A DNA stretch of 64,000 nt from IMG/VR virus record IMGVR_UViG_3300042922_000982, positions 1 to 64,000 of that record; one strand, 5' to 3'. The notes beneath the pieces are model-generated. The model did not search any database, was not told the DNA's origin, and saw only the letters and a list, made by a program, of their open reading frames with translations. Origin of the DNA: a virus. The translations under genes and the position numbers were made by a program. Shown one piece after another: positions 1 through 64,000 of the stretch (the first letter of the stretch is position 1; the number at the start of each line of letters is the position of its first letter).

Positions 1-30
1 GCCGGGCCACGCCCTGGGGCGTGGCCCGGC
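1..30 (-). terminator. Hairpin after the DUF4815-type gene
   Basis: A perfect inverted repeat, with 14-base arms and a 2-base centre, lies 11 bases past the stop of the last minus-strand gene. Its position suggests the terminator of the tail-fibre operon. Any U-run would lie outside the window, so an intrinsic terminator cannot be confirmed. Confidence 0.6.
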
Positions 31-41
31 CCCGGCCGGTG

Positions 42-3000
42 CTACAGGATCAGGGTGCTCACCTTCTCCACTTCGGGCAGGCTCGTCGGCGTGGACGCCT
101 CGAGGTCGACCCGCGTGCGCAGCTTGTTGTTCGGGGTGCCGAACGCCACCGCGTACTCGTACTCGTAGAGGTTGGTCCCCGCGATGGCACGAGACGCCAC
201 CTGGTTGGCCGTCGCCCAGGTGGTGCCGCCGTCGTTGGTCAGGAAGACCTTGGTGTTGGTGCCGGGCGGCAGCAAGCTCTCCAGGTACACCTTCGCGTTC
301 GACACGCTCTGCAACAGGGTCGTTTGCAGGCTCACGTACGAGCTGGCCACCTCGGCCTTGTACGTCTTGAGCAGGACGTTCTGGGTGCTCACCGCCACGC
401 CCGCGTTGGCCTTGGTCGTGTTGGCGATCGCCTGGACCGTCAGGCTGAAGGCGACCTCGGCGAGCAGGATCTCGCGAGTGGGGTCGAAGGGCGCCCAGGT
501 GAGGCCGTCGTCGGTCGAGTACTGCCACGCGATCGTCGCGCCCTGCATGACCCGCTGGTTGACCGCCAGGTTGAACCCGGTGATGCCGAGCGGGTAGTCC
601 TGCCGCGCGAACACCAGCTTGTACGAGCCGGTCGTCGCGTAGGCGGCCATCAGCACGTCGAAGCGCAGGTCCTTGTCCTGGTACGGGGTCCAGGTGCGGC
701 CGTCGGAGCTTGCCAGCATCACGCCGCGCCCGTAGGCGTTGCTCGTGATGTAGCCGCCTGCGGGCCCCAAATTGCGCTTGGACAGCTCGGCGAATTGCAG
801 GCGGTACGCCGCCGAGTCGGAGGCGGCCACGACCGTGTAGCCGACGTCGCCGTCTTGCGGCAGCGGCTCGTCGAGGACGAACTTGGTGGGCTGCCCGTTG
901 ACGTTGACCTCGGAGGGCTGGAACACGCGCAGCGCCAGGATCTCCTCGCTGGGGATGCCGCTTTGCGTGCTGCGCACCGTCACCACGACCGGCTTGGTGG
1001 TGTCCTTGGAGGCGAAGTAGAGCCACACCTCGGTCAGGTCGCCCGCCACCTCGTTGACGTACGTCTGCGCCACGGGGTCGCGGCGCGGCCAGCGGATGTT
1101 GCTGCCGACCACCGAGCGCGGCACGCCGCCCGCGCCCTCGGCCGTCACGATGCTCGTCGCCGTCAGGAACCGGGTGAAGGTGTGGCTGAACGCGCCCTGC
1201 GCGTTGGCCGCCACCGTCGCCACGCTCACGCCGTCGACCCGAATGACGATCCCGGCCTCGTTGGGCTGGAAGTTGACGCCCTTGACGGTGAGCGCGCCCG
1301 TGAAGCCACGGCTCACGCCCGACCACGCCTGCGCCGAGGTCGTGATCAAAGGCGGGATGAACTCGTAGTTGCTGAACGGGTTGACCGAGATGGCGTCCGA
1401 GTACTTGTTCTGGCTCACCTTGGCCACGCTGGTGTAGGGCAGGCCTGCCCAATTCCCGCGCTGCACGAAGGTCGTCTTGACCGCGTCGATCGCGAGCGAC
1501 ACCTCGGCCTCGGTGCGGGCCATCTTCAGCCGCTCGCCTTCGATGCGCGCCTTCTTCTTGCCGGGCAGGGCGAGGAAGGCCGCGTTCTGGTCGAATTGGC
1601 GGTCATCGAAGAAGGGGTCGGTCACGATGCCCTTCATGGCGCTGTTGCGATCGCGCAGGGCCACTGACGCGGCCAGTTGCGCCACGTTGTAGCTCAGGTC
1701 GTCGACCTTGCGCTTGATCGCCGCGTGCTCGGCCATCGGCACGCCCACCACGAAGCGCTCGGTGAAGGTGACGGCCGACACGCCGTAGCGCACCAGCATC
1801 TCCCAGAGCCCCATGGCGCCCACCGGCACCGGGGGCGGCGCCGGGTGATCCGAGGGCGCGCCGGGCAGAATTTCGAGCCCGTTGGCGCCCAGGATCACGT
1901 AGTCCACGCGGTTCTGGCCGTACTTGTACTTCAGGGTGAACGGCAGCGTGTCGACCGGCCGCTTGGCGCCCGTGAACGTGATGTTCTGCCCGTCGTAGGT
2001 GAACTCGCCTGCGGGCCAGGTGCGGCTGTAGCGGTAGGTCACCTCGTACGTGCTGCCCTCGATCGGATCGTCGCCGGTGGCCGGGCTCCAGTCGATGGTG
2101 TCGCCGTTTTGGATCACGGTGCCGCCGGGGCCGACCGCGTAGACCGTCGCGCCCTGGCGCACGTCGAGCACCTGGTAAACCGGCGTGTTGGGCAATTCGT
2201 CCTGGCCGCCCGGCACCGGGCCGCGCGTGATCAATACGGTGTCCTCGATGATGCCGACCAGCTCCAGCACCTCGATCAGCGGCGTTTTCGCCACCTTGTA
2301 GGTGTCGGTGCCCGCGTAGTACACATGGTTCTCGTTGCTGCGCACGGCGAAGCCGGTCTGCAACGGCGCCGTCAGCACCTCGGGCTCTTCGAGGTAGTGG
2401 CTGCGGCCGTCCGGCGTATAGCCGTCGAGCGGCTCGATCTTCACCTTCACCTGCGTGGCGTCGGTGAGATCCTGCGTGATCGACGGCGTGGCGCCCTTGG
2501 TGGGCATCACGAAGCCGCCCGATTGGTTCTTCATGCGGCGCGCCAACGCCGACAGCAGGCCCGGCTGGCCCTCGGTGGCCTTGGAGTCGAGGCGATCCTC
2601 GGGCAAGGAGCGCGGCAGGATGCGCTCGCCGTCGAGCGGGTTGCTCGTGCGCGTCAGGTCGATTTCCGACCGCTCGACCACCGCCATGACCTGGCCCGTG
2701 GCGCGATCGATCTGGAAGATGGGCTCGGCCACCCGCCACAGGTACTGCGGCGCCGTCGGCGTCGGGTCGACGGCGGGCTCGGGGTCGGTGGTGTCGGTTG
2801 TGACCAGCTGCGTCTTTTCGACCACCGAGTCGTTGCCGGGCGCGCCCGTGGTCGGGTGCTCCAGGTACTCGTAGAGGTCGCCCTCGTAGTACCGCGCGGC
2901 CAGCTCTGCGTAGATCACGTCGATGCCCTCGGCCTTGGTGGGGTCGAGCACCAGCGTCTGCTCGGCGAACGCGCGCGGGTAGCCCGCCAATTGCACCGAG

Positions 3001-3704
3001 CCCTCAACGAAGGTGACCCGGTTGCCCGGCGCCGTGGCCGCAGCCCCGTTGGTGGCCACGTAGGCGCCCGCTTCCAGCGGCTCGCCGTCGAGCTTGCGCT
3101 CGAATTGGGCATGCGAGATGAAGCACGTACCCGGCTGGCTGCCGGGGCCCGGCCGCACGCGCAGCGTCGCCTCGGTGGCGCCCACGCCCCAATCGGCGAT
3201 CGGGATCTCGTAGCGCGTGATCGTGCCGGTGAGCGTCAGGTTCGTGACGGCAATCTCCGTCACGCCGTTCCAGACGCTGAGCCGCACGTTGGGCGTGGTG
3301 TCGAGCTGAAGGTCGACGCTCACCACGCCCCGGCCGGTGGGCGTACCCAGGCTCTCGGAAATGAAGGCGTCTTGCCCCAGGGCGCCGACCAGGCGCGAGG
3401 CCACCGTGTCGCCGTAGCGGTCGAGCGCGGCGGCGGGCGTGACCCCGGCGCTGTTCTCGGCCGTCCAGGCGGTGAAATCGTTGCTGTGGGGCAGCTCGTT
3501 GGTCACCGGCAGCACGGTCGGGACCATGCCGCGCACCACGAAGCCCTCGGGGTACAGGCTCTCGGCCACGCGCGCCACCTTGGCGTCCTGGTTGTAGCTC
3601 AAGCGCCGCAATTCGTGAGCGCCGAGCGGCTTGTCGCCCGCGAAGGCGATCGCGATCTCCTTGTCAAACGGCGTGTTGTCGTCGCGAATGATACGGGTCA
3701 CCAC
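42..3704 (-). CDS. DUF4815-type tail/baseplate protein
   Basis: A 1220-residue virion protein that is last in the minus-strand operon. About residues 600-680 carry the pattern I associate with DUF4815 proteins of contractile phages: a short strand plus Gly-Val-Pro-like turn (ILGANGLEILPGAPS), a proline linker, then a helix like AAIKRKVDDLSYNVAQL. Residues about 895-960 look like a beta-rich fibre module (PVVVTVR ... PSEVNVNG ... GYTVVAASDS). The start is GTG, directly followed by a second GTG, with AAGGAGG upstream, so either could be used. It overlaps the ribosome-binding region with the preceding gene's stop. Likely a long distal baseplate or fibre protein. The family call rests on remembered motif similarity, not a search. 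Confidence 0.75.
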   Translation of the reverse strand: MVTRIIRDDNTPFDKEIAIAFAGDKPLGAHELRRLSYNQDAKVARVAESLYPEGFVVRGMVPTVLPVTNELPHSNDFTAWTAENSAGVTPAAALDRYGDTVASRLVGALGQDAFISESLGTPTGRGVVSVDLQLDTTPNVRLSVWNGVTEIAVTNLTLTGTITRYEIPIADWGVGATEATLRVRPGPGSQPGTCFISHAQFERKLDGEPLEAGAYVATNGAAATAPGNRVTFVEGSVQLAGYPRAFAEQTLVLDPTKAEGIDVIYAELAARYYEGDLYEYLEHPTTGAPGNDSVVEKTQLVTTDTTDPEPAVDPTPTAPQYLWRVAEPIFQIDRATGQVMAVVERSEIDLTRTSNPLDGERILPRSLPEDRLDSKATEGQPGLLSALARRMKNQSGGFVMPTKGATPSITQDLTDATQVKVKIEPLDGYTPDGRSHYLEEPEVLTAPLQTGFAVRSNENHVYYAGTDTYKVAKTPLIEVLELVGIIEDTVLITRGPVPGGQDELPNTPVYQVLDVRQGATVYAVGPGGTVIQNGDTIDWSPATGDDPIEGSTYEVTYRYSRTWPAGEFTYDGQNITFTGAKRPVDTLPFTLKYKYGQNRVDYVILGANGLEILPGAPSDHPAPPPVPVGAMGLWEMLVRYGVSAVTFTERFVVGVPMAEHAAIKRKVDDLSYNVAQLAASVALRDRNSAMKGIVTDPFFDDRQFDQNAAFLALPGKKKARIEGERLKMARTEAEVSLAIDAVKTTFVQRGNWAGLPYTSVAKVSQNKYSDAISVNPFSNYEFIPPLITTSAQAWSGVSRGFTGALTVKGVNFQPNEAGIVIRVDGVSVATVAANAQGAFSHTFTRFLTATSIVTAEGAGGVPRSVVGSNIRWPRRDPVAQTYVNEVAGDLTEVWLYFASKDTTKPVVVTVRSTQSGIPSEEILALRVFQPSEVNVNGQPTKFVLDEPLPQDGDVGYTVVAASDSAAYRLQFAELSKRNLGPAGGYITSNAYGRGVMLASSDGRTWTPYQDKDLRFDVLMAAYATTGSYKLVFARQDYPLGITGFNLAVNQRVMQGATIAWQYSTDDGLTWAPFDPTREILLAEVAFSLTVQAIANTTKANAGVAVSTQNVLLKTYKAEVASSYVSLQTTLLQSVSNAKVYLESLLPPGTNTKVFLTNDGGTTWATANQVASRAIAGTNLYEYEYAVAFGTPNNKLRTRVDLEASTPTSLPEVEKVSTLIL

Positions 3705-3712
3705 CGGCCTCC

Positions 3713-4243
3713 TTAATTCGTGCCGTCGATGCGGACGCGGCGGTTGAATACCTTGTTCGCGTACATCGAGTCGGCGGGGATGTTCACCAAGTAGAAGGGC
3801 TGCCCAGCCGTCGTCACCTGGGCGGGCACCGCGAAGCCGGGCACCGAGCAGACCGAGTCGGTAAAGAGGCCGATCTCGCAGATGATCGTGCCGTTGATCG
3901 TGTTGGCGGGGATCTCGAACTCGAACTCGATGTCGGCGGAAGGCGCCGTGGCCCCGTCCGGATCCGCCGCAGCGGCGTCGATCTCGGTCTGCGTGGCGTA
4001 GCGGTAGGTCGTCGGATCACCGTCAAAGACGATCGTGCCCGCCGGATCGCGCACCAGGTAGCGCACCGCCAGGATGGGCACCCGGCCGATCTCGGCGACC
4101 AGGCCGTCCCCGTCGTAATCCTCGAGCGGCGGGTTGAACTTGTCGGGCCAGTCGCCCGCGCCGACCGCGCCGTGCGTGACGTGCTGGGCCAGCCAGTAGA
4201 CGAACGCCCGCTTCCCACGCTCCGTGACCAAACCACGCGACAT
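3713..4243 (-). CDS. Tail-associated protein, unknown
   Basis: A 176-residue protein starting MSRGLVTERGKR. I chose the ATG at 4243 because AGGAGG lies 7 bases upstream; an in-frame ATG two codons earlier lies only one base from that motif. The open frame extends to 4402, but that would run through a terminator and a promoter-like motif. It is beta-rich and ends in a basic segment (FNRRVRIDGTN). It is the first gene after late promoter A and sits next to the DUF4815-type gene, so a fibre or baseplate role is likely. No family recognised. Confidence 0.8.
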   Translation of the reverse strand: MSRGLVTERGKRAFVYWLAQHVTHGAVGAGDWPDKFNPPLEDYDGDGLVAEIGRVPILAVRYLVRDPAGTIVFDGDPTTYRYATQTEIDAAAADPDGATAPSADIEFEFEIPANTINGTIICEIGLFTDSVCSVPGFAVPAQVTTAGQPFYLVNIPADSMYANKVFNRRVRIDGTN

Positions 4244-4273
4244 AGCCATACCTCCTATGCTTGCACGTCTCAG

Positions 4274-4314
4274 ATGGTAGCGAAAAACCTGGCGCAAACC
4301 GTCCCATTTGCCAC
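4274..4314 (-). promoter_or_regulatory. Late promoter A (TGGCAAA...CTAC type)
   Basis: Read on the minus strand: GTGGCAAATGG (4314-4304), 24 bases, then TACCAT (4279-4274) preceded by C. The same upstream block and spacing recur at 32021-31981, and a one-base-longer version at 16572-16532. It lies just past a terminator and about 30 bases before the start of the next gene. The TAC hexamer probably acts as a -10; the upstream block is too far for a normal -35 and may bind an activator or phage factor. Confidence 0.6.
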
Positions 4315-4333
4315 CCCGCAGCAAACAACCAGC

Positions 4334-4367
4334 AAAAAGGCCCACCCCGTGAGGGATGAGCCTTTTA
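4334..4367 (-). terminator. Rho-independent terminator
   Basis: On the minus strand a stem of about 14 pairs (two wobbles) with loop TCAC is followed by TTTTT. It sits between the 4413-4850 gene and promoter A, so it closes the upstream transcript before a fresh start. The A-run on the other side makes it potentially bidirectional. Confidence 0.8.
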
Positions 4368-4412
4368 CCTTGGGGCGCCTGAAAGGCCCCCTGCTTTCGC
4401 AAGTCGTGAGGA

Positions 4413-4850
4413 CTAGGTGCGGCGGTAGCGCACGATCACCGTCGCCGAGCTGGCGCCCGACGGCTGATTGACGTCTGATGTGATGTTCACGCTCATGATC
4501 GTGCCCTTGGCCCAGTTGCGCTTGGCCGGGTCGACCACCGCCGCCTGGCCGCCCGCCGTGACGCCCGACATGCCCCACACGCCGGAATTTCCCGGCACGC
4601 GCGGCTTCGTGGACAAGACCGTGGCCAGCGCGCCGTCGGGGGAGCCCGCCACCAGGTCGATCTCGGTGTAGCCGCCGGAACCCGGCTGCTCGACCACCAG
4701 GATCACGTCGAGGATGGCGAGGGCGAACGGCGCCACGAAGGCCCCGGCCGCGTTGGTGAACGTGGCCGGGTACGCGCCGGATAGCTCGAACGCGTAGCTC
4801 AGCTCGTCGATGTAGGTTTTCGGAAGTGAGCCCTTGTGAATTTCGCCCAT
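4413..4850 (-). CDS. Small virion protein, unknown
   Basis: A 145-residue protein with alternating hydrophobic strands and a basic end (VIVRYRRT). It is the last gene before the terminator at 4334-4367, and its ribosome-binding site is AGAGGGC before ATG. Its place among fibre genes suggests a fibre-tip, collar or chaperone role, but no family is recognised. Confidence 0.75.
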   Translation of the reverse strand: MGEIHKGSLPKTYIDELSYAFELSGAYPATFTNAAGAFVAPFALAILDVILVVEQPGSGGYTEIDLVAGSPDGALATVLSTKPRVPGNSGVWGMSGVTAGGQAAVVDPAKRNWAKGTIMSVNITSDVNQPSGASSATVIVRYRRT

Positions 4851-4860
4851 GATGCCCTCT

Positions 4861-5229
4861 CTATCCCACGATCACGGTGCCATGCAACCGCTCGACCACC
4901 TTGCCCTTGGGCTTGACCAGCCACACGTCGCCGCCGTCGATCATGCGCACGATATTCCCCGCGCTCTCGGTCGTGTCAGGCGTCGCGCCCTCCTCGATCA
5001 CCGGATCACCGTTGTCGTCGAGGACCGGCTTGCCGCCCTCCTGCTTGACCCTGGCGGGCGCGCCCGGCTTGCGCACGGTGGCCGATTGCCACTCGACCAC
5101 CTTCTGGTAGTCCTCGGCGCTCAGCAAGGTGACCGCGCGCCCCTGCCCCACCACGAGCCAGTCGATGCCGTGATGCGGCTGGTTGGCGAACAGGTCGACC
5201 GAATTTTCGTCTTTTTTAACGATGTACAT
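4861..5229 (-). CDS. Small virion-operon protein, unknown
   Basis: A 122-residue protein beginning MYIVKKDENSVDLF with TAGGAGA upstream. The middle is charged and linker-like (KPVLDDNGDPVIEEG) and the end is a beta segment (DVWLVKPKGKVVERL). It lies 10 bases downstream of a glycine-rich adhesin-like gene and could be its partner or chaperone, by analogy with fibre-plus-helper pairs. That role is inference from position only. Confidence 0.75.
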   Translation of the reverse strand: MYIVKKDENSVDLFANQPHHGIDWLVVGQGRAVTLLSAEDYQKVVEWQSATVRKPGAPARVKQEGGKPVLDDNGDPVIEEGATPDTTESAGNIVRMIDGGDVWLVKPKGKVVERLHGTVIVG

Positions 5230-5238
5230 GGTGATCTC

Positions 5239-5952
5239 CTACCACTCGACGATGCAGTAGCCGGGGCCGCCCGCGCCGCCCGCCGTGGCGGTGCCGCCCG
5301 CCGTGCCCGCCGTGCCGCCCGCGCCGATCGTGACCGTGATGGCGCTCCCCGGCGTGACCGCCACCGGCCGCCGCACGAAGTACTCGCCGCCGCCCCCGCC
5401 CGCCCCGCCATAGGCCGTGCCCGTGCCGGTGTAGTTGCCGCCCGCGCCGCCGCCGCCACGAATGCCCAGCAGGCCAACCACCGACGTTCCTGCGTTCGAG
5501 TTGGTCCCGCCCGGCCCGAAGCTTCCGCCGCCGCCGCCGCCGCAGGTCTTCGCCCCACTGCCGTTGGCGGGGCCACCCGGCTGGGCGACGCCCCTGATGC
5601 CGCCCCCCGCGCCACCCTGCCCGAGGAATCCCTGGCTGGTGTAGAAGCCGCCAGCGGCACCGCCCACGCCACCCGGCTGGCCGCCGAGAAGCGACGCGCC
5701 GCCGAGCCCGCCTCGGGCCGTGAGCAAGGAACCGAACGTGGTGTCGCCGCCGTTTCCGCCCGCGCCACCCGATGCCCCGCCCTGGCCGCCGCCGCCGCCG
5801 CCGACGAGCGTCACCCAGACCGTGCTCACGCCCGCTGGGACATTGAAGGTGTTGGCGCCCGTCGTGACGATGTGCTCGATGTTCCTGAACTGGATGTCCT
5901 CGGGCGCGACGAGCGCCTGCTGCCCGGAACCGCTACTGGTGAAAGTTGCCAT
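5239..5952 (-). CDS. Glycine-rich tail adhesin-like protein 1
   Basis: A 237-residue protein with extreme glycine runs. An N-terminal strand block (VPAGVSTVWVTLVGGGGGG) precedes long glycine-rich segments and a short C-terminal cap ending GYCIVEW. The pattern fits the Gly_rich_2-type fibre domain and the polyglycine receptor-binding tips known from T-even gp38 adhesins (family knowledge). It is a tandem paralogue of the next gene upstream: the opening strand, the VTPGSAITVTIGAGG block and the cap are shared, while the middle loops differ. Likely a receptor-binding tip. Confidence 0.75.
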   Translation of the reverse strand: MATFTSSGSGQQALVAPEDIQFRNIEHIVTTGANTFNVPAGVSTVWVTLVGGGGGGQGGASGGAGGNGGDTTFGSLLTARGGLGGASLLGGQPGGVGGAAGGFYTSQGFLGQGGAGGGIRGVAQPGGPANGSGAKTCGGGGGGSFGPGGTNSNAGTSVVGLLGIRGGGGAGGNYTGTGTAYGGAGGGGGEYFVRRPVAVTPGSAITVTIGAGGTAGTAGGTATAGGAGGPGYCIVEW

Positions 5953-5967
5953 GACCTTACTCCCCCG

Positions 5968-6645
5968 CTACCACTCGACCAGGCAGTAGCCCGATCCGCC
6001 AGCCGTCCCGGCGCGCATGGAGCCGTTGGCGGCCCCGCCCGCGCCGCCCGCGCCTATGGTCACGGCGATCACGTCGCCCGGCGTCACGGGGACCGCCTGA
6101 CGAATGAGCACCGCTCCGCCGCCGCCGCCCGGCGAGCCATTGGCCGCGCCCGTGCCCGTGTAGGCGCCGCCCGCGCCGCCGCCGCCCAAGACGCCAGGCG
6201 TGGTGCCCGCCGAGAACTGAACCGAACAGCCCCCCGGCCCGAAGCTGCCGCCACCGCCACCGCCGCCCGAAGGCCCCGAACCAGGCCCGCACCCGGAACC
6301 GGGGGTCGCCTGGCCGTACATGCCCGAGCCCTTGCCGCCAAGACCGCTCTCGGTATTGAGCACGGAAGCGCCGCCGCCCGCCGCCCCGCCCCAGGGGCCG
6401 CCCGGCCTGCCGCCCTCGCCGCTCGCGCCGCCACCGCCGCCGTTGGCGATCAGGTAGTCGAACGTGCTGGCGCCGCCACCGCCGCCCACATTGGGGTTGC
6501 TGGCGCCGCCGCCGCCGCCGCCGACAAGCGTCACCCAGACCGTGGTCACGCCCGCCGGAACGGCGAAGTTGCCGCTGGCCCGGTACTCGATCGCGTTGGT
6601 AAAGGTGGGCGGGGTCGTTGCGCCACCTGCCGAAAAGGTCGCCAT
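5968..6645 (-). CDS. Glycine-rich tail adhesin-like protein 2
   Basis: A 225-residue paralogue of the 5239-5952 product. It shares the opening VPAGVTTVWVTLVGG strand, the VTPGDVIAVTIGAGG block and the GYCLVEW end, with different glycine-rich loops between. I chose ATG 6645 because ACAGGAGA lies just upstream; the frame stays open to 6726 but has no ribosome-binding site there. Likely a second receptor-binding tip or an alternative to the first. Function inferred from composition and context. Confidence 0.75.
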   Translation of the reverse strand: MATFSAGGATTPPTFTNAIEYRASGNFAVPAGVTTVWVTLVGGGGGGASNPNVGGGGGASTFDYLIANGGGGGASGEGGRPGGPWGGAAGGGASVLNTESGLGGKGSGMYGQATPGSGCGPGSGPSGGGGGGGSFGPGGCSVQFSAGTTPGVLGGGGAGGAYTGTGAANGSPGGGGGAVLIRQAVPVTPGDVIAVTIGAGGAGGAANGSMRAGTAGGSGYCLVEW

Positions 6646-6709
6646 GGAATCGTCTCCTGTGAGGGTGCGCGTCACACCTGCTGTCAGCCTACCAAACAAC
6701 CGGGCGCCA

Positions 6710-6732
6710 GGGCGGGAAAGTGACACCCGCCC
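6710..6732 (-). terminator. Possible weak terminator hairpin
   Basis: Seven-base G/C arms (GGGCGGG and CCCGCCC) with a 9-base loop lie between the fibre gene ending at 6744 and the adhesin start. No real U-run follows, so this may be an RNA-stability or processing hairpin instead. Confidence 0.35.
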
Positions 6733-6743
6733 CAGCTAACACG

Positions 6744-7556
6744 CTAGGCGAAGGAGAGGGCAAACGACGAGGTGTTAAACCCGTCGGTCGTGGGTGCTGT
6801 ATTGTTGCCAGCACTTGCGTTTAGCGAGCAGTAATACCGATAGTTGGTATTGGCGCTAATGTACGCCTTTACGGTGATTGCCAGCCTGTAGCCCTCCGGA
6901 ATGGCATACCCGGCACCGTAGTCGGCTGCCAAGCTGTAGGTTTTAAGTGCGTACGTGGTGCCCGCGTTGGAGAGCAAGGATGCACCCTGCACGGTCTTTG
7001 TGTTCAGGGCCGTGACGACGCCACCTGGACTAACGATCTCCAAGATTACGTCCAGGCGGGTCAGGGTGCTAGGAATTCCGGCGCTATTTGATGCCAGGCC
7101 CACCGAGACGACCGCTGAAAGACCTGTAACGGTGCAGGCGGCCAGCTCAGGGCCCAGGAATCGTTTATCCTGCGCGAGTAGCTCGGAGCCTGCCACCTGG
7201 AAGTTTCCCTGATCGAGAACGTCGTTCACGTTGGGGATCTTGAAGTTGTCGAACGGATCGAGGTACAGGGCCCCATGGGTGGCGTTCCCCAGGTAGCTAC
7301 CGGCCGCCGCCACCACAGCGCGGAATCTCACGGGCTGGGCGCCGGTCACCAGAAGGGGGATGGCGACAAGCCCGGCTGGCAAGGCATCCGGCTCGATCTG
7401 CCCCGCATCGTTGTAGGTGACGACATGCCCCTCGGCCGCCGAGGTGCCGACGCCCGCCGGTGCCGCCGCCTTGAGGCTGCCGTCGGCGCCGCGAACGGGA
7501 ATGGTGCCGGGGGTGGCGGCCACCACCCCGCCGACCATGGCTGAGTCAAGCTTCAT
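6744..7556 (-). CDS. Tail fibre protein
   Basis: A 270-residue protein. Residues about 20-65 (DGSLKAAAPAGVGTSAAEG ... YNDAGQIEPDALP) match a segment in the middle of the 8061-10460 fibre (DGTLGAAAPTGVGTPAAEG ... YNANGLLPLEGVP), so the two share a module. The C-terminal two thirds are beta-rich and encoded by noticeably more AT-rich DNA (about 6760-7240), as expected for an exchanged receptor-binding region. Start ATG with GGGGAGGGG upstream. Confidence 0.7.
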   Translation of the reverse strand: MKLDSAMVGGVVAATPGTIPVRGADGSLKAAAPAGVGTSAAEGHVVTYNDAGQIEPDALPAGLVAIPLLVTGAQPVRFRAVVAAAGSYLGNATHGALYLDPFDNFKIPNVNDVLDQGNFQVAGSELLAQDKRFLGPELAACTVTGLSAVVSVGLASNSAGIPSTLTRLDVILEIVSPGGVVTALNTKTVQGASLLSNAGTTYALKTYSLAADYGAGYAIPEGYRLAITVKAYISANTNYRYYCSLNASAGNNTAPTTDGFNTSSFALSFA

Positions 7557-7570
7557 TTGAGCCCCTCCCC

Positions 7571-8059
7571 TTACTCGGCATCGCCGATGTCGTCGGCTTG
7601 CTGCGCGGCGTCCAGCTCAGCCTGGGCGGCCTCGATGGCCGCCTGCTCGGCCGCCACGCGCGCCGCTTCGATGGCCGCGCGCACCGCGTCGATCGTGGCC
7701 GTCCGCGCGTGAGCGACGGCCTTGGTCGCGGCGGCGCCCTCGGCGAACGCGAGCGCCACGGCCTCCGACATGGGCACGAAGCCGGGCACGCCGGGGGTAT
7801 GGCCCTGCAAGACGCCGACCTGGCCCTTGAAGGTGTCGGTCACGATCGCCACGGCGTCCGGCGTGAAGGGCAAGCTGGCCAGCACCTGCTCGGCCGGGCA
7901 CTCGTTGATCGCCGAGACCTTGTCCCAGACGCCCGGCACGAACCGGGCCGAGTGCTCCAGGGCGATGGTCTTGTGATCGATGCTGGCCAGGCCCGCCTGG
8001 GTGTCCTCGATCGAGGCGCCGAGCGCCTCGGCGATGTCATTGACGTCCGCTTGGTACAT
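7571..8059 (-). CDS. Small fibre-associated protein
   Basis: A 162-residue protein. The N-terminal half is mixed; the C-terminal half is an alanine/glutamate helix (AAIEAARVAAEQAAIEAAQ) likely to form a coiled coil. It starts at ATG with GCAGGAGG upstream and nearly touches the fibre gene at 8061. Its place between two fibre genes suggests a fibre-assembly or connector role. No family recognised. Confidence 0.7.
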   Translation of the reverse strand: MYQADVNDIAEALGASIEDTQAGLASIDHKTIALEHSARFVPGVWDKVSAINECPAEQVLASLPFTPDAVAIVTDTFKGQVGVLQGHTPGVPGFVPMSEAVALAFAEGAAATKAVAHARTATIDAVRAAIEAARVAAEQAAIEAAQAELDAAQQADDIGDAE

Positions 8060-8060
8060 A

Positions 8061-10460
8061 TTAACCTGCCTCCTGCGTGATGAGATGCGTGTTCGCGTCG
8101 TAGCCGACGAGCCCGTACTTCTGACCGGCGGCGACCGCCACCGTCTGCCCGATGGCGCCCGTCGCGTAGTTGACCGCCACCGTGTGCGGCGTGCCGGACG
8201 AGGCCAGCAGGTTCGTGGCGGCCACCACCGGCTCGGTCCAGCCGATTTTCCAGGTCATGATGACGTTGATGTGCTCCGCGATGTAGCAGGCCACCGCGAG
8301 GCACCGGCGCGTCTCGTCGGTGCCCGTGGCCGCCGTGTTGCTCGCCAAGAAGCCCTGGAACCCGGCCATCGGCGGCAGGATCCCCTTCGTGATGCGCAGC
8401 CCCTGGGTGGCCCAGTTGGGCGAGTCGAGCTTGACGGCGCGAATCAGGTCCGGGGTGGGCTTGGTGCCGATCTGCTGCCCCACGTTGGCCGAAGTATCGG
8501 TGTTGACGTAGCCGCCCACCAGGAACATCAAATTCTCGACCTTGAAGGCGACCGAACTCAAGATGCGATCCGTCGCCCACCCGCCGAAGCCCCAGGTGTT
8601 GCCCGCGATGCTGTAGCGCGCGATCATCTGCTCGCCGTGGCCGTTGGTGCCGTTGTACATGTCGAACAAGACATACACGTAGCCGTTATCCACCCACATC
8701 TCGGCGATCTGGTTGATGCCCCAGCTGAAGTTGGTCAGCTGGGTGAACGTGTTGGTCGTGGTGTTGAACGCGTAGAACAAGATCGAGCCAGAGTTGCTCA
8801 TCTGGACCAGGTACAGCGTCTCGTTGCCGTCGCTCACCATGGCCCAGTAGTTACCGTTCGCTGCGGTGAGGGCACCCACCTGCACGTACGCGCCGCCGGG
8901 GGAGGCCGCGTACATGCGGAAGTTGGTACTGGTGGCCGTGCTGCGGCACATCGCGTAAACCTTGCCCGCGTGCGTGACCCAGGCGTGCGCCGTCCAGCTG
9001 GTGACGCCGATCGGGCCGTTGGTGTCCCAGGTGTTCGTCGCGATGTCGTAGCGCCAGCCATAGCCCGCCGTGGTGGTGGCCACCGGCAGGTACAGCTTGC
9101 CGCCGAGCACCATCTGGCGCGATTGGTCGTAAACCAGGATCAGCGCCGGGTTGGCGACGCCGGGCGTGGCGCCGAAGCCCGCGTCCATGGTGACGGGGGT
9201 GAAGATGGGCGCCGACGGGACGCCTTCGAGCGGCAGCAGGCCGTTGGCGTTGTAGACCGCCACCTTGCCCTCGGCCGCCGGGGTGCCCACGCCCGTGGGC
9301 GCGGCGGCCCCGAGGGTGCCGTCCTCGGCGTACAAGATGGCCACGCGCTTGGCCCGGCCGCCGCCGATCTCAAGCACGTTCGCGCCGTCGGCGGCGGTCG
9401 CGTCGCCGAAGTGGAGGCGGTAAATGCCCAGCCCCGACACCTCGACCAGGTGCTGATCCTCGCCGCCCGCCATGGACAAGGCCGCGAGCGCCGCAGGATC
9501 CGCGACGGCCAGGATGCCGTCCATCGAGCCGAAGGCGCTGCGCTGCGCGATCGTGTTTGGGCTCGACGCCATGTTGGGCGACAGGCCCGCGACCGTCTCC
9601 GCGTTGGTGCCGATCATGGGCGTCTTCGAGCACGAGCCCATCACGCGCTCGCCGGGGTCGCCCGTGATGTAGGGGTCCGGGCCCAGTGGGATGTACCCCG
9701 AGCGGAAGCGGGCGTGGCGTACCCCGCCCACCGAAACGACGTCGTAGTGCAAGCCGGGGATCATGGGCGCGCCGCCCTTGAACACCTGCTCATCGAGCCC
9801 GGTGCCGGGCAGCGGGAAGTCGGTCTTCGTGCCGTCGCCCCATCCCATGTGCGCCCACGGCCCGTGGCTGCCGCCGCCCGTGCCGTCGGGATCGTAGGTT
9901 TCGGCAGCCGAGATGGCCACCGGCAGGGTGGCCGTGCCGTCGGATGCCAGGGGCGGAATCTTGCCTGCGCGGAAGCGGACCGTGCGCGTGCCCTCGACCG
10001 TGACCACGTCGTAGTCGGTGCCGTTGTACTGCGGCACGCCGCCCACCTGCACGCGCTCGAAGAAGCCGTTTCCGGGGATGGCGAAGTCGGTCTCGACGCC
10101 GTCACCGTAGCCCACGATCTCGTAGAGGCCATGGATCGTCGTGGTGCCGCCGCCCCCGCCGCCGCCGGACGGCGTGAACACGCGCCAGCCGGGGGAGGGC
10201 AGCGTGCGGTAGATGTGCAGCTCGGGCTCGGAGGCCGGATCGCCGAGCACCCAGCACCAGTGCCCGTCGGCCAGGCCGGTCAGGCCGTTGCGCGCAGTCG
10301 TGTCGGCCAGCTCGCCGCGAAAGCCGCGCCGCGTGTTCATGAATTGCTGGACGTTCCCCGTGCCACCGGCGCTCCCCGAGTCGCCGACCCAGACGGCCGT
10401 GAACGGCTCGATGCGCTCAATGGGGGTCACACCGCCCAGCCGGGTGGGATCGTACGTCAT
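8061..10460 (-). CDS. Large tail fibre with propeller-like C-terminus
   Basis: A 799-residue protein. Residues about 115-165 and 205-255 are an internal duplication (GDGVETDFAIPGNG ... YDVVTVEGTRTVRFRAG and GDGTKTDFPLPGTG ... YDVVSVGGVRHARFRSG). Around residue 380 it shares the AAAPTGVGTPAAEG module with the neighbouring fibre. The C-terminal 400 residues show repeated strands with Trp/Tyr ends (GWRYDIATNTWD, FYAFNTTTNTFTQL, MIARYSIAGNTWGFGG) like kelch-type propeller blades. A polyglycine linker sits near residue 105. Likely a host-binding fibre; the propeller is inferred from sequence periodicity. Confidence 0.75.
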   Translation of the reverse strand: MTYDPTRLGGVTPIERIEPFTAVWVGDSGSAGGTGNVQQFMNTRRGFRGELADTTARNGLTGLADGHWCWVLGDPASEPELHIYRTLPSPGWRVFTPSGGGGGGGTTTIHGLYEIVGYGDGVETDFAIPGNGFFERVQVGGVPQYNGTDYDVVTVEGTRTVRFRAGKIPPLASDGTATLPVAISAAETYDPDGTGGGSHGPWAHMGWGDGTKTDFPLPGTGLDEQVFKGGAPMIPGLHYDVVSVGGVRHARFRSGYIPLGPDPYITGDPGERVMGSCSKTPMIGTNAETVAGLSPNMASSPNTIAQRSAFGSMDGILAVADPAALAALSMAGGEDQHLVEVSGLGIYRLHFGDATAADGANVLEIGGGRAKRVAILYAEDGTLGAAAPTGVGTPAAEGKVAVYNANGLLPLEGVPSAPIFTPVTMDAGFGATPGVANPALILVYDQSRQMVLGGKLYLPVATTTAGYGWRYDIATNTWDTNGPIGVTSWTAHAWVTHAGKVYAMCRSTATSTNFRMYAASPGGAYVQVGALTAANGNYWAMVSDGNETLYLVQMSNSGSILFYAFNTTTNTFTQLTNFSWGINQIAEMWVDNGYVYVLFDMYNGTNGHGEQMIARYSIAGNTWGFGGWATDRILSSVAFKVENLMFLVGGYVNTDTSANVGQQIGTKPTPDLIRAVKLDSPNWATQGLRITKGILPPMAGFQGFLASNTAATGTDETRRCLAVACYIAEHINVIMTWKIGWTEPVVAATNLLASSGTPHTVAVNYATGAIGQTVAVAAGQKYGLVGYDANTHLITQEAG

Positions 10461-10485
10461 GCTCTTCTCCTTGCCTCGTCAGGTG

Positions 10486-12186
10486 TTAGTAGCGGTAGCT
10501 CGCCCGGTGCCACTCGCCCGGCTGCGGCTGGTAGCCGTCGACGTAGGTGATCGTGGCGCCTGCGATCGTGTAGTGGAGCGTTTCGGTCAGGGTCGCGCCG
10601 TAGGCCGTGATGACCAGGCTGCCCGCCTTGGGGGTGTTGGGCAGCGTGAAGGTGCGGTTCGTGCCGTCGATGGTGCCGGTGGGCGTGATGTTGCCCGCCT
10701 CGATGCCTTCAGAGGTCTTGTAGGTCTCGAGGGTCGTCGTGCGATCAGCGACGCTCTTGACCTGCGTGTCGAGCAACTTGTCCGCGCCCTTGAGGCTGGT
10801 GGCCGCCGTCAGGTAGTTCGTGGTCCCGTCGGCGGTGTAGGTGCCGCCCGTGCCGAGGCCCGCGCCCGTCTCGATGGCGTCGACCTCGTCTTGGACCGCC
10901 TTGACCTTGGTGTCGAGGGCCACCAGGCCCGCCTTCACCGTGGTGGCGGACCCCAGGTAGTTCGTGCCCGCAGGCGCCGTGTAGGAGCCGTCGGTGTTGA
11001 GCCCCACGCTCGCCTGCGACGTGTTTAGCTCGGTCTGGACACCCGCGATGGCCGTGTCAAGCTTCTTGTCCGCGTCTTTGAGGCTGGTGGCCGCCGTTAA
11101 ATAGGTCGTGGTCCCGTCGGCGGTGTAGGTGCCGGTCGCGCTAAGACCCGCGCCCGTCTCGATCGCGTTGATCTCGTCCATGGCGGCCTTGAGTTGCGTG
11201 TCGAGCTTCTTGTCCGCGTCTTTCAGGCTGGTGGCGGCCGTCAGGTAGTTCGTCGTGGCGTCGGCCGCGTAGGTGCCGGTCGCGCTAAGACCCGCGCCCG
11301 TCTGGGTCGTGTTCAGCTCGTCTTGCACCGACTTGACCTGCAAGTCGAGCAGGCGGGTGGCGTCTTTGAGGCTGGTGGCCGCCGTTAGGTAGTTCGTGGT
11401 CCCGTCGGCGGTGAAGGTGCCGTTCGCGTTGAGGCCCGCGCCCGTCTGCGTGGCGTCCATCTCGCTTTGCAGCACGGCGTTATCCGAGGCGTTCGACACG
11501 CTCTTGATGGCCGCATCCAGCTTCTCGATCGCCGTCATCAGGTCGTCGCCGTTGGCCACGTACCAGGTCGTGGCGTACGTGTTGGTCACGCCCTCGGTGA
11601 TGCCCGTCTTCAAAAACAGCTCGGTGATGTCGTTGAGGCTCTCTTGATCGCGCTCGTTGGTGGCCAGGCCCGCGAAGCGATCGCGAAACTCGGTGTCGGC
11701 CATCTGCGTGAGGTCTTTGCGGTTCGGCAGCTCGACGATGCCGATCGCGTTCGGCAGCCCGACGGTCCAGTTGACGGCGGCGGGAGCGGCGGTCGTCTGG
11801 TCGGCGGTGTCGTGAATGGTGATGGTGTAATCCCAGTTGGCGCCGTTGGCCGCCACGCTCGTGACGCGCCCGTACAGCGGGCGCCCGTTGGGGCCGATCA
11901 GCGGATCGCCGTTCACATCGAGCAGGCCCACGTTGGCCTTGTGCTTGGTCGTTTCGTTGGCGGCCACCACGATGCCGTTGCTCAAGGTGTTGGCCGAGGC
12001 GGCCGTGGCGATCGTGACCACGCAGGTGCTCGTGCCGTCCGTGGGCGCCGTGACGTTGTTGAGGAAGTAGGGCCGAATGAACAGGCAATCGCGCAGGACC
12101 TCGAGCCGCGCGGCGCTTTTCAGCTTGCCTGCGGGGATCGAGTCGTCAATGACGCGGTGGCCGCCAAGGATACCTGCAACAGCCAT
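10486..12186 (-). CDS. Tail fibre shaft protein with 48-residue repeats
   Basis: A 566-residue protein. About residues 245-485 are five tandem 48-residue repeats of the form ETGAGLxxxGTYxADGTTNYL, then TAATSLKDADKKLDT and a short helix. This NYLTAATSLKDAD...LD repeat is familiar from long tail fibres, where each unit adds a strand and coil to a trimeric shaft. The N-terminus (AGILGGHRVIDDSI) is probably the baseplate attachment, and the C-terminal 80 residues form a beta domain. Start ATG with GGAGGAAC upstream. Confidence 0.8.
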   Translation of the reverse strand: MAVAGILGGHRVIDDSIPAGKLKSAARLEVLRDCLFIRPYFLNNVTAPTDGTSTCVVTIATAASANTLSNGIVVAANETTKHKANVGLLDVNGDPLIGPNGRPLYGRVTSVAANGANWDYTITIHDTADQTTAAPAAVNWTVGLPNAIGIVELPNRKDLTQMADTEFRDRFAGLATNERDQESLNDITELFLKTGITEGVTNTYATTWYVANGDDLMTAIEKLDAAIKSVSNASDNAVLQSEMDATQTGAGLNANGTFTADGTTNYLTAATSLKDATRLLDLQVKSVQDELNTTQTGAGLSATGTYAADATTNYLTAATSLKDADKKLDTQLKAAMDEINAIETGAGLSATGTYTADGTTTYLTAATSLKDADKKLDTAIAGVQTELNTSQASVGLNTDGSYTAPAGTNYLGSATTVKAGLVALDTKVKAVQDEVDAIETGAGLGTGGTYTADGTTNYLTAATSLKGADKLLDTQVKSVADRTTTLETYKTSEGIEAGNITPTGTIDGTNRTFTLPNTPKAGSLVITAYGATLTETLHYTIAGATITYVDGYQPQPGEWHRASYRY

Positions 12187-12189
12187 GGG

Positions 12190-12846
12190 TTAGTTCCTCC
12201 ACTGGTACTGAACGGTCACCCACTCGCCCCCGATGGGCTTGGAGCCGGGCAGGATCTCGATCACGTTGTCATGCCAGGTGTAGTCGATGGTCGGCTGCAA
12301 CTTCAAAATGTCCGAGATCCACACCACCGGCACCGTGTCCGGCGCGATGATGTGCGGCACCGTGAAGGTGCCGTTGCCGTCCGTGCCATCGGTGGAGTTG
12401 ACGAGGCCCGTCGGCGTGACCGACTGGCTGTAAACGGGGCCTTCGGGGTAGCCGGGCGTCACGCCGCCGTCGGGCCCGATCTGGTATTCGTCGATTTCGA
12501 TGAGCTCACCCTCCACTCGCGGCGCGAAGAAGCGGATCGACTGATCGTCGACCTCCTCCCAGTGCACGCCCTCGACGTGCTGCGCCGAACCCGACACCAC
12601 GCGCAAGCGCCGCTGCCCCGTCTGGTACGTTTCGGGCAGGGGCACCACCGTCTGGCCCGCCACGGCGATGATCAAGGGGTAACGCTTGATGCGCACCGTC
12701 TCCAGGCTCAAGCTCGCCAGGTGGCCCGCCTGGGCGGCCAGGGCGCCGTCGATCATCTCGATGGTCGTGTTCATGCGCCCGCGCCCCGCCTGGCCAGGCA
12801 GTTGAAGCGGGAAGTTGTACTGGCTGGTCTCAGTCGGCTCAGGCAT
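12190..12846 (-). CDS. Baseplate/fibre attachment protein
   Basis: A 218-residue protein, first of the fibre block and right after the baseplate genes. It has a polar N-terminus, a helix, then strand-rich domains; the end (GGEWVTVQYQW) resembles the end of the shaft fibre (PGEWHRASYRY), as does the IDYTW segment. This suggests a shared C-terminal beta domain. It may link fibres to the baseplate. No named family recognised. Confidence 0.7.
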   Translation of the reverse strand: MPEPTETSQYNFPLQLPGQAGRGRMNTTIEMIDGALAAQAGHLASLSLETVRIKRYPLIIAVAGQTVVPLPETYQTGQRRLRVVSGSAQHVEGVHWEEVDDQSIRFFAPRVEGELIEIDEYQIGPDGGVTPGYPEGPVYSQSVTPTGLVNSTDGTDGNGTFTVPHIIAPDTVPVVWISDILKLQPTIDYTWHDNVIEILPGSKPIGGEWVTVQYQWRN

Positions 12847-12861
12847 GCGTGCGCGTCCTCG

Positions 12862-13761
12862 CTAATCGGCCCATACGGCTTCCTCCCAGAGCGTCCGGCT
12901 ATCGTCCCAGGACAGGACGGGCAAGTCGTCGGGGAGGTCGGTGCGGGCGTCAACCGTGATGATGGGGGCGTCGATGGCGCCAGAGAGCAGCATCACGCGC
13001 GGCCGGAACAACGACCGAACGTCCACCGCCAGGCTCGTGCCGCCGTGGTACAAAAACCGGCGATCGAGCGGTTTCCCGTCGGGGAGGGTGTTGTCGTCGG
13101 GTCGGTAGCTCAGGCGGTAGAACCGCGCCGAGTCCCAGGCCGTTACGAAGGTGCTTGCCTGCTGGCCTTCCCACGATAGCTCGATTTCATGGCGCACACG
13201 CTCGATGTGCCACCAATGTACGCCCGCCGCGCGCAAAAACCCCATCATGTTGGGGATGGCGTCGCCGCCCTGCCCCGTGACGATGTGCACGACCATGACG
13301 TTGTACATCTCGCCGCCCAGGCGCTTGCCCTCCCAGGGGCCGTCATCTAGCTCGACCACCTGGTCGTGCGGCTCCTCGATCGCGATCGCGATGCCCGTCG
13401 CCGCTTGCAGGGTCTCGGTGATCGCTTTGATCGTGACCTTGGGGGTAAACAGCTTCTGCATGAGCCGGATGCGGTACTGGCCAGGCGTCTCCCCCGGCAA
13501 TTGGGGCATCTTGAGCCACACGCCCCAGCGGGCGAGCGCGCTCACGCCGCCGACCGCGTTGCCGGTCTCGTCGGTGGCCGTGTCGAGGAACAAGCCGTCC
13601 TCAAGCTCGCGGTAAATGGCCTCGACGTAGGCGCAGGCGTGCGCGATCGCCCCGATGATCGCCTGGTTGTTCGGGTGATCGGGATTCAGAAACGAGCGCG
13701 GGATGCCCGCGAAGATGCGCTTGTACATGGCCATGCGCTGCGCCGTGGTGAGGGCGGCCAT
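12862..13761 (-). CDS. Baseplate protein downstream of J
   Basis: A 299-residue protein in the position of the gpI-type baseplate protein of P2-like phages, directly after baseplate J. The N-terminal helices (TTAQRMAMYKRIFAG) and the middle motif LPGETPGQYRIRLMQ fit proteins that build the tail tip. The C-terminus is beta-rich. The role rests mostly on gene order. Confidence 0.65.
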   Translation of the reverse strand: MAALTTAQRMAMYKRIFAGIPRSFLNPDHPNNQAIIGAIAHACAYVEAIYRELEDGLFLDTATDETGNAVGGVSALARWGVWLKMPQLPGETPGQYRIRLMQKLFTPKVTIKAITETLQAATGIAIAIEEPHDQVVELDDGPWEGKRLGGEMYNVMVVHIVTGQGGDAIPNMMGFLRAAGVHWWHIERVRHEIELSWEGQQASTFVTAWDSARFYRLSYRPDDNTLPDGKPLDRRFLYHGGTSLAVDVRSLFRPRVMLLSGAIDAPIITVDARTDLPDDLPVLSWDDSRTLWEEAVWAD

Positions 13762-13764
13762 GGA

Positions 13765-14949
13765 CTAGCCCCCCTGCGTGAAGGTCACGGCGCCGAGCGC
13801 CACCTTCTCGTAGGGGAAGAGATCCCCCGGTCCGAAGGTCGTCCCGTACTCGTTGGTCTCGGCACGAACCGTCAGGTTCGTTTCCGGCCAGGCCAGATTG
13901 ATGCCGTTGTAGCCGGGCACGCTCTCGATCGCCTCGACCAGCTCCAGCCGGTTGAGCCCCTGCTTTTGCCGTTTGCCCGCGAACAGGGCCTGCCAGCGGG
14001 CCAAAACGGCCGCCTCCAGGGTGGCCTGATTCACGGTGCCGTCGTTGAAGATGCGTGCCTTCACCGGCACCAGCCGATCCACGCGCGGCAGCACCTTGAG
14101 CTTCGCACCCGCCACGCGCCATTCGAGCCCGATCGTGGCCTTGGTGGCCGCGAGCTTGGCGCTTGAGACCGGCGTGCCGTCGTCCACGTAGACCCACACC
14201 TGCCCGACGCCCGGCTCGGCGATGAAGACGACCGGGTAGCCCGCTTGGACCGCGCCGTAGTAGATGGCGCCTCGGGTGCCGCGCGAGAGGCTTTCGAGGA
14301 ACAGGACCGTCGCGTCGCGCAGCTCCTCGTTCGATTGCTTGTCCGCGCCACCGCTCCACGCCGCGCGCACAAATACGCGCGTGATGCCCGTGATCGGCAC
14401 GATCGGCGACAATTCGGTGCCGGGGACCAGGTTGCCCTTGGCGCCCGCGTCGACGGCCTGGGCGGCGACGGTGACCTCATCGGTGCCCACGGCGATCTCG
14501 CCGGGAAATAGGGTCTTGACGATCGTGCCGTCGGGGGTGCGGAACTGGGCGTTGACGGTGACGGCCGCGCCGGGCTCCCCCTCGAACACGAGCAAGCCTG
14601 CGGCGGTGCTGGCGGGCACGCGCTTGACCTGGCCGAACGTGAAGTTTTCGATGATGCGGTCGAGGTTCTCGTCCTCGGCCTCGTCCATGAAGAATTTGGC
14701 GGGCAGGTCGATGAAGTACGCATACATCAGCTCTTCGAGCGGCCCGGCGACGCCCTCGAAGATGGCCAGGCCCACCGAGCCCTCGCCGAAGTCGTCGACC
14801 GAGAGGGGGCGGGTGGTGCCCTCCTGGTGCGCGATGGCGTAGTCGACCATCATCTGGGCCAGGCCGTCGAACGGAAGCGCCTTTAGCTCGTCGTCGGCGT
14901 GCGTGTGGCCGGTGGTCACCGCGCCGTCGTCGTGGTCGTGCTCGCTCAT
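13765..14949 (-). CDS. Baseplate J-like protein
   Basis: A 394-residue protein with Baseplate_J hallmarks: the VDAGAKGNLVPGTEL turn, the following arginine-rich strand segment with a GG(A)D..SNEELR motif, and a C-terminal ELVEAIESVPGYNGI helix. The N-terminus has a His/Asp-rich stretch (SEHDHDD, GHTHADDE). In myoviruses this protein forms the baseplate wedge around the hub. Its start overlaps the stop of the preceding LysM/gp25-like gene (TAATG), implying translational coupling. Confidence 0.85.
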   Translation of the reverse strand: MSEHDHDDGAVTTGHTHADDELKALPFDGLAQMMVDYAIAHQEGTTRPLSVDDFGEGSVGLAIFEGVAGPLEELMYAYFIDLPAKFFMDEAEDENLDRIIENFTFGQVKRVPASTAAGLLVFEGEPGAAVTVNAQFRTPDGTIVKTLFPGEIAVGTDEVTVAAQAVDAGAKGNLVPGTELSPIVPITGITRVFVRAAWSGGADKQSNEELRDATVLFLESLSRGTRGAIYYGAVQAGYPVVFIAEPGVGQVWVYVDDGTPVSSAKLAATKATIGLEWRVAGAKLKVLPRVDRLVPVKARIFNDGTVNQATLEAAVLARWQALFAGKRQKQGLNRLELVEAIESVPGYNGINLAWPETNLTVRAETNEYGTTFGPGDLFPYEKVALGAVTFTQGG

Positions 14950-15530
14950 TAATAACTCCTCTTGGCCGTGAGGTCGAAGGTGTCGGCGCCGCCCACCAGC
15001 TGGACGTTGCCCGTGATCACAATCTGGCGGACGCCGGGGTTCTGGGTAACTTTCAGGTTGACGACGTTGCTCACGCGGGGATCACGCCGGATGACGCGCC
15101 CCGCCTCCAGCTTCAAGAACCGCAAGTACAGGTCGGTTCCGGCCACGCCCACGTAGCGGTCGAGGTCCAGGCCGTACTCCGGGTGGGCCAGCAATTCCTC
15201 GAGGTTGGTCGTGAGCGCGCGCACCACGGCGGCGGCCACGTTCTCGATGCCGGTCGTCACGCCGATGCCGCCCGACTCGCTAAACACGATGCCCTGGTTG
15301 TCGTCGACGGCGATGTCGGTCAGGTACGGGTTGCCGGGCGTGGTGCCCACCCCGACCGCGATCGGGATGAACAGATCGGTGATGCCCGCCGCTTGCAGGT
15401 CGAAGTCGGCCGGGGTGAGGCTGTTGGTCGCAACGATGTCGACCCAGCGCAGGTGATCGCCGAAGTACTTCAGGGCGATCGAGCGCAGGGTGTCGGTTTC
15501 GATCACGCTATGGCGCAAAAGGCTAGACAC
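14949..15530 (-). CDS. LysM + gp25-like baseplate wedge protein
   Basis: A 193-residue protein. Residues 5-45 form a LysM-like fold (SVIETDTLRSIALKYFGDHLRWVDIVATN). Residues about 75-175 match the gp25/gpW lysozyme-like wedge pattern (GIENVAAAVVRALTTN, then LLAHPEYGLDL). The start is GTG. The fusion of LysM and gp25-like parts in one chain fits inner baseplate assembly. It overlaps the 15534 gene's ribosome-binding region upstream and the J gene start downstream. Confidence 0.8.
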   Translation of the reverse strand: MSSLLRHSVIETDTLRSIALKYFGDHLRWVDIVATNSLTPADFDLQAAGITDLFIPIAVGVGTTPGNPYLTDIAVDDNQGIVFSESGGIGVTTGIENVAAAVVRALTTNLEELLAHPEYGLDLDRYVGVAGTDLYLRFLKLEAGRVIRRDPRVSNVVNLKVTQNPGVRQIVITGNVQLVGGADTFDLTAKRSY

Positions 15531-15533
15531 CGC

Positions 15534-16502
15534 CTAGCACCTCCGCATGTCGCGCTTGAGCGCCTGCCACTCGGTGGTGATCGGGCTCGTGATGTTGCGG
15601 AACCATTTCCCGGCGTGCTTGAGCGAGCACCACAAATTGACCAGCCCCCGGCTCCACCGGATCACGTTCGCCACGCCCTGGATGGCGCCCCGCACCACAT
15701 TGATCAGATCGCGGCACGCCTTCGCGGCGCGCTGGGCGGCTGCCACCATGCCCTTGAACGACTTGACCACCCCCGAGACGACGTCTCGGATGCCCTTTTG
15801 CACCGCCTTGACCATGGCGATCAAGTTGAGGGCGCCGGTCGCGAGCAAGTTGGCCACCCCGATGAACGCCTGGCCGGTGCCGGTTTTCGACAGGTCGCCG
15901 AGCAAGCCGACGCCGTCGTCCATGTTCTTGAGCAGGCCGTCGGGGTCGGGCGGGTTCATGAGCATGTAGCGCGTGCCGAGCTGGTCGGCGACGTCGTCGT
16001 GCTGCTTGTAGGCGAGCAGGCTCAGGGTGTAGTTGAACAGCAAAGGCGCGTTCGAGTTGCGGCTGCGGCGCAGGGCCTCCTGGCCGTTCGGGATGACGAA
16101 CCAGTGCTCGTCTTCCTCCCACATGTGCAGGACGATCTGGGCCTTTTTGTGCTTGCCCTCGGGGTTGACCGCGTTGTCGTGGGCAATCTGGGCATGGCGG
16201 CGCATGTAGCCCACCAGGCGCTTGAACGCCTGATAGCCGTCGAGCGGCTCGCCGCCGTCGACCGCGCGCTTCACGCTGAAGCCGGTATGCCCGTCGAGCG
16301 TGATCGGCTTGAAGCCGCCGCCCCATTCCTCGATGTAGTGGCTCGTCAGGGTCTCTTGCGCACCCGAGCGGAAGGGCTCCGACATGCTGGTCGATTGCGG
16401 GGCGATCGGCAGCGTGAGGAAGTCGGGGCCGTCGTCGGTGATGAACTCGAGGGTGTAGGCGGTCAGCTCGCGCGCCTGCTTGGATTCCTGGGTTTGCGGC
16501 AC
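15534..16502 (-). CDS. Baseplate/tail protein
   Basis: A 322-residue protein beginning with GTG (AAGGAGGTG upstream). Residues about 15-75 (TAYTLEFITDDGPDFLTLPIAPQ ... EEWGGGFKPITLDGHTG) resemble the N-terminal domain of XkdP/gp53-type baseplate proteins. The C-terminal 100 residues are helical and basic. It heads a sub-operon behind promoter C and precedes the gp25-like gene, consistent with a hub-to-wedge connector. Confidence 0.7.
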   Translation of the reverse strand: MPQTQESKQARELTAYTLEFITDDGPDFLTLPIAPQSTSMSEPFRSGAQETLTSHYIEEWGGGFKPITLDGHTGFSVKRAVDGGEPLDGYQAFKRLVGYMRRHAQIAHDNAVNPEGKHKKAQIVLHMWEEDEHWFVIPNGQEALRRSRNSNAPLLFNYTLSLLAYKQHDDVADQLGTRYMLMNPPDPDGLLKNMDDGVGLLGDLSKTGTGQAFIGVANLLATGALNLIAMVKAVQKGIRDVVSGVVKSFKGMVAAAQRAAKACRDLINVVRGAIQGVANVIRWSRGLVNLWCSLKHAGKWFRNITSPITTEWQALKRDMRRC

Positions 16503-16531
16503 CGTGACACCTCCTTCCTTGCTCTACGTCG

Positions 16532-16572
16532 AGAGTAGCTCGAAGGCGTGGCGCCGTGGGGCCGTTTTGCCA
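16532..16572 (-). promoter_or_regulatory. Late promoter C (TGGCAAA...CTAC type)
   Basis: Minus strand: TGGCAAA (16572-16566), 28 bases, then TACTCT (16537-16532) preceded by C. It lies in the 107-base gap before the 15534-16502 gene, about 30 bases from its GTG start. Compared with copies A and B the spacing is one base longer and the block after TGGCAAA differs, so this copy is less certain. Confidence 0.5.
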
Positions 16573-16609
16573 GGCGTCTTGACTTTTGCTCGGGCGGACC
16601 GATCGGGGA

Positions 16610-17458
16610 CTAGGCCAGCACCGAGCTATTGCCCGAGGTGATCTTGCCCACGCTCGGACTAAAGGGGATCGGGCTGGGGATCAAGACGTCGTCGCCGACC
16701 CTGGCCATGGGCATCGCGCCGTTGTTGTGGCGAATGATGCCGCCTTTGACGTCGACCACCGACGCGCCCTCGACCGACACGTTGGGCGCCTTGACGATCG
16801 CCTGGCCCTGCGACTCGATGCGCACGTCGCCTGCGGCCTTGACCGTGAGATCACTCGGCAGCTCCACGGTCATGGCGCCGTCCTTGATGGCGATCTTCGT
16901 GCCGTCGGCGAGCTTGACGTTCACCTGGAACGGCGCGGGCTTCGGGTTGTCGACCGGCGGGAGGTCCTGCATGGGGTTGCCGTCTTGGCTCTCGCGCTTT
17001 TGCCCCGTGTGATCCTCGGTCGGCTCGCTGAGCGCGCCGATCGTCACGTAGGAGCCGTCGGCGTAGCGCACCTCGACGTCGCCGTTGTCGTGGAAGGTGC
17101 GGTGCATGCCCGACGGATGCAGGTCGCGCTCGGCGTTTTTCGTCGTGGGCGGCTTCGGGGTCCGCGTGCGGCGGGGCAAGACGCCCAGCACGAACGGCTC
17201 TTCCTTGGTGCCGTAGAGCCACTGGACCACCACGAGCGATCGGCGGCGCGGCGGCTTGAAGCGATCGCGGTCGGGCCCCGAGGCCGGGGCCAGCACCGTC
17301 ACGTTCGAGAGCGGGACCAGCGTGTCGAGCAGAATGTCGACCGTGCCGTCGGGGTTGACGCTCGTAACGCGGCCCGCCTGTGGCACAGCAAGGCCCCCCG
17401 AGGCGACGCCACGGGTATCTTTTGGCTTGGGCAGGTTGGATTGGCGTACAGGGTTCAC
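16610..17458 (-). CDS. Baseplate spike protein (gpV-like)
   Basis: A 282-residue protein. An OB-like N-terminal part (GRVTSVNPDGTVDILLD ... LVVVQWLYGTKEEPFVLGVLP) is followed by a strand repeat region (ADGSYVTIG, DGTKIAIKDGAMTVEL, VKAAGDVRIESQGQAIVKAPNVSVEG) that fits the triple-stranded helix of tail spikes. The C-terminus (NGAMPMARVGDDV) resembles the PAAR-like or metal-binding tip seen in such spikes. I chose GTG 17458 with ACAGGAG upstream; the open frame continues far upstream inside the hub gene, which is a shadow. Confidence 0.75.
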   Translation of the reverse strand: MNPVRQSNLPKPKDTRGVASGGLAVPQAGRVTSVNPDGTVDILLDTLVPLSNVTVLAPASGPDRDRFKPPRRRSLVVVQWLYGTKEEPFVLGVLPRRTRTPKPPTTKNAERDLHPSGMHRTFHDNGDVEVRYADGSYVTIGALSEPTEDHTGQKRESQDGNPMQDLPPVDNPKPAPFQVNVKLADGTKIAIKDGAMTVELPSDLTVKAAGDVRIESQGQAIVKAPNVSVEGASVVDVKGGIIRHNNGAMPMARVGDDVLIPSPIPFSPSVGKITSGNSSVLA

Positions 17459-17481
17459 AGCGGGCTCCTGTGGGGGTGATG

Positions 17482-19014
17482 CTAGGTGCGGAAGGGGTAG
17501 CGGACGTCGGTGTTGTAGTTCGTCTCGACCGGGCCCATCTGCGGGCTCGGGAAGCGGTAGCCCTTGTAGGGCAGGCCGCGCGTCACCTTGAGCGTGGTGC
17601 GATAGGTGCCGTAGGCTTGCCACGAGCCGCTCACCCCCTCGATGTAGAAGTCCATGATCAAGTTGCGGCGGCGCAGGTACTGGCGGCGCAGCTTGGTGCC
17701 CACGCGGTAGCACGGGTTCCCCTGCACCACGATCGTGCCCGAGCGGAAATCGGCCGACGGCGCGAACCAGCGGTAGAGCCTGAGCGTCAGGAGCGCCGTG
17801 TACGCCTGAATGTCCATCATGTTCTTGCCGTCGTTGTAGGTGGGGATGATCTTGGAGGGCACCACGAGCGGCCGGTAGCCGAAGCGGGCGGCCGAGGCCG
17901 CGTCGTAGTAGCCCACGCCGCCGATCACCTTGTTCGTCAGGGGATCGCGGGCGCCGAAGGCGGTCGGCTGGGCGTAAAAGATGTTGTAAATGGTCGGCTC
18001 GCCGCCGATGCTCGCCTGGTGAATGACGTCGTCGGTGATCACGAACATGGGCAGGGCGTCCCAGTCCTCCTTGTCGAACGGCGTATTGCGCAAGATGATC
18101 GTCGGCTTGGCGCCGTCGAACAGGTCGACCGTGCCGGTGTTGTCCTCTTCGCGCTCGCGCACCATCGAGGCCATGAAGCTCGGATCGTTCTCCAGCGTGT
18201 CGACGTAGAACTCGCACCATGTATCCTCGGCGAGGTCCTTGAGGTAGCCGTACAGGTTGGTCTCCTCGTTCATGAAGGTGTGCCCGGCCGGAATGGTGCC
18301 GAGCGTCTTGCCGAGCTTGTAGCCGAGCGCCTTCTGCACAGGCGATCGCACGCCCTCGGCGCGCTGGTAGCTCAAGCTCGTCACCTTGTAGAACATCTCC
18401 TCGAGGACCAGCTTGGTGATGAACGCCTTGCTCTTGCCCGCGATCACCTCGGGCAGGTGCTTCCAGCCCTTGAGCGCGAAGGCGGCCAGGTTGGCGTCCG
18501 GGTAGTCCTTGAACCAGTAGATTTGGGCGTTGAGCAGCATCTTGCCCATGTCAAAGCCCGTGATCGTGACGGTGTGCGGGATGCCCTGCCCGCCCGACAC
18601 CGGCGACTCGTGCTCGGTGGGGGCGGCGCCCACCACGCCCACCATGGCGCAGCGCAGCCGATCGCCCCGGCGGAAGCTGATCACCACCATGTCCATCGGG
18701 GCGATCACGTCGGCGAGCCACTGGCCCGCGAGCGGCCCCTCTTGGATCGGGCGGTTGATCAGCGTCATGCTCCACGACCCGGTCGGGTTGCCCAGGTCCT
18801 TGTCGTAGGAAATGTCGAGGATGTCGCCCCAGAGCGGCTTGTCCCCCGATTGCCCCGACACGCCGTTGACGGTGAAGAGGCTGCCGCTGGAGTAGAACTT
18901 GACGCGCGCGGGCACCGGGCCGCCCATGGTGTTGTGGAGCGGCACGTCCTCGCGGTAGCCGGTGTGGCCCGCGATCGGCGTGGTGGGGCTTGGCAGCTGG
19001 GGCAGCTCGGACAT
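17482..19014 (-). CDS. Baseplate hub protein
   Basis: A 510-residue protein between the tape measure and spike, the usual place of the gp27/gpD-type hub. It contains a strand-rich start, a GFDMGKMLLNAQIYWF segment and a C-terminal beta domain with VQGNPCYRVGTKLRRQYL. The hub trimer would receive the spike and the tape measure end. The assignment is by order and general architecture. Confidence 0.7.
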   Translation of the reverse strand: MSELPQLPSPTTPIAGHTGYREDVPLHNTMGGPVPARVKFYSSGSLFTVNGVSGQSGDKPLWGDILDISYDKDLGNPTGSWSMTLINRPIQEGPLAGQWLADVIAPMDMVVISFRRGDRLRCAMVGVVGAAPTEHESPVSGGQGIPHTVTITGFDMGKMLLNAQIYWFKDYPDANLAAFALKGWKHLPEVIAGKSKAFITKLVLEEMFYKVTSLSYQRAEGVRSPVQKALGYKLGKTLGTIPAGHTFMNEETNLYGYLKDLAEDTWCEFYVDTLENDPSFMASMVREREEDNTGTVDLFDGAKPTIILRNTPFDKEDWDALPMFVITDDVIHQASIGGEPTIYNIFYAQPTAFGARDPLTNKVIGGVGYYDAASAARFGYRPLVVPSKIIPTYNDGKNMMDIQAYTALLTLRLYRWFAPSADFRSGTIVVQGNPCYRVGTKLRRQYLRRRNLIMDFYIEGVSGSWQAYGTYRTTLKVTRGLPYKGYRFPSPQMGPVETNYNTDVRYPFRT

Positions 19015-19023
19015 GGACTCTCC

Positions 19024-21822
19024 TTAACCGGCCGTGTGCGTGGCGACGTACTGCGCCTGGGCCATCTCGTACGCCTCGGCCGCCGCACCCCGCAGCGATC
19101 GCCGCATGGTCTCGGGGTCGTTGGTGACGATCGTGACGTGCTGCGCCACCGACACCGCCCCCGCGCTGACGGTCGCCGGGGCGCCCTTGGGGGCGGGCGC
19201 CCCCCAGCCGTCGTCGGCGCTCGCGCCGTTGGGATTGAACTTGATGGTGGGCGCCTGGTTGCGCAGGCTTTCGGGCAGGCTCTCCGGCTTGACCGCGCGC
19301 AGCAGATCGTCCGAGACGATCGCGTTGGACAGGCCGAAGTAGCCGCGCGCGTTGACGAGCTTGCCGTTCTTTTTCGCCTGCCAGTGCAGGTGCGGCCCGC
19401 TGGAGCTGCCGCCGGTCTTGACGCCGCCGTACTTCTGCCCCGACCCGACGATCGTGCCGGGGTCGAGCTTCTGCCCCTTGCGGAACGGCAGCGCCATCGA
19501 CATGTGCATCGTCTGGAACGTGACGCCCGTCGGCTCGCCGGTCTTGGGGTCCAGCTCCGCGAAGTTCATATAGAGCCCGCCCTCCCCGCCCTCCGAGGTG
19601 CCGAGGAACTTGGCGGGCTTGGATCCGATCGTGACGAATTGGCCCGGCTGGTAGTGCCCACGTCCGTTGATGTCGATCAGGTTGGGATTGCCGTCGTGGT
19701 GGACGTGCTTGGGCGCGCCGTTCGGGTGGTAGCCGCCGTCTTGCGCGGCCACCGCCGCCGCCGCCCGCTTGATCGGGTCGGGGCTGTTGCCGTTGATCGC
19801 CCGGTCCGAGCGGTAGATCAGACCCTGGCGCTCGAACTCTTGGAACGCGCGCGTCTGCACCTCGGCCGCGCCGCCCCCGAGGCCGAACAGGCCGGGGTTG
19901 CTCGGCTGGGTCGAGGTGTCGACCTCGGTGTAGCCGCCGCCGCCGCCCATGATGCCCTGCGCCTTGCGCTTGCGGTACGCCTCGCGCTGGGCGGGCGTGC
20001 GCATCTTGTCGGCCATGGCGCGCAGGGCCTGGGCTTGCAGCGGGTTGCCGCCGTTCTCGGCCGCCTGCGCCTGCTGCTCAAGCCCCGCCGCCGCCGGGTT
20101 GTCGAGCATCTCCTGCACCTGCCCGAGCTTGCCGACCAGGCCCATCAATTGGCCGCCGATGGTGCCCAGATTGCCCATGAAGCCCTGGATGTGCGAGAAG
20201 ATGCTGCCCACGCCCGGCATGATCTTGTCGACGAAGAAGTTGGCGAACTTCAGGGTCCACTCCTGGATCGACTTGAACATGGGGAAGAAGGTCGATCCCG
20301 CCTTGTGCCGCAGCTCTTCGGCCAGCTTGTCCACCTCGCGCACCTCGCGCGCCTTCGAGCCGTCTTGCCGCGCCATTCCGGCGCCGATCACGCCGCCGCC
20401 GACCGCCTCGTTGATCGCCTTGCGGTTGCCCCAGTCCTTGAAGCCGCCGGTGGCCTCAAAGAGCTTGCGGGTCTCGCGGAAGCCGAGCCGATCGCCGAAC
20501 GTCTTCTGAAACAGCCGCATGGCGCCCTCGCCGCCGCCGGTCAGGCCGTTCGCCTGCTCGCCGACCGCCTGCAACAGCTCGGGCGAGAGCCCGCCCTCGC
20601 GCAGCTCCATGAGCTGGTAGGGGCTCATTTTGTTGCCGAACTTGGTTAAGAGAGCCTTGTTGATCAGGGTCTCGGAAATGTCGTCGCCGCCGTTGGGCGC
20701 GATCACCTCGTTGAGCTTGCCCATCAAGGAGGCGCCGCGCTGCCCCTGGAACATGCTCTCGCCGGTGGCGTTGAGCTTGGCCTGCACGGCCAGCAGCCCC
20801 ACGCGCTCCTGATCGGTCATGTTGCCGATGCGCTCGCTCACCCCGCCGAGCACGGCGGCGGCGGCCTCGATGGCCTCGGCCGCGCGCGGCATCATCTTGC
20901 CCTGATCGATGCCTGCGGCCACCTCGCGGCTGAACCGGCGCAGATCGCCCTCCTTGAAGGCGCCCGCTTGCCCCATGCGGCCGAACATGCTGGACGTGTA
21001 GCCGCTCTCCAGGCCGAAGCCGCGCGTGAAGCGCAGGCCCGCGTCGATGTCCGGCGTGTTGATGCCGCCCGAGCGCGTGGTGCCGGACCCCATGGCGCCA
21101 GCCAGGCTTTCGGCGAAGGCTTGCGTGTCGGCCCGGCTGTAGAGCAGGCGATCGCCGACGCCGTGAATGTCGTGCGCCATGCCCGACTCGCTTCGGCCGC
21201 CCGCCAGGCGCGTCGACATATTGGCGAGGTGCACGTACTCGCCTGCGACCTCTTGCACCGCCTGGCTGATGTAGGCCACCACGCCGCCCAGGCCGATCAT
21301 GCCGCCAAGGCCGCCGAGCATCTGGCCCACGCCGCCGGTCGCGCCGCCGCCCGCCTGGGCGCGGCGGGGGTTCTGCTCGAAGTGGTGGCGATCGTCGCGG
21401 AAGTTGTCGACGCTCGAACGCGCGTGGTGGCGGCGCTGCTGAATTTGCGTCTCAAGCCGGTTGAGCGCGTCGAGCTTGCGGGTGGTCTTGTCGATTTCGC
21501 GATCGACCTGCTGGAGCCCCGTGGTGATGCCACGGGCCATCATGTCGGCTTTTTGCGTGGTGAGGGCCGCCATGCGGGTCATCTCGGTCGAGATCTTGCC
21601 CGTGACGTCGCGGCTGGTGCGCTCAAGCTCGTGGTAGGCGCGCTCGACCTGGCTGATCGAGCGGCCGAAGGCGCGATCGTCAACCGGGTTGATGTGCCCC
21701 TCGCGGTTGGCGCGCGCCATCGCCTGCTCCAGCTGGCGCATGTGGCGCTCCATCTGGGAGACGGCGGCCGTCGCGCGGCCCATATCCACGTCGGCCGCAA
21801 ACCCCAAGCGTTCGATACTCAT
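19024..21822 (-). CDS. Tape measure protein with M23 peptidase domain
   Basis: A 932-residue protein. The first 150 residues are heptad-like helices (GRATAAVSQMERHMRQLEQAM). A hydrophobic glycine-rich stretch follows near 165-185. Further helices reach about 600. Residues about 705-830 form an M23/LytM zinc-peptidase domain, with an upstream His cluster (KHVHHDG), MHMSMALPFRKGQ and GSSSGPHLHWQ, whose HxH pair binds zinc. Such domains cut peptidoglycan cross-links during DNA entry. The length would set a tail of roughly 140 nm by the usual 0.15 nm per residue rule. Start ATG with AGAGGG upstream. Confidence 0.85.
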   Translation of the reverse strand: MSIERLGFAADVDMGRATAAVSQMERHMRQLEQAMARANREGHINPVDDRAFGRSISQVERAYHELERTSRDVTGKISTEMTRMAALTTQKADMMARGITTGLQQVDREIDKTTRKLDALNRLETQIQQRRHHARSSVDNFRDDRHHFEQNPRRAQAGGGATGGVGQMLGGLGGMIGLGGVVAYISQAVQEVAGEYVHLANMSTRLAGGRSESGMAHDIHGVGDRLLYSRADTQAFAESLAGAMGSGTTRSGGINTPDIDAGLRFTRGFGLESGYTSSMFGRMGQAGAFKEGDLRRFSREVAAGIDQGKMMPRAAEAIEAAAAVLGGVSERIGNMTDQERVGLLAVQAKLNATGESMFQGQRGASLMGKLNEVIAPNGGDDISETLINKALLTKFGNKMSPYQLMELREGGLSPELLQAVGEQANGLTGGGEGAMRLFQKTFGDRLGFRETRKLFEATGGFKDWGNRKAINEAVGGGVIGAGMARQDGSKAREVREVDKLAEELRHKAGSTFFPMFKSIQEWTLKFANFFVDKIMPGVGSIFSHIQGFMGNLGTIGGQLMGLVGKLGQVQEMLDNPAAAGLEQQAQAAENGGNPLQAQALRAMADKMRTPAQREAYRKRKAQGIMGGGGGYTEVDTSTQPSNPGLFGLGGGAAEVQTRAFQEFERQGLIYRSDRAINGNSPDPIKRAAAAVAAQDGGYHPNGAPKHVHHDGNPNLIDINGRGHYQPGQFVTIGSKPAKFLGTSEGGEGGLYMNFAELDPKTGEPTGVTFQTMHMSMALPFRKGQKLDPGTIVGSGQKYGGVKTGGSSSGPHLHWQAKKNGKLVNARGYFGLSNAIVSDDLLRAVKPESLPESLRNQAPTIKFNPNGASADDGWGAPAPKGAPATVSAGAVSVAQHVTIVTNDPETMRRSLRGAAAEAYEMAQAQYVATHTAG

Positions 21823-21840
21823 GCGCCCTCTAGCCCCCTG

Positions 21841-22242
21841 TTACACCTCGTCGCCCGCCAGCAGGTCGACGACCTCAAACACCTGATCCGGCCTCGGCTT
21901 CGGGTTGCGCAGCGCCTTGAGGCGCGCGAGCGCCGCAGCCGGGTCCGCGTTGCCCTGCGCCGCCGTCGGCACGTCGGGGTCGTCGATCACGACCGGCGGG
22001 GGCGGGTTCGCCGCCGCCCTGGCCTTGGCCTCGGCGCTCTGGCGTTCGAACCACTCGTCGGCGGTCTCTTGATCGTCGGCCTCGCGGCCTTCCAATGCCC
22101 AGAATAGCTCAAGATCGAGGCGCGCCTGGGCGTAAGTGACCGCCCTGGCGCGTGGATCGTTCATGGGGATCTTGAAGGTGTGCCGCCAGACCGTCCACCA
22201 GAGGGCCTTGGTGGCCCCCAGGATGGTCGGCAGCTGCGCTTC
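21841..22242 (-). CDS. Tail assembly chaperone, frameshift extension (T part)
   Basis: This frame has no credible start of its own. The only ATG (22164) has no ribosome-binding site, and the coding frame is open well upstream of it into the previous gene. It is therefore most likely read after a +1 shift at the CTT-TGA site, giving a 310-residue G-T fusion (177 + 133). The T part begins EAQLPTILGATKALWW and ends in an acidic tail. In tailed phages the fused product binds the tape measure and recruits tube subunits; its position just upstream of the tape measure fits. Confidence 0.75.
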   Translation of the reverse strand, partial: EAQLPTILGATKALWWTVWRHTFKIPMNDPRARAVTYAQARLDLELFWALEGREADDQETADEWFERQSAEAKARAAANPPPPVVIDDPDVPTAAQGNADPAAALARLKALRNPKPRPDQVFEVVDLLAGDEV

Positions 22243-22252
22243 AAAGTCCTTC
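22239..22252 (-). other. Probable +1 frameshift site (CTT-TGA)
   Basis: On the minus strand the end of the chaperone gene reads GAA GGA CTT TGA A. AAGGA is Shine-Dalgarno-like and sits immediately before CTT-TGA. Sliding the Leu tRNA from CTT to TTT enters the +1 frame, which continues for 133 codons. Bacterial prfB uses the same CTT-TGA slip with a Shine-Dalgarno-like stimulator three bases further upstream. A -2 slip would reach the same frame. Confidence 0.65.
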
Positions 22253-22774
22253 GCGAAATCGATCGCTCCAGCGCGTGTACCAGAATTGGATCAGCAGGAT
22301 CACGCTGCGGTCCTTGATCGTGGTCAAGTTGAACCAATCGGGCTTTTCCTCGAGCATGATCTCGGCGATCGCGGTGCCCTCAAGCAAGGCGGCCAGGCTG
22401 GATCGGACCAGCGTGCCCTGCGAGAGCTGCTCGTAGCGCACCTGCAACTGAAGCTCGTCGTAGAAGCCGGGCTGGCGCACCTTGAAGGTGCCCGCGTGCT
22501 CAGCGTACCACTCGTCGCTGAAGCGCATCTGCTGGCGTTCGACCGGCAGCAAGACCTCGCCCGTGTCCGGGTGCAAGACGGCCTGACGGGTGCCGTTCCA
22601 GGCGTCGACCGCCTGCTTGAGCGTGAAGGTGTCGGTGAAGTCGCTGCCCATGAACACCTTGGCCATCACGGAGGTGGCTTCAGGCGTCAGCACGGGGGTC
22701 TCGGGGGCGGCGTCCTCGGCCTTGTCGGGGGCGGCCGGGGGCGTCTGCGCGGTGCGGTTGGCGTTGGGGTCCAT
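22241..22774 (-). CDS. Tail assembly chaperone (G part)
   Basis: A 177-residue protein between the tail tube and tape measure genes, the canonical position of the G protein. The N-terminus is low-complexity and acidic (KAEDAAPETPV). The remainder is mostly helical and ends FWYTRWSDRFREGL at a TGA. Most ribosomes would stop here; a fraction would shift +1 to make the 310-residue G-T fusion. AAGGAGA precedes the ATG. No sequence family is clear; the call is from position plus the overlapping reading frames. Confidence 0.8.
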   Translation of the reverse strand: MDPNANRTAQTPPAAPDKAEDAAPETPVLTPEATSVMAKVFMGSDFTDTFTLKQAVDAWNGTRQAVLHPDTGEVLLPVERQQMRFSDEWYAEHAGTFKVRQPGFYDELQLQVRYEQLSQGTLVRSSLAALLEGTAIAEIMLEEKPDWFNLTTIKDRSVILLIQFWYTRWSDRFREGL

Positions 22775-22816
22775 GGGGTCTCCTTGGGGATCGGTGATGG
22801 CGTTAAAGAGGGGCTT

Positions 22817-22862
22817 GCCCTCCGGGGCGGCCGTCGGCGCTAACCGGGCCGCCCTGGAGGGC
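22817..22862 (-). terminator. Strong hairpin after tail tube gene
   Basis: Long G/C arms (GCCCTCC-AGGGCGGCC against GGCCGCCCC-GGAGGGC) enclose a 14-base loop, starting 9 bases past the tube stop. The following CCCCTCTTT is only weakly U-rich. It probably attenuates transcription or protects the 3' end of the abundant sheath-tube message. Confidence 0.6.
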
Positions 22863-22870
22863 CGTCAAGC

Positions 22871-23362
22871 CTACTGGGTAATGGCCGGGGCCGACGGGGT
22901 CAGACCCGTCTGCGCCGGGGCCTGCTCGGCGCCCGTGGCGCCGCCCTTCGAGGCCGTGCGGAAGAACATGGTGGCGTTCTCGCCGCAGATCTCGCCCTGG
23001 CGGATCGTCTCGCGGTAACGCTGGATCACGCAGTCCTCGTAATTGCGCAGCGTCAGGCCGTTCTCGTCGTGGAGGGTCACTTCGAGCACTTCGAGGTCCA
23101 GGATCTCCTTGCCCAGGGCGGCGACGCCCAGGTTGACGAGATCCTGCTCGCGGATCATGAAGGTGTCGAGCGTGAGCGTGCCGTTGAACTTCAAGAACAC
23201 ATGCTCAGCCGCCTCGTAGTCGCCCACGCCGTGGACGGCCTGCGTGCCGAAGTCGTGATCGGCGTCGAAGGACTGGGCGCGGCCGGAACCGATCTCCGTG
23301 CCCGCCAGGTAGATTTTCGCTTGAAGGTGCGAGCGCACCTTCTGAGTGGTACGGGATGCCAT
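22871..23362 (-). CDS. Tail tube protein
   Basis: A 163-residue protein directly after the sheath gene, the invariant order for contractile tails. It is strand-rich with FNGTLTLDTFMIREQDL and DLEVLEVTLHDENG segments typical of tube monomers. The last 25 residues are low-complexity (GATGAEQAPAQTG). Start ATG with GAGGAGAG upstream. The size and position make the assignment firm even without a search. Confidence 0.85.
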   Translation of the reverse strand: MASRTTQKVRSHLQAKIYLAGTEIGSGRAQSFDADHDFGTQAVHGVGDYEAAEHVFLKFNGTLTLDTFMIREQDLVNLGVAALGKEILDLEVLEVTLHDENGLTLRNYEDCVIQRYRETIRQGEICGENATMFFRTASKGGATGAEQAPAQTGLTPSAPAITQ

Positions 23363-23388
23363 TGTTTAACTCTCCTCCTGGCCTCAGC

Positions 23389-25182
23389 CTACGCCGCCAC
23401 GCCCTGGACAGCGGCCCAGTGCGCGGTGATGGTGATGTAGTTCCCCGGCTCGGCGATGGACGCCTCGAACTCGACGCTGTAGGTGCGGTTCGAGAAGGTG
23501 ACCTTCACGTTGCGGAAGGGCTTGACCGCCTTGCCGTCCTTCAGGCCGCCGACCAGCATGCCTTCCTTGGCCGCCAGGTCGAGCATCTTCTCGACGTCGC
23601 GCTTGATCTGACCGAGGCGGATGTTCATCTCGCTGGTGGGCGGGATGCCGACGTACTTCTCCTCGAGCAGCTCCTCCATGTTGGTCAGAATGGTGTCCGA
23701 CACATGCAGCACCGACGGCTCGGAGGCCAGGGTGTTGGTGGTGCGGATTTGGGCCAGCTGGCCGATGCCGATGCGGAAGCCCTTCTTCGTCTTGGCGACG
23801 TAGGAGGCCGCCGCGCTGATCACCTCTTCCTTCTGGGTCGGGTCGTAGTCGCCCTCCAGGCCCTTGATCAGCACGTACTTGCCGGTCAGCGAGTCCTGCG
23901 GCTTGCCGCCCGCCTTGATGCCCGCCATCGCGGCGGCAAGCAGCCAGGAGGGGAAGAGCTTCTCGGCGCCCTTGTCCTCGACCTTGATGCCGGGGGTGGC
24001 CATCAAGACGCGCTCGCTGTTGAGCTTGAAGATGCGCTCGGCGAGCGCCGTGATGTCGGTCGAGCCGTCGGGGTTGAACACGACCTCGCCGAGCGCGTGG
24101 CCGAAGTAGGCCGTGCGGCGCATCTTGATCTTGATGTCGCTCATGGCCAGGCAGTGCTCCAGGGCCGCGCCCTGCACCAGGTCGTCGTCGGTGCACGGGA
24201 CCAGGAAGTAGCCGGGCTCGGCGGCCAGCTTGGCGAAGGCGGCCTTGTAGTCGTCGAGCGTGGCCGTGCCCTCGGCGCCGCCCGAGAGGAACGTGGGGGC
24301 CGTCACGGCCACCGGGGCCACGTTGCTCTTGAACTCGGCGACCGCGCAGACCGCAAAGCGGTTGATGAACTCGACGCAGGCGCCGTTGATCGCCGTGAGC
24401 TTGGCGGCCGTCGCCGTGAGCGCCACCGGGGTGCCGATCGGGTCGAGCCACTCGCTCTTCATCTGGGCCGCGCCCAGGACCTTCACGTTGAAGCCGGTCT
24501 GGCTCTGCAACAGGTCGGCCAGTTTCTCGATGGTGTCCACGGCGGGATCCGTGAGGTCCACCTGGAACGAGGTCGAGCCGTCGGTCGCGCCGGTCACGCT
24601 CACCGTCAAGGTCGGCACGGTCGCAACCAGGCCCACGTCGATGGTGCAGGCCGAGCCGTTGCCGGTGTAGGCGATGGCGAGCACGTTGCCCAGGTCGGTC
24701 GAGATCTGATCGACCTTGTCCGAGATCTTCTTGATCACGACGCGGCGCAGATCGGGGTCATCCTTGCCCGCCAGGATGCCGACCTGGGTGCCGACGCCGT
24801 GCTTGCCCCAGTCGCGGTCGAACACGTCGAACGCCTCGGCCGGGGTGCCCGCCGTATCGAGGAACGTGAGCTTCGCGCGCGTGGCCTGGTTGACCCGCAA
24901 GGCGATGATCACGTCCGCGCCCTTCGACTCGGGGCTCGGCGTCCAGGCGGCACGGGCCGCCGCGTGCAGCGGGCCGCCGCGCAGAACCTTGAGCGCGCGC
25001 TCCTTCGAGCCCGCCGAGAAATACAGCGGCTTGTTCGGCTCGCCGCCCTCGCTGGTGCCGACCAGCATGACCACGTTCAACGCGCCGATGCGAATTTCCA
25101 CCATCTCGGACGCGTCGCCGAAGCCGTACGCGCCCGGAATCAGGATGGTGCGCCCGGCAAAAGTGATGCCCTTGGTAGCCAC
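23389..25182 (-). CDS. Tail sheath protein
   Basis: A 597-residue protein. The N-terminal domain contains GALNVVMLVGTSEGGEPN. A variable insertion lies around 190-330. The C-terminal sheath domain carries FRIGIGQLAQIRTTNT, then a helix-strand end (KVTFSNRTYSVEFEASIAEPGNYITITAHW), as in phage contractile sheaths. The start is GTG at 25182 with GAGGAGG upstream. With the tube it should be among the most abundant late products. Confidence 0.9.
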   Translation of the reverse strand: MATKGITFAGRTILIPGAYGFGDASEMVEIRIGALNVVMLVGTSEGGEPNKPLYFSAGSKERALKVLRGGPLHAAARAAWTPSPESKGADVIIALRVNQATRAKLTFLDTAGTPAEAFDVFDRDWGKHGVGTQVGILAGKDDPDLRRVVIKKISDKVDQISTDLGNVLAIAYTGNGSACTIDVGLVATVPTLTVSVTGATDGSTSFQVDLTDPAVDTIEKLADLLQSQTGFNVKVLGAAQMKSEWLDPIGTPVALTATAAKLTAINGACVEFINRFAVCAVAEFKSNVAPVAVTAPTFLSGGAEGTATLDDYKAAFAKLAAEPGYFLVPCTDDDLVQGAALEHCLAMSDIKIKMRRTAYFGHALGEVVFNPDGSTDITALAERIFKLNSERVLMATPGIKVEDKGAEKLFPSWLLAAAMAGIKAGGKPQDSLTGKYVLIKGLEGDYDPTQKEEVISAAASYVAKTKKGFRIGIGQLAQIRTTNTLASEPSVLHVSDTILTNMEELLEEKYVGIPPTSEMNIRLGQIKRDVEKMLDLAAKEGMLVGGLKDGKAVKPFRNVKVTFSNRTYSVEFEASIAEPGNYITITAHWAAVQGVAA

Positions 25183-25215
25183 ATTAACCTCCTCTGTTTG
25201 TGGGACCGATCCCGC

Positions 25216-25761
25216 TTATTGCAGGACCCAGGTCCCCGTAACCGTGACATCCTCGGCCGGATCGCCCAGCGGCGTGACCTCGGTGATCGGGGAGACCCCC
25301 GAAATTTCAAAGGTGTACATGAAAATGTCGTTCGGCGCGTCCTTGTCGAAGTCCTGGCTATCGCCCTGCTCGCTAAGCTGGCTCTTGTGCAGATCCTTCG
25401 CGTCGGACAGCGCCTTGCGCACCCGCCACAGCACCTTGCGGACCGCTCTTTTGATGAGGTCCCTATCGTCGGGGGTCAGCGCCCAAACGGTCACCTCCAC
25501 GGACTGGCGGTAGTAGGCACCCTCGACGGTGTACCATTTGCCGTCGTCCGTATCCTGGACGGTCTCGGTGAATTGCTCGCCGATCGTCTCGCTGTCCAGG
25601 CCGCCGCTTGCTTGCGTCACCGAGATGCATGGTAGCAAAGAAGGGAGCGTCGGATACGCGTTTCGGACTTCGAAATTTTGTCCGCCGACCTTGGGGAGCA
25701 GCACGCGGAGCGCCGCGATAATCTCCATTTTCAGGTCGAGGTCCTTCGGCGGCAGCGCCAT
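25216..25761 (-). CDS. Tail terminator / neck protein
   Basis: A 181-residue protein just upstream of the sheath. The N-terminal helix (KDLDLKMEIIAALRVLLPKV) and the later QSVEVTVWALTPDDRDLIKRAVRKVL helix-strand arrangement fit proteins that cap the tail tube and join it to the neck. The assignment is by position and shape. It shares codon style with its neighbours. Confidence 0.6.
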   Translation of the reverse strand: MALPPKDLDLKMEIIAALRVLLPKVGGQNFEVRNAYPTLPSLLPCISVTQASGGLDSETIGEQFTETVQDTDDGKWYTVEGAYYRQSVEVTVWALTPDDRDLIKRAVRKVLWRVRKALSDAKDLHKSQLSEQGDSQDFDKDAPNDIFMYTFEISGVSPITEVTPLGDPAEDVTVTGTWVLQ

Positions 25762-25763
25762 TC

Positions 25764-26357
25764 CTACACCCCCATGTCCTTCTTGAGCGCCTCACGCAGC
25801 ACGCGCGACGCCTTGTCCCTCATCTTCTCGTTGGTGTACTTGTCGAGCCGCATGGGCGCGATGCCGGGGTGAATCCAGCCCTTCGAGCGGCTCGTCACGA
25901 TGCGGAACACGCGCGCCGCGAAGCGGTGCTTGCTCGTCGGAATGGCCACGATCAGGTACTTGATGCCCCGGCGGCTGATCTTGGCCTTGGGGCTGTTGAG
26001 CAGCCCCGGTTTCATGTCGTAGGGCTTGATGCCGTCGCGCAGGAACTTGTAATACTTGATCTTGATCTCGATGCCGCCCTTGAGCTTGGAGCCCTGAAAG
26101 GGGTAGCGCAGACCGCCGAGGATCGAGCCGTGCAGGCCGCCGGTGATGCGGTGAATGACGAACTGGCCGCCCGACCACGACACGCGGTTGCCCTGCACCG
26201 CGCGCAACATGACCTTTTGAGACTCGCGCGTCAGCCGCTCGACCGCCTTCGCCGTGTGCGGGTAGGCGTCCGCGTTGCGCAGCTGGCTAAGCCTGCGGGC
26301 GTTTTTCATGACGCCCTCGCGGCCGGTCGCCTTCAGCTTGATGACGATCTCGGCCAT
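25764..26357 (-). CDS. HK97 gp10-like neck protein
   Basis: A 197-residue, strongly basic protein. The start (EIVIKLKATGREGVMKNARRLS) and the amphipathic helix with KAVERLTRESQKVM match the gp10-type tail-completion proteins. It lies two bases before the tail terminator gene. A role in closing the tail end of the neck is expected from this family. Confidence 0.65.
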   Translation of the reverse strand: MAEIVIKLKATGREGVMKNARRLSQLRNADAYPHTAKAVERLTRESQKVMLRAVQGNRVSWSGGQFVIHRITGGLHGSILGGLRYPFQGSKLKGGIEIKIKYYKFLRDGIKPYDMKPGLLNSPKAKISRRGIKYLIVAIPTSKHRFAARVFRIVTSRSKGWIHPGIAPMRLDKYTNEKMRDKASRVLREALKKDMGV

Positions 26358-26360
26358 GGG

Positions 26361-27077
26361 CTACACCGCCCCGCCGAAGAGGGTGTCGCCCATGGTGACC
26401 TCGAAGCCGGTCGGCACCTCGGGGTCGGCTATCGCCACGCCGGTCAGCTTGCGCCGCGTGACCAGCTTGCCGGTGGCCTTGTCCGGCAATCGCTGATCCT
26501 CGAAGCCCCGGTTCATGGGCTTGTCGCCGCGATGGACCTGGTACGCCTCCTGGTAGGTGAACTCGACCGAGAGCACCTCGCCGGGGGCGGGCACGTCCGC
26601 GCCCGACCACGCGATCGCCCCGAGCGCCCCGAGCGCGTAGGACGTGGGGGAAAACTCGTGAACGGCGCCCGCGCGGAGCGTCTTGATGCCGAGGATGGCC
26701 TTGGGGAATAGCTCGTTGAGCTTGCCGTCCGGGTACTTGACGATTTCAGAGGCGCGACCGGGAAATTGGCGCGTGACGATCCAGTCGCCTTCGGAGAGCC
26801 GGATGCGCACATGGGGCGTGATCGAGCGGCTGCCGGTGTCGACGGTGCCGGACGCGCCGCGATCGCCCTTGCGGTTGTGCCCGGTGAGCAAGACGCGGAT
26901 TCGCTTCGGCTCTTCTCGCATGTAGCCCAGGCCGTCGCACACCGCGCAGGTGGGCTGGGGGAAGCCCTCCGGGGTCAGGCACGGGCAGCGCTGCGTGCGA
27001 TACCAGTCGACCCATTGGCCCTTGCGGTCGATGAATTGGGCCAGCTGGAGCGGGTTGAACTTGGCGCCGAATCCCAT
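26361..27077 (-). CDS. Zinc-binding head-closure protein
   Basis: A 238-residue protein. Residues 31-47 hold CPC...CAVC followed by GLGYM, a DnaJ-like four-cysteine knuckle (C31, C33, C44, C47) found in head-completion proteins of many phages. The remainder is beta-rich (RVLLTGHN, HVRIRLSEGDWIVT). It sits between the adaptor-like and gp10-like genes, consistent with the stopper that closes the connector. Confidence 0.65.
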   Translation of the reverse strand: MGFGAKFNPLQLAQFIDRKGQWVDWYRTQRCPCLTPEGFPQPTCAVCDGLGYMREEPKRIRVLLTGHNRKGDRGASGTVDTGSRSITPHVRIRLSEGDWIVTRQFPGRASEIVKYPDGKLNELFPKAILGIKTLRAGAVHEFSPTSYALGALGAIAWSGADVPAPGEVLSVEFTYQEAYQVHRGDKPMNRGFEDQRLPDKATGKLVTRRKLTGVAIADPEVPTGFEVTMGDTLFGGAV

Positions 27078-27086
27078 GGGGTCCTC

Positions 27087-28205
27087 CTACCAGCCCGCGA
27101 TCTTGGGGCCGCCCGAGTAGCTGTCGGCGTTCGTCTTCATCCATTCGGTGATGCGCTTGCCGATCTCGATGATGAAGGCGCCATACGTGCTGTTGGTCGA
27201 GCTGTTGGTGGTGCTCACCGACTCGCTCACGCCGTCGATGCTGGTACTGATGCTCGCCAGGCCCGCCGTCACCGAGTCCGAGATGGTGATCAAGATGACC
27301 TGGGTGGCCACCCACGCGATCAGATCGGCCAGGGACGCGTCCACCTTCCAGCCCGCCACGTACGTGGTGCGGATCAGGTGCGGGACGGCTGACCCCGTAT
27401 TCAACGAGCCCAGCAAGGGGATGGCCGAGCCGCCGAATTGGCTCATCAGGGTCGTCGTGGCGTCGGGCAAGAGCTGCACGTCGCCCGAGCCGTGCGAGAT
27501 TCGAATCCACGACGGGGGAATCTCGCGGATGCGGCGATCGCCGAGCCATAGCTCGTAGGCGCGCACCTCGGACACCGGGTGGTGCCGGAGCCGCATCAGG
27601 CCGTAGGCGTTGCGGAAGCGCGTGGGGTCCATGTCGTAGCCGTTCTCTTGCACCACCTCCAGCTCGAAGTCGGTGGTGCCGGGGATGCTCGAAAACACGC
27701 GGCGGCCGATCGTGGTGTCGAGCGCGCGCTCGATGCGCTCGGCGGCCGAGTAGATGGCCGCCTGCATGGGCGCGTCGCCATAAAGCCGGTTGTTCGCGTC
27801 GAGCAGCGGCAGGCCGAAAAGCATCTTCTGGCGCAAGTAGGTCGGGGTGGGCAAGCCGCGCGCGTCGAAGTAGTCGCGCATGGGGTCGAGCTTGGCCGGA
27901 TCGTCGGTGATCTCGAACTGGGTTGTTACCTCGAACGATTCATACTGCGGCTCGTCCTCGTCGGTGAGGATCTCGCCGATGATCGGCAGGGTCAGGGTCC
28001 AGATGGCCTCATGGATGCCGGGCGCGCCTGCCTGCGATCGCTGCAAGCGCGCCCGCACCAGGCCGTCGGTCAGGATCGACGCGCGCTGATCGACGATGTC
28101 GAGGCTCGGCACCGACACGCGCGCCTTCACCGGGATGGCGAGGATGTCCGCGCGCCAGCCGGGAAGGGTGAAATAGCCGCCTTGACCGAGGGCGATGGTG
28201 TCCAT
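27087..28205 (-). CDS. Head-tail adaptor-like protein
   Basis: A 372-residue protein. An amphipathic helical N-terminal half contains QAAIYSAAERIERALDTTIGRR. Residues about 300-345 are a Ser/Thr-rich helix (LASISTSIDGVSESVSTTN). It lies between the capsid block and the head-closure gene, where the adaptor under the portal is usually encoded. Named function is inference from order. Confidence 0.55.
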   Translation of the reverse strand: MDTIALGQGGYFTLPGWRADILAIPVKARVSVPSLDIVDQRASILTDGLVRARLQRSQAGAPGIHEAIWTLTLPIIGEILTDEDEPQYESFEVTTQFEITDDPAKLDPMRDYFDARGLPTPTYLRQKMLFGLPLLDANNRLYGDAPMQAAIYSAAERIERALDTTIGRRVFSSIPGTTDFELEVVQENGYDMDPTRFRNAYGLMRLRHHPVSEVRAYELWLGDRRIREIPPSWIRISHGSGDVQLLPDATTTLMSQFGGSAIPLLGSLNTGSAVPHLIRTTYVAGWKVDASLADLIAWVATQVILITISDSVTAGLASISTSIDGVSESVSTTNSSTNSTYGAFIIEIGKRITEWMKTNADSYSGGPKIAGW

Positions 28206-28220
28206 GGGGCTGTGTCCTTC

Positions 28221-28658
28221 TTACTTGGCCTTGTCGGCCTTGGGAGCGGCCTTCTCGGCGGCCTTCTTGGCGGCGGCATCAGCCTTGTCGGCCTCGGCCT
28301 TCTCCTTGTCGGCCTTCTCCTGCGCGGCCTCGGCGTCGGCCTTGGCCTTGTCGGCCTCGGCCTGCTCGGCCTTGGCCTTGGCGTCGGCCTCGTCGGCCTG
28401 CGCCTTGGCCTTGTCGGCGTCGGCCTTCTCCTGGGCGGCCTTGTCGGCGGCGGCCTTGGCCTTGTCGGCGGCCTTGGTGGCGGCCTCGGTGGCCAGGCTG
28501 GTCTCGGTCACGCCGGTAAAGCCGGGAATGGCCGTGATCTTGTCGAAGGCGGCCTGATCCTCGATGTCGGCGACGCCCTGGGCGTCGAAGGTCAGGGGGC
28601 CGTACTTGGTGTTCGCGGTCGTGTTCTTGAGGCCGAGCGCGTTTTTGATCTTGGGCAT
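28221..28658 (-). CDS. Lys/Ala-rich capsid-associated protein
   Basis: A 145-residue protein. A short N-terminal domain (residues 1-55, with KYGPLTFDAQGVADIEDQAAF) resembles the small beta domain found in capsid-adjacent proteins. The remaining 90 residues are a repetitive Lys/Ala/Asp/Glu helix built on AADKAKAAADKA-like units. It follows the capsid terminator. It may be a decoration or DNA-contact protein; the tail recalls histone-like repeats, which is only a resemblance. Confidence 0.65.
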   Translation of the reverse strand: MPKIKNALGLKNTTANTKYGPLTFDAQGVADIEDQAAFDKITAIPGFTGVTETSLATEAATKAADKAKAAADKAAQEKADADKAKAQADEADAKAKAEQAEADKAKADAEAAQEKADKEKAEADKADAAAKKAAEKAAPKADKAK

Positions 28659-28704
28659 GGACGGAGTCTCCTCATAACGGGGTGATGGCGATGATGGGGC
28701 CTGG

Positions 28705-28735
28705 AAAAAGGGCGGGAGGGAAATCCCTCCCGCCC
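28705..28735 (-). terminator. Rho-independent terminator after capsid gene
   Basis: An 11-base perfect stem (GGGCGGGAGGG with CCCTCCCGCCC) has a 4-base loop and is followed on the minus strand by TTTTT. It begins about 30 bases after the capsid stop. It would raise the ratio of capsid, scaffold and protease transcripts to tail transcripts. Confidence 0.9.
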
Positions 28736-28765
28736 CTCAAACCCAGGTGTGCTACCCGTTGGCCG

Positions 28766-30199
28766 CTAGTTGCGGGGGCGGGGCAGGTCGATCTCGTGGG
28801 TGATGCCGCTGTCGCCGACGTTGATCAGCACGAAGTTCTTCAGGGGCTGGTAGACCTGAAGGACGCCGTAGAGCAGGATCGCCCAGCGCATCTTGGTGTC
28901 GATCTGCGCGAGCGGCAGCTTCATCAAGGGAGCGAGCTGCTTCCAGGCCATACCTTCGTCCGGATCCATCTGGAGGGCGAAGGACATGGAGGTGCCGGGG
29001 AGCCACTTGCCGAGATCGGTGTAGGTGACGTTCGCGGTGCCGGTGCGCGCGACCTTCGTGAGGTACAGGGGCGTCTTGCCCGCGTCGCCACGGTAGATCT
29101 TGTAGAACACGGCGCCGACGACGTTGGGGAACACGACGTCCACGCAGTCGCCGGTATCGGCCACCACCGCAGCGGTCGAGGTCACGCCCAACGACTCGCC
29201 ACCCGCGCCGACGGCGGTGATGGTGTAGACGTAGGAGCCAGCCGTCAGGATCGAGGTCTCGCCGACCACGTCGCGGGGGGTGGCGGTGACCGACGCGGGG
29301 GTCGCGGGAGCCTTGGTCGGCGCGGTCGAGGGGGCGGGGCCGCCGCGACGCACGAACTGGTGGCTCTCCAGGTCGAAGTTGCCGTTGTTGCCCTGGTACT
29401 GGTTGACCACCATGCCCAGGTTGGTGCGGTTGACCGAGGTCGGCAGGTCGATCTTCTTGTTGCCGAACAGGGAGAGGCTCAGGTTGGTCTTCTGGCGGTT
29501 CTCCATGTACATGACGTCGATCTTGCCGTAACGCTCGGAGGCGGCGTTGTCGAGGTCTTCGAGCACGACGTCCGAGATGGCCTTGCCGCGAAGGTCGATG
29601 ATGTTCTTCGGGGCCTTCTCCTCGATCTGCTGGAAGATGCCCTTCACCGACTGCGGGTTGACGCGGTCGTCGCCAAAGAACAGCGCGGTCTCGAGGGTGC
29701 GCAGCAGCTGCATGGTGCCGTTGCGGTCCTCGCGGTCGATGATCGGCTGCACACCCGCGATGGTGTTGACCAAGGTCATGGGGTGCGTCACGCTGCGCGT
29801 GGTGCCCATGAACTTGACCTTGCCGAAGTCCTGGCCGTACTTGCTGTCGTCCTCGGGAGGCAGGCCACCTTCCTCGATGAAGCCGAGCTCATCCGAGCCG
29901 TACTCTTCGAGGTAGTCGAATTGCTCGACCACGTTGAAGGCGGGCTTCTTGGCGACGCGCTGCCACAGCTTGAGGGCGTCCTGCTTGAAGGACAGCACCT
30001 GCAAGGTGGTCTCCAGGGACTGGGGGATCAGCACGGAGCCGTCGGCGCCGACCGAGCCGTTGGTGGCGAGAGCCTTGTTCAGGTTCTGCACCATGTCGCG
30101 GCGGGCGAAGCTGGCGCCGCCGTGACCGAAGGCTTGGGCCTCGCCCAGCTCTTCGAAGTGCCCGGCGTAGTCGGCCAGGCCCACGAAATCATTACCCAT
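28766..30199 (-). CDS. Major capsid protein with Ig/FN3-like insertion
   Basis: A 477-residue HK97-fold type capsid protein. Residues 1-55 are a likely processed N-terminal arm, then GSVLIPQSLETTLQVLSF starts the mature part. Residues about 295-398 form an FN3/Ig-like module (PASVTATPRD ... AGSYVYTITAVGAGGES ... FYKIYRGDAG ... VTYTDLG) set into the sequence before the final capsid strands (ALQMDPDEGMAWKQLAPLMKLP). Such insertions usually project from the capsid surface. It follows protease and scaffold genes and precedes a strong terminator. RBS GAGGAGGAG. Confidence 0.85.
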   Translation of the reverse strand: MGNDFVGLADYAGHFEELGEAQAFGHGGASFARRDMVQNLNKALATNGSVGADGSVLIPQSLETTLQVLSFKQDALKLWQRVAKKPAFNVVEQFDYLEEYGSDELGFIEEGGLPPEDDSKYGQDFGKVKFMGTTRSVTHPMTLVNTIAGVQPIIDREDRNGTMQLLRTLETALFFGDDRVNPQSVKGIFQQIEEKAPKNIIDLRGKAISDVVLEDLDNAASERYGKIDVMYMENRQKTNLSLSLFGNKKIDLPTSVNRTNLGMVVNQYQGNNGNFDLESHQFVRRGGPAPSTAPTKAPATPASVTATPRDVVGETSILTAGSYVYTITAVGAGGESLGVTSTAAVVADTGDCVDVVFPNVVGAVFYKIYRGDAGKTPLYLTKVARTGTANVTYTDLGKWLPGTSMSFALQMDPDEGMAWKQLAPLMKLPLAQIDTKMRWAILLYGVLQVYQPLKNFVLINVGDSGITHEIDLPRPRN

Positions 30200-30262
30200 G
30201 GGTTTTTCTCCTCCTCGTTTGGTTGCGGTCGCGCTCCGCGCCGCTTGGTGGTCTGGCCGTCC

Positions 30263-31057
30263 CTAGAGATCCTTGACCTTGGCGAACACGGCGGCAGGGA
30301 CGCTGCCGGTGCGGTCGAAAGCGGAGATGGTGTCCACGCCGACGAGGCCCTTCTGAGCGCCCTTGACGAGCTTCTCCTGAAGTTCCTGGTGCGTGAGACC
30401 CTCCATCTCGGAAGGCGGCTGCGTGTTGGCCACCGACTTCTTGAGGGTGGGCGTGCTGGCCGCCGCCGACCGGCGCGCCGTCGGGGTGCTGCCCATGCGG
30501 GCAACTTCCGCCGACAAGGTCTCGACCTGGTTGCCGATGCTCTTGAGCAGGTGAATCGTGGAGGTCAGGCCCGTCACGAGCGCCTCGTTCACGTTGTCCT
30601 GCTGTTCGAGGCTCTTGTTGAGGGTTTCCTGCAAGCCGTCGAACGCGGAGGCGGTCGCCTCGGTCAAGCGGCTCAGCACGCTCGACGCATCGATCGACTT
30701 CTGGAGGTCCTCGTCGCCATCGGCATCGAAGTAGTCGCTGAAGGACTTCTCGACATCGTCGTCCTCGTCGTCGCCTTCGGCGTCGGCATCTTCGCCGTCC
30801 TCGGCATCTTCGTCGCCGTCGGCGTCGGACTCTTCGTCCTCGTCATCGCCGCCCTCGGCCTTCTCGAAGTCGGGCTCGAAGCCCTTCTCGAAGTCCTCGG
30901 CGTCGCCGTCCTCGGCATCTTCGTCGCCGTCGAAGCCCTTCGTCAGGTCCTCTTCGCCGTCCTCGACGCCGCCGTCGTTCTCGGCGCCTTCGGCCTCCTC
31001 GTTGAGGGCCTTGTACAGACCCTCGAGGGCCGAGTTGGTGTTGTGCTCACCGCCCAT
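30263..31057 (-). CDS. Capsid scaffold protein
   Basis: A 264-residue protein between protease and capsid. Residues about 25-115 are an extreme Asp/Glu tract; residues 125-190 form an amphipathic helix (LSRLTEATASAFDGLQETLNKSL). The basic segment near 195-210 and the helical end may contact capsid. I chose ATG 31057 (AAGGGAG 9 bases upstream); an ATG three codons earlier overlaps the protease stop. Removal by the protease is expected from family knowledge. Confidence 0.8.
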   Translation of the reverse strand: MGGEHNTNSALEGLYKALNEEAEGAENDGGVEDGEEDLTKGFDGDEDAEDGDAEDFEKGFEPDFEKAEGGDDEDEESDADGDEDAEDGEDADAEGDDEDDDVEKSFSDYFDADGDEDLQKSIDASSVLSRLTEATASAFDGLQETLNKSLEQQDNVNEALVTGLTSTIHLLKSIGNQVETLSAEVARMGSTPTARRSAAASTPTLKKSVANTQPPSEMEGLTHQELQEKLVKGAQKGLVGVDTISAFDRTGSVPAAVFAKVKDL

Positions 31058-31058
31058 T

Positions 31059-31940
31059 TTACGCATCTCCCTTCAGCAGGCGCCCGGTGCTACGGGCGAT
31101 CTCGTGGTGCCTTCCAGCAAGGTCGGACGCCTGTTCCGGCGTTGCCCCGCAACAGTTGAAAAAGTGCGACATGGCGCCCCGGTAGCCATTGACAAACAGG
31201 GTCGCCTCGCCGTTTCTCGACACGCACCCGCAGGCGGCGTCGGTGATGCCGAGCGCCTTGTCGAAGTGCCGGTCGAAAAGTTCCTCCTCGCGGGTCTTGG
31301 GCTTGCGATCCTTGCCGTCGCCTTCGAGCGATTGCGGGATCAGCACGCCACCCGACGTGGTGCTCAGGGTCTTGCTCAGCTCGTCGGCCGCCGCGTCCAG
31401 GCTCTTGGCCATCGAGGCGAAGGTGTCCTGGCAGACCGGGTTCGGCGTGAGGGCCACGTTGATCACGTAGGCGCGCACCACGCGGGTCGGCTCGCCCTTG
31501 GCCCGTTCGAGCACCTTGCCCTCCACGGACCACGCGAGCGTCGCACCGGCCTCAAACAGCTTCCACGAGTCGTCCGCCTTCTCGACCCCATTGTAGAGCA
31601 GGGCGTAGAGGTAGAACTCGTCGGGCGTGACGCGCCAGCGCACCGGCTGCCCGATGATGTCTCGCGGGTTGCGCCCGTGATCCCAGTTGATGCGGCCGTG
31701 GCGCTTGAAGTAGCTCAGATCCAGGCCCGAGGGCTCGACGATCTCGCCTTGCATGTCGCGGCTCGGGGTGGAGGCCGGACCCTCGATGATGCGCTGCGCG
31801 CCCTCGGGGATGCGGTCCGCCTCGTCGTCTTGCGGCTCGAAGCTGTCGAAGTCACCGGCGGGCACGCGTTCCGCCACGCCCACGCTCTTGACCAGAGCAG
31901 GCGTGATCATGCGGAAGTAGTGACCGTCAACTTCGTACAT
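31059..31940 (-). CDS. Prohead protease
   Basis: A 293-residue protein with the HK97-type protease pattern: IIEGPASTPSRDMQGEIV, then GRINWDHGRNPRDIIG containing the His of the active site, and an AWSVEGKV segment with the Ser. After residue about 195 comes a C-terminal extension carrying VLIPQSLE, a short identity with the capsid protein, and a cysteine cluster (ACGC, NCC). I prefer ATG 31940 (CGAGG upstream) because promoter B lies just before it. An upstream ATG at 32066 adds 42 residues and has its own AAAGG, so it cannot be excluded. Confidence 0.85.
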   Translation of the reverse strand: MYEVDGHYFRMITPALVKSVGVAERVPAGDFDSFEPQDDEADRIPEGAQRIIEGPASTPSRDMQGEIVEPSGLDLSYFKRHGRINWDHGRNPRDIIGQPVRWRVTPDEFYLYALLYNGVEKADDSWKLFEAGATLAWSVEGKVLERAKGEPTRVVRAYVINVALTPNPVCQDTFASMAKSLDAAADELSKTLSTTSGGVLIPQSLEGDGKDRKPKTREEELFDRHFDKALGITDAACGCVSRNGEATLFVNGYRGAMSHFFNCCGATPEQASDLAGRHHEIARSTGRLLKGDA

Positions 31941-31980
31941 CGGCAACCTCGCAGCAGGCGGATAGTCCGCGCTTGATCCG

Positions 31981-32021
31981 AGTGTAGCCAGGCAAGCGGA
32001 CAAAAGGTCGCCATTTGCCAC
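31981..32021 (-). promoter_or_regulatory. Late promoter B (TGGCAAA...CTAC type)
   Basis: Minus strand: GTGGCAAATGG (32021-32011), 24 bases, TACACT (31986-31981) preceded by C. The upstream block is identical to copy A and the spacing is the same. It heads the whole virion operon, with the protease ATG about 40 bases downstream. Confidence 0.65.
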
Positions 32022-32140
32022 CACGTCCCATCTTTTTTTCCAGATCGGACGAACAAATTTCTTCATGCGCCTTTAGCCAACCTTCAGGGTGGCCGCTCCG
32101 CGTGCCGGGCATACTGTGATCGAGATGAAAGGAGGCCGTC

Positions 32141-32278
32141 ATGCCGATCCCCGAGACCATTGCCCCGGATCCCGCCCAGCAGGCGGTTGTAGCCATTCAA
32201 GCGAGTATTTCAGACGCCCAGCGCGTCGTGAACCAAATCCGCACAGGCGCTCAGCCGAGGCCGCCCCGGCCCGCCTGA
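32141..32278 (+). CDS. Short protein opening the plus-strand array
   Basis: A 45-residue protein (MPIPETIAPDPAQQ...) with GAAAGGAGG seven bases before the ATG. The central helix VVAIQASISDAQRVVNQI is followed by a Pro/Arg end. It is the first plus-strand gene after the divergent gap and is closed by the terminator at 32301-32350. A weak -10-like CATACT at 32110-32115 may serve it. Function unknown. Confidence 0.65.
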   Translation: MPIPETIAPDPAQQAVVAIQASISDAQRVVNQIRTGAQPRPPRPA

Positions 32279-32300
32279 GCCGCAAGACCGCACGCACCCG

Positions 32301-32350
32301 AAAAAAACCGTTCCACCGGCGCCCCAGGGCCCCCAGGAACGGTTTTTTTT
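32301..32350. terminator. Bidirectional terminator overlapping promoter cassette 1
   Basis: A 14-base inverted repeat (7 A + CCGTTCC against GGAACGG + 7 T) flanks a GC-rich loop, giving a U-run on either strand. It ends the 32141 transcript and would stop leftward readthrough. Its right arm is at the same time the GGAACGGTTTTTT element of promoter cassette 1. Confidence 0.8.
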
Positions 32351-32415
32351 GCGTCTGGATAGCAGACAGTAGGGAGGGGCGCGTGCCCCGCCCAGCCTTA
32401 CGCCACCCGTGGCGT
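32334..32415 (+). promoter_or_regulatory. GGAAC promoter cassette 1 with leader hairpins
   Basis: GGAACG at 32336, 16 bases, GATAGC at 32358. A hairpin at 32372-32393 (loop GCGT) starts near the expected +1, and a second at 32400-32415 (ACGCCA/TGGCGT) follows. It drives the gene at 32456. Confidence 0.7.
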
Positions 32416-32455
32416 GGAGGCCCCCGTCACCCCCACCGTTGAAAGGAGAACCGCC

Positions 32456-32860
32456 ATGGCCCCCAAGAACACCACCCCCACCGGCAAGGTCCGCATCTAT
32501 CGCCGCGTCGAGCAGATCGTCGGCCCTGCTTCCTACATCGACACCCTGATCGCCACCTTCGAGGCGATCGGCGACGCGAGCCGCTACGCGCACCACCTGT
32601 CGCAAACCGACATGGCCGACACGGTGATCAAGCAGGGCAAGAACGCCTCGCTGGTGCCGAGCCAGCGCCGGGGCGCCTGCCCGGAGTGCGTCCGGCACTA
32701 CAACTGGAACGACTACATGGGCTCGCGGCGCACCGCCACGGGCACGGGTGCCGCCCAGGTGCGCTGCGATTGCGGCGCCTTGATCGAGCTGGACCTCGGC
32801 TTCCCGATGGGGGGCCACAAGGCCCGGCTGGTGAGCCACGCCCCCGCCCCCGCCCTCTAG
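32456..32860 (+). CDS. Zinc-ribbon-like protein
   Basis: A 134-residue protein. The N-terminal helical part is followed by cysteine pairs C75/C78 (CPEC) and C104/C106 (CDC), likely a zinc knuckle. I chose the ATG at 32456 with the stereotyped GGAGAACCGCC block; the frame is open further upstream in the leader. First gene of cassette 1. Function unknown; nucleic-acid or protein binding is possible. Confidence 0.8.
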   Translation: MAPKNTTPTGKVRIYRRVEQIVGPASYIDTLIATFEAIGDASRYAHHLSQTDMADTVIKQGKNASLVPSQRRGACPECVRHYNWNDYMGSRRTATGTGAAQVRCDCGALIELDLGFPMGGHKARLVSHAPAPAL

Positions 32861-32873
32861 CCCCGCCCATCCC

Positions 32874-32899
32874 CCGGCGGCCCCTTGTGGGGCCGCCGG
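32874..32899 (+). other. Intergenic GC stem-loop
   Basis: A perfect 11-base stem with loop TTGT between two genes and no U-run. Probably an mRNA processing, stability or attenuation element. Confidence 0.6.
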
Positions 32900-32935
32900 T
32901 TGCCCACTACCATGCCCACACAGGAGGATCACCCC

Positions 32936-33463
32936 ATGAACAATGAACAGACCGCCCAGCCTACCCTCGCCCCCTTCGTGTTCTACATGTCCACCAGCTG
33001 GATCATTGAAGAGATGGGAGGGAGCATCAAGGTCGAGGACGTGACGATCAAGCGTCCCGGCCTGCGCCATCCCACCGACGAGGAAATCGCGGCGGGCTGC
33101 GAGGACGCCATGGTGCCCTGCGACGAGGAGGAGGAATACCAGCGCGTGACGCTCTACAGCGTGCCCGGCGCCCGGCGCATCACCCATATCGCGGTCGGCA
33201 CCGGCCGCGTGCCCACCGAGGAGGGCTGGAGCCTGAGCGGCATCACGGTGCGCGAGGACTCGGACACCGACGGCCTGCCCTTCTGGAGCTACGAGCGCAC
33301 CAGCGACGGCGCCGATTGCGACGGCCGCTTGTCGAGCACATGGGATGGCTACTCGGACGGCACGCCCGACCCCGACGCGCCCGCCTACATGGCCGATCGC
33401 TCCAACCTGATCAAGAAGGGCTCGGGCCAGCGCGACTACGCAGCCGAGGCGGCCGGTTACTAG
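32936..33463 (+). CDS. Acidic small protein, unknown
   Basis: A 175-residue acidic protein with AGGAGGATC before the ATG. It shows a strand-rich middle (QRVTLYSVPGARRITHIAVGTG) and a C-terminal DCDGRLSSTWDGYSDG segment rich in Asp and Gly. It lies between two GC hairpins in the cassette 1 transcript. No family recognised. Confidence 0.8.
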   Translation: MNNEQTAQPTLAPFVFYMSTSWIIEEMGGSIKVEDVTIKRPGLRHPTDEEIAAGCEDAMVPCDEEEEYQRVTLYSVPGARRITHIAVGTGRVPTEEGWSLSGITVREDSDTDGLPFWSYERTSDGADCDGRLSSTWDGYSDGTPDPDAPAYMADRSNLIKKGSGQRDYAAEAAGY

Positions 33464-33487
33464 CCCCCTACCCCAACACCCCACCTG

Positions 33488-33507
33488 CCCCGGCCGCGCG
33501 GCCGGGG
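33488..33507 (+). other. Intergenic GC stem-loop
   Basis: CCCCGGCC and GGCCGGGG around a GCGC centre, just before the ribosome-binding site of the next gene. Confidence 0.55.
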
Positions 33508-33527
33508 CCCTATAAGGAGAACGCCCC

Positions 33528-33776
33528 ATGACCCAGCACGAGCGCGCCACGATCACCATCCCCGACGATCGCCCCTACACCCTCACCAACGACCCCATGG
33601 ACGACCTGATGCTCATCGACGACGAGGGCGTCCGGCACCCGATCGGCACGGAGTACGCCGAGGCCCTCGGCGCCAGCGACGAGGAGATCGCGCTGGCCCG
33701 CAAGGGCTACAAGATGGCCCTGCGCACCTGCGCGCTCGACCTGCTCAGCGAGCTGCTCCACGAAGGCGGGGACTAG
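33528..33776 (+). CDS. Small acidic protein, unknown
   Basis: An 82-residue protein (MTQHERATITIPDDR...). It has an acidic middle (DPMDDLMLIDDEG) and a C-terminal helix (LRTCALDLLSELLHE). AAGGAGAAC precedes the ATG. Four bases separate it from the next gene, so the two are probably co-translated. Confidence 0.75.
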   Translation: MTQHERATITIPDDRPYTLTNDPMDDLMLIDDEGVRHPIGTEYAEALGASDEEIALARKGYKMALRTCALDLLSELLHEGGD

Positions 33777-33780
33777 CCCC

Positions 33781-34053
33781 ATGGAGATCAGCCTGAACAC
33801 GACGGGCCGCACGCACCAGGAGGTCTGGCTCGACGGCACCTTGATCGGGTCCGTGCTCACATGGAGCGCGGGCCCCGGCAAACCCCCTCAGTACGAGGCG
33901 CGCACGGCCGACAGCACCCCGATCCGGCTGGGGCCCAACGGCCCCGACCAGGTCATGTACTACGCGACGTCCGCCGAGGCGGCGGGCGCCGTCCTGATGG
34001 CCTACGGCCAGGGCTTCGCCCACGTCACCCCCGGCTGGTTCAAGAAAGGATAA
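33781..34053 (+). CDS. Small protein, unknown
   Basis: A 90-residue protein, beta-rich at the start (ISLNTTGRTHQEVWLDGTLIG) with a helix AEAAGAVLMAYGQG near the end. Its ribosome-binding site GAAGGCGGGG lies inside the end of the preceding gene. Same transcript as its neighbours. No family recognised. Confidence 0.75.
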   Translation: MEISLNTTGRTHQEVWLDGTLIGSVLTWSAGPGKPPQYEARTADSTPIRLGPNGPDQVMYYATSAEAAGAVLMAYGQGFAHVTPGWFKKG

Positions 34054-34058
34054 CAACC

Positions 34059-34322
34059 ATGCCCCACAACCACATGCGCGAGGCCACCGAACTTCGCAAC
34101 GAGATCAAGAGCGCCAAGGAGGCGGCCGACGCCACCATGCCGAACAGCGGGGTATCCGCCAACACCGCCGCGATCGTCGCCGCCCAGGAGGCCGTCACGG
34201 CCAACCAGGCGCTGATGCTCGAGGTGCTGCTCGACATCCGCAGCGTCGCGGTGGCCCAGCTTCAAGAGGCGCGCCGGAACGCGCGGGGCTCGGCGCACCG
34301 GGGCGCCTGCCGGGGCAGTTAG
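34059..34322 (+). CDS. Small helical protein, unknown
   Basis: An 87-residue, mostly helical protein with AAAGGATAAC before the ATG. The central segment (TNQALMLEVLLDIRSVAVAQLQEARR in part) suggests a coiled coil. The stop TAG touches cassette 2, so the gene ends this transcription unit. Function unknown. Confidence 0.75.
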   Translation: MPHNHMREATELRNEIKSAKEAADATMPNSGVSANTAAIVAAQEAVTANQALMLEVLLDIRSVAVAQLQEARRNARGSAHRGACRGS

Positions 34323-34328
34323 GGCCCC

Positions 34329-34390
34329 CAGGAACGGTTTTTTCAGGCCCTGGATAGTAGATAGTAGGGGGAGGGCGCGTGCCCGCCCCC
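34329..34390 (+). promoter_or_regulatory. GGAAC promoter cassette 2 with leader hairpin
   Basis: GGAACG at 34331, 16 bases, GATAGT at 34353. The leader hairpin is 34367-34390 (GGGGGAGGGC, loop GCGT, GCCCGCCCCC). It drives the DUF932 gene. The whole 117-base block to the ATG is nearly identical to cassette 5. Confidence 0.75.
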
Positions 34391-34438
34391 ACCGCCAACC
34401 ACCCCGCAAGGGTGCGCACCGTTAAAAGGAGAACCGCC

Positions 34439-35503
34439 ATGGCTCACAATCTGGAAATCATCAACGGCAAGGCTTCCATGTTCAGCGGCTCGGGCGTCAC
34501 GCCCTGGCACAAGCTGGGCGTGGTGCTCCCGCACAACCTGACGGCCGCCGAGGCGATCGTCGCGGCCAACATGGACTGGGACGTGGAGCTGCGCCCGCTC
34601 TACATCGAGATCCCCGGCAAGAGCGGCCGGATCAAGCACCAGGGCATCGAGATCGCCAAGGCGACGGTGCGCGCCACCGACGACGTGGTGCTCGGCACGG
34701 TCGGCAACGCCTACACCCCGCTCCAGAACCGCGAGGCGTTCGGCTTCATCGACGCGATCCTGAGCCCGAAGGACGCCTGCATCGAGACGGCGGGCGTGCT
34801 CGACGGCGGCCGGTGCATCTGGATCATGGTCAAGCTGCCGAAAGACGTCACCGTGAAAGTCGGCCGCCACAAGGACCTGATCACCAAGTACCTGCTGCTC
34901 ACCAACCGCCACGACGGCTTCGGCTGCGTGACGATCAAGATGACGCCCGTGCGGGTCGTGTGCGCCAACACGCTCTCTCAGGCGCTCAAGGGCGGCGGCA
35001 TCCAGATCCGGCACACCGCCTCGGTGGTGAGCCGCACCCAGAACGCGGTCACCGAGGAGATGGGGCTCACCACCAAGTTCACCGAGAACCTGATGGCGCG
35101 CACCAGCGAGTTCTACGCCAACTTCAGCGAGGCCGCCAACGCCATGGGCGCCACCAAGCTGAACGACGAGCGCACCCGCGAGTTCCTGCTCCGCTGCCTC
35201 AAGCGCCAGGCCACCGAGAAGGACTTGTCCGACGCGGAGGCCGTGCGCGACGCGGGCGGCGAGATCAAGGTGCCCAAGGCGCTCGACAAGTGCCTGGAGC
35301 TGGTCGAGTACGGCATGGGCGCCGACATGGCGAAGGGCACGCTCTGGGGCGCCTACAACGCCCTCACCGAGTACGCCGATCACCACATGGGCTACCGCAA
35401 CGACAACAACCGCCTGCGCAACATCGGCTTCGAGGGCAACGGCAACGCCCTCAAGGTGCGCGCCTTCGCCGAGGCGTGCAAGATGGCCAAGGTCGGCATC
35501 TAA
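34439..35503 (+). CDS. DUF932 family protein
   Basis: A 354-residue protein matching the DUF932/phage-plasmid-like family. It has the N-terminal GxGVTPWHKLGVVLP box, the central KYLLLTNRHDGFGCVTIKMTPVRVVCANTL block and a helical C-terminal domain ending near TEYADHHMGYR. Family members are common on plasmids and large phages; their function is unknown. It is monocistronic-like behind cassette 2 with the full GGAGAACCGCC start block. Confidence 0.9.
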   Translation: MAHNLEIINGKASMFSGSGVTPWHKLGVVLPHNLTAAEAIVAANMDWDVELRPLYIEIPGKSGRIKHQGIEIAKATVRATDDVVLGTVGNAYTPLQNREAFGFIDAILSPKDACIETAGVLDGGRCIWIMVKLPKDVTVKVGRHKDLITKYLLLTNRHDGFGCVTIKMTPVRVVCANTLSQALKGGGIQIRHTASVVSRTQNAVTEEMGLTTKFTENLMARTSEFYANFSEAANAMGATKLNDERTREFLLRCLKRQATEKDLSDAEAVRDAGGEIKVPKALDKCLELVEYGMGADMAKGTLWGAYNALTEYADHHMGYRNDNNRLRNIGFEGNGNALKVRAFAEACKMAKVGI

Positions 35504-35514
35504 CCCCACCCCCA

Positions 35515-35534
35515 CCCCCGGCTTCGGCCGGGGG
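35515..35534 (+). other. Intergenic stem-loop with UUCG loop
   Basis: A perfect 8-base stem closed by the very stable TTCG tetraloop, 12 bases past the DUF932 stop. No U-run. Confidence 0.65.
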
Positions 35535-35552
35535 CTTCAGGAGACAAACGCC

Positions 35553-35714
35553 ATGAATATTCGAGTCGAGGTCACCTACTACTGCGGCCACAAGAAAACC
35601 CAAAAGGTCGGTCAATACGAAACCTCCAAGGGCAAAATTCAGCGCGCCAGCGAGATCAACTGCCCTGATTGCGTTCGTGATGTCAAGGCCCGTAAGGGAA
35701 CGGTCCTGAGTTAA
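35553..35714 (+). CDS. Short zinc-knuckle-like protein
   Basis: A 53-residue protein (MNIRVEVTYYCGHKK...) with C11, H13, C37 and C40 (CPDC) suited to zinc binding. Codon use is unlike the neighbours: ATT, GTT, CGT, GAA, CAA and AAA are frequent, giving a clearly lower GC content. That suggests recent acquisition. The RBS is AGGAGAC. Confidence 0.75.
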   Translation: MNIRVEVTYYCGHKKTQKVGQYETSKGKIQRASEINCPDCVRDVKARKGTVLS

Positions 35715-35721
35715 CCCATGC

Positions 35722-35743
35722 CCCCGGCCGCGCGCGGCCGGGG
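35722..35743 (+). other. Intergenic GC palindrome
   Basis: A perfect 22-base palindrome of C/G only, directly before the AAGGAG of the next gene. As RNA it forms a tight hairpin. Confidence 0.6.
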
Positions 35744-35761
35744 CTTTCAAGGAGATCCGCC

Positions 35762-36313
35762 ATGACCACCCCGACCCCCGCCCCCTTCCGCTTCACTGAG
35801 ATGGACCGCGCCGAGATGGGCTACGCCAACGACCTGCTCTCGGAGCACGGCGTCACCATTCGCCCCGTGCCCGACGAGAACAGCGTGATCGCCTACGACG
35901 CCGACGACGAGGAAATTTACCGCACGCCCGACATGTGCTCCATGGTCGACTTCGTCAACGGCTACGCCGTCTGCGCCGGGCGCATGAGCCCGGCCGCCAC
36001 CCCGCAGGCCAGGCATTGCGAGCGCTGCGGCGGCCCCTACTACGCCAAGGCCCGCTGCCAGCCCTGCTACAAGCACCGCTGGGATCGCGGCGTGGAGCGC
36101 CCGCTGCCCGTCACGGACGGCAAGCCCTGGGAGGTCCTCACGATCAAGCGCGCCGCCGACGGGCGCTACCGCTGGCACGTCCACGGGATCAACCACTACA
36201 CCAAGGAGCCGTTCTACTGGAACGTCGCCGACATCGCCGACCCCCAGTACGGCACCGACAACGTCATCGTCGGCGCCGAGCTGATCGCCGAGGCGAGAAA
36301 GGCCCAGCCGTGA
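35762..36313 (+). CDS. Zinc-finger protein, unknown
   Basis: A 183-residue protein. Residues 86-102 form a four-cysteine finger (C86ERC89 and C99QPC102) flanked by basic residues. The N-terminus includes an acidic strand region (YDADDEEIYRT). The last codons overlap the GTG start of the next gene (GTGA). Possible nucleic-acid binder. Confidence 0.8.
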   Translation: MTTPTPAPFRFTEMDRAEMGYANDLLSEHGVTIRPVPDENSVIAYDADDEEIYRTPDMCSMVDFVNGYAVCAGRMSPAATPQARHCERCGGPYYAKARCQPCYKHRWDRGVERPLPVTDGKPWEVLTIKRAADGRYRWHVHGINHYTKEPFYWNVADIADPQYGTDNVIVGAELIAEARKAQP

Positions 36314-36687
36314 CGGCGCGCATCCTGCCCCCGCACCCGATCGGCGCGGGCCAGCCGTTCACCTGGGACGACGTGTTCGCGCACGCCAAGGCCGAGGCCG
36401 AGGCCGTGGCGCCCGTGAGCGAGCTGCTCGCCCTGCTTCCCAAGGGCACCGTCCTGCTCGCGCTGGACGGCTCGCGCTGGCTGTTTGTCGACGAGTGGCT
36501 CGCCAAGCACGGCGATCAATGGCTCAAGCCGGACACCTACGGCCTGGCCACCATGAACGCCGTGCACGAGAGGGGCGGCCGGATTCGAATCTTGCGCCGC
36601 GAGCTGCACCAGGCGGCCGAGGCGTACGACCCCACGATGGCCCTTGTCTGGCACGGCCAGGTCATCAAGTTTCATCTGCCCCGCTAA
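36310..36687 (+). CDS. Small protein, unknown
   Basis: A 125-residue protein starting at GTG that overlaps the preceding TGA, so expression is coupled. A helix (VFAHAKAEAEAVAPVSELLAL) precedes a strand region (GTVLLALDGSRWLFVDEWLA). No family recognised. Confidence 0.75.
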   Translation: MTARILPPHPIGAGQPFTWDDVFAHAKAEAEAVAPVSELLALLPKGTVLLALDGSRWLFVDEWLAKHGDQWLKPDTYGLATMNAVHERGGRIRILRRELHQAAEAYDPTMALVWHGQVIKFHLPR

Positions 36688-36777
36688 CGCCCTGGCGGTG
36701 CCTGGTTCTTGCCGGGCGCCGCCCTCGACTGCTAACATAACAACCACCGCCACCCCCACCGACAACGGAGAACCGCC

Positions 36778-37578
36778 TTGCTACACCCACACGAAATTCA
36801 CCTGCCCGGCTGCGCGCCACAGGCACCCGCCACCCCCGCCACCAAGACATGCCCCGCCTGCCGCATCGACCTCCCCGCCGTCGCCTTCAACTTGTGCCGC
36901 TCGCGGCGCGACGGCTTGCAAGTGTACTGCCGCCCCTGCCACGACAACAAGAAGCTGCAAGCCCGCATGCGCGCGATCGCCATCGAGGTGGCCCGCAAGA
37001 CGGCCGAGGCCGAGGCGATCGCCCAGGGCGCCTACGCCCGCGAGGAGGCGGCCCTATCCATTCTGGATCGGGCCGCCGCCACCGAGGCCGAAAACGACCG
37101 GCTGCACGACGCGCTCGCCTTCGACCGCGTGCGCATGCTGGAGCTTCACGCCCGGCTATCCGCCCTCGAGTCCCAGTTGTCCGGCCGCGCGGCCCCCGCC
37201 GCCCCCGCCGACTGGAAGGCCGACGCCGTCGCCTCGGTGCACCGGGCCCTGCGCCACGAGATGGGCTTCGCGCTCGACGAGCTGCGCGAGCGCTTCGGCC
37301 GCGCGGACGGCGTCGACCGCGCGCTCGACGCGGCGGCCTTCGCCGAGAGCAACTTCCCCGGTGACTCCCACGCCATGCGGCTCATCTTCAAGAAGGCGGT
37401 CCGCATCCACCTGCGCCCCATGATCGAGGGCGCGCTCATGACGCGCGAGCACGACAACAACCAATGGGGCCGCAGCATCTGGATCGCCCAGATCGGCCGC
37501 GAGTACCGCATCGCCTACGACCTGAAGGGCGATCGCCCGGCGTTCGTCAAGACCTCGACGCGCGCCTGCTTTTTCTAG
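36778..37578 (+). CDS. Zinc-finger plus coiled-coil protein
   Basis: A 266-residue protein using TTG, because the conserved block GGAGAACCGCC lies exactly where it precedes ATG elsewhere. Residues 25-54 match the CxxC...F...DGLQxYCRxCH finger seen beside HNH nucleases and in many phage proteins. Residues 60-135 are a long charged helix, and the C-terminal 100 residues form a separate domain with YRIAYDLKGDRPAF. No nuclease residues are evident. A weak sigma70-like TAACAT at about 36733 may serve it. Confidence 0.8.
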   Translation: MLHPHEIHLPGCAPQAPATPATKTCPACRIDLPAVAFNLCRSRRDGLQVYCRPCHDNKKLQARMRAIAIEVARKTAEAEAIAQGAYAREEAALSILDRAAATEAENDRLHDALAFDRVRMLELHARLSALESQLSGRAAPAAPADWKADAVASVHRALRHEMGFALDELRERFGRADGVDRALDAAAFAESNFPGDSHAMRLIFKKAVRIHLRPMIEGALMTREHDNNQWGRSIWIAQIGREYRIAYDLKGDRPAFVKTSTRACFF

Positions 37579-37600
37579 CCCCGTCCCCTCACCCCCCATC

Positions 37601-37655
37601 GCCCGCCCCGGCAGGGAAGCGCAACCGTGCGCGGCCCGCACCGGGGCGGGCTTTT
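37601..37655 (+). terminator. Terminator-like hairpin
   Basis: Arms GCCCGCCCCGG and CCGGGGCGGGC (11 bases) enclose a 29-base inner region and are followed by TTTT. The next gene's start block begins only a few bases later, so it probably attenuates rather than stops. Confidence 0.6.
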
Positions 37656-37671
37656 GACAAGGAGAACCGCC

Positions 37672-38262
37672 ATGGATCCCAACGCCAACATCGCCGAGCA
37701 GCGGCGCATCACCGCCCAAATACTCGACGTCAACGACCCCGGTCGGCTCGACGAGCTGGCCGTTCGGCTTGCCGAGCTGAGCCAGGCCCTCGACGAGTGG
37801 CGCCGAAAGGGCGGCTTCGACCCGTACCTGGGGGCCCCCGAGTACGTCGGCAACAACATGGCGGCCCAGCGCGAGCTGGCGTCGAGCATCGTGGGGGCCT
37901 GGCGCGCGCCCGGCGGCGCCTACGAGCCCGCCGACGGCGCCAAGCTCGCCGAGATGGTGCTGGCGCACGCCGCGCCCGCCAAACCCGACGCCATGCGCGC
38001 GCTGGCCCTTGAGATCACGGCCATGTATGAGGGCGACGGCGAGAGCGGCAACATCGCCGCCAAGGCGTACGCGCTCGCCGACATGGTGATCTGCCAGCCG
38101 CCCACGCTGGCGCTCACCAACGATCAGCGCGCCAAGCTGCGCCAGGCGGCCTCCGAGCGCGGCGAGGAGGTGACGCCCGAGTACCTGCACGAGCAGGCCG
38201 AGCGGGCGCTCGCGATCGGCGTGAACACCATTTACGAGCCGGACTACGACGAGCGCGTGTAG
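37672..38262 (+). CDS. Helical protein, unknown
   Basis: A 196-residue, largely helical protein (AEQRRITAQILDVNDPGRLDE...) with the full AAGGAGAACCGCC start block. A stretch AVRLAELSQALDEWRRKGGFD and the C-terminal PEYLHEQAERALAIG helix are visible. It ends 13 bases before a strong terminator, so it closes the transcript. No family recognised. Confidence 0.8.
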   Translation: MDPNANIAEQRRITAQILDVNDPGRLDELAVRLAELSQALDEWRRKGGFDPYLGAPEYVGNNMAAQRELASSIVGAWRAPGGAYEPADGAKLAEMVLAHAAPAKPDAMRALALEITAMYEGDGESGNIAAKAYALADMVICQPPTLALTNDQRAKLRQAASERGEEVTPEYLHEQAERALAIGVNTIYEPDYDERV

Positions 38263-38275
38263 GCGATCGCGCGGA

Positions 38276-38303
38276 GGCCCGCCCCCACCGGGGCGGGCCT
38301 TTT
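38276..38303 (+). terminator. Rho-independent terminator before dnaN
   Basis: A 10-base perfect stem GGCCCGCCCC/GGGGCGGGCC with loop CACC and TTTT. It separates the small-gene array from the clamp gene. Confidence 0.85.
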
Positions 38304-38355
38304 GTCGTTTGTGGTGTCGGTTTACAAACCTTCTAACAGGCAGGCCCGGCCGCCT

Positions 38356-38363
38356 GGTATCAT
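38356..38363 (+). promoter_or_regulatory. Possible extended -10 promoter for dnaN
   Basis: TGGTATCAT carries an extended -10 (TG-n-TATCAT) in the 200-base gap between a terminator and the clamp gene. No good -35 is visible. A nearby 12-base palindrome (GGTTTACAAACC, 38320-38331) could be an operator. The remaining gap is leader sequence resembling the ACCACGG/GTGG hairpins of other leaders. Confidence 0.4.
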
Positions 38364-38504
38364 GGCCGCGTGCGACCCTGCGCATGCCCCTCCCTAAAGG
38401 GGCCGTCACCCCCGCCTTCCGCCACCCGGTCATAGCGACCACGGTGCGTGGAGGCCCCAGCCACCCGCGCCCGCCGGGCGCCACCGAAAGGATCCACCAC
38501 CCGC

Positions 38505-39632
38505 ATGAAGTTCACCATCGAACAGGCCGCCCTTCGTGAGTTGCTCTCCAAGGTGCGCCCCTTCATCTCGACCCGCGCGCCCCAGCCGGTGCTGAACAAC
38601 TTTTTGATCGGCGTGAAAGACGGCACGCTGTCGGTCTACGGCACCGACATGGAGTGCACCATGATGACCGGCACCACCCTGCTCGCCGCCACCGACGGCC
38701 GCGTGACGGTGCCTGCCAAGCAGCTGACGGACATCGTCGGCAAGCTGCAAGGCGGCCCGATCGACATCACCTGCGAGGACGGCGTCGAGACCGTCGTCAA
38801 GCAGAAGCGGACCACCTTCAAGCTGCGCGGCATGGTCGCAGCCGAGTACCCGGATCCCAAGGTGCCGCAGGGCGAGCCGGTCCTTGAGCTGGAGGCGAGC
38901 CTCCTGCTCGACATGATCACGCGCACGAGCTACGCCATCATGGGCGGCGAGAACGCGGGCGTTTTGGGCGGCATGTGGCTGCGCCTGCAAGGCGGGCGCC
39001 TGGAGGCGTGCGGCACGGACGGCTTCCGCTTGAGCCACTACGTCAGCGAGTTCGACGCCGACGGCGAGTTCACCGTGATCATCCCGCGCCGCGCCGCCTC
39101 CGAGGTCGCCAAGCTGCTCAAGGGCGCGCAGGGCGCCGTCAAGCTCTTCGAGTCGCGCGGGGAGCTGGGCATCGAGGTCAACGGCGGCGAGGCGTTCATG
39201 ACGACCCGGCACCTCGACGGGCTCTACCCGCCCTTCTGGCAGGTGATCCCCAAGGAGTCCATGCAAACGGTCTACCTGGACCGCCAGAGCCTGATCGACG
39301 CGGTCGACCGCGTGTCGATCATGACCAGCGAGCTGGAGGCGGACCTCATCACGCTCAACTTCGCCGGGGGCGAGCTGACGATCAAGGCCACCCGCGACGC
39401 GACGGGCAGCGGCTCGGACGTGGTCAACTGCGCCGAGGTGTCCGAGCCCTTCGAGGTGCTCATGAAGGCGGGCTACCTGCTCGACTCGCTCAAGAGCAAC
39501 GATTCGGCCAACGTCGGCTTCTTCTTCGCGGGCAAGGGCAAGCCCTGCCTGCTGGTTTCCGACCGCGAGGGTGATCCGCTCACCAGCTTGATCATGCCGT
39601 TCCAGCAGCCGAACGCCCCCGCCCAGGCGTAG
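38505..39632 (+). CDS. dnaN: DNA polymerase III sliding clamp (beta)
   Basis: A 375-residue protein with the DnaN length and three-domain layout (about 1-120, 125-250, 255-370). Visible marks include the N-terminal AALRELLSKVRPFISTRAPQPVLNNFLIG, the domain 2 ACGTDGFRLSHY box and the C-terminal TSLIMPFQ that forms the peptide-binding pocket edge. It would tether a polymerase to DNA in the cytoplasm. Most phages borrow the host clamp; coding their own suggests an independent replisome. It has its own upstream terminator and probable promoter. RBS GAAAGGA is unusually distant (12 bases). Confidence 0.92.
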   Translation: MKFTIEQAALRELLSKVRPFISTRAPQPVLNNFLIGVKDGTLSVYGTDMECTMMTGTTLLAATDGRVTVPAKQLTDIVGKLQGGPIDITCEDGVETVVKQKRTTFKLRGMVAAEYPDPKVPQGEPVLELEASLLLDMITRTSYAIMGGENAGVLGGMWLRLQGGRLEACGTDGFRLSHYVSEFDADGEFTVIIPRRAASEVAKLLKGAQGAVKLFESRGELGIEVNGGEAFMTTRHLDGLYPPFWQVIPKESMQTVYLDRQSLIDAVDRVSIMTSELEADLITLNFAGGELTIKATRDATGSGSDVVNCAEVSEPFEVLMKAGYLLDSLKSNDSANVGFFFAGKGKPCLLVSDREGDPLTSLIMPFQQPNAPAQA

Positions 39633-39635
39633 GCC

Positions 39636-39914
39636 GTGGCGCGGAATTTCTACCTCGTCCTGCCGGTGCCCGGCACCGCGCCGGACGTGGTCGGGCTGAT
39701 CGTGAGCCGGTTCTACTCGCAAGACGGCGCGCTGCGCCAGCGCAAGATCCTGCGCGGCGCGCTCAGGCGCAAGCACGGCCCCACGGCCGTGCTGGACCTC
39801 AAGATCGAGAAGGGCCGCGTACCCGACGGCGAGCAGTACTTCAGGGAGTGTCACCGTGGCCGCGACGAGCGTGGCCGCGACGAGCGCGCACCCCGGCAGG
39901 GGGGTGGGGCCTAG
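39636..39914 (+). CDS. Small basic protein after dnaN
   Basis: A 92-residue protein starting at GTG three bases past the clamp stop, thus co-transcribed and probably coupled. The N-terminal strand-helix (RNFYLVLPVPGTAPDVVGLIVSR in part) is followed by a basic, repetitive C-terminus (GRDERGRDERAP). Perhaps a replication accessory; function unknown. Confidence 0.7.
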   Translation: MARNFYLVLPVPGTAPDVVGLIVSRFYSQDGALRQRKILRGALRRKHGPTAVLDLKIEKGRVPDGEQYFRECHRGRDERGRDERAPRQGGGA

Positions 39915-39943
39915 CCCCGCCCCCCTCTTTGTGGAGGACCCCC

Positions 39944-40183
39944 ATGAAAGATTGGTTATTGGCCCAGGAGCAGGCGCGGCACGCGCGCACAGTGTGGGCG
40001 ATCGAGCACGACGTCTGGCTGTGGGCCATGGTGATCGGGTTCGGGGCCCTGGCCCTGTTCATCGTCTGGAACCTGGTGGCAGACGCCGTCACCCGGCGGC
40101 GGCGCGCGAAGGCCAAGCAGGCCGAGCAGGTGAAGCGGGCCGAGGCGGCCAGGCGCTGGTGGCGGATGCTGGGCAAGCCGTAG
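39944..40183 (+). CDS. Single-pass membrane protein
   Basis: A 79-residue protein. Residues about 25-46 form one hydrophobic membrane helix, followed by a strongly basic amphipathic helix (TRRRRAKAKQAEQVKRAEAARRW). By the positive-inside rule the C-terminus faces the cytoplasm. RBS GGAGGACC. It could be an inner-membrane or lysis-accessory protein; there is no lysis cassette nearby to support that. Confidence 0.75.
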   Translation: MKDWLLAQEQARHARTVWAIEHDVWLWAMVIGFGALALFIVWNLVADAVTRRRRAKAKQAEQVKRAEAARRWWRMLGKP

Positions 40184-40202
40184 GAAAATGGGCCAGGGCC
40201 CC

Positions 40203-40283
40203 CAGGAACGGTTTTTTCGGGGTGTGGATAGTAGATAGTAGGGAGGGCACCGCGCCCGCCCAGCCTTACGCCACCCGTGGCGT
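40203..40283 (+). promoter_or_regulatory. GGAAC promoter cassette 3 with leader hairpins
   Basis: GGAACG at 40205, 16 bases, GATAGT at 40227. Hairpins lie at 40241-40261 (GGGAGGGC/GCCCGCCC) and 40268-40283 (ACGCCA/TGGCGT, identical to cassette 1). Confidence 0.72.
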
Positions 40284-40323
40284 GGAGGCCCCCGTTACCC
40301 CCACCGACGAAAGGACAACCCCC

Positions 40324-40653
40324 ATGACCAATGAGAACAACAACGCCTCCACCCCCGTCGATCGCCTGGTGGCGACCGGCATGACCGAGCAAGAAGCCCG
40401 CTTCTTGCTGATGACCGGCTGCACCAAGCACGCGCTCGACTCCTTGATCGCCGACCCCGAGCGGGGCCGGAACAACCCGGCCGACGTGCAGATGATTGCC
40501 ATCAGCATGTTGAGCGACACCCAGGAGGAAATGGGGATGTACGCCGGGCACCCGGACGTCATCGAGAACGCGCGCCAGCGCATCAACCGCGTGAAGTACC
40601 TGCTCGACTGGGTCAAAACCACGCTGCGCGAGCGCGAGCGCCTGACGCCCTAG
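40324..40653 (+). CDS. Helical small protein, unknown
   Basis: A 109-residue, all-helical protein (TPVDRLVATGMTEQEARFLLMTG...) directly behind cassette 3 with AAAGGACAAC before the ATG. It is alone between two promoter cassettes, so it forms a one-gene unit. No family recognised. Confidence 0.8.
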   Translation: MTNENNNASTPVDRLVATGMTEQEARFLLMTGCTKHALDSLIADPERGRNNPADVQMIAISMLSDTQEEMGMYAGHPDVIENARQRINRVKYLLDWVKTTLRERERLTP

Positions 40654-40673
40654 TCGGCGCCTTCCTGGGCCCC

Positions 40674-40750
40674 CAGGAACGGTTTTTTCACGCCCCGGAT
40701 AACAGACACCAGGGGGCGGCGCACCGTAGGCGCTATGCCGTGCCGCCCCC
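40674..40750 (+). promoter_or_regulatory. GGAAC promoter cassette 4 with leader hairpin
   Basis: GGAACG at 40676, 16 bases, GATAAC at 40698 (the only copy with AAC). The hairpin at 40712-40750 pairs GGGGGCGGC with GCCGCCCCC around a longer loop. Confidence 0.68.
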
Positions 40751-40783
40751 ACCGTTACCCCCACCGCCACAAGGAGAACCGCC

Positions 40784-41155
40784 ATGACCACCATCCAGCT
40801 GATCACCCTGCCCCCCGTTGCCATGATCGTCACCACCCGCCCCGACGGCGTGACGATCACGGGGCGCTACCCATGCACCAACACGCTGCGGCTGCCCAAG
40901 GCCCCTCGCTTCACGGCGGGCGCCTGGGAGGCCACGGTGGCCGCCGCCCACGCCGCCGCCAAGCGTGGCCGCAAGGCCGCCAAGGCGCCGCGCGCGATCA
41001 CGACGACCGCGCACCTGCCCTTCTTCGTGGATCCGCGCGTGAACGCCGAGATCGACGCGGAGGCCCGGCGCTCCGAGGCGATCGCCGCGATGGACACCAT
41101 GGCCACCTGGCGCCCCCTCAAGGAGCGCGTCCAGATGTTCCGCATCGCCCGCTAA
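40784..41155 (+). CDS. Small protein, unknown
   Basis: A 123-residue protein with strand-rich start (QLITLPPVAMIVTTRPDGVTITG), a basic Ala/Lys stretch (HAAAKRGRKAAKAPRA) and a helical end. Full start block upstream. It is followed by a terminator, so it may be another one-gene unit behind cassette 4. Confidence 0.8.
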   Translation: MTTIQLITLPPVAMIVTTRPDGVTITGRYPCTNTLRLPKAPRFTAGAWEATVAAAHAAAKRGRKAAKAPRAITTTAHLPFFVDPRVNAEIDAEARRSEAIAAMDTMATWRPLKERVQMFRIAR

Positions 41156-41167
41156 CCCCCCCCGCCA

Positions 41168-41197
41168 CCCCGGCCGCCTCGCGCGGCCGGGGGTTTT
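41168..41197 (+). terminator. Hairpin terminator
   Basis: A 10-base stem CCCCGGCCGC/GCGGCCGGGG with loop CTCGC, followed by GTTTT. It lies shortly before the next start block. Confidence 0.7.
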
Positions 41198-41228
41198 CCC
41201 GTTTCACCCACCGCCAAGGAGAACCGCC

Positions 41229-41711
41229 ATGCCCATCACCCCCGCCCCTTGCCCACACGGGCGCGATCGCTACGGCATCTGCCCGGAGTGCAACGCCCTG
41301 TTCGCCGCCCGCCCGGATGTCCGCACCGAGCTGCTGAACCTGAAAGTCCTCGATGAGGCGTCCGCCCCCAACCTGGTCGCGGAGTACGGCTTCTTCCCTG
41401 TCCCGGTCGCCAACGACCCCGACGAGCCGTTTCCGGTCACGCGCGAGATCTGGGCATCGGAGGAGCCGGACGGCTCGTATGACCTCAATTACCAGGAGAA
41501 CGGCGTGGATGCCTGCCCGGCCGACTGGTCGGCCGAGGCGTACCGCGACGGCGACACCTGGGTGGTGCGTCCGCACAGCGCGGGGGCCTTGCGCAACCGC
41601 GAGGAAATTCTTCACGCCGCCACCTACTTCTTCGCCCACGTCACCCGGCACGAGCGCGGCTTGCCGGTCGTCGTGTCGTACCGCAAGCGTCAGGAGGCCC
41701 CCCGTGGATAG
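41229..41711 (+). CDS. Zinc-ribbon-like protein, unknown
   Basis: A 160-residue protein. The N-terminal C8-P-H10 ... C18-P-E-C21 pattern could bind zinc. A strand-rich middle (EIWASEEPDGSYDLNYQENG) and a C-terminal helix with HAATYFFAHVTRHERG follow. Its end overlaps the next gene's GTG start by 8 bases. Confidence 0.78.
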   Translation: MPITPAPCPHGRDRYGICPECNALFAARPDVRTELLNLKVLDEASAPNLVAEYGFFPVPVANDPDEPFPVTREIWASEEPDGSYDLNYQENGVDACPADWSAEAYRDGDTWVVRPHSAGALRNREEILHAATYFFAHVTRHERGLPVVVSYRKRQEAPRG

Positions 41712-42372
41712 CAACTTCTTCTCGCCCGCCCTGGGCGGCACCCCCGATTCCGGCCTGGCGCCTGCTATCGGGGGCGCCAAGGCCGGGGTCACCTGCAAGG
41801 TCTGCCAGCGCCCGCTCACCAGCCCTGAAAGCCGCACGCTCGGCGTGGGGCCCGTGTGCGCGGTGCGCAGCGGCGACACCCGGCTTGAGGTCGGCCCCTA
41901 CAAGGTGCATGGCACGCGCGGCACGACGGCCGACGCGCTCCACGCCTTCACCAGCCGCCTGGACCGCAAGCGCATCCGGCGATTGGTGCTGGTCAGCTTC
42001 AACGAGCCGGACGGCGTGGCGCCGCACGTCTACAGCCACGGCTTCTTGTTCGAGACGGAGGGCGGGCGCTACGAGGTGATCGCCGACGGCTTCGCCTCGG
42101 GCTACGGCGGCACCGGGCCGCACGGGCTGGCCAAGGCGCTTCAGGCGGCCGACACCAGGGGGCTGCCGGACGCGCCGAAGGCCCTGGAGCTTGACGCCGA
42201 GCACGCCAGCGCCCTCTTCAACGGCCACCTCGACCCGCACGAGATCATGCACCTGGCCCGCCCGCTCACCGTGGCGCCGAGCCCGGCGCTCGGCGACTGG
42301 GCCACCTACGTGCCCGGCGCCGCCCCCGCCATCGCCTACCGCCCCGCGCCCGTGCAAGGGCGCCTGCTCTAA
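41704..42372 (+). CDS. DUF6011-like protein
   Basis: A 222-residue protein starting at GTG inside the previous gene. Residues 31-52 (C31KVC34 QRPLTSPESRTLGVGPVC52) match the small cysteine motif I know from DUF6011 proteins of actinobacteria and phages. The rest is a mixed domain with EVIADGFASGYGGTGPHGLAKAL. Function unknown. Confidence 0.75.
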   Translation: MDSNFFSPALGGTPDSGLAPAIGGAKAGVTCKVCQRPLTSPESRTLGVGPVCAVRSGDTRLEVGPYKVHGTRGTTADALHAFTSRLDRKRIRRLVLVSFNEPDGVAPHVYSHGFLFETEGGRYEVIADGFASGYGGTGPHGLAKALQAADTRGLPDAPKALELDAEHASALFNGHLDPHEIMHLARPLTVAPSPALGDWATYVPGAAPAIAYRPAPVQGRLL

Positions 42373-42382
42373 GGAGACCGCT

Positions 42383-43033
42383 ATGACCACCCCCGCCAAG
42401 TCCCGGCCCGCCGCCGACACCACGGCGGCCGACGCCGCCGCGAAAGAGCCGCTGACGCTCGCACCCATGCGCGTCTACCCGGCGCGCCGCATCGACCCCG
42501 GCTTCTGGCTGAAGGGCCGCTACACCGACCAGGACCTGATCGACGCGCTCGACGTCCTGGTCCGCGAGAACGCCAAGCGCATGGGCATCGTGCAGCAGGC
42601 GCTCGACCGCGAGCTGCCGATCGAGGACCCCCACGGGCTCGCCGAGGCCATGAACTGGCTCGATGCGCAGCTGGCGTTCGTCGGCACGCTCAAGAGCCAG
42701 GCCGACGCGCTCTTGGACATCGCCTGCCAGCACTTCCTGCCGGTGCCGGGCCGCTCCGAGATGTGCACCGACGACCAGGGGCGCCCGATCGCCGACTCGA
42801 AGAGCCCGACCAAGGACCCGACCGCCGACAACTTCATCCCCAAGTGGCAGGCGCTCACCGACAACGATCGCCGCACCTACTGCAACGCGCGCAGCGCCCC
42901 CTTCCGATTGCTGCGCGATGAGTACGTGGTGCTTCAGGAGTCCTTGACCGGCCGTTTAATTCGGACGTCGAGCATCATGGGCGAGCTGCGAGCGCGCCAC
43001 CGCGCCGCTGGCGCCTCCGAGCGGCACATGTAA
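42383..43033 (+). CDS. Helical protein, unknown
   Basis: A 216-residue protein (AAGGAGACC before ATG). Residues 50-130 are helices (DLIDALDVLVRENAKRMGIVQQAL), residues 155-215 another helical domain ending in a basic tail. It precedes the GGTCAAG array; the tail LRARHRAAGASERHM is basic. No family recognised. Confidence 0.78.
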   Translation: MTTPAKSRPAADTTAADAAAKEPLTLAPMRVYPARRIDPGFWLKGRYTDQDLIDALDVLVRENAKRMGIVQQALDRELPIEDPHGLAEAMNWLDAQLAFVGTLKSQADALLDIACQHFLPVPGRSEMCTDDQGRPIADSKSPTKDPTADNFIPKWQALTDNDRRTYCNARSAPFRLLRDEYVVLQESLTGRLIRTSSIMGELRARHRAAGASERHM

Positions 43034-43056
43034 AACACACCCGCCGGGGCGTGCCC

Positions 43057-43138
43057 GGTCAAGAATGGTCAAGGGCAAAACCTGACTTTTCTTGACCGGG
43101 GGCAACTTCGGCTCGCCATGCCTTGACCATTCTTGACC
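43057..43138 (+). repeat. GGTCAAG heptamer array (operator or origin candidate)
   Basis: GGTCAAGAATGGTCAAGG (43057-43074) and its exact reverse complement (43121-43138) form an 18-base inverted repeat. Each contains two heptamers 10 bases apart, one helical turn. A fifth, inverted copy (CTTGACC) lies at 43091. The spacing and symmetry suggest binding by a repressor or initiator. The array fills most of the 114-base gap before the 43148 gene. Confidence 0.7.
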
Positions 43139-43147
43139 GGAGGCCCT

Positions 43148-43726
43148 ATGGATCCCCTCGCTTTGTACCTTGAAGCCGAGCACAACGAACGGGCGCTCGC
43201 CAACCTGCGGGCCCTGTGCGAGCGATTGCGCCTGGAGCGTGACGCGCTCCGGGCCGAGAACGAGGCCCTGCGGAAAGCCTGGGCGGTGCCGGAAGGCGAC
43301 GACAACGCCCCCGCGCTCGGTGGCCACCGGGCCGTGCCTCCCCCGCCCATGCCGGAGGGTATTGCGGGCGTGAGGGGGGCGGGGCCGATCTACACCGCGC
43401 AGGGCGCCTTGCCGAACGGCGGCGGCGGCTCGGGCGGCGTTGTGACCGTGAACGACCTCAACGCCGCCGAGCGCCGGGTGCGCGCGGCCGTCACCTCGGG
43501 CACCATGACGATGGCCGAGGCGCGGCAAGTCTACACGATCGCCGGGCCGCTGGACGAGGAGGACGAGGCGGCGCGCGCGGCCCAGATGGCGATCGCGCAT
43601 GTGGCCCGTCAGCGCAAGGTCGTCGCGGGCATCGTGCGCGGCGTGATCCACGAGTACGCCGCCGCCGTACTCGATCGCCTTGGCTGGGTGCCCGCCGTCT
43701 ACTGGCGGCACATCGCGGACCTGTAG
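43148..43726 (+). CDS. Coiled-coil protein behind the heptamer array
   Basis: A 192-residue protein. Residues about 5-45 form a leucine-zipper-like coiled coil (LEAEHNERALANLRALCERL). A Gly/Pro linker (65-95) leads to a helical C-terminal domain (NDLNAAERRVRAAVTSGTM). It is the first gene after the GGTCAAG array and could be the factor that binds it, which is a guess from position. RBS GGAGGCCC. Confidence 0.75.
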   Translation: MDPLALYLEAEHNERALANLRALCERLRLERDALRAENEALRKAWAVPEGDDNAPALGGHRAVPPPPMPEGIAGVRGAGPIYTAQGALPNGGGGSGGVVTVNDLNAAERRVRAAVTSGTMTMAEARQVYTIAGPLDEEDEAARAAQMAIAHVARQRKVVAGIVRGVIHEYAAAVLDRLGWVPAVYWRHIADL

Positions 43727-43742
43727 GGTGCCGGTGGGCCCC

Positions 43743-43804
43743 CAGGAACGGTTTTTTCAGGCCCTGGATAGTAGAGAGTAGGGGGAGGGCGCGTGCCCGC
43801 CCCC
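43743..43804 (+). promoter_or_regulatory. GGAAC promoter cassette 5 with leader hairpin
   Basis: GGAACG at 43745, 16 bases, GATAGT at 43767. Hairpin 43781-43804 has arms identical to cassette 2. The block to the ATG differs from cassette 2 at only a few positions. Confidence 0.75.
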
Positions 43805-43853
43805 ACCGCCAACCACCCCGCAAGGGTGTGTATCGTTGAACAGGAGAACCGCC

Positions 43854-44750
43854 ATGTCCCTCACCGATTTCATCAAGGACGCGCTCACCCAGGACCGCCT
43901 GGAGGACGACGTCGAAACCATCCTCAACGGCATGAACGGCCGCGAGCTGCTCGGCCACAGCGAGAACGTCAAGGAGGTGCTCATCGAGGCGTTCCGCGAC
44001 GACATCGAGGCCGAGTACGTCACGACGACCCTCCAGGTGATCAACCGCGTGGACGATCGGCTCAAGCCCTTCGGCTACCGGCTGATTCAGGAGCACACGG
44101 CCCCTGCGGACGCCAACGACGATCAAGACGCCGAGCTGGCGTACGTGCGCCTGGTCGACCGCACCAACCCGGACGGCCCCTACGAGTTCGTCAAGGCGAT
44201 CGACGCGGACGCGTTCGACAACGACTACGCCGGGCTCTACGGCTTGATCGAGCGCGCCGAGACCTTCTTCAACCAGGCCCAGCGGCTGGAGCGGCTCGAC
44301 ACGCGGCTCGACGCCCTGGGGGTCGAGCTGAAGCGCGACTTCCGCATCGGCGGCGTGACCGTGCCCCTCGCGATCGTCAAGGTGATCACGGCGCTCGATG
44401 CGTACGCCCTGGTCATGGGCTGCGACACCGTCGACTCGCTGGAGAACGGCATCACGCTCCTCGAGGACAGCCGGACCACCCTCACCTACGCCGAGCGGAT
44501 GCGCAAGCTCGACGAGACGGCCGGGGCGCTCGGGGTGGTCGTGCGCACCGACCACACGGCCATCGATCGCGAGTACCCCTTCGCGGTGCTCGCGCGGGTG
44601 TGCGGCACGGAGGCGTTCGTGATCGGATTCGACAACCTGGGCGCCATCGAGGTCTGGCTCGCCGCGCGCCTGCACGAGCGCACTAGCAAGGCGGGCGTCA
44701 CCTTCCCCGGCTCGCCCGGCGAGCCGGTCGCCCAGCGCACCACCCTCTAA
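43854..44750 (+). CDS. Acidic helical protein, unknown
   Basis: A 298-residue, acidic protein, among the larger ones of the array. It is mostly helical (LTDFIKDALTQDRLEDDVET..., QRLERLDTRLDALGVELKRD), with a short beta end. Start block CAGGAGAACCGCC. The promoter of cassette 5 is directly upstream. No family recognised. Confidence 0.8.
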   Translation: MSLTDFIKDALTQDRLEDDVETILNGMNGRELLGHSENVKEVLIEAFRDDIEAEYVTTTLQVINRVDDRLKPFGYRLIQEHTAPADANDDQDAELAYVRLVDRTNPDGPYEFVKAIDADAFDNDYAGLYGLIERAETFFNQAQRLERLDTRLDALGVELKRDFRIGGVTVPLAIVKVITALDAYALVMGCDTVDSLENGITLLEDSRTTLTYAERMRKLDETAGALGVVVRTDHTAIDREYPFAVLARVCGTEAFVIGFDNLGAIEVWLAARLHERTSKAGVTFPGSPGEPVAQRTTL

Positions 44751-44767
44751 CCCCCTACCCCCATCAT

Positions 44768-44792
44768 CCCCGGCCGAGGCGATCGGCCGGGG
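44768..44792 (+). other. Intergenic GC stem-loop
   Basis: A 9-base stem CCCCGGCCG/CGGCCGGGG with loop AGGCGAT and no U-run, before the start block of the next gene. Confidence 0.55.
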
Positions 44793-44812
44793 CATCGCCA
44801 AAGGAGCCACCC

Positions 44813-45289
44813 ATGACCACCAGCAACCTGCCCGAACGCATCGACGCGCTCGCCGCCAAGGTGTCCCGCCTGGGCGCCTACGACTTCACTCCCGACTTCG
44901 CGCACGACGACGGCGTGGCCGCCTTCGCCATCACGCGGACCATCTTCGGGGCCCAGGGCCCGGTCAAGACGCCCGTCTGGATGGGCGACACCATCGAGGC
45001 GGCCGAGTACGCGGCCACCCAATTCCAGGCGGGCCTGGTGCGCGCCTACCACGAGTCGCGGATCACCGACCTGAAGCTCGACCTCGCGCGGCTCGGCATG
45101 GTGCTGATCGAGAAGTACCGCTGCCCGAACACCAAGGTCCTGCACCCCTGGGCGGCGATCGCCCACCTGGGCACGCAAGCCTGGCCGGTGGACTACTTCA
45201 CCGACCTCAATCAGGTGGAGGTCGCCGCGCGCGCCTGGGCCGCCGACGCGCCGGTGCCCTACACGCAGGCCCCCGCCGATGCCGGTTAA
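44813..45289 (+). CDS. Small protein, unknown
   Basis: A 158-residue protein (MTTSNLPERIDALAAKVSRLG...). It mixes helices with a strand region (VAAFAITRTIFGAQGPVKTPVWMG). AAAGGAGCC precedes the ATG. Its end overlaps the start of the next gene by 11 bases, so translation is coupled. Confidence 0.78.
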   Translation: MTTSNLPERIDALAAKVSRLGAYDFTPDFAHDDGVAAFAITRTIFGAQGPVKTPVWMGDTIEAAEYAATQFQAGLVRAYHESRITDLKLDLARLGMVLIEKYRCPNTKVLHPWAAIAHLGTQAWPVDYFTDLNQVEVAARAWAADAPVPYTQAPADAG

Positions 45290-45899
45290 GCCGATGGCCG
45301 CCAAGAAGGCTGCGCGGGGCAAGCCGCGCCTGGTGGCGCTCACCGGGGCGCCCTACTTCCGCAAGCTCGCGGGCGCCAACCACCGCTGGTTCTGGGTGCC
45401 CATCAAGGGCCGCTGGAGCTACATGGATCGCTCGCACTCGATCGACCCGACGCGCGGCACCTGGGGCGGGATTCCGTTCACGGGGATCACGCCGCTCGCC
45501 GATCGGTTCTTGCCCGCGCGGACCCTGCTCGTGACCGACGTGTCGGGGCCGGGCACCGTCTACAAGACGGTCAAGCGGCGGGGGCTGTTCTACGCGGCCA
45601 AGCCCAACCAGGAGATCGTGAGCGTGAGCTGGGGCCTTGACGGCTACTGGTTCAAGGCGCTCATGACCCGGCGCGGCACCTACTGGCACGGGCACATCAT
45701 CCAATGGTTCCGCGAGCACGGCGTCGAGCCCCAGCGCGGCTTTGACGAGACGCGCCCCAGCCGCAACGCCCAGCTGATCTACTCGACGCGGACGGGCAAG
45801 CTGCTCGCGATAGACAGCCAGCCGCGCGTGTTCCGCATGCGGCTCCACACCCTGCCGGGCGTGGAGCTTCCCGGCGCCCGCCCCGTGATGGACGGCTAG
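45279..45899 (+). CDS. Basic protein, unknown
   Basis: A 206-residue basic protein with a Lys/Arg-rich start (PMAAKKAARGKPR) and many aromatic residues (HRWFWVPIKGRWSYMD). A second in-frame ATG at 45294 is possible. It ends just before cassette 6. Possibly nucleic-acid binding given charge; no motif recognised. Confidence 0.78.
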   Translation: MPVKPMAAKKAARGKPRLVALTGAPYFRKLAGANHRWFWVPIKGRWSYMDRSHSIDPTRGTWGGIPFTGITPLADRFLPARTLLVTDVSGPGTVYKTVKRRGLFYAAKPNQEIVSVSWGLDGYWFKALMTRRGTYWHGHIIQWFREHGVEPQRGFDETRPSRNAQLIYSTRTGKLLAIDSQPRVFRMRLHTLPGVELPGARPVMDG

Positions 45900-45906
45900 G
45901 GCCGGT

Positions 45907-45962
45907 TCGGAACGGTTTTTCACCCACCCGGATAGCGGGGGTCAGGCACGCGCCTGGCCCCC
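45907..45962 (+). promoter_or_regulatory. GGAAC promoter cassette 6 with leader hairpin
   Basis: GGAACG at 45909, 16 bases, GATAGC at 45931. Hairpin 45937-45962: GGGGGTCAGGC, loop ACGC, GCCTGGCCCCC, 11 pairs with one G-T, quite different in sequence from cassettes 2 and 5. Confidence 0.72.
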
Positions 45963-45995
45963 GTTGCGCTACCCCCACCGCTAGAAGGAGCCCCC

Positions 45996-46076
45996 ATGAC
46001 GCACCCTTGCATCCCCCGCCCCCACCCCGTCCTCGCCGGAAAGGAGGCCCCCGATGGCCAGCAACAAAAAACGTAG
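45996..46076 (+). CDS. Possible 26-residue leader peptide
   Basis: ATG with GAAGGAGCCC upstream opens a 26-codon frame that overlaps the start of the next gene (ATG 46054) in another frame. It may be a leader peptide coupling translation of the winged-helix gene. Short and Pro-rich, so the protein product may not matter. Confidence 0.4.
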   Translation: MTHPCIPRPHPVLAGKEAPDGQQQKT

Positions 46077-46239
46077 CCCCATCACGGCCGATCGCGTGTT
46101 CGGCGCGCTCGAATCTCACGGCCCCATGTCGGCGGCCGAAATCGCCCTGGCCCTCGGCCACGGCCGCTCCGGAGTACCCGCCGTCACCGCCGCGCTCACC
46201 GCGCTCGACCAGGAGGACCTCATCCAATGGCAAAGTTGA
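46054..46239 (+). CDS. Winged-helix DNA-binding protein
   Basis: A 61-residue protein. After a basic start (SNKKRSPITADRVFGAL) it shows a winged-helix pattern: ESHGPMSAAEIALALGHGRS, a VPAVTAALTALDQEDLI helix and a short wing end. The size fits a minimal transcription regulator. RBS AAAGGAGGCC. It is followed by a TATAAT promoter that it might control (inference). Confidence 0.7.
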   Translation: MASNKKRSPITADRVFGALESHGPMSAAEIALALGHGRSGVPAVTAALTALDQEDLIQWQS

Positions 46240-46261
46240 TCTTTCTGACAACCCTCACGGC

Positions 46262-46267
46262 TATAAT
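46262..46267 (+). promoter_or_regulatory. Consensus TATAAT -10
   Basis: A perfect TATAAT, rare in this GC context, lies 28 bases before the ATG at 46296. -35 candidates are weak (GATCTT at 18 bases). It suggests a host sigma70-type promoter separate from the GGAAC family. Confidence 0.5.
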
Positions 46268-46295
46268 TGAACCGCGCTCGAAAGTGGAGGCGGTC

Positions 46296-46610
46296 ATGTC
46301 TACAATGGATGTCATCAAGGTTCGCACGGACGCGAACCCGGCCAAGGTGGCCGGGGCGATCGCCAAGGCGATCCGCAAACTGGATTACAACCCGGTCGGG
46401 CAGGTGGAGGTGCGCGCCGTCGGCGAGCGCGCCACGTACCTGGCCAGCCGGGCCATCGAGAAGGCGCGCGGCTTCTTGGCGGACGAGGCGCCCGACGGCT
46501 ACGAGCTGTCGACGTCGATCGTCTCCGAGTGCGTCGAGCTTTCCGGCAAGGACAACCTGACGATCGTCTTCCAGCTCGGCTGGCAGCAGAAAAGGAATGA
46601 GGTGGCATAA
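46296..46610 (+). CDS. Small protein behind TATAAT promoter
   Basis: A 104-residue protein starting MSTMDVIKVRTD (GTGGAGGCG upstream). The frame is open from 46227 but that region holds the TATAAT. It is an alpha/beta protein with PAKVAGAIAKAIRKLDYN and VEVRAVGERATYLASRAIEKA, resembling small Alba-like or SpoVS-like nucleic-acid binders (paired strand-helix, GxxAxYxAxxAI pattern). That resemblance is tentative. Stop overlaps the next ATG (TAATG). Confidence 0.7.
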   Translation: MSTMDVIKVRTDANPAKVAGAIAKAIRKLDYNPVGQVEVRAVGERATYLASRAIEKARGFLADEAPDGYELSTSIVSECVELSGKDNLTIVFQLGWQQKRNEVA

Positions 46611-47032
46611 TGGCCTGGACAATGAACGAACAAGACGGGCACTACGAGCCCGACGGGCACCCCTTCGAGGCGCCCGCCGACTCCTTCGAGCGCGTCTACA
46701 ACCACCGCCTGGCGGTGGACCCCGAGGGCACCAAAGACGCGGTTCATGACCCGCACAACGGCTGGCCCATCTCGATGCGCGCCTTCACCACCAAGCCCGC
46801 CACCAAGCACCTGCGCGCGGTGATGAACCAGTTTTTCGAGGACCGCTACCAGCACGCGGCCCTCGAGGCCGGTAACAGCCCCGAGGAGCTGGACACCCTC
46901 GCCAAGCGCCTGCTCGCCTTCGCGGCCATGGACGGCCTCCCCGTCACCGACCGCGAGCGCACGCTCGCCGAGCGCCTGGGCGTCGACCTCTCGGGCGCCC
47001 CGCGCGAGCAAGAGGCCCCGAAGGGCTACTAG
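46610..47032 (+). CDS. Small protein, unknown
   Basis: A 140-residue protein coupled to the previous gene by TAATG. It is polar, with a helical second half (TKHLRAVMNQFFEDRYQHAALE, TLAKRLLAFAAMDG). It ends at a strong terminator, closing the unit from 46296. No family recognised. Confidence 0.78.
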   Translation: MAWTMNEQDGHYEPDGHPFEAPADSFERVYNHRLAVDPEGTKDAVHDPHNGWPISMRAFTTKPATKHLRAVMNQFFEDRYQHAALEAGNSPEELDTLAKRLLAFAAMDGLPVTDRERTLAERLGVDLSGAPREQEAPKGY

Positions 47033-47044
47033 CGCCAACCAGCC

Positions 47045-47078
47045 GGGCCCCGGCCGCACTTGCGGCCGGGGCCCTTTT
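47045..47078 (+). terminator. Rho-independent terminator
   Basis: A 13-base perfect stem (GGGCCCCGGCCGC/GCGGCCGGGGCCC) with loop ACTT and TTTT, 12 bases after the stop of the previous gene. Confidence 0.88.
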
Positions 47079-47179
47079 GGTGCTCGGCGCAAACATTCTT
47101 TACCGCCACCCCCTCCCCGCCGGGGCGCATGGTTGCTACCATGCGGGACCGCCTCCCCCATCGCTTCAGGAGTACCGCC

Positions 47180-47596
47180 ATGACCGCCCACATCCCCTTA
47201 CTCGCCGATCACAAGGACGCCGTCGGGCGATTGTGCAACCTCGGATTCCGGCTGCAACGCGCCAACGCGGCGCTGCGCGAGTTCCTCGGCATGGTGACTG
47301 GCACCACCCCCGCCAGGGCCGCCTTCGAGCTGCGCGGCGATCGCCCGCGCCACTTCAGCGACGTGACCATGACCGTCAGCTTCACCTCGCCCGAGGGCGC
47401 CGACCCGGCCGCCTGGTCCCGTTCGGTGGTGTCGCTTCTGCCCTCCGGGCTGCGCGTCGAGGCCGAGCGGCGCCTGGGCCGCACCACGCACCTGGTCCTG
47501 GCGCCCGACGGCGCGAGCGGCGCCTACTTCGTGACGATGGTCTGCGACCTCGCCGACGGGCTCTACATGCGCAAGATCCGCGACAAGAAGGCTTGA
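47180..47596 (+). CDS. Small protein, unknown
   Basis: A 138-residue protein with TCAGGAGTACC before the ATG. N-terminal helix (CNLGFRLQRANAALREFLGM), then strands (DVTMTVSFTSPEGADP, TTHLVLAPDGASGAYFVTMV). A TACCAT at 47136 in the upstream gap may be a -10. Start of a new unit after the terminator. Confidence 0.78.
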   Translation: MTAHIPLLADHKDAVGRLCNLGFRLQRANAALREFLGMVTGTTPARAAFELRGDRPRHFSDVTMTVSFTSPEGADPAAWSRSVVSLLPSGLRVEAERRLGRTTHLVLAPDGASGAYFVTMVCDLADGLYMRKIRDKKA

Positions 47597-47674
47597 TAGG
47601 GGCAAGCACCTCGACCATGATGGGCATGACGCCCGTCGACGACGGCCCCCCGTTGCCGGGCCGAGGTGCCCCCC

Positions 47675-47911
47675 ATGAGTCATTCGGCCCCACTCGGCAT
47701 GTCTTGGATCGTGAGCGTGCATGACGCCAAGCGCACGCACCTGGCCCCCACCGGCCGCCAATCCCGCACCGAGTCCCACGCGCGCCAGCCGATCTGCGAG
47801 CAATTCATCGATCGCACGCGGATCGTCCCGGCGCCCAAGCTCCCCAAGTGTCCCGACTGCCTCGCCACGCTGGCCTCCAAGGCCCGCGCGCGCAGGTGGG
47901 TCGGGTCGTAA
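47675..47911 (+). CDS. Small zinc-finger-like protein
   Basis: A 78-residue basic protein. H22, C41 and C59/C62 (CPDC) follow the layout of a small finger common in actinophage proteins (tH...C...CPxCL...lA). The upstream gap holds an 8-base inverted repeat (GCACCTCG/CGAGGTGC). RBS weak. Confidence 0.68.
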   Translation: MSHSAPLGMSWIVSVHDAKRTHLAPTGRQSRTESHARQPICEQFIDRTRIVPAPKLPKCPDCLATLASKARARRWVGS

Positions 47912-47967
47912 CCCGGAATCGCACCGCCAAGGCCCCGCGTGGGCCGCACAGCACGAAAGGAACCGCC

Positions 47968-48678
47968 ATGAGCACCCCCGCCCCCATCCCCGTCGTCACC
48001 GAGCCGCCCGTTGTCACCATGCGCCCCTACCTGGACGGCGGGACGCACTTCCACGTCGACCTGGAGAGCGATCGCCCCGGCGGGACGACCATGCACCTGA
48101 CCTCGTTCTGGACGCTCGCCGAGTGCGAGGCGTTCCTGGCCCGCGCGCGCGCGCTCACCGGCTGGGCGATCGCCTGGAAGCCCGAGGTTCCGGCCGCCGT
48201 GCCGCTCGATGAGCACCAGAAGGGGCCGGTCGACCCGGTGGTGCAGCCGTTCCACGCCGGGCACGACGTGGCGACCCTGGAGCTTCGCGCCTACCCCCGG
48301 CCGGGTAAGGCGTTCGGCCTCCAGCTGATCAACCGCGAGCAGGTGATCGAGTGCACGGGTATCTGGAACCGCGATTTGCTCGACCAGTGGCTGGCAAGTT
48401 TCAACGCCGTCACCGGCCTGCCCGCCTTCTTGTTCGATCAGCCCTTCGAGCCCGCCGCCAAGGTGGGCAACCCCGAGCGCAAGCGCATCTTCGGGGTGGC
48501 CGGGCGCATGGGGGTCGACAAGGAGGTGCTGCGCAAGGCCATCCACGACCGCTTCAGCGTCGAGTCGACCAACGACCTCACGGCCCTGCAAGCCAACCTG
48601 GTCGTCTTCGAGCTCATCCCCGAGCTGGCTGCCTCGAAGCTGCCCGCAGTGGAAGCGCCCGAGGTGACCCATGGCTAG
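47968..48678 (+). CDS. Unknown protein
   Basis: A 236-residue protein (GAAAGGAACCGCC before ATG). The first half is beta-rich (VVTMRPYLDGGTHFHVDLES), the second helical (NPERKRIFGVAGRMGVDKEVLRKAI). Its end overlaps the next gene start by 8 bases. No family recognised. Confidence 0.78.
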   Translation: MSTPAPIPVVTEPPVVTMRPYLDGGTHFHVDLESDRPGGTTMHLTSFWTLAECEAFLARARALTGWAIAWKPEVPAAVPLDEHQKGPVDPVVQPFHAGHDVATLELRAYPRPGKAFGLQLINREQVIECTGIWNRDLLDQWLASFNAVTGLPAFLFDQPFEPAAKVGNPERKRIFGVAGRMGVDKEVLRKAIHDRFSVESTNDLTALQANLVVFELIPELAASKLPAVEAPEVTHG

Positions 48679-49015
48679 TGTGTTCAGCCAGGCCCTGAGC
48701 CACATGGCGCCCCAGTGCGTGACCATGTACGACGGGAGCGGCAGGCAGTACCATGCCCTGCTCGCGCTCTACGATCGGGCGATCGCGATCGAGGGCATCC
48801 CCGGCCCCGATGCGCCGCCGCATGGCGCGCCGACGGTGGAGCAGGTGGTCCTGCACCTGATCCGCGAGGCCCAAAAGGTCGAAAGCCCGCCATCTTTCGA
48901 CTCCGAGGTGGGGGTCGCGGCGTACCGCAAGGCCGTCCAGGCCGAGCAGAACCTGCGCTACCTGTTCGGTGAGCAGGCCGAGATCCTGGTCACGGCCCAG
49001 GCCATGGTGACGTAG
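48671..49015 (+). CDS. Helical small protein, unknown
   Basis: A 114-residue helical protein (VFSQALSHMAPQCVTMYDGSG...) translationally coupled to the previous gene by overlap. The next gene's GTG follows after two bases. Same transcript; no family recognised. Confidence 0.75.
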   Translation: MASVFSQALSHMAPQCVTMYDGSGRQYHALLALYDRAIAIEGIPGPDAPPHGAPTVEQVVLHLIREAQKVESPPSFDSEVGVAAYRKAVQAEQNLRYLFGEQAEILVTAQAMVT

Positions 49016-49017
49016 CC

Positions 49018-49287
49018 GTGGCGATCGCCATCACCCACGCGAAGGGGAGCAAGCCCGCCTCGGCGGGCGCGCCGTTCACGGTGACGGTCGCGTTCGAGTG
49101 CGACACCGAGGGCGAGTCCTACCGCCTCGCCGAGCTATTCAAGCTGGGCGAGGGCTTCGAACGAACCCTCGACGCCCTGGTGGCGCTGTCTCGCGACGGC
49201 GCCGCCCTCGATGCCCTGCTTGCCACCTGGCAGGAGGTGCGCGGGCTTGCGGGGCCCCCAGGAACGGTTTTTCACCCGCCTGGATAG
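49018..49287 (+). CDS. Small protein whose stop lies in a promoter -10
   Basis: An 89-residue protein from GTG. It is alpha/beta (PFTVTVAFECDTEGESYRLAELF). The last 11 residues, GPPGTVFHPPG, are encoded by promoter cassette 7, and the stop TAG is part of the GATAGT element. The same arrangement occurs at 61809. The protein end has therefore been shaped by the inserted promoter. Confidence 0.75.
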   Translation: MAIAITHAKGSKPASAGAPFTVTVAFECDTEGESYRLAELFKLGEGFERTLDALVALSRDGAALDALLATWQEVRGLAGPPGTVFHPPG

Positions 49288-49329
49288 TAGACAGTAGGGA
49301 GGGGCTACCGGGCAACCGGCGGCCCCTCC
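49259..49329 (+). promoter_or_regulatory. GGAAC promoter cassette 7 with leader hairpin
   Basis: GGAACG at 49261, 16 bases, GATAGT at 49283. Hairpin 49298-49329 pairs GGAGGGGC with GCCCCTCC around an inner CCGG-GCAA-CCGG hairpin. It overlaps the end of the upstream gene. Confidence 0.73.
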
Positions 49330-49360
49330 TCCGTCACCCCCATCGCCCAAGGAGAACCCC

Positions 49361-49657
49361 ATGCAGAACCACGCCATCCCCACCCCCAACGACTCGCTCG
49401 CCCCCGTGATCGCGGGCCCGGCGCGCGCCGTGCCGCGCTTGTCGATCGCCGCGCTGCTCGCCGCCCGTGAGGCCAAGAAGGCCAACGGCCCCTGGGTGCC
49501 CGCCTGCGGCGGCACCGAGACGCCCTTCACGAGCCGGTCGGGCAAGGTGCTGCTCTACTGCTACCAGGCCACCACGGGCCGCCACGCCTACCTCGATTGT
49601 GGCACGGACCTCATCCTCACCGATGAGGAGGCCCGCGCCGCCCTGATGCTGTACTAG
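49361..49657 (+). CDS. Small protein, unknown
   Basis: A 98-residue protein with CAAGGAGAACCCC upstream. The helical start (RLSIAALLAAREAKKANG) precedes a small strand domain with cysteines (ACGGTETPF ... LLYCYQATTGRHAYLDCG) that might bind metal. First gene of cassette 7. Confidence 0.78.
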   Translation: MQNHAIPTPNDSLAPVIAGPARAVPRLSIAALLAAREAKKANGPWVPACGGTETPFTSRSGKVLLYCYQATTGRHAYLDCGTDLILTDEEARAALMLY

Positions 49658-49666
49658 GAGCCCGCC

Positions 49667-50224
49667 ATGAGCACCTACTCAACCCCCACCCTCCCCAACC
49701 AGGGCGAGGCGCGCCGCTTGATCGACGCGGCCATGATCGCGTGCACCAAGGCGACGGCCGCCACGGCCACGGCGCTCGCCAACAGCGCCATGGCCTTCGA
49801 GTGGACCGGCACGATCGAGGGCCACCGGGCCTACGTGTTCGACAAGGACACCGACGGCGCGCGCATCTACCTCTTCGGCGCGGTCGGCGCCTGGCACGCC
49901 TACCTGCCGATGGGCTGGCTCAACCCGACGCCCATGTTCGGCGACGACCCCGAGGCGCTCGTCGCCGCCGCCTTCGCCGGGCGGCCCGACGCGCGCGAGC
50001 TGGCAGGGGCGTTCGGTGAGGCGCGGCGGCTCTCAAGGAGCAAGCCGGACGGCACCTTCGCCGACGCCTACATCGTGCGCGATCCCGCCGGGCGCTGGAC
50101 GGCCTGCGACTTCGGCTACTTGCTGGAGCAGCGCATCACCGCCGAGCGCGTGGCCTACACCTGGCGCCTGGGCGGCATGCGACCCGGCTACATCGCGCCG
50201 AACACAGCCTTCCCCTCGATCTAA
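49667..50224 (+). CDS. Unknown protein
   Basis: A 185-residue protein nine bases after the previous stop. It has an Ala-rich helix (MIACTKATAATATALANSAMAFE), then aromatic strands (YLFGAVGAWHAYLPMGWL). No family recognised; co-transcribed from cassette 7. Confidence 0.78.
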   Translation: MSTYSTPTLPNQGEARRLIDAAMIACTKATAATATALANSAMAFEWTGTIEGHRAYVFDKDTDGARIYLFGAVGAWHAYLPMGWLNPTPMFGDDPEALVAAAFAGRPDARELAGAFGEARRLSRSKPDGTFADAYIVRDPAGRWTACDFGYLLEQRITAERVAYTWRLGGMRPGYIAPNTAFPSI

Positions 50225-50236
50225 CCCCCCACCCCC

Positions 50237-50258
50237 GCCGCCCGGTTCGCCGGGCGGC
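50237..50258 (+). other. Intergenic stem-loop with UUCG loop
   Basis: Perfect 9-base stem GCCGCCCGG/CCGGGCGGC closed by TTCG, followed by only TTCT. Lies just before the next start block. Confidence 0.65.
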
Positions 50259-50281
50259 TTCTCACGACAAGGAGAACCGCC

Positions 50282-50575
50282 ATGACTACCGTTCGCCAGA
50301 TGAAACAACTGCTCGCGGCCTACCCCGACGACGCCAAGGTCGTGATCGTCTACCAGCCGAGCTACCCGATGATGTCCGGCATCTCGGGCGTCGCCGACAA
50401 CATCGCCTGCGCGCAGGCCGAGCTGGACGAGTACGGCCCCGACGACGATGACGACGAGGACGCGGAGCCCGCCGCGCCCCCCGCGCTGCCCACGACGGTC
50501 GACACGGTCTACATCGCCGCGTCCGGCGGCAACACGTACGCGCCTGCGGGCGTCTACAACGCGGTCAGGAGCTAG
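50282..50575 (+). CDS. Small protein with YPDDAxVVI motif
   Basis: A 97-residue protein. The start (TVRQMKQLLAAYPDDAKVVIVY) is a common motif of small phage and bacterial proteins of unknown role. An acidic stretch (DEYGPDDDDDEDAE) and a short beta end follow. Full start block upstream. Confidence 0.8.
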   Translation: MTTVRQMKQLLAAYPDDAKVVIVYQPSYPMMSGISGVADNIACAQAELDEYGPDDDDDEDAEPAAPPALPTTVDTVYIAASGGNTYAPAGVYNAVRS

Positions 50576-50579
50576 AGCG

Positions 50580-51092
50580 ATGGCACACCTGCGCAACCGC
50601 CGGGCCACCTGGATCACCAACGAGGACGCGTTCGATCGCGTGAGCAAGGCCCTCTGGGCCGAGTTGTTCGCGGACCTGTACCGCGAACAGCACCCCGGCG
50701 CCACCGAGGGCGAAATCTGGGCGGACGTCCAGAGGCGGCTCGCCCGGCTCGGCAGCGGCAGCCAGATGGCGCCCAAGCCCCGCACCGAGCGCGTGGCCGC
50801 CGACGTGCTGGCCGCAGCCAGCGAGCCGGTCATCCTGCGCGCGCTCAGCCACAACGGCCACGGCGGGCTCAAGGTGCTGCTCAACGTCGAGCGGGGGCCG
50901 TTCGGGCTCGGCCGCGTGCTGGTCTACGACGAGCGCGTGACGGCCGAGCCCGGCAAGAAGCCGCACGCCCGGCAGCCCGCCGGGCCGGTCAAGGCGCACC
51001 GCAGCCGCAAGGACGCGATCGCCTACCTGGTCGAGCTATGGTACGGCCCCGGCGCCCCGTTCACCATGCAAGACGCCAAGCGCGAGGACTGA
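50580..51092 (+). CDS. Unknown protein
   Basis: A 170-residue protein (MAHLRNRRATWITNEDAFDRV...). Helical start, basic end (PVKAHRSRKDAIAYLVELWYG). Four bases after the previous stop. It closes the unit before cassette 8. No family recognised. Confidence 0.78.
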   Translation: MAHLRNRRATWITNEDAFDRVSKALWAELFADLYREQHPGATEGEIWADVQRRLARLGSGSQMAPKPRTERVAADVLAAASEPVILRALSHNGHGGLKVLLNVERGPFGLGRVLVYDERVTAEPGKKPHARQPAGPVKAHRSRKDAIAYLVELWYGPGAPFTMQDAKRED

Positions 51093-51111
51093 CGCCCGGC
51101 CGTCGGGCCGC

Positions 51112-51185
51112 CAGGAACGGTTTTTCACCCGCCTGGATAGTAGGCAGTAGGGAGGGCTGGGCGGCACGCGCCGCGCGCCCCTCCC
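51112..51185 (+). promoter_or_regulatory. GGAAC promoter cassette 8 with leader hairpin
   Basis: GGAACG at 51114, 16 bases, GATAGT at 51136. The leader folds as nested arms GGGAG/CTCCC and GGGCG/CGCCC (51150-51185), again with its own sequence. Confidence 0.7.
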
Positions 51186-51204
51186 CCGTCAACGGAGCAA
51201 CGCC

Positions 51205-51555
51205 ATGACCACCACCGACAGACACCCGGCGATCGCCTACCCCATGTTCGACACCCACGGCTACTTCCATGGCATCGTCACGCCGGAGGGGGTCGCCGAT
51301 GGCTACACCTACACCCTGACCCACATGATCGCACCCGCCGAGTACGGCCCCCTGATCGGCCCCTACCAGCGCGCCTGGACGAAGCCGCCGATCGTGGCCG
51401 CCGCCACGGCGGTGTCGCACCGGGGCCTGCTGTGGCCGATCGTTACCGAGGGCGTGAACGCGGGCACCGCCTCCCTGCCCTGGGTGCCGAGCGCCGAGTG
51501 GTGCTACACCCCCAACATCCGCCTCTGGCCCTCGGGCTTCCACTCCATCGACTAG
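51205..51555 (+). CDS. Small protein, unknown
   Basis: A 116-residue protein rich in aromatic residues and glycine (YPMFDTHGYFHGIVTPEGVADGYTY in part), mostly strands. It is the sole gene between cassette 8 and the operator-like repeat at 51565. No family recognised. Confidence 0.75.
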   Translation: MTTTDRHPAIAYPMFDTHGYFHGIVTPEGVADGYTYTLTHMIAPAEYGPLIGPYQRAWTKPPIVAAATAVSHRGLLWPIVTEGVNAGTASLPWVPSAEWCYTPNIRLWPSGFHSID

Positions 51556-51564
51556 CCTATGACC

Positions 51565-51615
51565 CGCACTCGAACAAGGTTTCGAGTGCGAACCCCTGCC
51601 CGCCCGGTATACAAT
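51565..51615 (+). promoter_or_regulatory. Operator-like repeat with TATACAAT promoter
   Basis: CGCACTCGAA (51565-51574) and TTCGAGTGCG (51581-51590) form a perfect 10-base inverted repeat. TATACAAT (51608-51615) lies 17 bases further, so the right arm covers the -35 zone. This fits a repressor-controlled sigma70-type promoter for the 51634 gene. Confidence 0.55.
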
Positions 51616-51633
51616 CCCACAAGGAGAACCGCC

Positions 51634-52035
51634 ATGACCTTCGAGACCCTCATCCACGCCGAGGCCACGCCCCAGGCCCGCGAGCTGGCCCTGCACCAGC
51701 TGGTGGCCATCGGGCTGGTGCCCACCCCCCTTGCCGCCTGGCACACCGACGAGCTGCTGGTTGTGCACGAGGCCGACGTGCTCCGCCTGATCGCCGACGG
51801 CGTGCGCGGCCAGCTGGCCAGGGTCGAGCGCGGCTTGCGCTTCTTGGTCGACGGCTTCGAGGTGGCCACCGACTTCACCGACTCGGCCGACGCGATCTAC
51901 CCGATCGCCTTCTTGGTGCACGGCATCGTCGTCGGCAAGTTCACCACGCTCGCCGAGATGAACGCCGCCGTGCACACGCTCGCGCTCGCCTCGGTCGGCG
52001 ATCGCCTCACCGCCCTGCGGGGCCGCAAAACGTAA
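51634..52035 (+). CDS. Small protein behind operator-like repeat
   Basis: A 133-residue, helix-rich protein (FETLIHAEATPQARELALHQLVAIG...) with the full start block. It would be under the operator-like repeat upstream. No family recognised; not obviously a DNA-binding protein. Confidence 0.78.
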   Translation: MTFETLIHAEATPQARELALHQLVAIGLVPTPLAAWHTDELLVVHEADVLRLIADGVRGQLARVERGLRFLVDGFEVATDFTDSADAIYPIAFLVHGIVVGKFTTLAEMNAAVHTLALASVGDRLTALRGRKT

Positions 52036-52065
52036 AGCTCACCCCCACACGAAAGGAGGCGCCCC

Positions 52066-52509
52066 ATGCGCGCTTGGCTACTTGCATTGACCCTCACGCT
52101 CCTGGCGGCCCTCCCGGCCGCCGCATCCCCCCTCTCGGTAGACGAGCTGACCTTCGCGGTCGGCCCCGCCTCCGGGCTCGAGGACGCCGAGCGGGACACC
52201 TTGTACCGCGCCAAGTACGCGCACCGGGCGCTCGCCGTCACCGGCGGCCTGCTCTACGTCGACATCAACAAGGACGGCTCGCTCACGGCCACCCTGGCGA
52301 TCGCATCGGAGACCATGACCGGCAAGACGGCCTTCGTGCACCTGGCGGCCGGGCAGCGTGACAAGCTGCGCCGGGTGCCGCACGGCGGCCGGGTGACCGC
52401 CACCGGCAAGCTCTACGTCTACCAGGGGCTGCCGAGCGTGATCACCAGCATGCGCAGCCCCTACTTCACGGGCGCCGACGTGGTGATCTACGACGCCCAC
52501 ATCCGCTAA
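52066..52509 (+). CDS. Exported protein with signal peptide
   Basis: A 147-residue protein. Residues 1-21 are a typical signal peptide (MRAWLLALTLTLLAALPAAA) with a likely signal peptidase I site after AAA. The mature part is strand-rich (AVTGGLLYVDINKDGSL, RVTATGKLYVY) and resembles the OB-like tRNA_anti-like fold, tentatively. AAAGGAGGCG precedes the ATG. It could act in the periplasm, for example in superinfection exclusion, but nothing proves that. Confidence 0.75.
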   Translation: MRAWLLALTLTLLAALPAAASPLSVDELTFAVGPASGLEDAERDTLYRAKYAHRALAVTGGLLYVDINKDGSLTATLAIASETMTGKTAFVHLAAGQRDKLRRVPHGGRVTATGKLYVYQGLPSVITSMRSPYFTGADVVIYDAHIR

Positions 52510-52540
52510 CCCTAACATCACCCCATCAAGGAGAACCGCC

Positions 52541-52819
52541 ATGCTCAAGATCGACCGCCTTCAAGCCCAATGCCGCGCCGGGGGGGCGCCCACCGCCCAG
52601 GACGGGCTGTGGCTGGTGGAGAAGGTCAACCAGCTGCGTCACGCCCTGGCCATGCAAAGCACCCAGGTGGCCATTCCGCACCCGCTTGTCATGCAAATGG
52701 CCTCCAAGGACGCCGAACGCGCCCTGCTGGATGCCTGCCTGGAGGACGGCGCCGAGGAGCCGCCGCGCGGCAACGAGTCCTGGGCCGAGTGGGGCCTCGA
52801 CAAGCCCGCCAAGCAGTAG
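52541..52819 (+). CDS. Small helical protein, unknown
   Basis: A 92-residue helical protein (LKIDRLQAQCRAGGAPTAQDG...) with the full start block. The C-terminus is acidic and Trp-containing (NESWAEWGLD). No family recognised. Confidence 0.78.
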   Translation: MLKIDRLQAQCRAGGAPTAQDGLWLVEKVNQLRHALAMQSTQVAIPHPLVMQMASKDAERALLDACLEDGAEEPPRGNESWAEWGLDKPAKQ

Positions 52820-52871
52820 CGTGAGATCAGAGCTTATCAACCGCCCCGCGCGGGCAGAAAGAGAGGACACC

Positions 52872-53072
52872 ATGACCACCAAGCGCATGTGGGAGGAAAA
52901 CCCTTTTCACGAGCTGCATTTCGCCAATGAGAATCTTTGGCTGATTGCTCAGGCCCTCAACGGCAAGCCTTGGGATGCCGAGGCGGCCCACCGAGTTGCA
53001 GACATCCTGAAGAACATCGGCTACAAGATCGAGGCGAAGGCAAACGACATGAACAACTTCTATGCCGGTTGA
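52872..53072 (+). CDS. Short protein of atypical composition
   Basis: A 66-residue protein (MTTKRMWEENPFHELHF...) with AGAGGACACC upstream. Its DNA uses AAT, TTT, ATT and GAA-like codons more than the neighbours, giving a local GC drop. With the next small gene it forms a possibly acquired islet. Confidence 0.7.
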   Translation: MTTKRMWEENPFHELHFANENLWLIAQALNGKPWDAEAAHRVADILKNIGYKIEAKANDMNNFYAG

Positions 53073-53088
53073 GTTGTAGAGGTATCAG

Positions 53089-53217
53089 ATGGACGCCAAC
53101 GGCTTTGAACAGTGGATGTGCGCCGTCGTGCAAGACGCTGAGCGGCATTGGGCCAAGCAGGCGAGCCGACGACGAGCCCGCCTCAAGCGTAAGCGCCGAC
53201 AACGGCGACAGAGTTGA
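53089..53217 (+). CDS. Very basic 42-residue protein
   Basis: MDANGFEQWMCAVVQ opens a 42-residue frame whose second half is almost all Arg/Lys (ASRRRARLKRKRRQRRQS). AGAGG precedes the ATG. It lies in a lower-GC islet and ends 25 bases before a terminator. It could bind nucleic acid through charge. Small size leaves some doubt that it is a gene. Confidence 0.6.
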   Translation: MDANGFEQWMCAVVQDAERHWAKQASRRRARLKRKRRQRRQS

Positions 53218-53242
53218 AGTAGAACATCAAGTCTGGATCACC

Positions 53243-53269
53243 GGGGCACCCGCGAGGGTGCCCCTTCTT
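53243..53269 (+). terminator. Terminator with GNRA loop
   Basis: Perfect 9-base stem GGGGCACCC/GGGTGCCCC closed by GCGA, followed by TTCTT. It ends the atypical islet. Confidence 0.7.
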
Positions 53270-53291
53270 GCGACAACGAAAGGAGGCCCCC

Positions 53292-53708
53292 GTGGCCATC
53301 AAACCCTTCACCTGGCCGAGCCCGGCGGTCACGCCGGACGCCCGGCGCATTAACTGGGAGCTGGCATGCATGTTCCACATCAGCGAGCCACCCTTTAAGC
53401 GGCGCCTGGCCCCGGCCGGGGAGTGGGCCAGCTCGAATGCCATTGTGGGCGGCCTGCGGTGGGCCGTGAGCGCCAGCGGCATGGTCATCGTGAAGGCTGC
53501 CTATTCGCGCGAGGATCGCCCCGACGGTATGATCGGGACCGACGCCGCGCGCCTGACCATCACCCCGGATCACCGTGCCACCTTCGAGGTGAGCTACCCC
53601 AGCCGTGTCTCGGACGAGCAGCGCGAGTCGCTCACCCGAGTCGCCAAGTGGCTGATCGGCGACGCCGTCGTCCTCGGCCAGGTGCTGCAAGCGATCGAGG
53701 CTACCTGA
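53292..53708 (+). CDS. Small protein, unknown
   Basis: A 138-residue protein starting at GTG with AAAGGAGGCCC upstream. N-terminal FTWPSPAVTPDARRINWELACM, strands in the middle (WAVSASGMVIVKAAYS), helical end. No family recognised. Confidence 0.75.
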   Translation: MAIKPFTWPSPAVTPDARRINWELACMFHISEPPFKRRLAPAGEWASSNAIVGGLRWAVSASGMVIVKAAYSREDRPDGMIGTDAARLTITPDHRATFEVSYPSRVSDEQRESLTRVAKWLIGDAVVLGQVLQAIEAT

Positions 53709-53773
53709 CCCCGACGCCTGCCGCCCACCCGTTACCCCCACCCCCGTTACCCCCATCGATAAGGAGAACCGCC

Positions 53774-54589
53774 ATGACCATCGAGACCCCCAACACCGAG
53801 CCCCGCCGCGCCCTCGCGTTCGGCTACCACCACCCCGCGATTCAAGACTCCAAGGCCGCCTGGGGCGCCCGCGCCATCATCAAGAACGGCGTGCTGGACA
53901 TCGTCTGGGACCGCTGCGATCGCATCGGCACCGACGCCGACTTCGCCCCCATGCGCGCCATCCTCGAGGGCGGCGCGCTGGCCCGCGTGCATCGGGTCGT
54001 GAAGGCGTACTACAACCAGGGCGTGGTGCGCAACGACAAGGCCGCCGAGGTCACGCTCTACCTCGACGACACGATCATGATCGTCGGCAACACGAACGGC
54101 TCGTACGGCTACATGTACCTGGCCGCCTTCTACACCGACGAGGCGGCGGGCCAGGTGCGCCGCACCCTGTACCGCACCACCACCGAGCTGGCCGCCGAGA
54201 CCTGGCTCGCCCAGCTCTACACGCCCGACGGGGTGCGCGTGGGCACCTTCGACGGCTACACCCGCGAGGACCTGATCATGGCCTCGGACGCCGCGATGAT
54301 CGCCGACATGGCGGTGGACATCGTCCCGGCGCCCGACGGCTTCAAGCCGCAGCCGCTGCCGAAGCGGGCCTTCGGCTACGAGATGGTCAAGGCGACCCTC
54401 TTCAAGACCGAGCGGTGCCCGGTGAAGGACGTCCCGCTCTACGGCTCCTGGATCCTGAAGGTGAAGGATACCGCGACCGGCGAGTGGGCGGCGCCGTGGA
54501 GCAGCCACTTCGGCAAGAACGAGGCCAAGGCTCAGCTCAAGCTGCTCAAGGCGATCCACAAGGGCTCGACCTTCACGGAGGTCAAGTAG
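53774..54589 (+). CDS. Unknown protein
   Basis: A 271-residue protein with the full start block, preceded by a doubled GTTACCCCCA leader. It looks like a single alpha/beta domain with many Tyr residues (MIVGNTNGSYGYMYLAAFYTD) and a C-terminal basic helix (KNEAKAQLKLLKAIHKG). No family recognised. Confidence 0.8.
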   Translation: MTIETPNTEPRRALAFGYHHPAIQDSKAAWGARAIIKNGVLDIVWDRCDRIGTDADFAPMRAILEGGALARVHRVVKAYYNQGVVRNDKAAEVTLYLDDTIMIVGNTNGSYGYMYLAAFYTDEAAGQVRRTLYRTTTELAAETWLAQLYTPDGVRVGTFDGYTREDLIMASDAAMIADMAVDIVPAPDGFKPQPLPKRAFGYEMVKATLFKTERCPVKDVPLYGSWILKVKDTATGEWAAPWSSHFGKNEAKAQLKLLKAIHKGSTFTEVK

Positions 54590-54591
54590 CC

Positions 54592-55119
54592 ATGGGCATG
54601 AACCTCAACGGCATCCTGGCCAAGATCGTGGCGGACTCCGAAAGGAGCCCGCTGAGCGCGCCCCAGCAGGGGCCGCTCACGCTCGCTGAGCACCTGTACC
54701 TCTACCCGCAGCCGTGCCCCTACCCCCTGCCGCTGCCGACGGCCACGGTGCGCGAGCTGTACAAGGAGACGCACATCCGCCAGGGCAGCTGGCGCGGGCG
54801 CGAGGACGGCTACAACCACCTCATGCAGGCGGCGAACGCCTACCGCGACGCGGGCGAGGCGCTGCGGCTGGCGCTGCCGTTCGCGACCGGGGTGGCCTAC
54901 GCCTACAGCCCGCGCGAGAACGTCGGCTCGCGCGGGGGCGATCACATCGTCTGCCGCGAGGCCATCGAGATCGACCGGCTCAAGCGGCCGAAGGGCAACA
55001 CGCTCTGCCAGCCGCCATCCAAGCGGTTCTGGGGGCTCGATGAGCGATCCGGCTACCCGAGCTGCCTGGACTGCTTGACGATCGCCGAGCGGATCGTCAG
55101 AAAGGGGTTGCAGCGATGA
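54592..55119 (+). CDS. Zinc-finger-like protein, unknown
   Basis: A 175-residue protein two bases after the previous stop. The C-terminal part has H118/C121, C139 and C158/C161 (CLDC) in the spacing of the small fingers seen in phage proteins. A Pro/Tyr-rich stretch (YLYPQPCPYPLPLP) lies near residue 40. Stop overlaps the next ATG. Confidence 0.75.
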   Translation: MGMNLNGILAKIVADSERSPLSAPQQGPLTLAEHLYLYPQPCPYPLPLPTATVRELYKETHIRQGSWRGREDGYNHLMQAANAYRDAGEALRLALPFATGVAYAYSPRENVGSRGGDHIVCREAIEIDRLKRPKGNTLCQPPSKRFWGLDERSGYPSCLDCLTIAERIVRKGLQR

Positions 55120-55415
55120 GCACCGTGATCCATTGGCGTCCGGCCGGGGTGCTGGCGGGCGCCTACCCCGGCGCCAAGCGGGGGCACACCTTCGCCCTCG
55201 ATCGGGGCGTCACCCATGCCGAGGTGCTGCGCGCGTTTCGGCTCGGCCGGTTCTCACGCGAGCCGAACGAGGCGCTGTGCCGGGGCGTGCAGCGCGAGAA
55301 CCTCGGCGATCGCTTCGGTACGGACCCCGACGATCAGGTGACGTGCCCCCGCTGCCAGGACTTGCTGTCCCGGCACGCCAACGAACGGCACGATCCACTC
55401 GAGGATTTCTTCTAG
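55116..55415 (+). CDS. Zinc-finger-like protein, unknown
   Basis: A 99-residue protein overlapping the previous stop (ATGA). C55 and C77/C80 (CPRC) with flanking His repeat the finger layout of the gene before it, so the pair may be related. It ends immediately before cassette 9. Confidence 0.75.
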   Translation: MSTVIHWRPAGVLAGAYPGAKRGHTFALDRGVTHAEVLRAFRLGRFSREPNEALCRGVQRENLGDRFGTDPDDQVTCPRCQDLLSRHANERHDPLEDFF

Positions 55416-55421
55416 GGCCCC

Positions 55422-55489
55422 CAGGAACGGTTTTTTCGGGGCCTGGATAGTAGATAGTAGGGAGGGGGCCGGGCAACCGGCGCCCCTCC
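55422..55489 (+). promoter_or_regulatory. GGAAC promoter cassette 9 with leader hairpin
   Basis: GGAACG at 55424, 16 bases, GATAGT at 55446. Hairpin 55461-55489: GGAGGGG/CCCCTCC enclosing GCCGG-GCAA-CCGGC with a GNRA loop. Confidence 0.74.
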
Positions 55490-55522
55490 TCCGCTACCCC
55501 CACCGACGAAAGGACACCCGCC

Positions 55523-55957
55523 ATGAACACCAAGAACCCGCACCTCCCCACCCACAAGGGCGCCCACACCAAGGGCCCGAACCACTGGATCATCACCCGC
55601 GATCACTTCGCCGACGCGAACGAGCGCATGGGCACCAACGCCAACGCGCCCGGCGTGCGCTCGCGCAAATGCCCGATCGACCCCGACCTGACCGGCCTCA
55701 CCGCCGATCAGGCCGCCGAGAAGATCGCAAAGCTCGCCAAGGCGGCGGGCATGACCCTGCGCTTCCGCCTGCTCGCCGACGGCGATTCGGACGGCGAGCT
55801 GGAGCTTGTCTACGAGGGCTACATGATGCCCTTCGACCGCCACAACGAGAACGCCGACGGCTTCGAGCCGCAGGACAACTTCGGCGAGGGCAACTTCGGC
55901 ACCACCACGCTCCAGTACTGGAAGCCCGGCAAGGGCGGCGGCTGGGCGATCCTGTAA
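55523..55957 (+). CDS. Unknown protein
   Basis: A 144-residue protein with GAAAGGACACCCGCC upstream. The centre has a helix (TADQAAEKIAKLAKAAG) next to strands (MTLRFRLLADGDSDGELELVYEG). First gene of cassette 9. No family recognised. Confidence 0.78.
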   Translation: MNTKNPHLPTHKGAHTKGPNHWIITRDHFADANERMGTNANAPGVRSRKCPIDPDLTGLTADQAAEKIAKLAKAAGMTLRFRLLADGDSDGELELVYEGYMMPFDRHNENADGFEPQDNFGEGNFGTTTLQYWKPGKGGGWAIL

Positions 55958-55979
55958 CCGCACCCCCAAGACCCCCACG

Positions 55980-56002
55980 CCCCGGCGCCGCAAGCGCCGG
56001 GG
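55980..56002 (+). other. Intergenic GC stem-loop
   Basis: 9-base stem CCCCGGCGC/GCGCCGGGG with loop CGCAA, followed by CCTT only; before the next start. Confidence 0.55.
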
Positions 56003-56022
56003 CCTTCAAGGAGAATCGCCCC

Positions 56023-56646
56023 ATGTCCCACGAACACCAGATGGCCTACCAGACCTCCCAATCTCGCGGCGTGCCGGTCGGCGACGCCCTCTTGATCAAG
56101 CGGGTCCGCGAGGACGGCCTCTTCGCGGTTGTTGAGCACGCCCCGAACTACTGCCGCCACACCGACGCCCTCTTGCCCGGCGTGACGCGCTACCTGCGCG
56201 GGGCCTACACCACGCGCCAGGAGGCCGCCGAGCGCTGCGCGCTCGCCGCCGACACGCCCGGCAACGAGTCGGCCTACAGCGTGGAGGAGCCCACCTTCAA
56301 GCCGGGCTTCGACCCGCGCCTGGGCGCGCCCTACGAGCGCTTCGCGCGCGGCTACGAACAGGCCCTCACCGATCGCCGCGAGAAGGGGCACGACCCCAAG
56401 GTGCTGCTGGCCCCCACCAAGGACGGCGGCTTCGTCATGCAAGACCGCGACGCTTTCCACTTCGACGGCTACGAGCGCGGCCTGGTGGCCACCGCCGCGC
56501 CCGAGATCACCGGCCCGGTGCCGGGTGTCGAGGAGGCGTGGCACCTGTACCAGCGCGATTGGGCCAGCGAGTACGCCCTGCTGGCCATCGACTCGCACGA
56601 CGCCTGGGCGGCGGCCGTGTGGATCGCCCCCTTCATGCACGAATAG
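56023..56646 (+). CDS. Unknown protein
   Basis: A 207-residue protein with AAGGAGAATCG upstream. Two helical stretches (TTRQEAAERCALAAD, YERFARGYEQALTDRR) and a C-terminal EEAWHLYQRDWASEYALLAI helix are visible. No family recognised. Confidence 0.78.
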   Translation: MSHEHQMAYQTSQSRGVPVGDALLIKRVREDGLFAVVEHAPNYCRHTDALLPGVTRYLRGAYTTRQEAAERCALAADTPGNESAYSVEEPTFKPGFDPRLGAPYERFARGYEQALTDRREKGHDPKVLLAPTKDGGFVMQDRDAFHFDGYERGLVATAAPEITGPVPGVEEAWHLYQRDWASEYALLAIDSHDAWAAAVWIAPFMHE

Positions 56647-56653
56647 CCCCACC

Positions 56654-56676
56654 GGCGCCCGGCCCCACCGGGCGCC
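56654..56676 (+). other. Intergenic GC stem-loop
   Basis: 9-base stem GGCGCCCGG/CCGGGCGCC with loop CCCCA, directly after the previous stop; no U-run. Confidence 0.55.
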
Positions 56677-56724
56677 CCGTTGTCCCCACCGCCAACCGGC
56701 CCAAACGGGCCAAGGAGAACCGCC

Positions 56725-57225
56725 ATGCACCCTCAGTCCTTCCCCATGGGCCCGTACGGGGCCGCCTACTTGACGCCGGATCCGTCCGGCACGAACGTCG
56801 AGCTTCACCTCTTCACGCCGGGCGAACCGCTCGGGTATGCCTTCATTGACGGCCGCCGCGCCATCCTGCACCTGCACCGGCTGCTCTACCGGGCCACGAC
56901 GGCCAAGGCGGACGCCCGGACGGGAGATGTGCCCGTGTTCCTCGAGATCCTCGAGGGCACCGAGATCACGGCGCGCGTCTCGGGGGTCGCCCCGAACCGC
57001 GACGCCGGGCGGGGCAGCGTGCGCTTGTTCGAGCCGATCGGGCATCGCTACACCGATGGCGAGATCTACGCGGATCGCACGCACGACAAGCCCGCGCGCT
57101 TCTTCATGGTGGAGGGCTACGGCCACCTGAGCGATCTCCGCGAGGCGATCGCCGTTTACCTGGGCGTCGACGAGGGTGCCATTGCGGAAGAGCTGGGTAT
57201 CACCGATGCGGAATTGGGAGGGTAA
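56725..57225 (+). CDS. Unknown protein
   Basis: A 166-residue protein with the full start block; a short CGGCCC/GGGCCA repeat precedes it. N-terminal strands (VELHLFTPGEPLGYAFIDG), a helix (RAILHLHRLLYRATTAK) and a helical end. No family recognised. Four bases from the next gene. Confidence 0.78.
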   Translation: MHPQSFPMGPYGAAYLTPDPSGTNVELHLFTPGEPLGYAFIDGRRAILHLHRLLYRATTAKADARTGDVPVFLEILEGTEITARVSGVAPNRDAGRGSVRLFEPIGHRYTDGEIYADRTHDKPARFFMVEGYGHLSDLREAIAVYLGVDEGAIAEELGITDAELGG

Positions 57226-57229
57226 GATC

Positions 57230-57607
57230 ATGACCATGCAAATCGGATCGTACATCGTCACGCAGCCCACCACGTTCGACGGGGTGGGCGGGGGCCAGGT
57301 TGTCGTCGCCCCCGGCACCTACCCGGTCACGGGCTCGCTCAACATCGACGGGTCGGTGGTCGACTTGTGGGTGATCGCCAAGATGCCCGCCACCGAGGTG
57401 GGCTCGGAGCGCGCTGTGCCGCACGCGATCGCCATGCGCGGCGCGGACCTGGCCCGGCAACTGCTCGACGGCACCTCGCCGGTCACCCTCGCGGGCGGCT
57501 TCGAGGCCATCGGGGTCGGCCCCATCGTCACGCACAACCAGGGCACGCCGCAAGAGGCCACCTTCCAGCGCGCCCGCATCGTTCGAAAGGCTCACACCCT
57601 TGTCTAA
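57230..57607 (+). CDS. Small beta-rich protein, unknown
   Basis: A 125-residue protein starting at ATG 57230 (GGGAGGGTAAG upstream). Strand-rich (IGSYIVTQPTTFDGVGGGQVVV). Its end overlaps the TTG start of the next gene by 8 bases. No family recognised. Confidence 0.75.
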   Translation: MTMQIGSYIVTQPTTFDGVGGGQVVVAPGTYPVTGSLNIDGSVVDLWVIAKMPATEVGSERAVPHAIAMRGADLARQLLDGTSPVTLAGGFEAIGVGPIVTHNQGTPQEATFQRARIVRKAHTLV

Positions 57608-58010
57608 TCACTACTGGCTCGGCGAGACGATCGCCGTCACGCAGCGCGACGGGCGCGGCGTGTTCATCTGGAACGGCCGCGAGTTCGACTCGCCCAAGTC
57701 GGCGCAAGAGGCCATCGGCGCGGAGCTTGAGGCCAACATGGCCGCGCTCAAGGCGCAGGGGCTCACCGCCTACGGCTTCACGGGCTACATGACGGGCAGC
57801 AGCACGCAGATGCGCGTGGTGGTGGCCGCCAAGAGCAAGGCGGCGATCGCCCGCGCCATCGGGGCGCGGACGCCGCCCGTGTGCACGCCGACCGGCAACC
57901 CGGCGGATCTTCGGGCGGCTGCAAGCAAGCCTGGCGCCTTCTTCGCCAAGCCGCTCGCCGGGTACGGGCAAGCACTCAGCGAGGTCGACCCTACCAAGAT
58001 CCGGGCCTGA
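57600..58010 (+). CDS. Unknown protein with TTG start
   Basis: A 136-residue protein starting at TTG inside the previous gene (GAAAGG upstream). A strand hairpin (VTQRDGRGVFIWNGREFDS) is followed by a helix (AQEAIGAELEANMAALKAQG). No family recognised. Confidence 0.72.
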   Translation: MSNHYWLGETIAVTQRDGRGVFIWNGREFDSPKSAQEAIGAELEANMAALKAQGLTAYGFTGYMTGSSTQMRVVVAAKSKAAIARAIGARTPPVCTPTGNPADLRAAASKPGAFFAKPLAGYGQALSEVDPTKIRA

Positions 58011-58015
58011 TGCGG

Positions 58016-58045
58016 TATCATGGCGGTCCTTGAGGGAGGACCGCC
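58016..58045 (+). promoter_or_regulatory. TATCAT -10 and RBS-enclosing hairpin
   Basis: TATCAT (58016-58021) is followed at once by a perfect 9-base hairpin, GGCGGTCCT (58022-58030) and AGGACCGCC (58037-58045), touching the ATG at 58046. Its loop and right arm hold the Shine-Dalgarno GAGGGAGGA. The ribosome site may be masked until the hairpin opens. Confidence 0.5.
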
Positions 58046-58369
58046 ATGACCTCGTTTGACCCGCTCGCCCCCGACTACGGCTGCGACCTCGCACGCCACT
58101 TCCCCGCGCCCAAGTCGGCCGAGGAGCTGATCACCCTGCTGGCCGAGGGGGGCGGCAAGCCCCCCGGCGAGCTGGCGCTCGAATTGGCTCGCGACGCCTG
58201 GCCGCAGCACGACATCGCGAGCGCGCGCATCGTCGGCAACACCCTGGAAGCCCAGCTGGCCGTGCCGATCAACGTCATCACCATCACGGCCAGCTGGACC
58301 CCCAGCACGACCCCCGCCATGCCCGCCACGGAGACCCCCGCCGATGCCGACCGCCCCGACGCCCCCTGA
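58046..58369 (+). CDS. Small protein, unknown
   Basis: A 107-residue protein whose ribosome-binding site lies in a hairpin. It has a helix with SAEELITLLAEGGGKPPGELA and a strand part (LEAQLAVPINVITITASW), ending in a Pro/Asp tail. It overlaps the next gene by 26 bases. Confidence 0.73.
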   Translation: MTSFDPLAPDYGCDLARHFPAPKSAEELITLLAEGGGKPPGELALELARDAWPQHDIASARIVGNTLEAQLAVPINVITITASWTPSTTPAMPATETPADADRPDAP

Positions 58370-58559
58370 GCCCTTTCAAGAGCCCTCCGTGGCCGAGCAG
58401 CTGGCCACCGCGCACACCATCATCGGGCGCCAGCGCGTGAGCCTCGAGACCCTGCAAGCCGAGCTGGCCAAGGTGCAGGCCAACATGGCCACGCTGCGCG
58501 CCGAGCGCAACCACCTGCGCGATCGCCTCGCGGCCCTGGAACACCCGCATGACTTCTAG
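58344..58559 (+). CDS. Small coiled-coil protein
   Basis: A 71-residue protein; residues 17-65 are heptad-like (LETLQAELAKVQANMATLRA). It overlaps both neighbours, so the three are coupled. Probably a multimerising accessory protein; partner unknown. Confidence 0.7.
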   Translation: MPTAPTPPEPFQEPSVAEQLATAHTIIGRQRVSLETLQAELAKVQANMATLRAERNHLRDRLAALEHPHDF

Positions 58560-59052
58560 CCACCGCCGCCCCGCGCGCGACAACGTGGCCGCATGGGGCG
58601 GGGACCTCATTCACGCCCGACTGGGCGCCTACCCGACCGGCTTCGGGGCGGCGTACGCCTACGACACCGGCCGGTGGCGCGTCCGGTTCGTGTGGGGCGG
58701 CACCGAGACGGTGGTGTCGGGCGGCGGCTTCATCGAGACGTTCACCGACGGGCTCAAAGGCGTGTTCACCTCGGCGCGCGCGGCCGGGGCGAGCGCGCGC
58801 AAGGGCGCCTGGGTCGAGCCGCCGCGCATGGCCGACCCCGGCCGCATCCCCGAGTGGATCGACGGCCTGCTCTCGCCGGTGATCGGCGGCGGGGCCAACG
58901 GGCTCGGGCTCTCCGACTTCGGGCTCGCGTACAATTTCACCGACCACACCTGGCGCTGCGTCTTGCGCCAGGGCCCGGCGCGCTGGGAGGCGCGCCACAA
59001 ATACATCGAGGACGCGGTGGCGCAGGCCGCCTACCGTGCAATGGGGCGATAG
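58549..59052 (+). CDS. Unknown protein
   Basis: A 167-residue protein overlapping the previous gene by 11 bases. Gly/aromatic-rich strands (GFGAAYAYDTGRWRVRFVWGG) are followed by a helical end (EDAVAQAAYRAMG). No family recognised. Confidence 0.75.
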   Translation: MTSSHRRPARDNVAAWGGDLIHARLGAYPTGFGAAYAYDTGRWRVRFVWGGTETVVSGGGFIETFTDGLKGVFTSARAAGASARKGAWVEPPRMADPGRIPEWIDGLLSPVIGGGANGLGLSDFGLAYNFTDHTWRCVLRQGPARWEARHKYIEDAVAQAAYRAMGR

Positions 59053-59071
59053 CCCCGAAAGGAGAACCGCC

Positions 59072-59638
59072 ATGTTCAATCCCATCGGCACGCCCAAGGG
59101 CAAGCCCACCGCGCTCGATGATCGCACCGAGCTGGTCGTCTATGCTCGATCCGGGCGCAACCCGCTTTACGTGATCGTTCAGGACGGCGTCAACGTTGTC
59201 GCGCTCGAAAGCGAGGGCACCAGCGGCTGGCGCATCGAAATGCACACCGCCCCCGTCGGCAAGGGGCCCTTCGGCTACTTGCGCCTGCGCCCGTACGGCC
59301 AGCACGACAAGAACTTCTTCGGCAAGGATGAGGCCCTGGCTGCGGCGCGCGCGGCGCTCGCCTACTCGCTCGGCGACTGGATGCGCTACCAGGCCGCATC
59401 CGAGCGCAGCAAGCTGATCGAGCGCACCCACCGCGTCGCGAAAGACCTCGTCTTCACGCACAAGCAACTTCAGGAGCGATACAACGACTTCAAGGAGGTC
59501 TCGACCAACACCAACGGGCTCATGGATCTCGCCAGGGGCCTCGACCTCATGAAAGAGGCGCAGCAGCGCATCGAGTCGGCGGCCAAGGCGCTAAAAGACG
59601 ACGCGTTCCTCGACCTCGGGCTTCCCGTCACCCCGTAA
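59072..59638 (+). CDS. Unknown protein with C-terminal coiled coil
   Basis: A 188-residue protein with the full start block. Strands at first (TELVVYARSGRNPLYVIVQD), then a long helix from about residue 110 (KDLVFTHKQLQERYNDFKEV). No family recognised. Confidence 0.78.
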   Translation: MFNPIGTPKGKPTALDDRTELVVYARSGRNPLYVIVQDGVNVVALESEGTSGWRIEMHTAPVGKGPFGYLRLRPYGQHDKNFFGKDEALAAARAALAYSLGDWMRYQAASERSKLIERTHRVAKDLVFTHKQLQERYNDFKEVSTNTNGLMDLARGLDLMKEAQQRIESAAKALKDDAFLDLGLPVTP

Positions 59639-59664
59639 TCCCCACCACGACAAGGAGAACCGCC

Positions 59665-60249
59665 ATGACTCAAGCACACACCTGGCCGAACCCGGAGTTC
59701 GTCCACCTGCGCGGCAAGGAGGCCGTCGAGCACGTCCGGCGCCACGGCGGCACCCTGCTCAGCGTGCCGCGCGGCGTCAAGGGCGCGCCGTTCAAGATCA
59801 CGCTCGACGACGCGGACGCCCGGATGCAAGACCCCGGCTTCGACGCCTACAACGGCCTGATGGCCAAGGTGCCGCTGCGCGACTACCTCGATCGCGTCGT
59901 TGAAGATCAGTTGGGCGCCGACGTGGAGGACCCCGAGATCCTCGCCACCACCCCCTTCGGGCGCGGCTTCGAAGGGCTGATCGAGCCGACGGGGATCGAG
60001 TGCAATTCGATCATCCTGGTGCTACTCGACGCGCCCGCCTACGGCACCAACCGGCACCGGGCCGCGCAGGGCACCTGGGCCCTCAGCTTCCTCTACGGCT
60101 CGGGCGACGGCGAGTGCCAGAGCAACTGGGCGATCGCCAAGGGCTTTCACGGGATCGCCGAGGCCATGTGGCAAGAGCACGAGGCGCGCGCAGCCGAGGA
60201 GGCCGCGCTCAATGACCGCCTGCTGGCGGCGGAAGGGGAGGGCTTCTAG
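59665..60249 (+). CDS. Unknown protein
   Basis: A 194-residue protein with the full start block (MTQAHTWPNPEFVHLRG...). Mixed alpha/beta, acidic, ending in a helix (MWQEHEARAAEEAALNDRLL). The next ATG follows at once. No family recognised. Confidence 0.78.
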   Translation: MTQAHTWPNPEFVHLRGKEAVEHVRRHGGTLLSVPRGVKGAPFKITLDDADARMQDPGFDAYNGLMAKVPLRDYLDRVVEDQLGADVEDPEILATTPFGRGFEGLIEPTGIECNSIILVLLDAPAYGTNRHRAAQGTWALSFLYGSGDGECQSNWAIAKGFHGIAEAMWQEHEARAAEEAALNDRLLAAEGEGF

Positions 60250-60250
60250 C

Positions 60251-60535
60251 ATGACGGACGCTCTCGCCATCGAGGTCCAGCGGGCCTACGTCCTGACCGC
60301 GCACGCCCGCGCGGAGAAATTCGCCGGGGTGGCCGCCTCGGTGCGCCAGCAGGCGATCGTACTGAAGGGCATCCTCGACGAGTTACCCGCAGGCACCGGC
60401 ACGCAGGGGCTCGCCGCCTTCGACAAGCTCATGGCCGCCGTGCACGCGCTCGACGCCGCCGACACCCACGCCCACGAGATCGCGGGCAACGCGCTCTCCT
60501 TGCTCAACGACATGGAGGTCCCCCGTGGGAACTGA
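60251..60535 (+). CDS. Small helical protein, unknown
   Basis: A 94-residue all-helical protein (LAIEVQRAYVLTAHARAEKFAG). It begins just after the previous stop and overlaps the next GTG start. Part of a tightly coupled group ending at 61809. Confidence 0.75.
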   Translation: MTDALAIEVQRAYVLTAHARAEKFAGVAASVRQQAIVLKGILDELPAGTGTQGLAAFDKLMAAVHALDAADTHAHEIAGNALSLLNDMEVPRGN

Positions 60536-61337
60536 AAACCGCGAAGGCAAGCTTGCCTGTAAGGCTTGCGGGGCCTACATACCCGTCACCTTCACCGATG
60601 AACGTCAGAACGTGCGCTGCCCGCAGGCCGCGTGTCGCGAGGTCTCGACCGTGCCGACCTTCGCCGAGGCGCGGGCCGTGTGCATCTATCCGGCGGCGAC
60701 CCCGCAGGCCCCGGCGCCGAGCGTGGCCCCGATGGGCTACACGATCGCCGTCGAGGAGGTGGTGCCCTTCTTTCTCACCATCACGAGCGACAACGGGCAG
60801 ACGACCGAGTGGGAGATCGACGAGCAAAACGACAAGGTGCGCGCCGACCTGGAGCGCCTCGGCTTCCGCTTGACGGACGCGAAGCGCGGGCTCTGGCTGC
60901 CGCCCGTGCCGCCCATGTACCTGATCGCCACCTCGCACGATAGCCCCGACGACTTCGCGCACCACCTGATCGGCCCCTTCGCGGGCCGCGACGAGGCGTT
61001 CGCCACCGCGCTCGACGACCCGAGCTACTCCAGCACGTCGGGGGCGTGGGAGCCGACCACCTGGGTGGCGGATCCGAGCGATCACTACGGCTTCCGGCCG
61101 GACAAGCGCCACCCGGCGCTCGGCGGGCTTCCTGCCCCGGAGGTCCTGGCGCCGGGCGAGGTGCTGCGCGCGCGCATCGCGTACCGCACGCGCATGGCCG
61201 ACGTGCTGCGCGCGCGGCTCACGGCGCGCCCCGACGCGACGTACCTGCTCGCCCAGGCCGAGGCCATGGAGGCGGCGATCGCCGTGGCGCACGCCTGGCT
61301 CGACGCCCAGGGCGAGCTGGAGGCCCCCCGTGGCTGA
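60525..61337 (+). CDS. Zinc-ribbon protein, unknown
   Basis: A 270-residue protein starting at GTG. Residues 12-37 hold CKAC...CPQAAC (C12, C15, C32, C37), a zinc-ribbon. The rest is mixed, with a C-terminal helical region (VLRARLTARPDATYLLAQAE). Eight-base overlap with the next gene. Confidence 0.76.
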   Translation: MGTENREGKLACKACGAYIPVTFTDERQNVRCPQAACREVSTVPTFAEARAVCIYPAATPQAPAPSVAPMGYTIAVEEVVPFFLTITSDNGQTTEWEIDEQNDKVRADLERLGFRLTDAKRGLWLPPVPPMYLIATSHDSPDDFAHHLIGPFAGRDEAFATALDDPSYSSTSGAWEPTTWVADPSDHYGFRPDKRHPALGGLPAPEVLAPGEVLRARIAYRTRMADVLRARLTARPDATYLLAQAEAMEAAIAVAHAWLDAQGELEAPRG

Positions 61338-61809
61338 GGGCGCGATCAGCTACTTCGTGCTGGGCTACAAGGGCGGCACGAACACCGTCAAGCTGCTCGA
61401 GTGGGCGCCCGAGCGGGTCAGCATCCGGGGCGCGCGCGGCGAGGTGACCGAGCAAGTCGGCGGCTGGGCCTCCGACATGGAGGAGTCGCTCTACAACCTG
61501 CGCTCACAGCTGCCGGACGGCCTGTTCGCGGCCTACGTGACCCTGTGGTGCAGCCAGGGGATGGAGGACTGGGATCAAGGCGAGCACCTGCTCGCGGTGA
61601 TGCCCGTCGAGACGATCGCCTGGCGGCACACCTGGGGCCCCTTGCGCACCACGCACGAGGAGCGGCGCTACGCGGCCGACAAGGAGCTGGTCGCGCACAT
61701 GCGCGCCATGGAGGCCCAGTGGGACGCCGAGGCCGCCGAAATCAACGCGGCGATGGGCCTTGACGCGCCCGGCGGGCCCCCAGGAACGCTTTTTCACCCG
61801 CCTGGATAG
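61330..61809 (+). CDS. Unknown protein whose stop lies in a promoter -10
   Basis: A 159-residue protein from GTG. Strands and helices (YFVLGYKGGTNTVKLLEWAP). Its last residues, GPPGTLFHPPG, are encoded by promoter cassette 10 and its TAG stop is in GATAGT, just as in the gene ending at 49287. Confidence 0.75.
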   Translation: MAEGAISYFVLGYKGGTNTVKLLEWAPERVSIRGARGEVTEQVGGWASDMEESLYNLRSQLPDGLFAAYVTLWCSQGMEDWDQGEHLLAVMPVETIAWRHTWGPLRTTHEERRYAADKELVAHMRAMEAQWDAEAAEINAAMGLDAPGGPPGTLFHPPG

Positions 61810-61816
61810 TGGAGGG
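61781..61816 (+). promoter_or_regulatory. GGAAC promoter cassette 10 (degenerate)
   Basis: GGAACG at 61783, 16 bases, GATAGT at 61805. The T-run is preceded by CGC instead of CGG, and the leader hairpin is missing. It is the most diverged copy but spacing is kept. Confidence 0.6.
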
Positions 61817-61851
61817 TAGGAGCCCCCACCACCCGCCAAGGAGAACCCGCC

Positions 61852-62067
61852 ATGACTACCCCCGAGCCCTCGCCTCGCCGCCTCGTCTGGAGCGGCGGGG
61901 CGCTCGTCGCCCTCGATAACGACGGCGAGATGACCACCCCCACCGACGCCGAGCTTCAGGACTACCAGGCCGCCTTCTACGGCGGCGCGGTGGGCTGCGG
62001 CTGCGGCGACCCCGGCAACACCCCCGATTGTGACGGGTGCGGGCCCAACAGCCCGCGCCCCTTGTAA
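61852..62067 (+). CDS. Small cysteine-rich protein
   Basis: A 71-residue protein; C49, C51, C60 and C63 in a Gly/Pro-rich tail (GCGCGDPGNTPDCDGCG) suggest metal binding. CAAGGAGAACCCGCC upstream. First gene after cassette 10. Confidence 0.75.
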   Translation: MTTPEPSPRRLVWSGGALVALDNDGEMTTPTDAELQDYQAAFYGGAVGCGCGDPGNTPDCDGCGPNSPRPL

Positions 62068-62077
62068 GGAGCGCCCC

Positions 62078-62581
62078 ATGGCCATACTACCCAAGCACCT
62101 CTGGGCCAACAGCCCGGAGCGGCCCGCGCCCAACCCGGACAAGGTGCCCACCGCCGCCGACGCGGCGGAGATTGCCCTGTACATGGTGAACCCCACGGGC
62201 ACCGGCCACGGCCGGTTGCGCTACTGGCGCTTCACGCTCGACGGCGCCACCTGCCAGCTGGACTGGGGCAGCCTCAAGATCACCTGCGACGGCGCCAACT
62301 TCGGCGTCGGCTACCCGGAGCCTCCGGCCGCCAACACCGAGAAGAGCCCCGAGGCGCTCGCCGCGCACCTGGCGCTCCACCTCGATGGCATGGTGGCCGC
62401 CGCCCGCGCCAAGATCGCCGATCGCAAGCAGACGCTCGCCAGCAGGCCGCGCGGCGTGCTGGTGTCTGCGGGCACCTACGCCCTGCTCGAAGCCGCCGCC
62501 GCCAAGTCGGGCGCCGCCGACCTCGACACCTGGGCCGACGACCTGCTCCGCGAGCAGGCCACGGCCATCCTCACCCGTTAA
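62078..62581 (+). CDS. Unknown protein, RHH-like end
   Basis: A 167-residue protein (AAGGAGCGCC upstream). The middle is strand-rich (CQLDWGSLKITCDGANFGVG). The final 40 residues (YALLEAAAAKSGAADLDTWADDLL) resemble the helix pair of ribbon-helix-helix-type proteins, tentatively. No firm family. Confidence 0.75.
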   Translation: MAILPKHLWANSPERPAPNPDKVPTAADAAEIALYMVNPTGTGHGRLRYWRFTLDGATCQLDWGSLKITCDGANFGVGYPEPPAANTEKSPEALAAHLALHLDGMVAAARAKIADRKQTLASRPRGVLVSAGTYALLEAAAAKSGAADLDTWADDLLREQATAILTR

Positions 62582-62647
62582 CCCAGCCTGACGCCATCCG
62601 TGGCGTAGAGGCCCTCACCCCCACCCCCAACGACAAGGAGAACCGCC

Positions 62648-62995
62648 ATGACCTCACTCAACCCCCTCAAGCGCGAGGCCCCCCCGGCCTGGCTCAACCC
62701 CATCTGGAGCTACGTCGGCATCTTGCGCAGCGTGAACCGGGTCGCCGACCCCACGCGCCGCGAGGCCATGCTCGCCGAGGCGGTGGCCACCGGCTACTTG
62801 GATCAGGGCGCGGCCGACACCTACGCGGTCACGCTCGCCACCGCCGGGCGCATCAACGACGAGCGGCTGCGCCAGCTGGAGCAGAGCCGCGTCAACCTGG
62901 CGACCGCCCGGCAGGCGATCGAGCAGGAGGAGTGGGCGCTCAAGGTGGACGCCGAGATCATGCGCATCGCCATGGGCAAGGACGGCGGGGAGTGA
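62648..62995 (+). CDS. Small helical protein, unknown
   Basis: A 115-residue helical protein with the full start block; upstream an ACGCCATCCGTGGCGT hairpin (62590-62605) recalls those of cassettes 1 and 3 although no GGAAC promoter is present. It overlaps the next GTG (GTGA). Confidence 0.77.
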   Translation: MTSLNPLKREAPPAWLNPIWSYVGILRSVNRVADPTRREAMLAEAVATGYLDQGAADTYAVTLATAGRINDERLRQLEQSRVNLATARQAIEQEEWALKVDAEIMRIAMGKDGGE

Positions 62996-63330
62996 CAGGC
63001 CCCGCGTGCTGCGGGCCCATGCGCCGGGTCGGCATCGGCTGGAAGTGTCCGGGGTGCCGCGCCTACGTCCCGTCCCGATGGCAGCTCAAGGACATCGCCC
63101 TGGTGGCGGTGCTGCGGCTCGCCTCGGTGCGCGACATGGACGGCCCGGACACCTACACGGGCCTGGTGGCGCTCTACCCCGAGGCGCCGCCCAAGGTGCT
63201 CTGGCGCAAGATGGAGCAAGCCGACGACAAGCGGCTCACCGAGGGCAGCCTGCGCTGGGCCCGGCTCACCCCGGCGGGGACGGCCATGCTCGAACGCCTG
63301 GAGGCCGAGGAACTGGCCGGTGGGCGCTAG
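62992..63330 (+). CDS. Zinc-ribbon protein, unknown
   Basis: A 112-residue protein from GTG overlapping the previous TGA. C6/C7 and C19/C22 (CPGC) in the first 25 residues form a likely zinc-ribbon; the rest is helical and ends LERLEAEELAGGR. No family recognised. Confidence 0.74.
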   Translation: MTGPACCGPMRRVGIGWKCPGCRAYVPSRWQLKDIALVAVLRLASVRDMDGPDTYTGLVALYPEAPPKVLWRKMEQADDKRLTEGSLRWARLTPAGTAMLERLEAEELAGGR

Positions 63331-63529
63331 GGGGCTTCCGGGGCGCGGCAAGTGCCCCTGCTGCCGCCAGTGGTGCCTGCCGTACCACCGCAACGATCAC
63401 GACTGCATCGGAGCGATCGCCGAGAACCTGGGCCTGGCCTGGGACGACGCGCTCGCCGTCTACCACGAGGTCCGCGAGGATCAAGTCAACGAGCGCCGCG
63501 CCAAGCGGCAGAGAAAGGCGACGCCATGA
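63320..63529 (+). CDS. Small Cys/His-rich protein
   Basis: A 69-residue protein from GTG. C12, C14, C15, C19, H23, H27 and C29 crowd the first 30 residues, enough for one or two metals; the basic helix after it (NERRAKRQRKATP) suggests nucleic-acid contact. It overlaps both neighbours. Confidence 0.7.
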   Translation: MGARGLPGRGKCPCCRQWCLPYHRNDHDCIGAIAENLGLAWDDALAVYHEVREDQVNERRAKRQRKATP

Positions 63530-63798
63530 GACACCAAGCACCAACGACAAGAAAGCCCGCGCGGGCCTCCGGGCACGCGCTCAAAATGGAGTGGTCGGGC
63601 GAGCGCGGCGCCGAGTCGTCGAGTACCGGCTTCTGCAAGTGCGGCTGGAGCGAGTCGGCGGGCGGCCAGCGCGAGGTGCGCAACGAGTACCGGCACCACC
63701 TGGCTCAGGTGCAGAGGCGGCGCGACGAGGGCAAGCCGGATCCCGCCTTCGAGGTGACCATGGACTCGCCGTGGCACCCCGATAACGGAGGCGCGTAA
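63526..63798 (+). CDS. Small CxCGW finger protein
   Basis: A 90-residue protein overlapping the previous stop (ATGA). FCKCGWSESAGGQREVRNEYRHHL matches the C-C...H-H finger common in actinophage small proteins; C37, C39, H57 and H58 are the likely ligands. Stop overlaps the next ATG. Confidence 0.74.
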   Translation: MRHQAPTTRKPARASGHALKMEWSGERGAESSSTGFCKCGWSESAGGQREVRNEYRHHLAQVQRRRDEGKPDPAFEVTMDSPWHPDNGGA

Positions 63799-64000
63799 TG
63801 CCGTACATTCGCATCGATAGCCACCGCTCGCGCGGGTACGTGCTGGGGGCCTGCCAGGACCCCACATCCGCCCATTGGTCGATGGAGCGGCACGCCACCG
63901 GCGGCTTCTACCTGGTGAGCGACGCCGACCTGGACCGGCTGGCCCGCAGCCGCAAAATTGACAAGCGCATCCGTTTCACGCAGGTCGTCAAGGTGGACGA
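63798..64000 (+). CDS. Partial gene at window end, unknown
   Basis: Frame open from ATG 63798 (TAATG overlap) to the window edge, at least 67 codons (MPYIRIDSHRSRGYVLGACQ...). It continues the coupled small-gene series. The product is incomplete, so no family can be assigned. Confidence 0.7.
   Translation, partial: MPYIRIDSHRSRGYVLGACQDPTSAHWSMERHATGGFYLVSDADLDRLARSRKIDKRIRFTQVVKVD

What the first reader, a model, noticed from the sequence alone, without database searches (positions are those of the whole stretch)
22239..22252. RF2-like +1 frameshift (CTT-TGA) in the tail assembly chaperone
The G frame ends GAA GGA CTT TGA. The +1 frame stays open for 133 codons and lacks a plausible start. 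CTT-TGA with an adjacent Shine-Dalgarno-like AAGGA is the layout of the bacterial prfB autoregulatory site. Most known chaperone shifts are -1 (lambda type), with -2 in Mu and +1 in Listeria PSA. A release-factor-sensitive +1 site here would tie tail assembly to UGA termination efficiency.
Basis: partly seen in the sequence, partly recalled or inferred. Interest (0 to 1): 0.75.

Follow-up and report, generated by a model that had tools for sequence, protein, structure and literature searches.

The report
Tail-chaperone frameshift, but at TTT-CGC

Summary
In detail: on the minus strand the G-type tail assembly chaperone ends CGA TTT CGC GAA GGA CTT TGA, and the +1 frame stays open for 133 codons, up to the tape-measure gene. 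A +1 frameshift joining the two is well supported: G matches relatives' G profile (E 7e-10) and the +1-frame T part matches relatives' T profile (E 7e-5), including a stretch upstream of T's first ATG.

The site is almost certainly not CTT_TGA. In 52 of 52 distinct chaperone genes (82 loci; phages of Bacillota, Pseudomonadota and Thermus, plus IMG/VR contigs) exactly one in-frame TTT_C lies in the overlap, 50 times as TTT_CGN. The G stop is TGA, TAA or TAG, 9 to 144 nt downstream. CTT_TGA occurs in only 4 of 52, always with TTT_CGN upstream. Codon usage between the two sites favours the +1 frame about 1500-fold.

The prfB analogy fails on spacing (AAGGA abuts CTT; prfB has a 3-nt spacer) and on the base after TGA (A, not C). 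This is the SPO1-type +1 frameshift (gp10.2/gp11.1 is annotated so). The site resembles influenza PA-X UCC_UUU_CGU. All evidence is comparative; no protein was measured.

The parts
22244..22774 (-). G: tail assembly chaperone, short form, 177 aa (stop TGA at 22243-22241)
   Evidence: PHROG 25000 and 1038 tail assembly chaperone, E 2e-5 and 3.5e-4; hhalign to relatives' G parts E 6.6e-10, match running up to the slip-site Phe; position between tube and tape measure
22253..22258 (-). +1 slip site TTT_CGC
   Evidence: TTT_C in 52 of 52 distinct relatives, TTT_CGN in 50 of 52; only TTT_CGN in 16 window genes
22241..22246 (-).
   Evidence: CTT_TGA in 4 of 52; G stops in relatives TGA 23, TAA 21, TAG 8
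21841..22254 (-). T part read in the +1 frame after the slip (137 aa, with its stop codon), C-terminal half of a 310-aa G-T fusion
   Evidence: Fusion translation; hhalign to relatives' T parts E 7e-5; codon usage
22167..22249 (-). Strong predicted RNA hairpin just downstream of the slip site; possible local stimulator
   Evidence: MFE -45 kcal/mol for 22252-22153, z -3.8; around the lowest 1% of 303 windows of this region; relatives' median z only -1.05
19024..21822 (-). Tape-measure / tail lysin protein, directly after T
   Evidence: phrog_13572 E 2.5e-17
22871..23362 (-). Tail tube protein
   Evidence: phrog_985 E 1.9e-32; tblastn to Herelleviridae tube proteins
23389..25182 (-). Tail sheath protein
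   Evidence: phrog_279 E 8e-48; tblastn to SPO1 gp9.1 and others

Best explanation
The gene pair is expressed as G (177 aa) and, in a fraction of translations, as a G-T fusion (310 aa) made by a +1 ribosomal frameshift at TTT_CGC. With tRNA-Phe (anticodon GAA) on UUU in the P site, the tRNA slips forward by one base onto UUC, which it pairs with perfectly, before CGC is decoded; translation resumes at GCG AAG GAC. G and G-T then act as the tail assembly chaperone pair around the tape-measure protein, as in the lambda G/GT model. Shown here: the ORF layout, the homology of both halves and the conservation of the slip site. Inferred: that slipping happens, its efficiency, the tRNA mechanism and the chaperone function.
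For: 52 of 52 distinct relatives (82 loci) have exactly one in-frame TTT_C in the overlap with the +1 frame open behind it; 50 are TTT_CGN, 2 are TTT_CAA. The G stop lies 9-144 nt further on and can be TGA, TAA or TAG. By each genome's codon usage, chance of TTT at all 52 Phe positions about 10^-22 and of CGN at all Arg positions about 10^-11, ignoring relatedness; other TTT codons in the same genes are followed by C in 14 of 138 cases. In the window TTT is 22 of 207 Phe codons and this is the only TTT_CGN in 16 genes. Between the two candidate sites the 0-frame codons GAA GGA CTT are rare and the +1 codons GCG AAG GAC common, ratio 10^3.2. G and T match relatives' profiles, T upstream of its first ATG. 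SPO1 gp10.2-gp11.1 is annotated as a +1 slippage product. UUU_C slippage is the reading given for the influenza PA-X site UCC_UUU_CGU (PMC3498833).
Against: No protein or reporter data. No close relative of this phage was found, so the site's conservation is seen only across large distances. CGC is the commonest Arg codon here, so a slow A-site codon does not explain the pause. The cell counts are not independent, because the relatives share ancestry.
Confidence: 0.9

Rival explanations
1. prfB-like +1 shift at CTT_TGA, helped by AAGGA and sensitive to RF2, as proposed by the first reader, as the only or main site.
For: CTT_TGA is present; UUU re-pairing of tRNA-Leu(GAG) is the known prfB mechanism (PMC13245932). 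G is the only one of 16 structural genes ending in TGA.
Against: CTT_TGA in 4 of 52 relatives only, each of which also has TTT_CGN; stops often TAA or TAG and far from the slip. AAGGA abuts CTT with no 3-nt spacer, and A follows TGA instead of C. Codon usage upstream of CTT already fits the +1 frame.
Confidence: 0.03
2. Two +1 sites in series: TTT_CGC as the main site and CTT_TGA as a second chance that adds a UGA-dependent share. Both give products of the same length.
For: Both sites lie in the open overlap four codons apart. The same pairing TTT_CGN CTT TGA occurs in BSP38, L076 and L078.
Against: Those three are similar phages, so the pairing is seen in about two lineages, which chance can give. 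The prfB enhancers are missing.
Confidence: 0.07
3. T is translated on its own from the ATG at 22164 and there is no frameshift.
For: There is an in-frame ATG; several relatives' records list T as a separate gene.
Against: The conserved part of T begins 16 residues before that ATG; codon usage fits the +1 frame from the slip onward; no clear Shine-Dalgarno before the ATG.
Confidence: 0.03
4. Assembly or sequencing error splitting one continuous gene.
For: The record is an IMG/VR contig, seen once.
Against: All 52 distinct relatives, including independently sequenced cultured phages, have the same split and the same shift direction.
Confidence: 0.01

Closest known systems
Bacillus phage SPO1 gp10.2/gp11.1 tail assembly chaperone (Herelleviridae)
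   Same: Same gene order (sheath, tube, G, T, tape measure), homologous G and T profiles, +1 direction, in-frame TTT_CGT in the overlap
   Different: Very divergent sequence (sheath 28% identity); 68% GC; CGA instead of TCC before TTT; G stop 15 instead of 51 nt after TTT; CTT_TGA and a strong downstream hairpin in the window. Where SPO1's annotators placed the slip could not be read.
Influenza A PA-X +1 frameshift site UCC_UUU_CGU (PMC3498833)
   Same: Same P-site UUU_C slip and CGN in the A site; SPO1 and others even have TCC_TTT_CGT
   Different: Unrelated gene and eukaryotic ribosomes; a likeness of the site only, convergent as far as can be told
Bacterial prfB (RF2) autoregulatory +1 frameshift
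   Same: +1 shift onto UUU at CTT_TGA would be possible in principle
   Different: SD-like motif has no 3-nt spacer, A instead of C follows TGA, site not conserved in relatives, stops often TAA/TAG and distant
Lambda G/GT (-1), Mu (-2) and Listeria PSA (+1) frameshifts (PMC5009743, PMC3498833)
   Same: Low-level shift near the 3' end of a structural-module gene; in lambda and Mu the same chaperone role before the tape-measure gene
   Different: Lambda is -1 and Mu -2; PSA's +1 shifts are at CCC in the capsid and tail-shaft genes, not in the chaperone

Membership tests
SPO1-type tail assembly chaperone with +1 frameshift | Gene order sheath, tube, G, T, tape measure | tested here: met
SPO1-type tail assembly chaperone with +1 frameshift | G homologous to SPO1-type G | tested here: met
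   hhalign E 6.6e-10; PHROG chaperone families
SPO1-type tail assembly chaperone with +1 frameshift | T in the +1 frame, homologous to relatives' T | tested here: met
   hhalign E 7e-5, 60 shuffles all lower
SPO1-type tail assembly chaperone with +1 frameshift | In-frame TTT_CGN in the overlap (feature found here) | tested here: met
   50 of 52, and TTT_C in 52 of 52
SPO1-type tail assembly chaperone with +1 frameshift | Fusion protein is made | not testable with these tools
   needs mass spectrometry or a reporter
prfB-type frameshift site | CTT TGA shifty stop | tested here: met
   22246-22241
prfB-type frameshift site | SD-like AGGGGG motif 3 nt before CTT | tested here: not met
   AAGGA directly abuts CTT (against PMC12421855, PMC13245932)
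prfB-type frameshift site | C after TGA | tested here: not met
   A follows
prfB-type frameshift site | Site conserved among homologues of the same gene | tested here: not met
   CTT_TGA in 4 of 52
prfB-type frameshift site | Shift depends on RF2 level | not testable with these tools
   needs a reporter with varied RF2

The most novel reading that the evidence does not exclude
The phage uses two +1 sites in series: the family-wide TTT_CGC site and, four codons later, a lineage-specific CTT_TGA that makes part of the fusion yield depend on UGA termination.
Probability: 0.07. Interest if true: 0.65.

Novelty: new member of a known kind. Interest (0 to 1): 0.45.

Why it matters
For this phage it is one more SPO1-type +1 frameshift in a tail chaperone. 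The wider result is more interesting: TTT_C, nearly always TTT_CGN, is kept in every related tail-chaperone gene examined, across phages of Bacillota, Pseudomonadota and Thermus. That suggests a +1 shift signal used on bacterial ribosomes with the same form as influenza's PA-X site, although of the annotated relatives fetched only SPO1 carries a frameshift annotation. I found no paper saying this in the open-access library searched, but the 2009 SPO1 genome paper and most subscription journals are not held, so it may be known.

Tried and rejected
Close relatives: IMG/VR scans with the window's G, tube, sheath, capsid and tape-measure proteins found none, and tblastn of G against phages found nothing. 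The sheath alignment was too divergent to scan with, and the tube alignment failed for genome contigs.

SD-like stimulator upstream of TTT: 14 of 52 against a 29% background, so not a family feature, although several phages of Gram-negative hosts carry AAGGAG-like runs 5-7 nt upstream. Downstream RNA structure as a general stimulator: strong in the window but median z only -1.05 in relatives. Rare A-site codon as cause of the pause: CGC is the commonest Arg codon in this phage.

-1 shift: that frame closes 27 codons after the G stop and has poor codon usage. -2 shift: reaches the same frame as +1, but no slippery repeat supports it at TTT_CGC (my judgement, not computed).

Literature searches for a report of this motif in phages found none in the held library.

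Full report
What is there. The window is part of a 157,406-base IMG/VR virus record with 68% GC in the window. The minus strand carries a contractile-tail module in SPO1 order: sheath 25182..23389, tube 23362..22871, G 22774..22241, an open +1 frame 22290..21841, tape measure 21822..19024. The sheath and tube match Herelleviridae and, for the sheath, phages of Bordetella, Pseudomonas, Aeromonas and Thermus, at roughly 20-40% identity. G matches two PHROG tail-assembly-chaperone families weakly (E 2e-5 and 3.5e-4).

G ends CGA TTT CGC GAA GGA CTT TGA and the +1 frame runs 133 codons past the stop. An open frame of that length is not surprising by itself at this GC, since the mechanical ORF list is full of long spurious frames. 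The support comes from elsewhere. The +1 peptide matches the T parts of relatives (hhalign score 31.6, E 7e-5; best of 60 shuffles 18.7), and the match spans residues 15-48 of T, starting 16 residues before T's first ATG. Codon usage favours the G frame before the slip and the +1 frame after it.

Where the slip is. I took the chaperone gene from 22 related phage records and 59 IMG/VR loci, 82 with the window and 52 after removing near-duplicates. In every one, exactly one in-frame TTT followed by C lies in the overlap; 50 of 52 read TTT_CGN and two read TTT_CAA. The next most shared codon-plus-base word occurs in 20 of 52. The profile match of the window's G runs up to this Phe. The distance from TTT to the G stop ranges from 9 to 144 nt and the stop is TGA 23, TAA 21, TAG 8 times. 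In phages where the stop lies about 100 nt downstream (ST4, Mecenats66, phiT5282EW, fHe-Yen8-01), the +1-frame peptide between slip and stop is clearly alike among them, so there the shift cannot be at the stop codon.

This is not just a conserved Phe-Arg pair. Using each genome's own codon usage, the chance that all 52 Phe codons are TTT is about 10^-22, and that all the Arg codons are CGN about 10^-11. Relatedness makes both figures too extreme, but the contrast is large. Other Phe codons in the same genes are split 138 TTT to 127 TTC, and other TTT codons are followed by C in only 14 of 138 cases. In the window TTT is 22 of 207 Phe codons and this is the only TTT_CGN in 16 structural genes.

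The window alone also tells the two sites apart. Between TTT_CGC and CTT_TGA the 0-frame codons are GAA GGA CTT (9.6, 2.1 and 3.6 per 1000 codons), while the +1-frame codons are GCG AAG GAC (42.8, 48.5 and 53.7 per 1000), a ratio of about 10^3.2. That is what is expected if the stretch is read in the +1 frame already from TTT_CGC. It is only three codons, so it is supporting evidence.

The prfB comparison. The prfB site has an AGGGGG-like SD, a 3-nt spacer, CTT TGA and a C after TGA, all nearly universal (PMC12421855, PMC13245932). Here AAGGA touches CTT without a spacer and TGA is followed by A. CTT_TGA is in 4 of 52 genes: the window and three similar phages (BSP38, L076, L078), each with TTT_CGN just upstream. 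A minor second-chance role for CTT_TGA cannot be excluded.

Mechanism, as inference. UUU read by tRNA-Phe (anticodon GAA) re-pairs perfectly on UUC one base on. That fits the invariance of TTT_C and matches the reading of the influenza PA-X site UCC_UUU_CGU (PMC3498833). Why CGN follows is unclear: CGC is the commonest Arg codon in this phage, so slow decoding is not an obvious cause. The codon before TTT is from a narrow set (TCC 15, ACC 15, AAC 8, CGA 4, others 10), which may point to an E-site effect. The window has a strong hairpin just downstream (z -3.8; around the lowest 1% of 303 windows), but relatives as a group do not, so it may be a local stimulator or chance.

What is known. The SPO1 record annotates gp10.2-gp11.1 as +1 ribosomal slippage. 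Of the annotated relatives fetched, only SPO1 carries a joined feature; others list T as a separate gene, in several RefSeq records under the name 'RNA polymerase beta subunit'. I could not read where SPO1's annotators placed the slip, nor the SPO1 genome paper. The held library gave no report of the TTT_CGN motif in phages. The proper filing is a new member of the SPO1-type +1 chaperone frameshift. No protein was measured.

Noticed in passing
window 1-64000: Stop codons are TAG-rich (TAG 42, TAA 28, TGA 12 in 82 predicted genes) although GC is 68%, where TGA would be expected to dominate; G is the only TGA-ending gene predicted on the minus strand.
   Followed up: partly
window 22153-22252 (-): Strong predicted RNA hairpin directly downstream of the slip site (MFE -45 kcal/mol, z -3.8), not shared by most relatives.
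   Followed up: partly
L012, L014, L015, L017, L018: The T reading frame of several Herelleviridae RefSeq records is annotated 'RNA polymerase beta subunit' and not joined to the tail assembly chaperone gene; it looks like the +1-frame half of the chaperone fusion.
   Followed up: partly
L064 3018-3458, L065 8151-8648: Two IMG/VR relatives have TTT_CAA instead of TTT_CGN at the slip position, which separates the invariant TTT_C from the nearly invariant CGN.
   Followed up: partly
window 22259-22261 (-) and Lalka8, fHe-Yen8-01, Mecenats66: Four phages of otherwise different groups have CGA, a rare codon in this phage, just before TTT_CGN, while most others have TCC, ACC or AAC.
   Followed up: no

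Follow-up and report, generated by a model that had tools for sequence, protein, structure and literature searches.

To our knowledge, the phage promoter regulons that are understood are read by the housekeeping sigma factor, by a phage sigma factor or by a phage polymerase. Phage SPO1 encodes the sigma factors gp28 and gp34. The phiEco32-like phages encode an ECF-type alternative sigma as a small protein of its own (gp36), and it reads six middle/late phage promoters, with the motif tAATGTATAtA, as a regulon (PMC4281155). The actinobacterial sigma-D and sigma-H promoters, as described in Corynebacterium glutamicum, are single host stress promoters, with GTAAC(A/G)...GAT for sigma-D and GGAAT/C...GTT for sigma-H (PMC6338062), the ECF spacers being N17-20 (PMC11588781) and a T-tract after the -35 being noted as an ECF promoter element (PMC11588781, PMC6767563); a natural hybrid promoter with GGAAC also occurs in C. 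glutamicum (PMC6338062, PMC11588781). For the cyanobacterial SigG, the prediction made for Synechocystis is a -35 of GGAAC and a -10 of GTC (PMC8155712). Moreover, giant multidomain polyvalent proteins with an SWI2/SNF2 ATPase are encoded near head genes and are proposed to be injected, with DarB of phage P1 being a head component (PMC5512222).

The phage DNA analysed here carries repeated cassettes that resemble promoters for a sigma other than the housekeeping one and seem to define a regulon. In the window, which is the whole stretch of 64,000 nt, the pattern GGAACG-N16-GATA occurs ten times, as compared with a mean of 0.03 and a maximum of 1 in the pattern counts of shuffled sequence. These are the ten copies that the earlier note had listed: pattern matching places each of them where it was reported, on the + strand and with exactly 16 bases from GGAACG to GATA, and the -10 variants GATAGT, GATAGC and GATAAC all occur (Table 1). 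Pattern matching over the wider record brings seven further copies (69133, 74570, 75388, 78208, 80994, 85137 and 86591), so that the whole virus record of 157,406 bp holds 17, every one on the + strand within 32.3-86.6 kb, while the pattern search of its minus strand gives none. Counted from GGAAC the spacing in the cassettes is N17, and GGAAC-N15-GATA, GGAAC-N16-GATA and GGAAC-N18-GATA are all absent from the record. With the matrix of the 17 copies, the members, which are scored on a matrix built from themselves, reach 35-80 bits and the best non-member in the 157 kb of both strands reaches -8.

Table 1. Cassettes and their module in the window, from pattern match, start distances, single folds and matrix; ORF overlaps and the module are from our own gene calls. 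Single positions are first bases.
Feature	Span	Strand	-35	-10	Hairpin	Remarks
Cassette 1	32327..32393	+	GGAACG 32336-32341	GATAGC 32358-32363	32372-32393 (5')	GGGCCCCCA box 32327-32335; T-tract
Cassette 2	34322..34390	+	34331	GATAGT 34353	34367-34390	
Cassette 3	40196..40261	+	40205	GATAGT 40227	40241-40261	
Cassette 4	40667..40750	+	40676	GATAAC 40698	40712-40750	
Cassette 5	43736..43804	+	43745	GATAGT 43767	43781-43804	
Cassette 6	45900..45958	+	45909	GATAGC 45931	45941-45958, out of register	most divergent, 35 bits; box GGCCGGTTC
Cassette 7	49252..49330	+	49261	GATAGT 49283	49297-49330	overlaps upstream ORF end, stop TAG 49285-49287
Cassette 8	51105..51185	+	51114	GATAGT 51136	51150-51185	
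Cassette 9	55415..55495	+	55424	GATAGT 55446	55460-55490	closing pairs out to 55456-55495
Cassette 10	61774..61830	+	61783	GATAGT 61805	weak, short only	overlaps upstream ORF end
Rightward small-gene module, part in window	32456..64000	+				extends to ~91.8 kb of the record

Each cassette has the same order, namely the GGGCCCCCA box, GGAACGG, a T-tract, GGATAG, AGTA, a strong predicted hairpin (in 15 of the 17), a ribosome site and then a + strand gene. The column information over the 17 copies gives a bipartite element with both boxes invariant, a variable centre and an exactly fixed -35/-10 spacing, and it bears out the conserved CCCCCAGG before the core, the T-run and the AGTAGGGAGGG after it. 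Between copies the centre and the leader have diverged, whereas both boxes and the distance separating them are unchanged, which points to selection on the bipartite site. All the cassettes lie inside a one-directional module of 121 small genes (own gene calls), mostly without known function, where they stand directly after upstream genes and precede 17 groups of small genes; the next gene start called follows GATA after 47-123 nt, always co-directionally, as compared with the 40-130 bases given in the earlier note. The objection that the motif might be as frequent on the minus strand or inside genes finds no minus-strand copy to support it. Three of the 17 cassettes (49261, 61783 and 78208) overlap the final codons of the upstream called ORF, the stop of which is the TAG of GATAG. 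It is also observed that leader pieces are found again, with the promoter part missing, at 62582.

The two boxes resemble those of ECF promoters. The -35 has GGAACG in 17 of 17 copies, as compared with the GGAAC/GTAAC consensus (PMC6338062); the GGAAC-N17-GATA spacing of all copies falls within the 16-20 nt of ECF spacers; the -10 begins with GAT as in sigma-D, one of the ECF-class forms GAT, GTT, GTC and CGTC; and the T-tract makes up the -35-proximal half of the spacer. By contrast, the TANNNT box of the housekeeping sigma-70/sigma-A occurs once in 15 cassette regions versus 6.2 expected, and no sigma-70 type promoter was reported at the cassettes. In the other intergenic regions TA[CT][AC][AC]T is enriched, with 10 versus 2.5 on the minus strand and 7 versus 1.4 on the plus strand where there is no cassette. 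Thus, of the suggestion that an ECF-type regulon is read by a phage or stress sigma, the promoter part is upheld by the GGAAC -35, the T-tract, the fixed spacing, the missing TANNNT box and the single orientation, whereas a phage ECF-like gene was not found: six-frame searches of the record with the Pfam models Sigma70_r2, r4 and r4_2 and the TIGR ECF model (TIGR02937, PF04542, PF08281) detect no ECF-like sigma gene, either of the small separate kind seen in phiEco32 or otherwise, although a very divergent one is possible, and PF04545 (Sigma70_r4) gives two sub-threshold matches only.

A feature absent from the earlier note is the leader hairpin after AGTA. The predicted hairpin starts at leader nucleotide 4-6 in 15 of the 17 cassettes, the copies at 45909 and 61783 lacking the standard form. 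The mean MFE of the leaders is -26.2 kcal/mol versus -20.6 in dinucleotide shuffles (sd 0.68, minimum -22.4), with the individual z-scores from single folds being modest, about -1.2 on average; this comparison is used instead of a looser hairpin criterion, which does not discriminate because 45% of random windows pass it. Several leaders are near-copies of each other and the alignment-based fold gives no consensus structure, so that the predicted hairpin draws no support from covariation. A search of the window for known RNA families found none. The idea that GGAACGGTTTTTT is the 3' half of a terminator was rejected as a general explanation because most copies have no upstream arm: a perfect CCGTTCC/GGAACGG stem (32308-32342) is present only at the first copy (32308-32349), with a possible second at 40662-40679, and a GC stem directly followed by a T-run, as in an intrinsic terminator, is not a general property of the cassettes.

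Based on these features, the cassette is probably a bipartite alternative-sigma (ECF-like) promoter that gives its mRNAs a 5'-hairpin cap, where we infer the promoter activity from the sequence. In this mechanism, the host RNA polymerase with an alternative sigma of ECF-like specificity would bind a -35 of GGAACG(G) and a -10 of GGATAG, and transcription would start about 7-10 nt downstream, inside AGTAGGG. No more than a few unpaired bases would then precede the GC-rich hairpin, which most likely would shield the 5' end of the mRNA against decay. The 17 cassettes would then turn on the rightward module of 32-92 kb, with its approximately 120 small genes, as a single regulon, with the remaining regions being served by TANNNT-type promoters.

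As to which sigma reads the cassettes, a SigG-like ECF sigma of the host is our tentative choice, at somewhat below an even chance. The host itself, judged from composition alone, is suggested to be a high-GC cyanobacterium, with GCGATCGC being 8-fold in excess in the phage DNA; in view of this count, the idea of an actinobacterial host was given up. A search of the phage for the psbA/psbD family PF00124 found none. The -35 predicted for SigG is that of the cassette. Its predicted -10, GTC, differs from the GAT found here, and a prediction made for Synechocystis may not be that of the SigG of the host. From the sigma-D and sigma-H promoters, which are similar in both boxes and in the spacer, the cassette differs in that GGAAC is joined with GAT, in the upstream GGGCCCCCA box, in the 5' hairpin and in its 17 near-identical copies, and the host is probably no actinobacterium.

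Another candidate reader, which we consider rather unlikely but not negligible, is the phage's own sigma-70-like domain, the specificity then being possibly supplied by the virion. A phage protein of 2,123 aa has such a domain (about aa 290-545) fused to an SNF2 ATPase, with SNF2/helicase domains. Its Sigma70_r3 match (E 1e-11) is clearly above the Pfam cut-off; at aa 337-518 sigma models match below the NCBIfam cut-offs; and the PDB sequence and Foldseek matches are sigma factors, Synechococcus SigA first, the structure model used being poor (pLDDT 57). The gene sits in the portal/terminase module near head genes and has a TG(G/T)CAAA promoter class in common with the structural module, a location like that of the giant SNF2 proteins proposed to be injected and of the head component DarB. 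On the other hand, the domain, judged from these matches, appears to have regions 2-3-4 and is not of ECF architecture: it contains region 3 and resembles a primary sigma, whereas the promoter is ECF-like. Regions 2 and 4 are matched only by long models and by Foldseek on that poor model, and region 4 and the melting aromatics of region 2 look degenerate by eye. Packaging and injection are hypothetical here, a word count of PMC5512222 gives no mention of "sigma", and the fusion might instead inhibit or recycle the polymerase. The full scenario, in which a packaged sigma-70-like/SNF2 protein would enter with the DNA, capture the host polymerase and direct it to the 17 cassettes, so that a virion-delivered sigma would bring its own promoter code, is accordingly speculative and in our judgement unlikely. 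We regard a phage factor that escaped detection as about as probable a reader as the fusion.

Our phage is large and deeply divergent: at the DNA level no match was found in the phage collection searched, and IMG/VR scans that took the major head protein, the tail sheath and the giant protein as seeds gave no relative. Matches to the cassette pattern in IMG/VR and GTDB genomes were scattered, one per stretch and without the other cassette features, and were judged to be chance. SPO1 is a structural relative, with head and sheath proteins 28-32% identical to those of our phage, but its promoter motifs are unlike the cassette, and the sigma-like domain here lies within the giant SNF2 fusion. The likeness to phiEco32 would lie in an ECF-type sigma reading a phage regulon, with a different motif and fewer promoters there.

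It could also be supposed that the housekeeping sigma reads the cassettes with the help of an activator, from the phage or the host, bound at GGGCCCCCAGGAACGG in the manner of T4 MotA or of class II activators. The conserved upstream box reaches past a normal -35, GATAGT, in some cases with a TG before it, has the A2 and T6 of TATAAT, and the phage has HTH proteins and a second upstream-box class, TG(G/T)CAAA. We consider this improbable, because 14 of the 15 cassette regions are without the TANNNT box that is used elsewhere in the genome, T6 is missing in the GATAAC and GATAGC copies, and both boxes are invariant at an exactly constant spacing. Still less probable is a role other than that of promoters, in which binding sites for a protein or dispersed repeats (such as operators, stoperators or recombination cassettes) were copied around the module. 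This would account for a block of about 50 bp that is very highly identical between copies and has a sharp upstream edge, for the promoterless leader pieces and for pairs such as 34322/43736, one of several, with 95% identity across 105 nt; it is opposed by the single orientation, the placement always just 5' of gene starts and nowhere else in the 157 kb, and the retention of boxes and spacing noted above. Finally, promoters for a phage-encoded single-subunit or other polymerase are very improbable: long, strand-specific, highly conserved elements limited to one module would fit, but the elements consist of two parts, with ECF-like boxes on either side of a variable centre, and no polymerase gene was seen, the search with PF00940 (T7-type) having matched no control genome either, so that its silence does not establish the absence of a T7-type polymerase.

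The promoter code described here is exceptionally clean, with 17 cassettes and nothing intermediate in the genome, and the phage has an ECF-like promoter signature together with a sigma-like domain that forms part of an unusual fusion. Were the cassettes read by a stress sigma of the host, the small-gene module would be coupled to the stress state of the host; reading by the fusion would represent a new way to deliver promoter specificity. The phage is thereby a system in which the redirection of the host transcription machinery by a virus can be put to the test.

The ten plus-strand copies of the GGAACG-N16-GATA repeat (the cassette, a putative promoter) that the earlier note had placed in the window are all present where it put them, compared with 0.03 expected from dinucleotide shuffles. 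Searching the rest of the genome, as had been suggested, raises the total from 10 in the window (bases 1-64000) to 17 in the whole 157,406-bp record, spanning 32336-86591, with every one on the plus strand and with none of the minus-strand copies that would have spoken against a promoter role. Altering the GGAACG/GATA spacing by +1, -1 or -2 bases gives zero matches in the record. With a matrix built from the 17 cassettes the members score 35-80 bits and the next best genome site on either strand scores -8, a gap of more than 40 bits that far exceeds the effect of the matrix scoring its own members. The claimed closeness to gene starts also holds, the distance from GATA to the next called start being 47-123 nt, with AAGGAGAACCGCC as the usual element just ahead of the next called gene. 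Gene calls were made with an in-house simple codon-usage caller rather than a published program.

The cassettes are confined to the rightward module of small plus-strand genes, with one per 1-20 genes. In 5 copies the previous gene ends 9-10 nt ahead of the cassette start, and in several the stop TAG of that gene directly abuts GGCCCCCAGG; 3 cassettes lie over the closing codons of the ORF called before them, whose stop codon is the TAG within GATAG. Upstream of GGG the conservation ends sharply. In the first cassette (window 32308-32349), GGAACGGTTTTTTTT also serves as 3' arm in a perfectly paired CCGTTCC/GGAACGG hairpin sitting behind a short ORF (about 32140-32278); the putative -35 and a terminator-like element overlap here.

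Features of the record (cassette position 1 is the first G of GGAACG; all cassette blocks except the variable centre are strongly conserved)
Feature	Position	Strand	Detail
Cassette, upstream box	-8 to 0	+	GGGCCCCCA
Cassette, block with putative -35	1-12	+	GGAACGGTTTTT
Cassette, variable centre	14-20	+	
Cassette, block with putative -10	22-26	+	GGATA
Cassette, adjoining block	27-31	+	mostly GTAGA
Cassette, conserved block	33-39	+	AGTAGGG
Structural genes	1-32 kb	-	own gene calls
Rightward module	32-92 kb	+	121 genes of at least 45 aa, own gene calls
Portal, terminase, head maturation protease, thymidylate kinase, ThyX, SSB, DNA methyltransferases, DnaC-like loader (among others; own gene calls)	92-157 kb	-	
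Giant protein gene	93587-99958	-	2,123 aa
TG(G/T)CAAA class, window	4313	-	
TG(G/T)CAAA class, window	16572	-	
TG(G/T)CAAA class, window	32020	-	heads structural module
TG(G/T)CAAA class, window	46228	+	
TG(G/T)CAAA class, elsewhere	100052	-	upstream of giant gene
TG(G/T)CAAA class, elsewhere	129056	-	

The cassette agrees in four features with published ECF promoters, i.e., the GGAAC -35, the adjacent T-tract, the fixed spacing and the GAT -10 (PMC6338062, PMC6767563, PMC11588781). For cyanobacterial SigG the predicted -35, GGAAC, is like that of the cassette, whereas the predicted -10, GTC, is unlike its GAT (PMC8155712). Based on the usual distance from the -10 to the start, transcription would begin within AGTAGGG.

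After AGTA a compact hairpin is predicted in all but 2 of the 17 cassettes, with its first base at nt 4-6 of the leader (the stretch ahead of the next gene). Hairpins that lie only a few bases from an mRNA 5' end are known to slow decay, and the cassette hairpin would have this role. In 50-nt windows 15/17 leaders carry the predicted hairpin (300 shuffled sets, mean 7.0, maximum 13) and the mean folding energy is -26.2 kcal/mol versus -20.6 in shuffles (sd 0.68); the 17 leaders are not independent because they fall into a few near-identical families. The position of the hairpin is constant while its sequence varies (loops GCGU, GCAA, ACGC and others), and an alignment-based fold of the leaders found no consensus structure. 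At window 62582-62633 there is a leader-like sequence, a copy of those at 32391 and 40259, with no promoter cassette, which suggests that leaders move or duplicate apart from cassettes.

Other promoter-like classes lie outside the cassettes. In cassette-free intergenic regions TA[CT][AC][AC]T, often reading gcTACAATgg, is enriched on the minus (10 vs 2.5 expected) and plus (7 vs 1.4) strands, values that are somewhat overstated because the narrower pattern was picked after the regions were inspected; it is absent from the cassettes, where TANNNT occurs 1 time vs 6.2 expected. A second repeated class, TG(G/T)CAAA-N27/28-TANNNT, spotted by eye before counting, has 6 copies vs 0.07 under a dinucleotide-Markov null.

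The ECF-like sigma gene that the earlier note proposed to look for did not emerge in six-frame searches of the record: the ECF and canonical region 2/4 models gave no match, apart from sub-threshold ones to Sigma70_r4. In the 2,123-aa giant protein the N-terminus is rich in Ala and Lys, a sigma-70-like region follows at about aa 290-545, and SNF2 and helicase domains (about aa 1390-2040) form a C-terminal module. Pfam Sigma70_r3 matches at 98540-98758, minus (E 1e-11). NCBIfam sigma models cover aa 337-518, the best being the cyanobacterial RpoD subfamily TIGR02997 (E 1.6e-9, excised region), with scores so far below the curated cut-offs that the region is a relative rather than a member. Against PDB sequences every match is a sigma factor. 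For aa 285-560 the AlphaFold2 model, built from the single sequence, is poor (pLDDT 57); its Foldseek list is mostly sigma factors, topped by Synechococcus SigA (E 7e-4), a likeness that is local only because TM is about 0.2. Judged by eye, the aromatic residues of region 2.3-2.4 on which melting depends seem not to be conserved. A tblastn search of the phage collection with the giant protein gave no match.

The giant gene lies in the portal/terminase module and shares its promoter-like class with the structural module, as would suit a gene for a virion protein. For polyvalent proteins with an SNF2 domain, injection has been proposed, and DarB of P1 is part of the head (PMC5512222); by analogy the giant protein may be injected as well. 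By word count, sigma is absent from that paper, and no literature description of a sigma-SNF2 fusion was found, though this does not prove that none exists.

Among 79 rightward-module proteins scanned nearly all have no Pfam match, the matches being DUF932, DNA polymerase III sliding clamp, DUF6011 and a few weak ones. The head and sheath proteins of this phage share 28-33% identity with their counterparts in SPO1-like phages and some Bacteroides phages; no DNA-level relatives were found in the phage collection. A single tRNA gene turned up in the record, for tRNA-Ala (TGC) (92552-92640, minus); it adjoins a DUF1643 gene where the rightward and leftward modules meet. GCGATCGC (HIP1), over-represented in many cyanobacteria (PMC5101192), occurs 191 times in the whole record vs 24 expected (e.g. 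window 424, 1647, 3646), and CCCGGG 1 time vs 108, a scarcity suggesting avoidance of a restriction site. Our best guess for the host is a high-GC cyanobacterium because of the GCGATCGC excess, the record GC of 68% and the sigma domain being nearest to cyanobacterial SigA; it stays a guess because no psbA/psbD gene was found in the record and the DUF932 and DUF1643 relatives point to other than cyanobacteria.

In phiEco32-like phages a phage ECF sigma factor reads several phage promoters (PMC4281155), and thus the general kind of system is already known. The putative promoter code, the built-in predicted hairpin and the sigma-SNF2 fusion in one genome set the present system apart as a variant.
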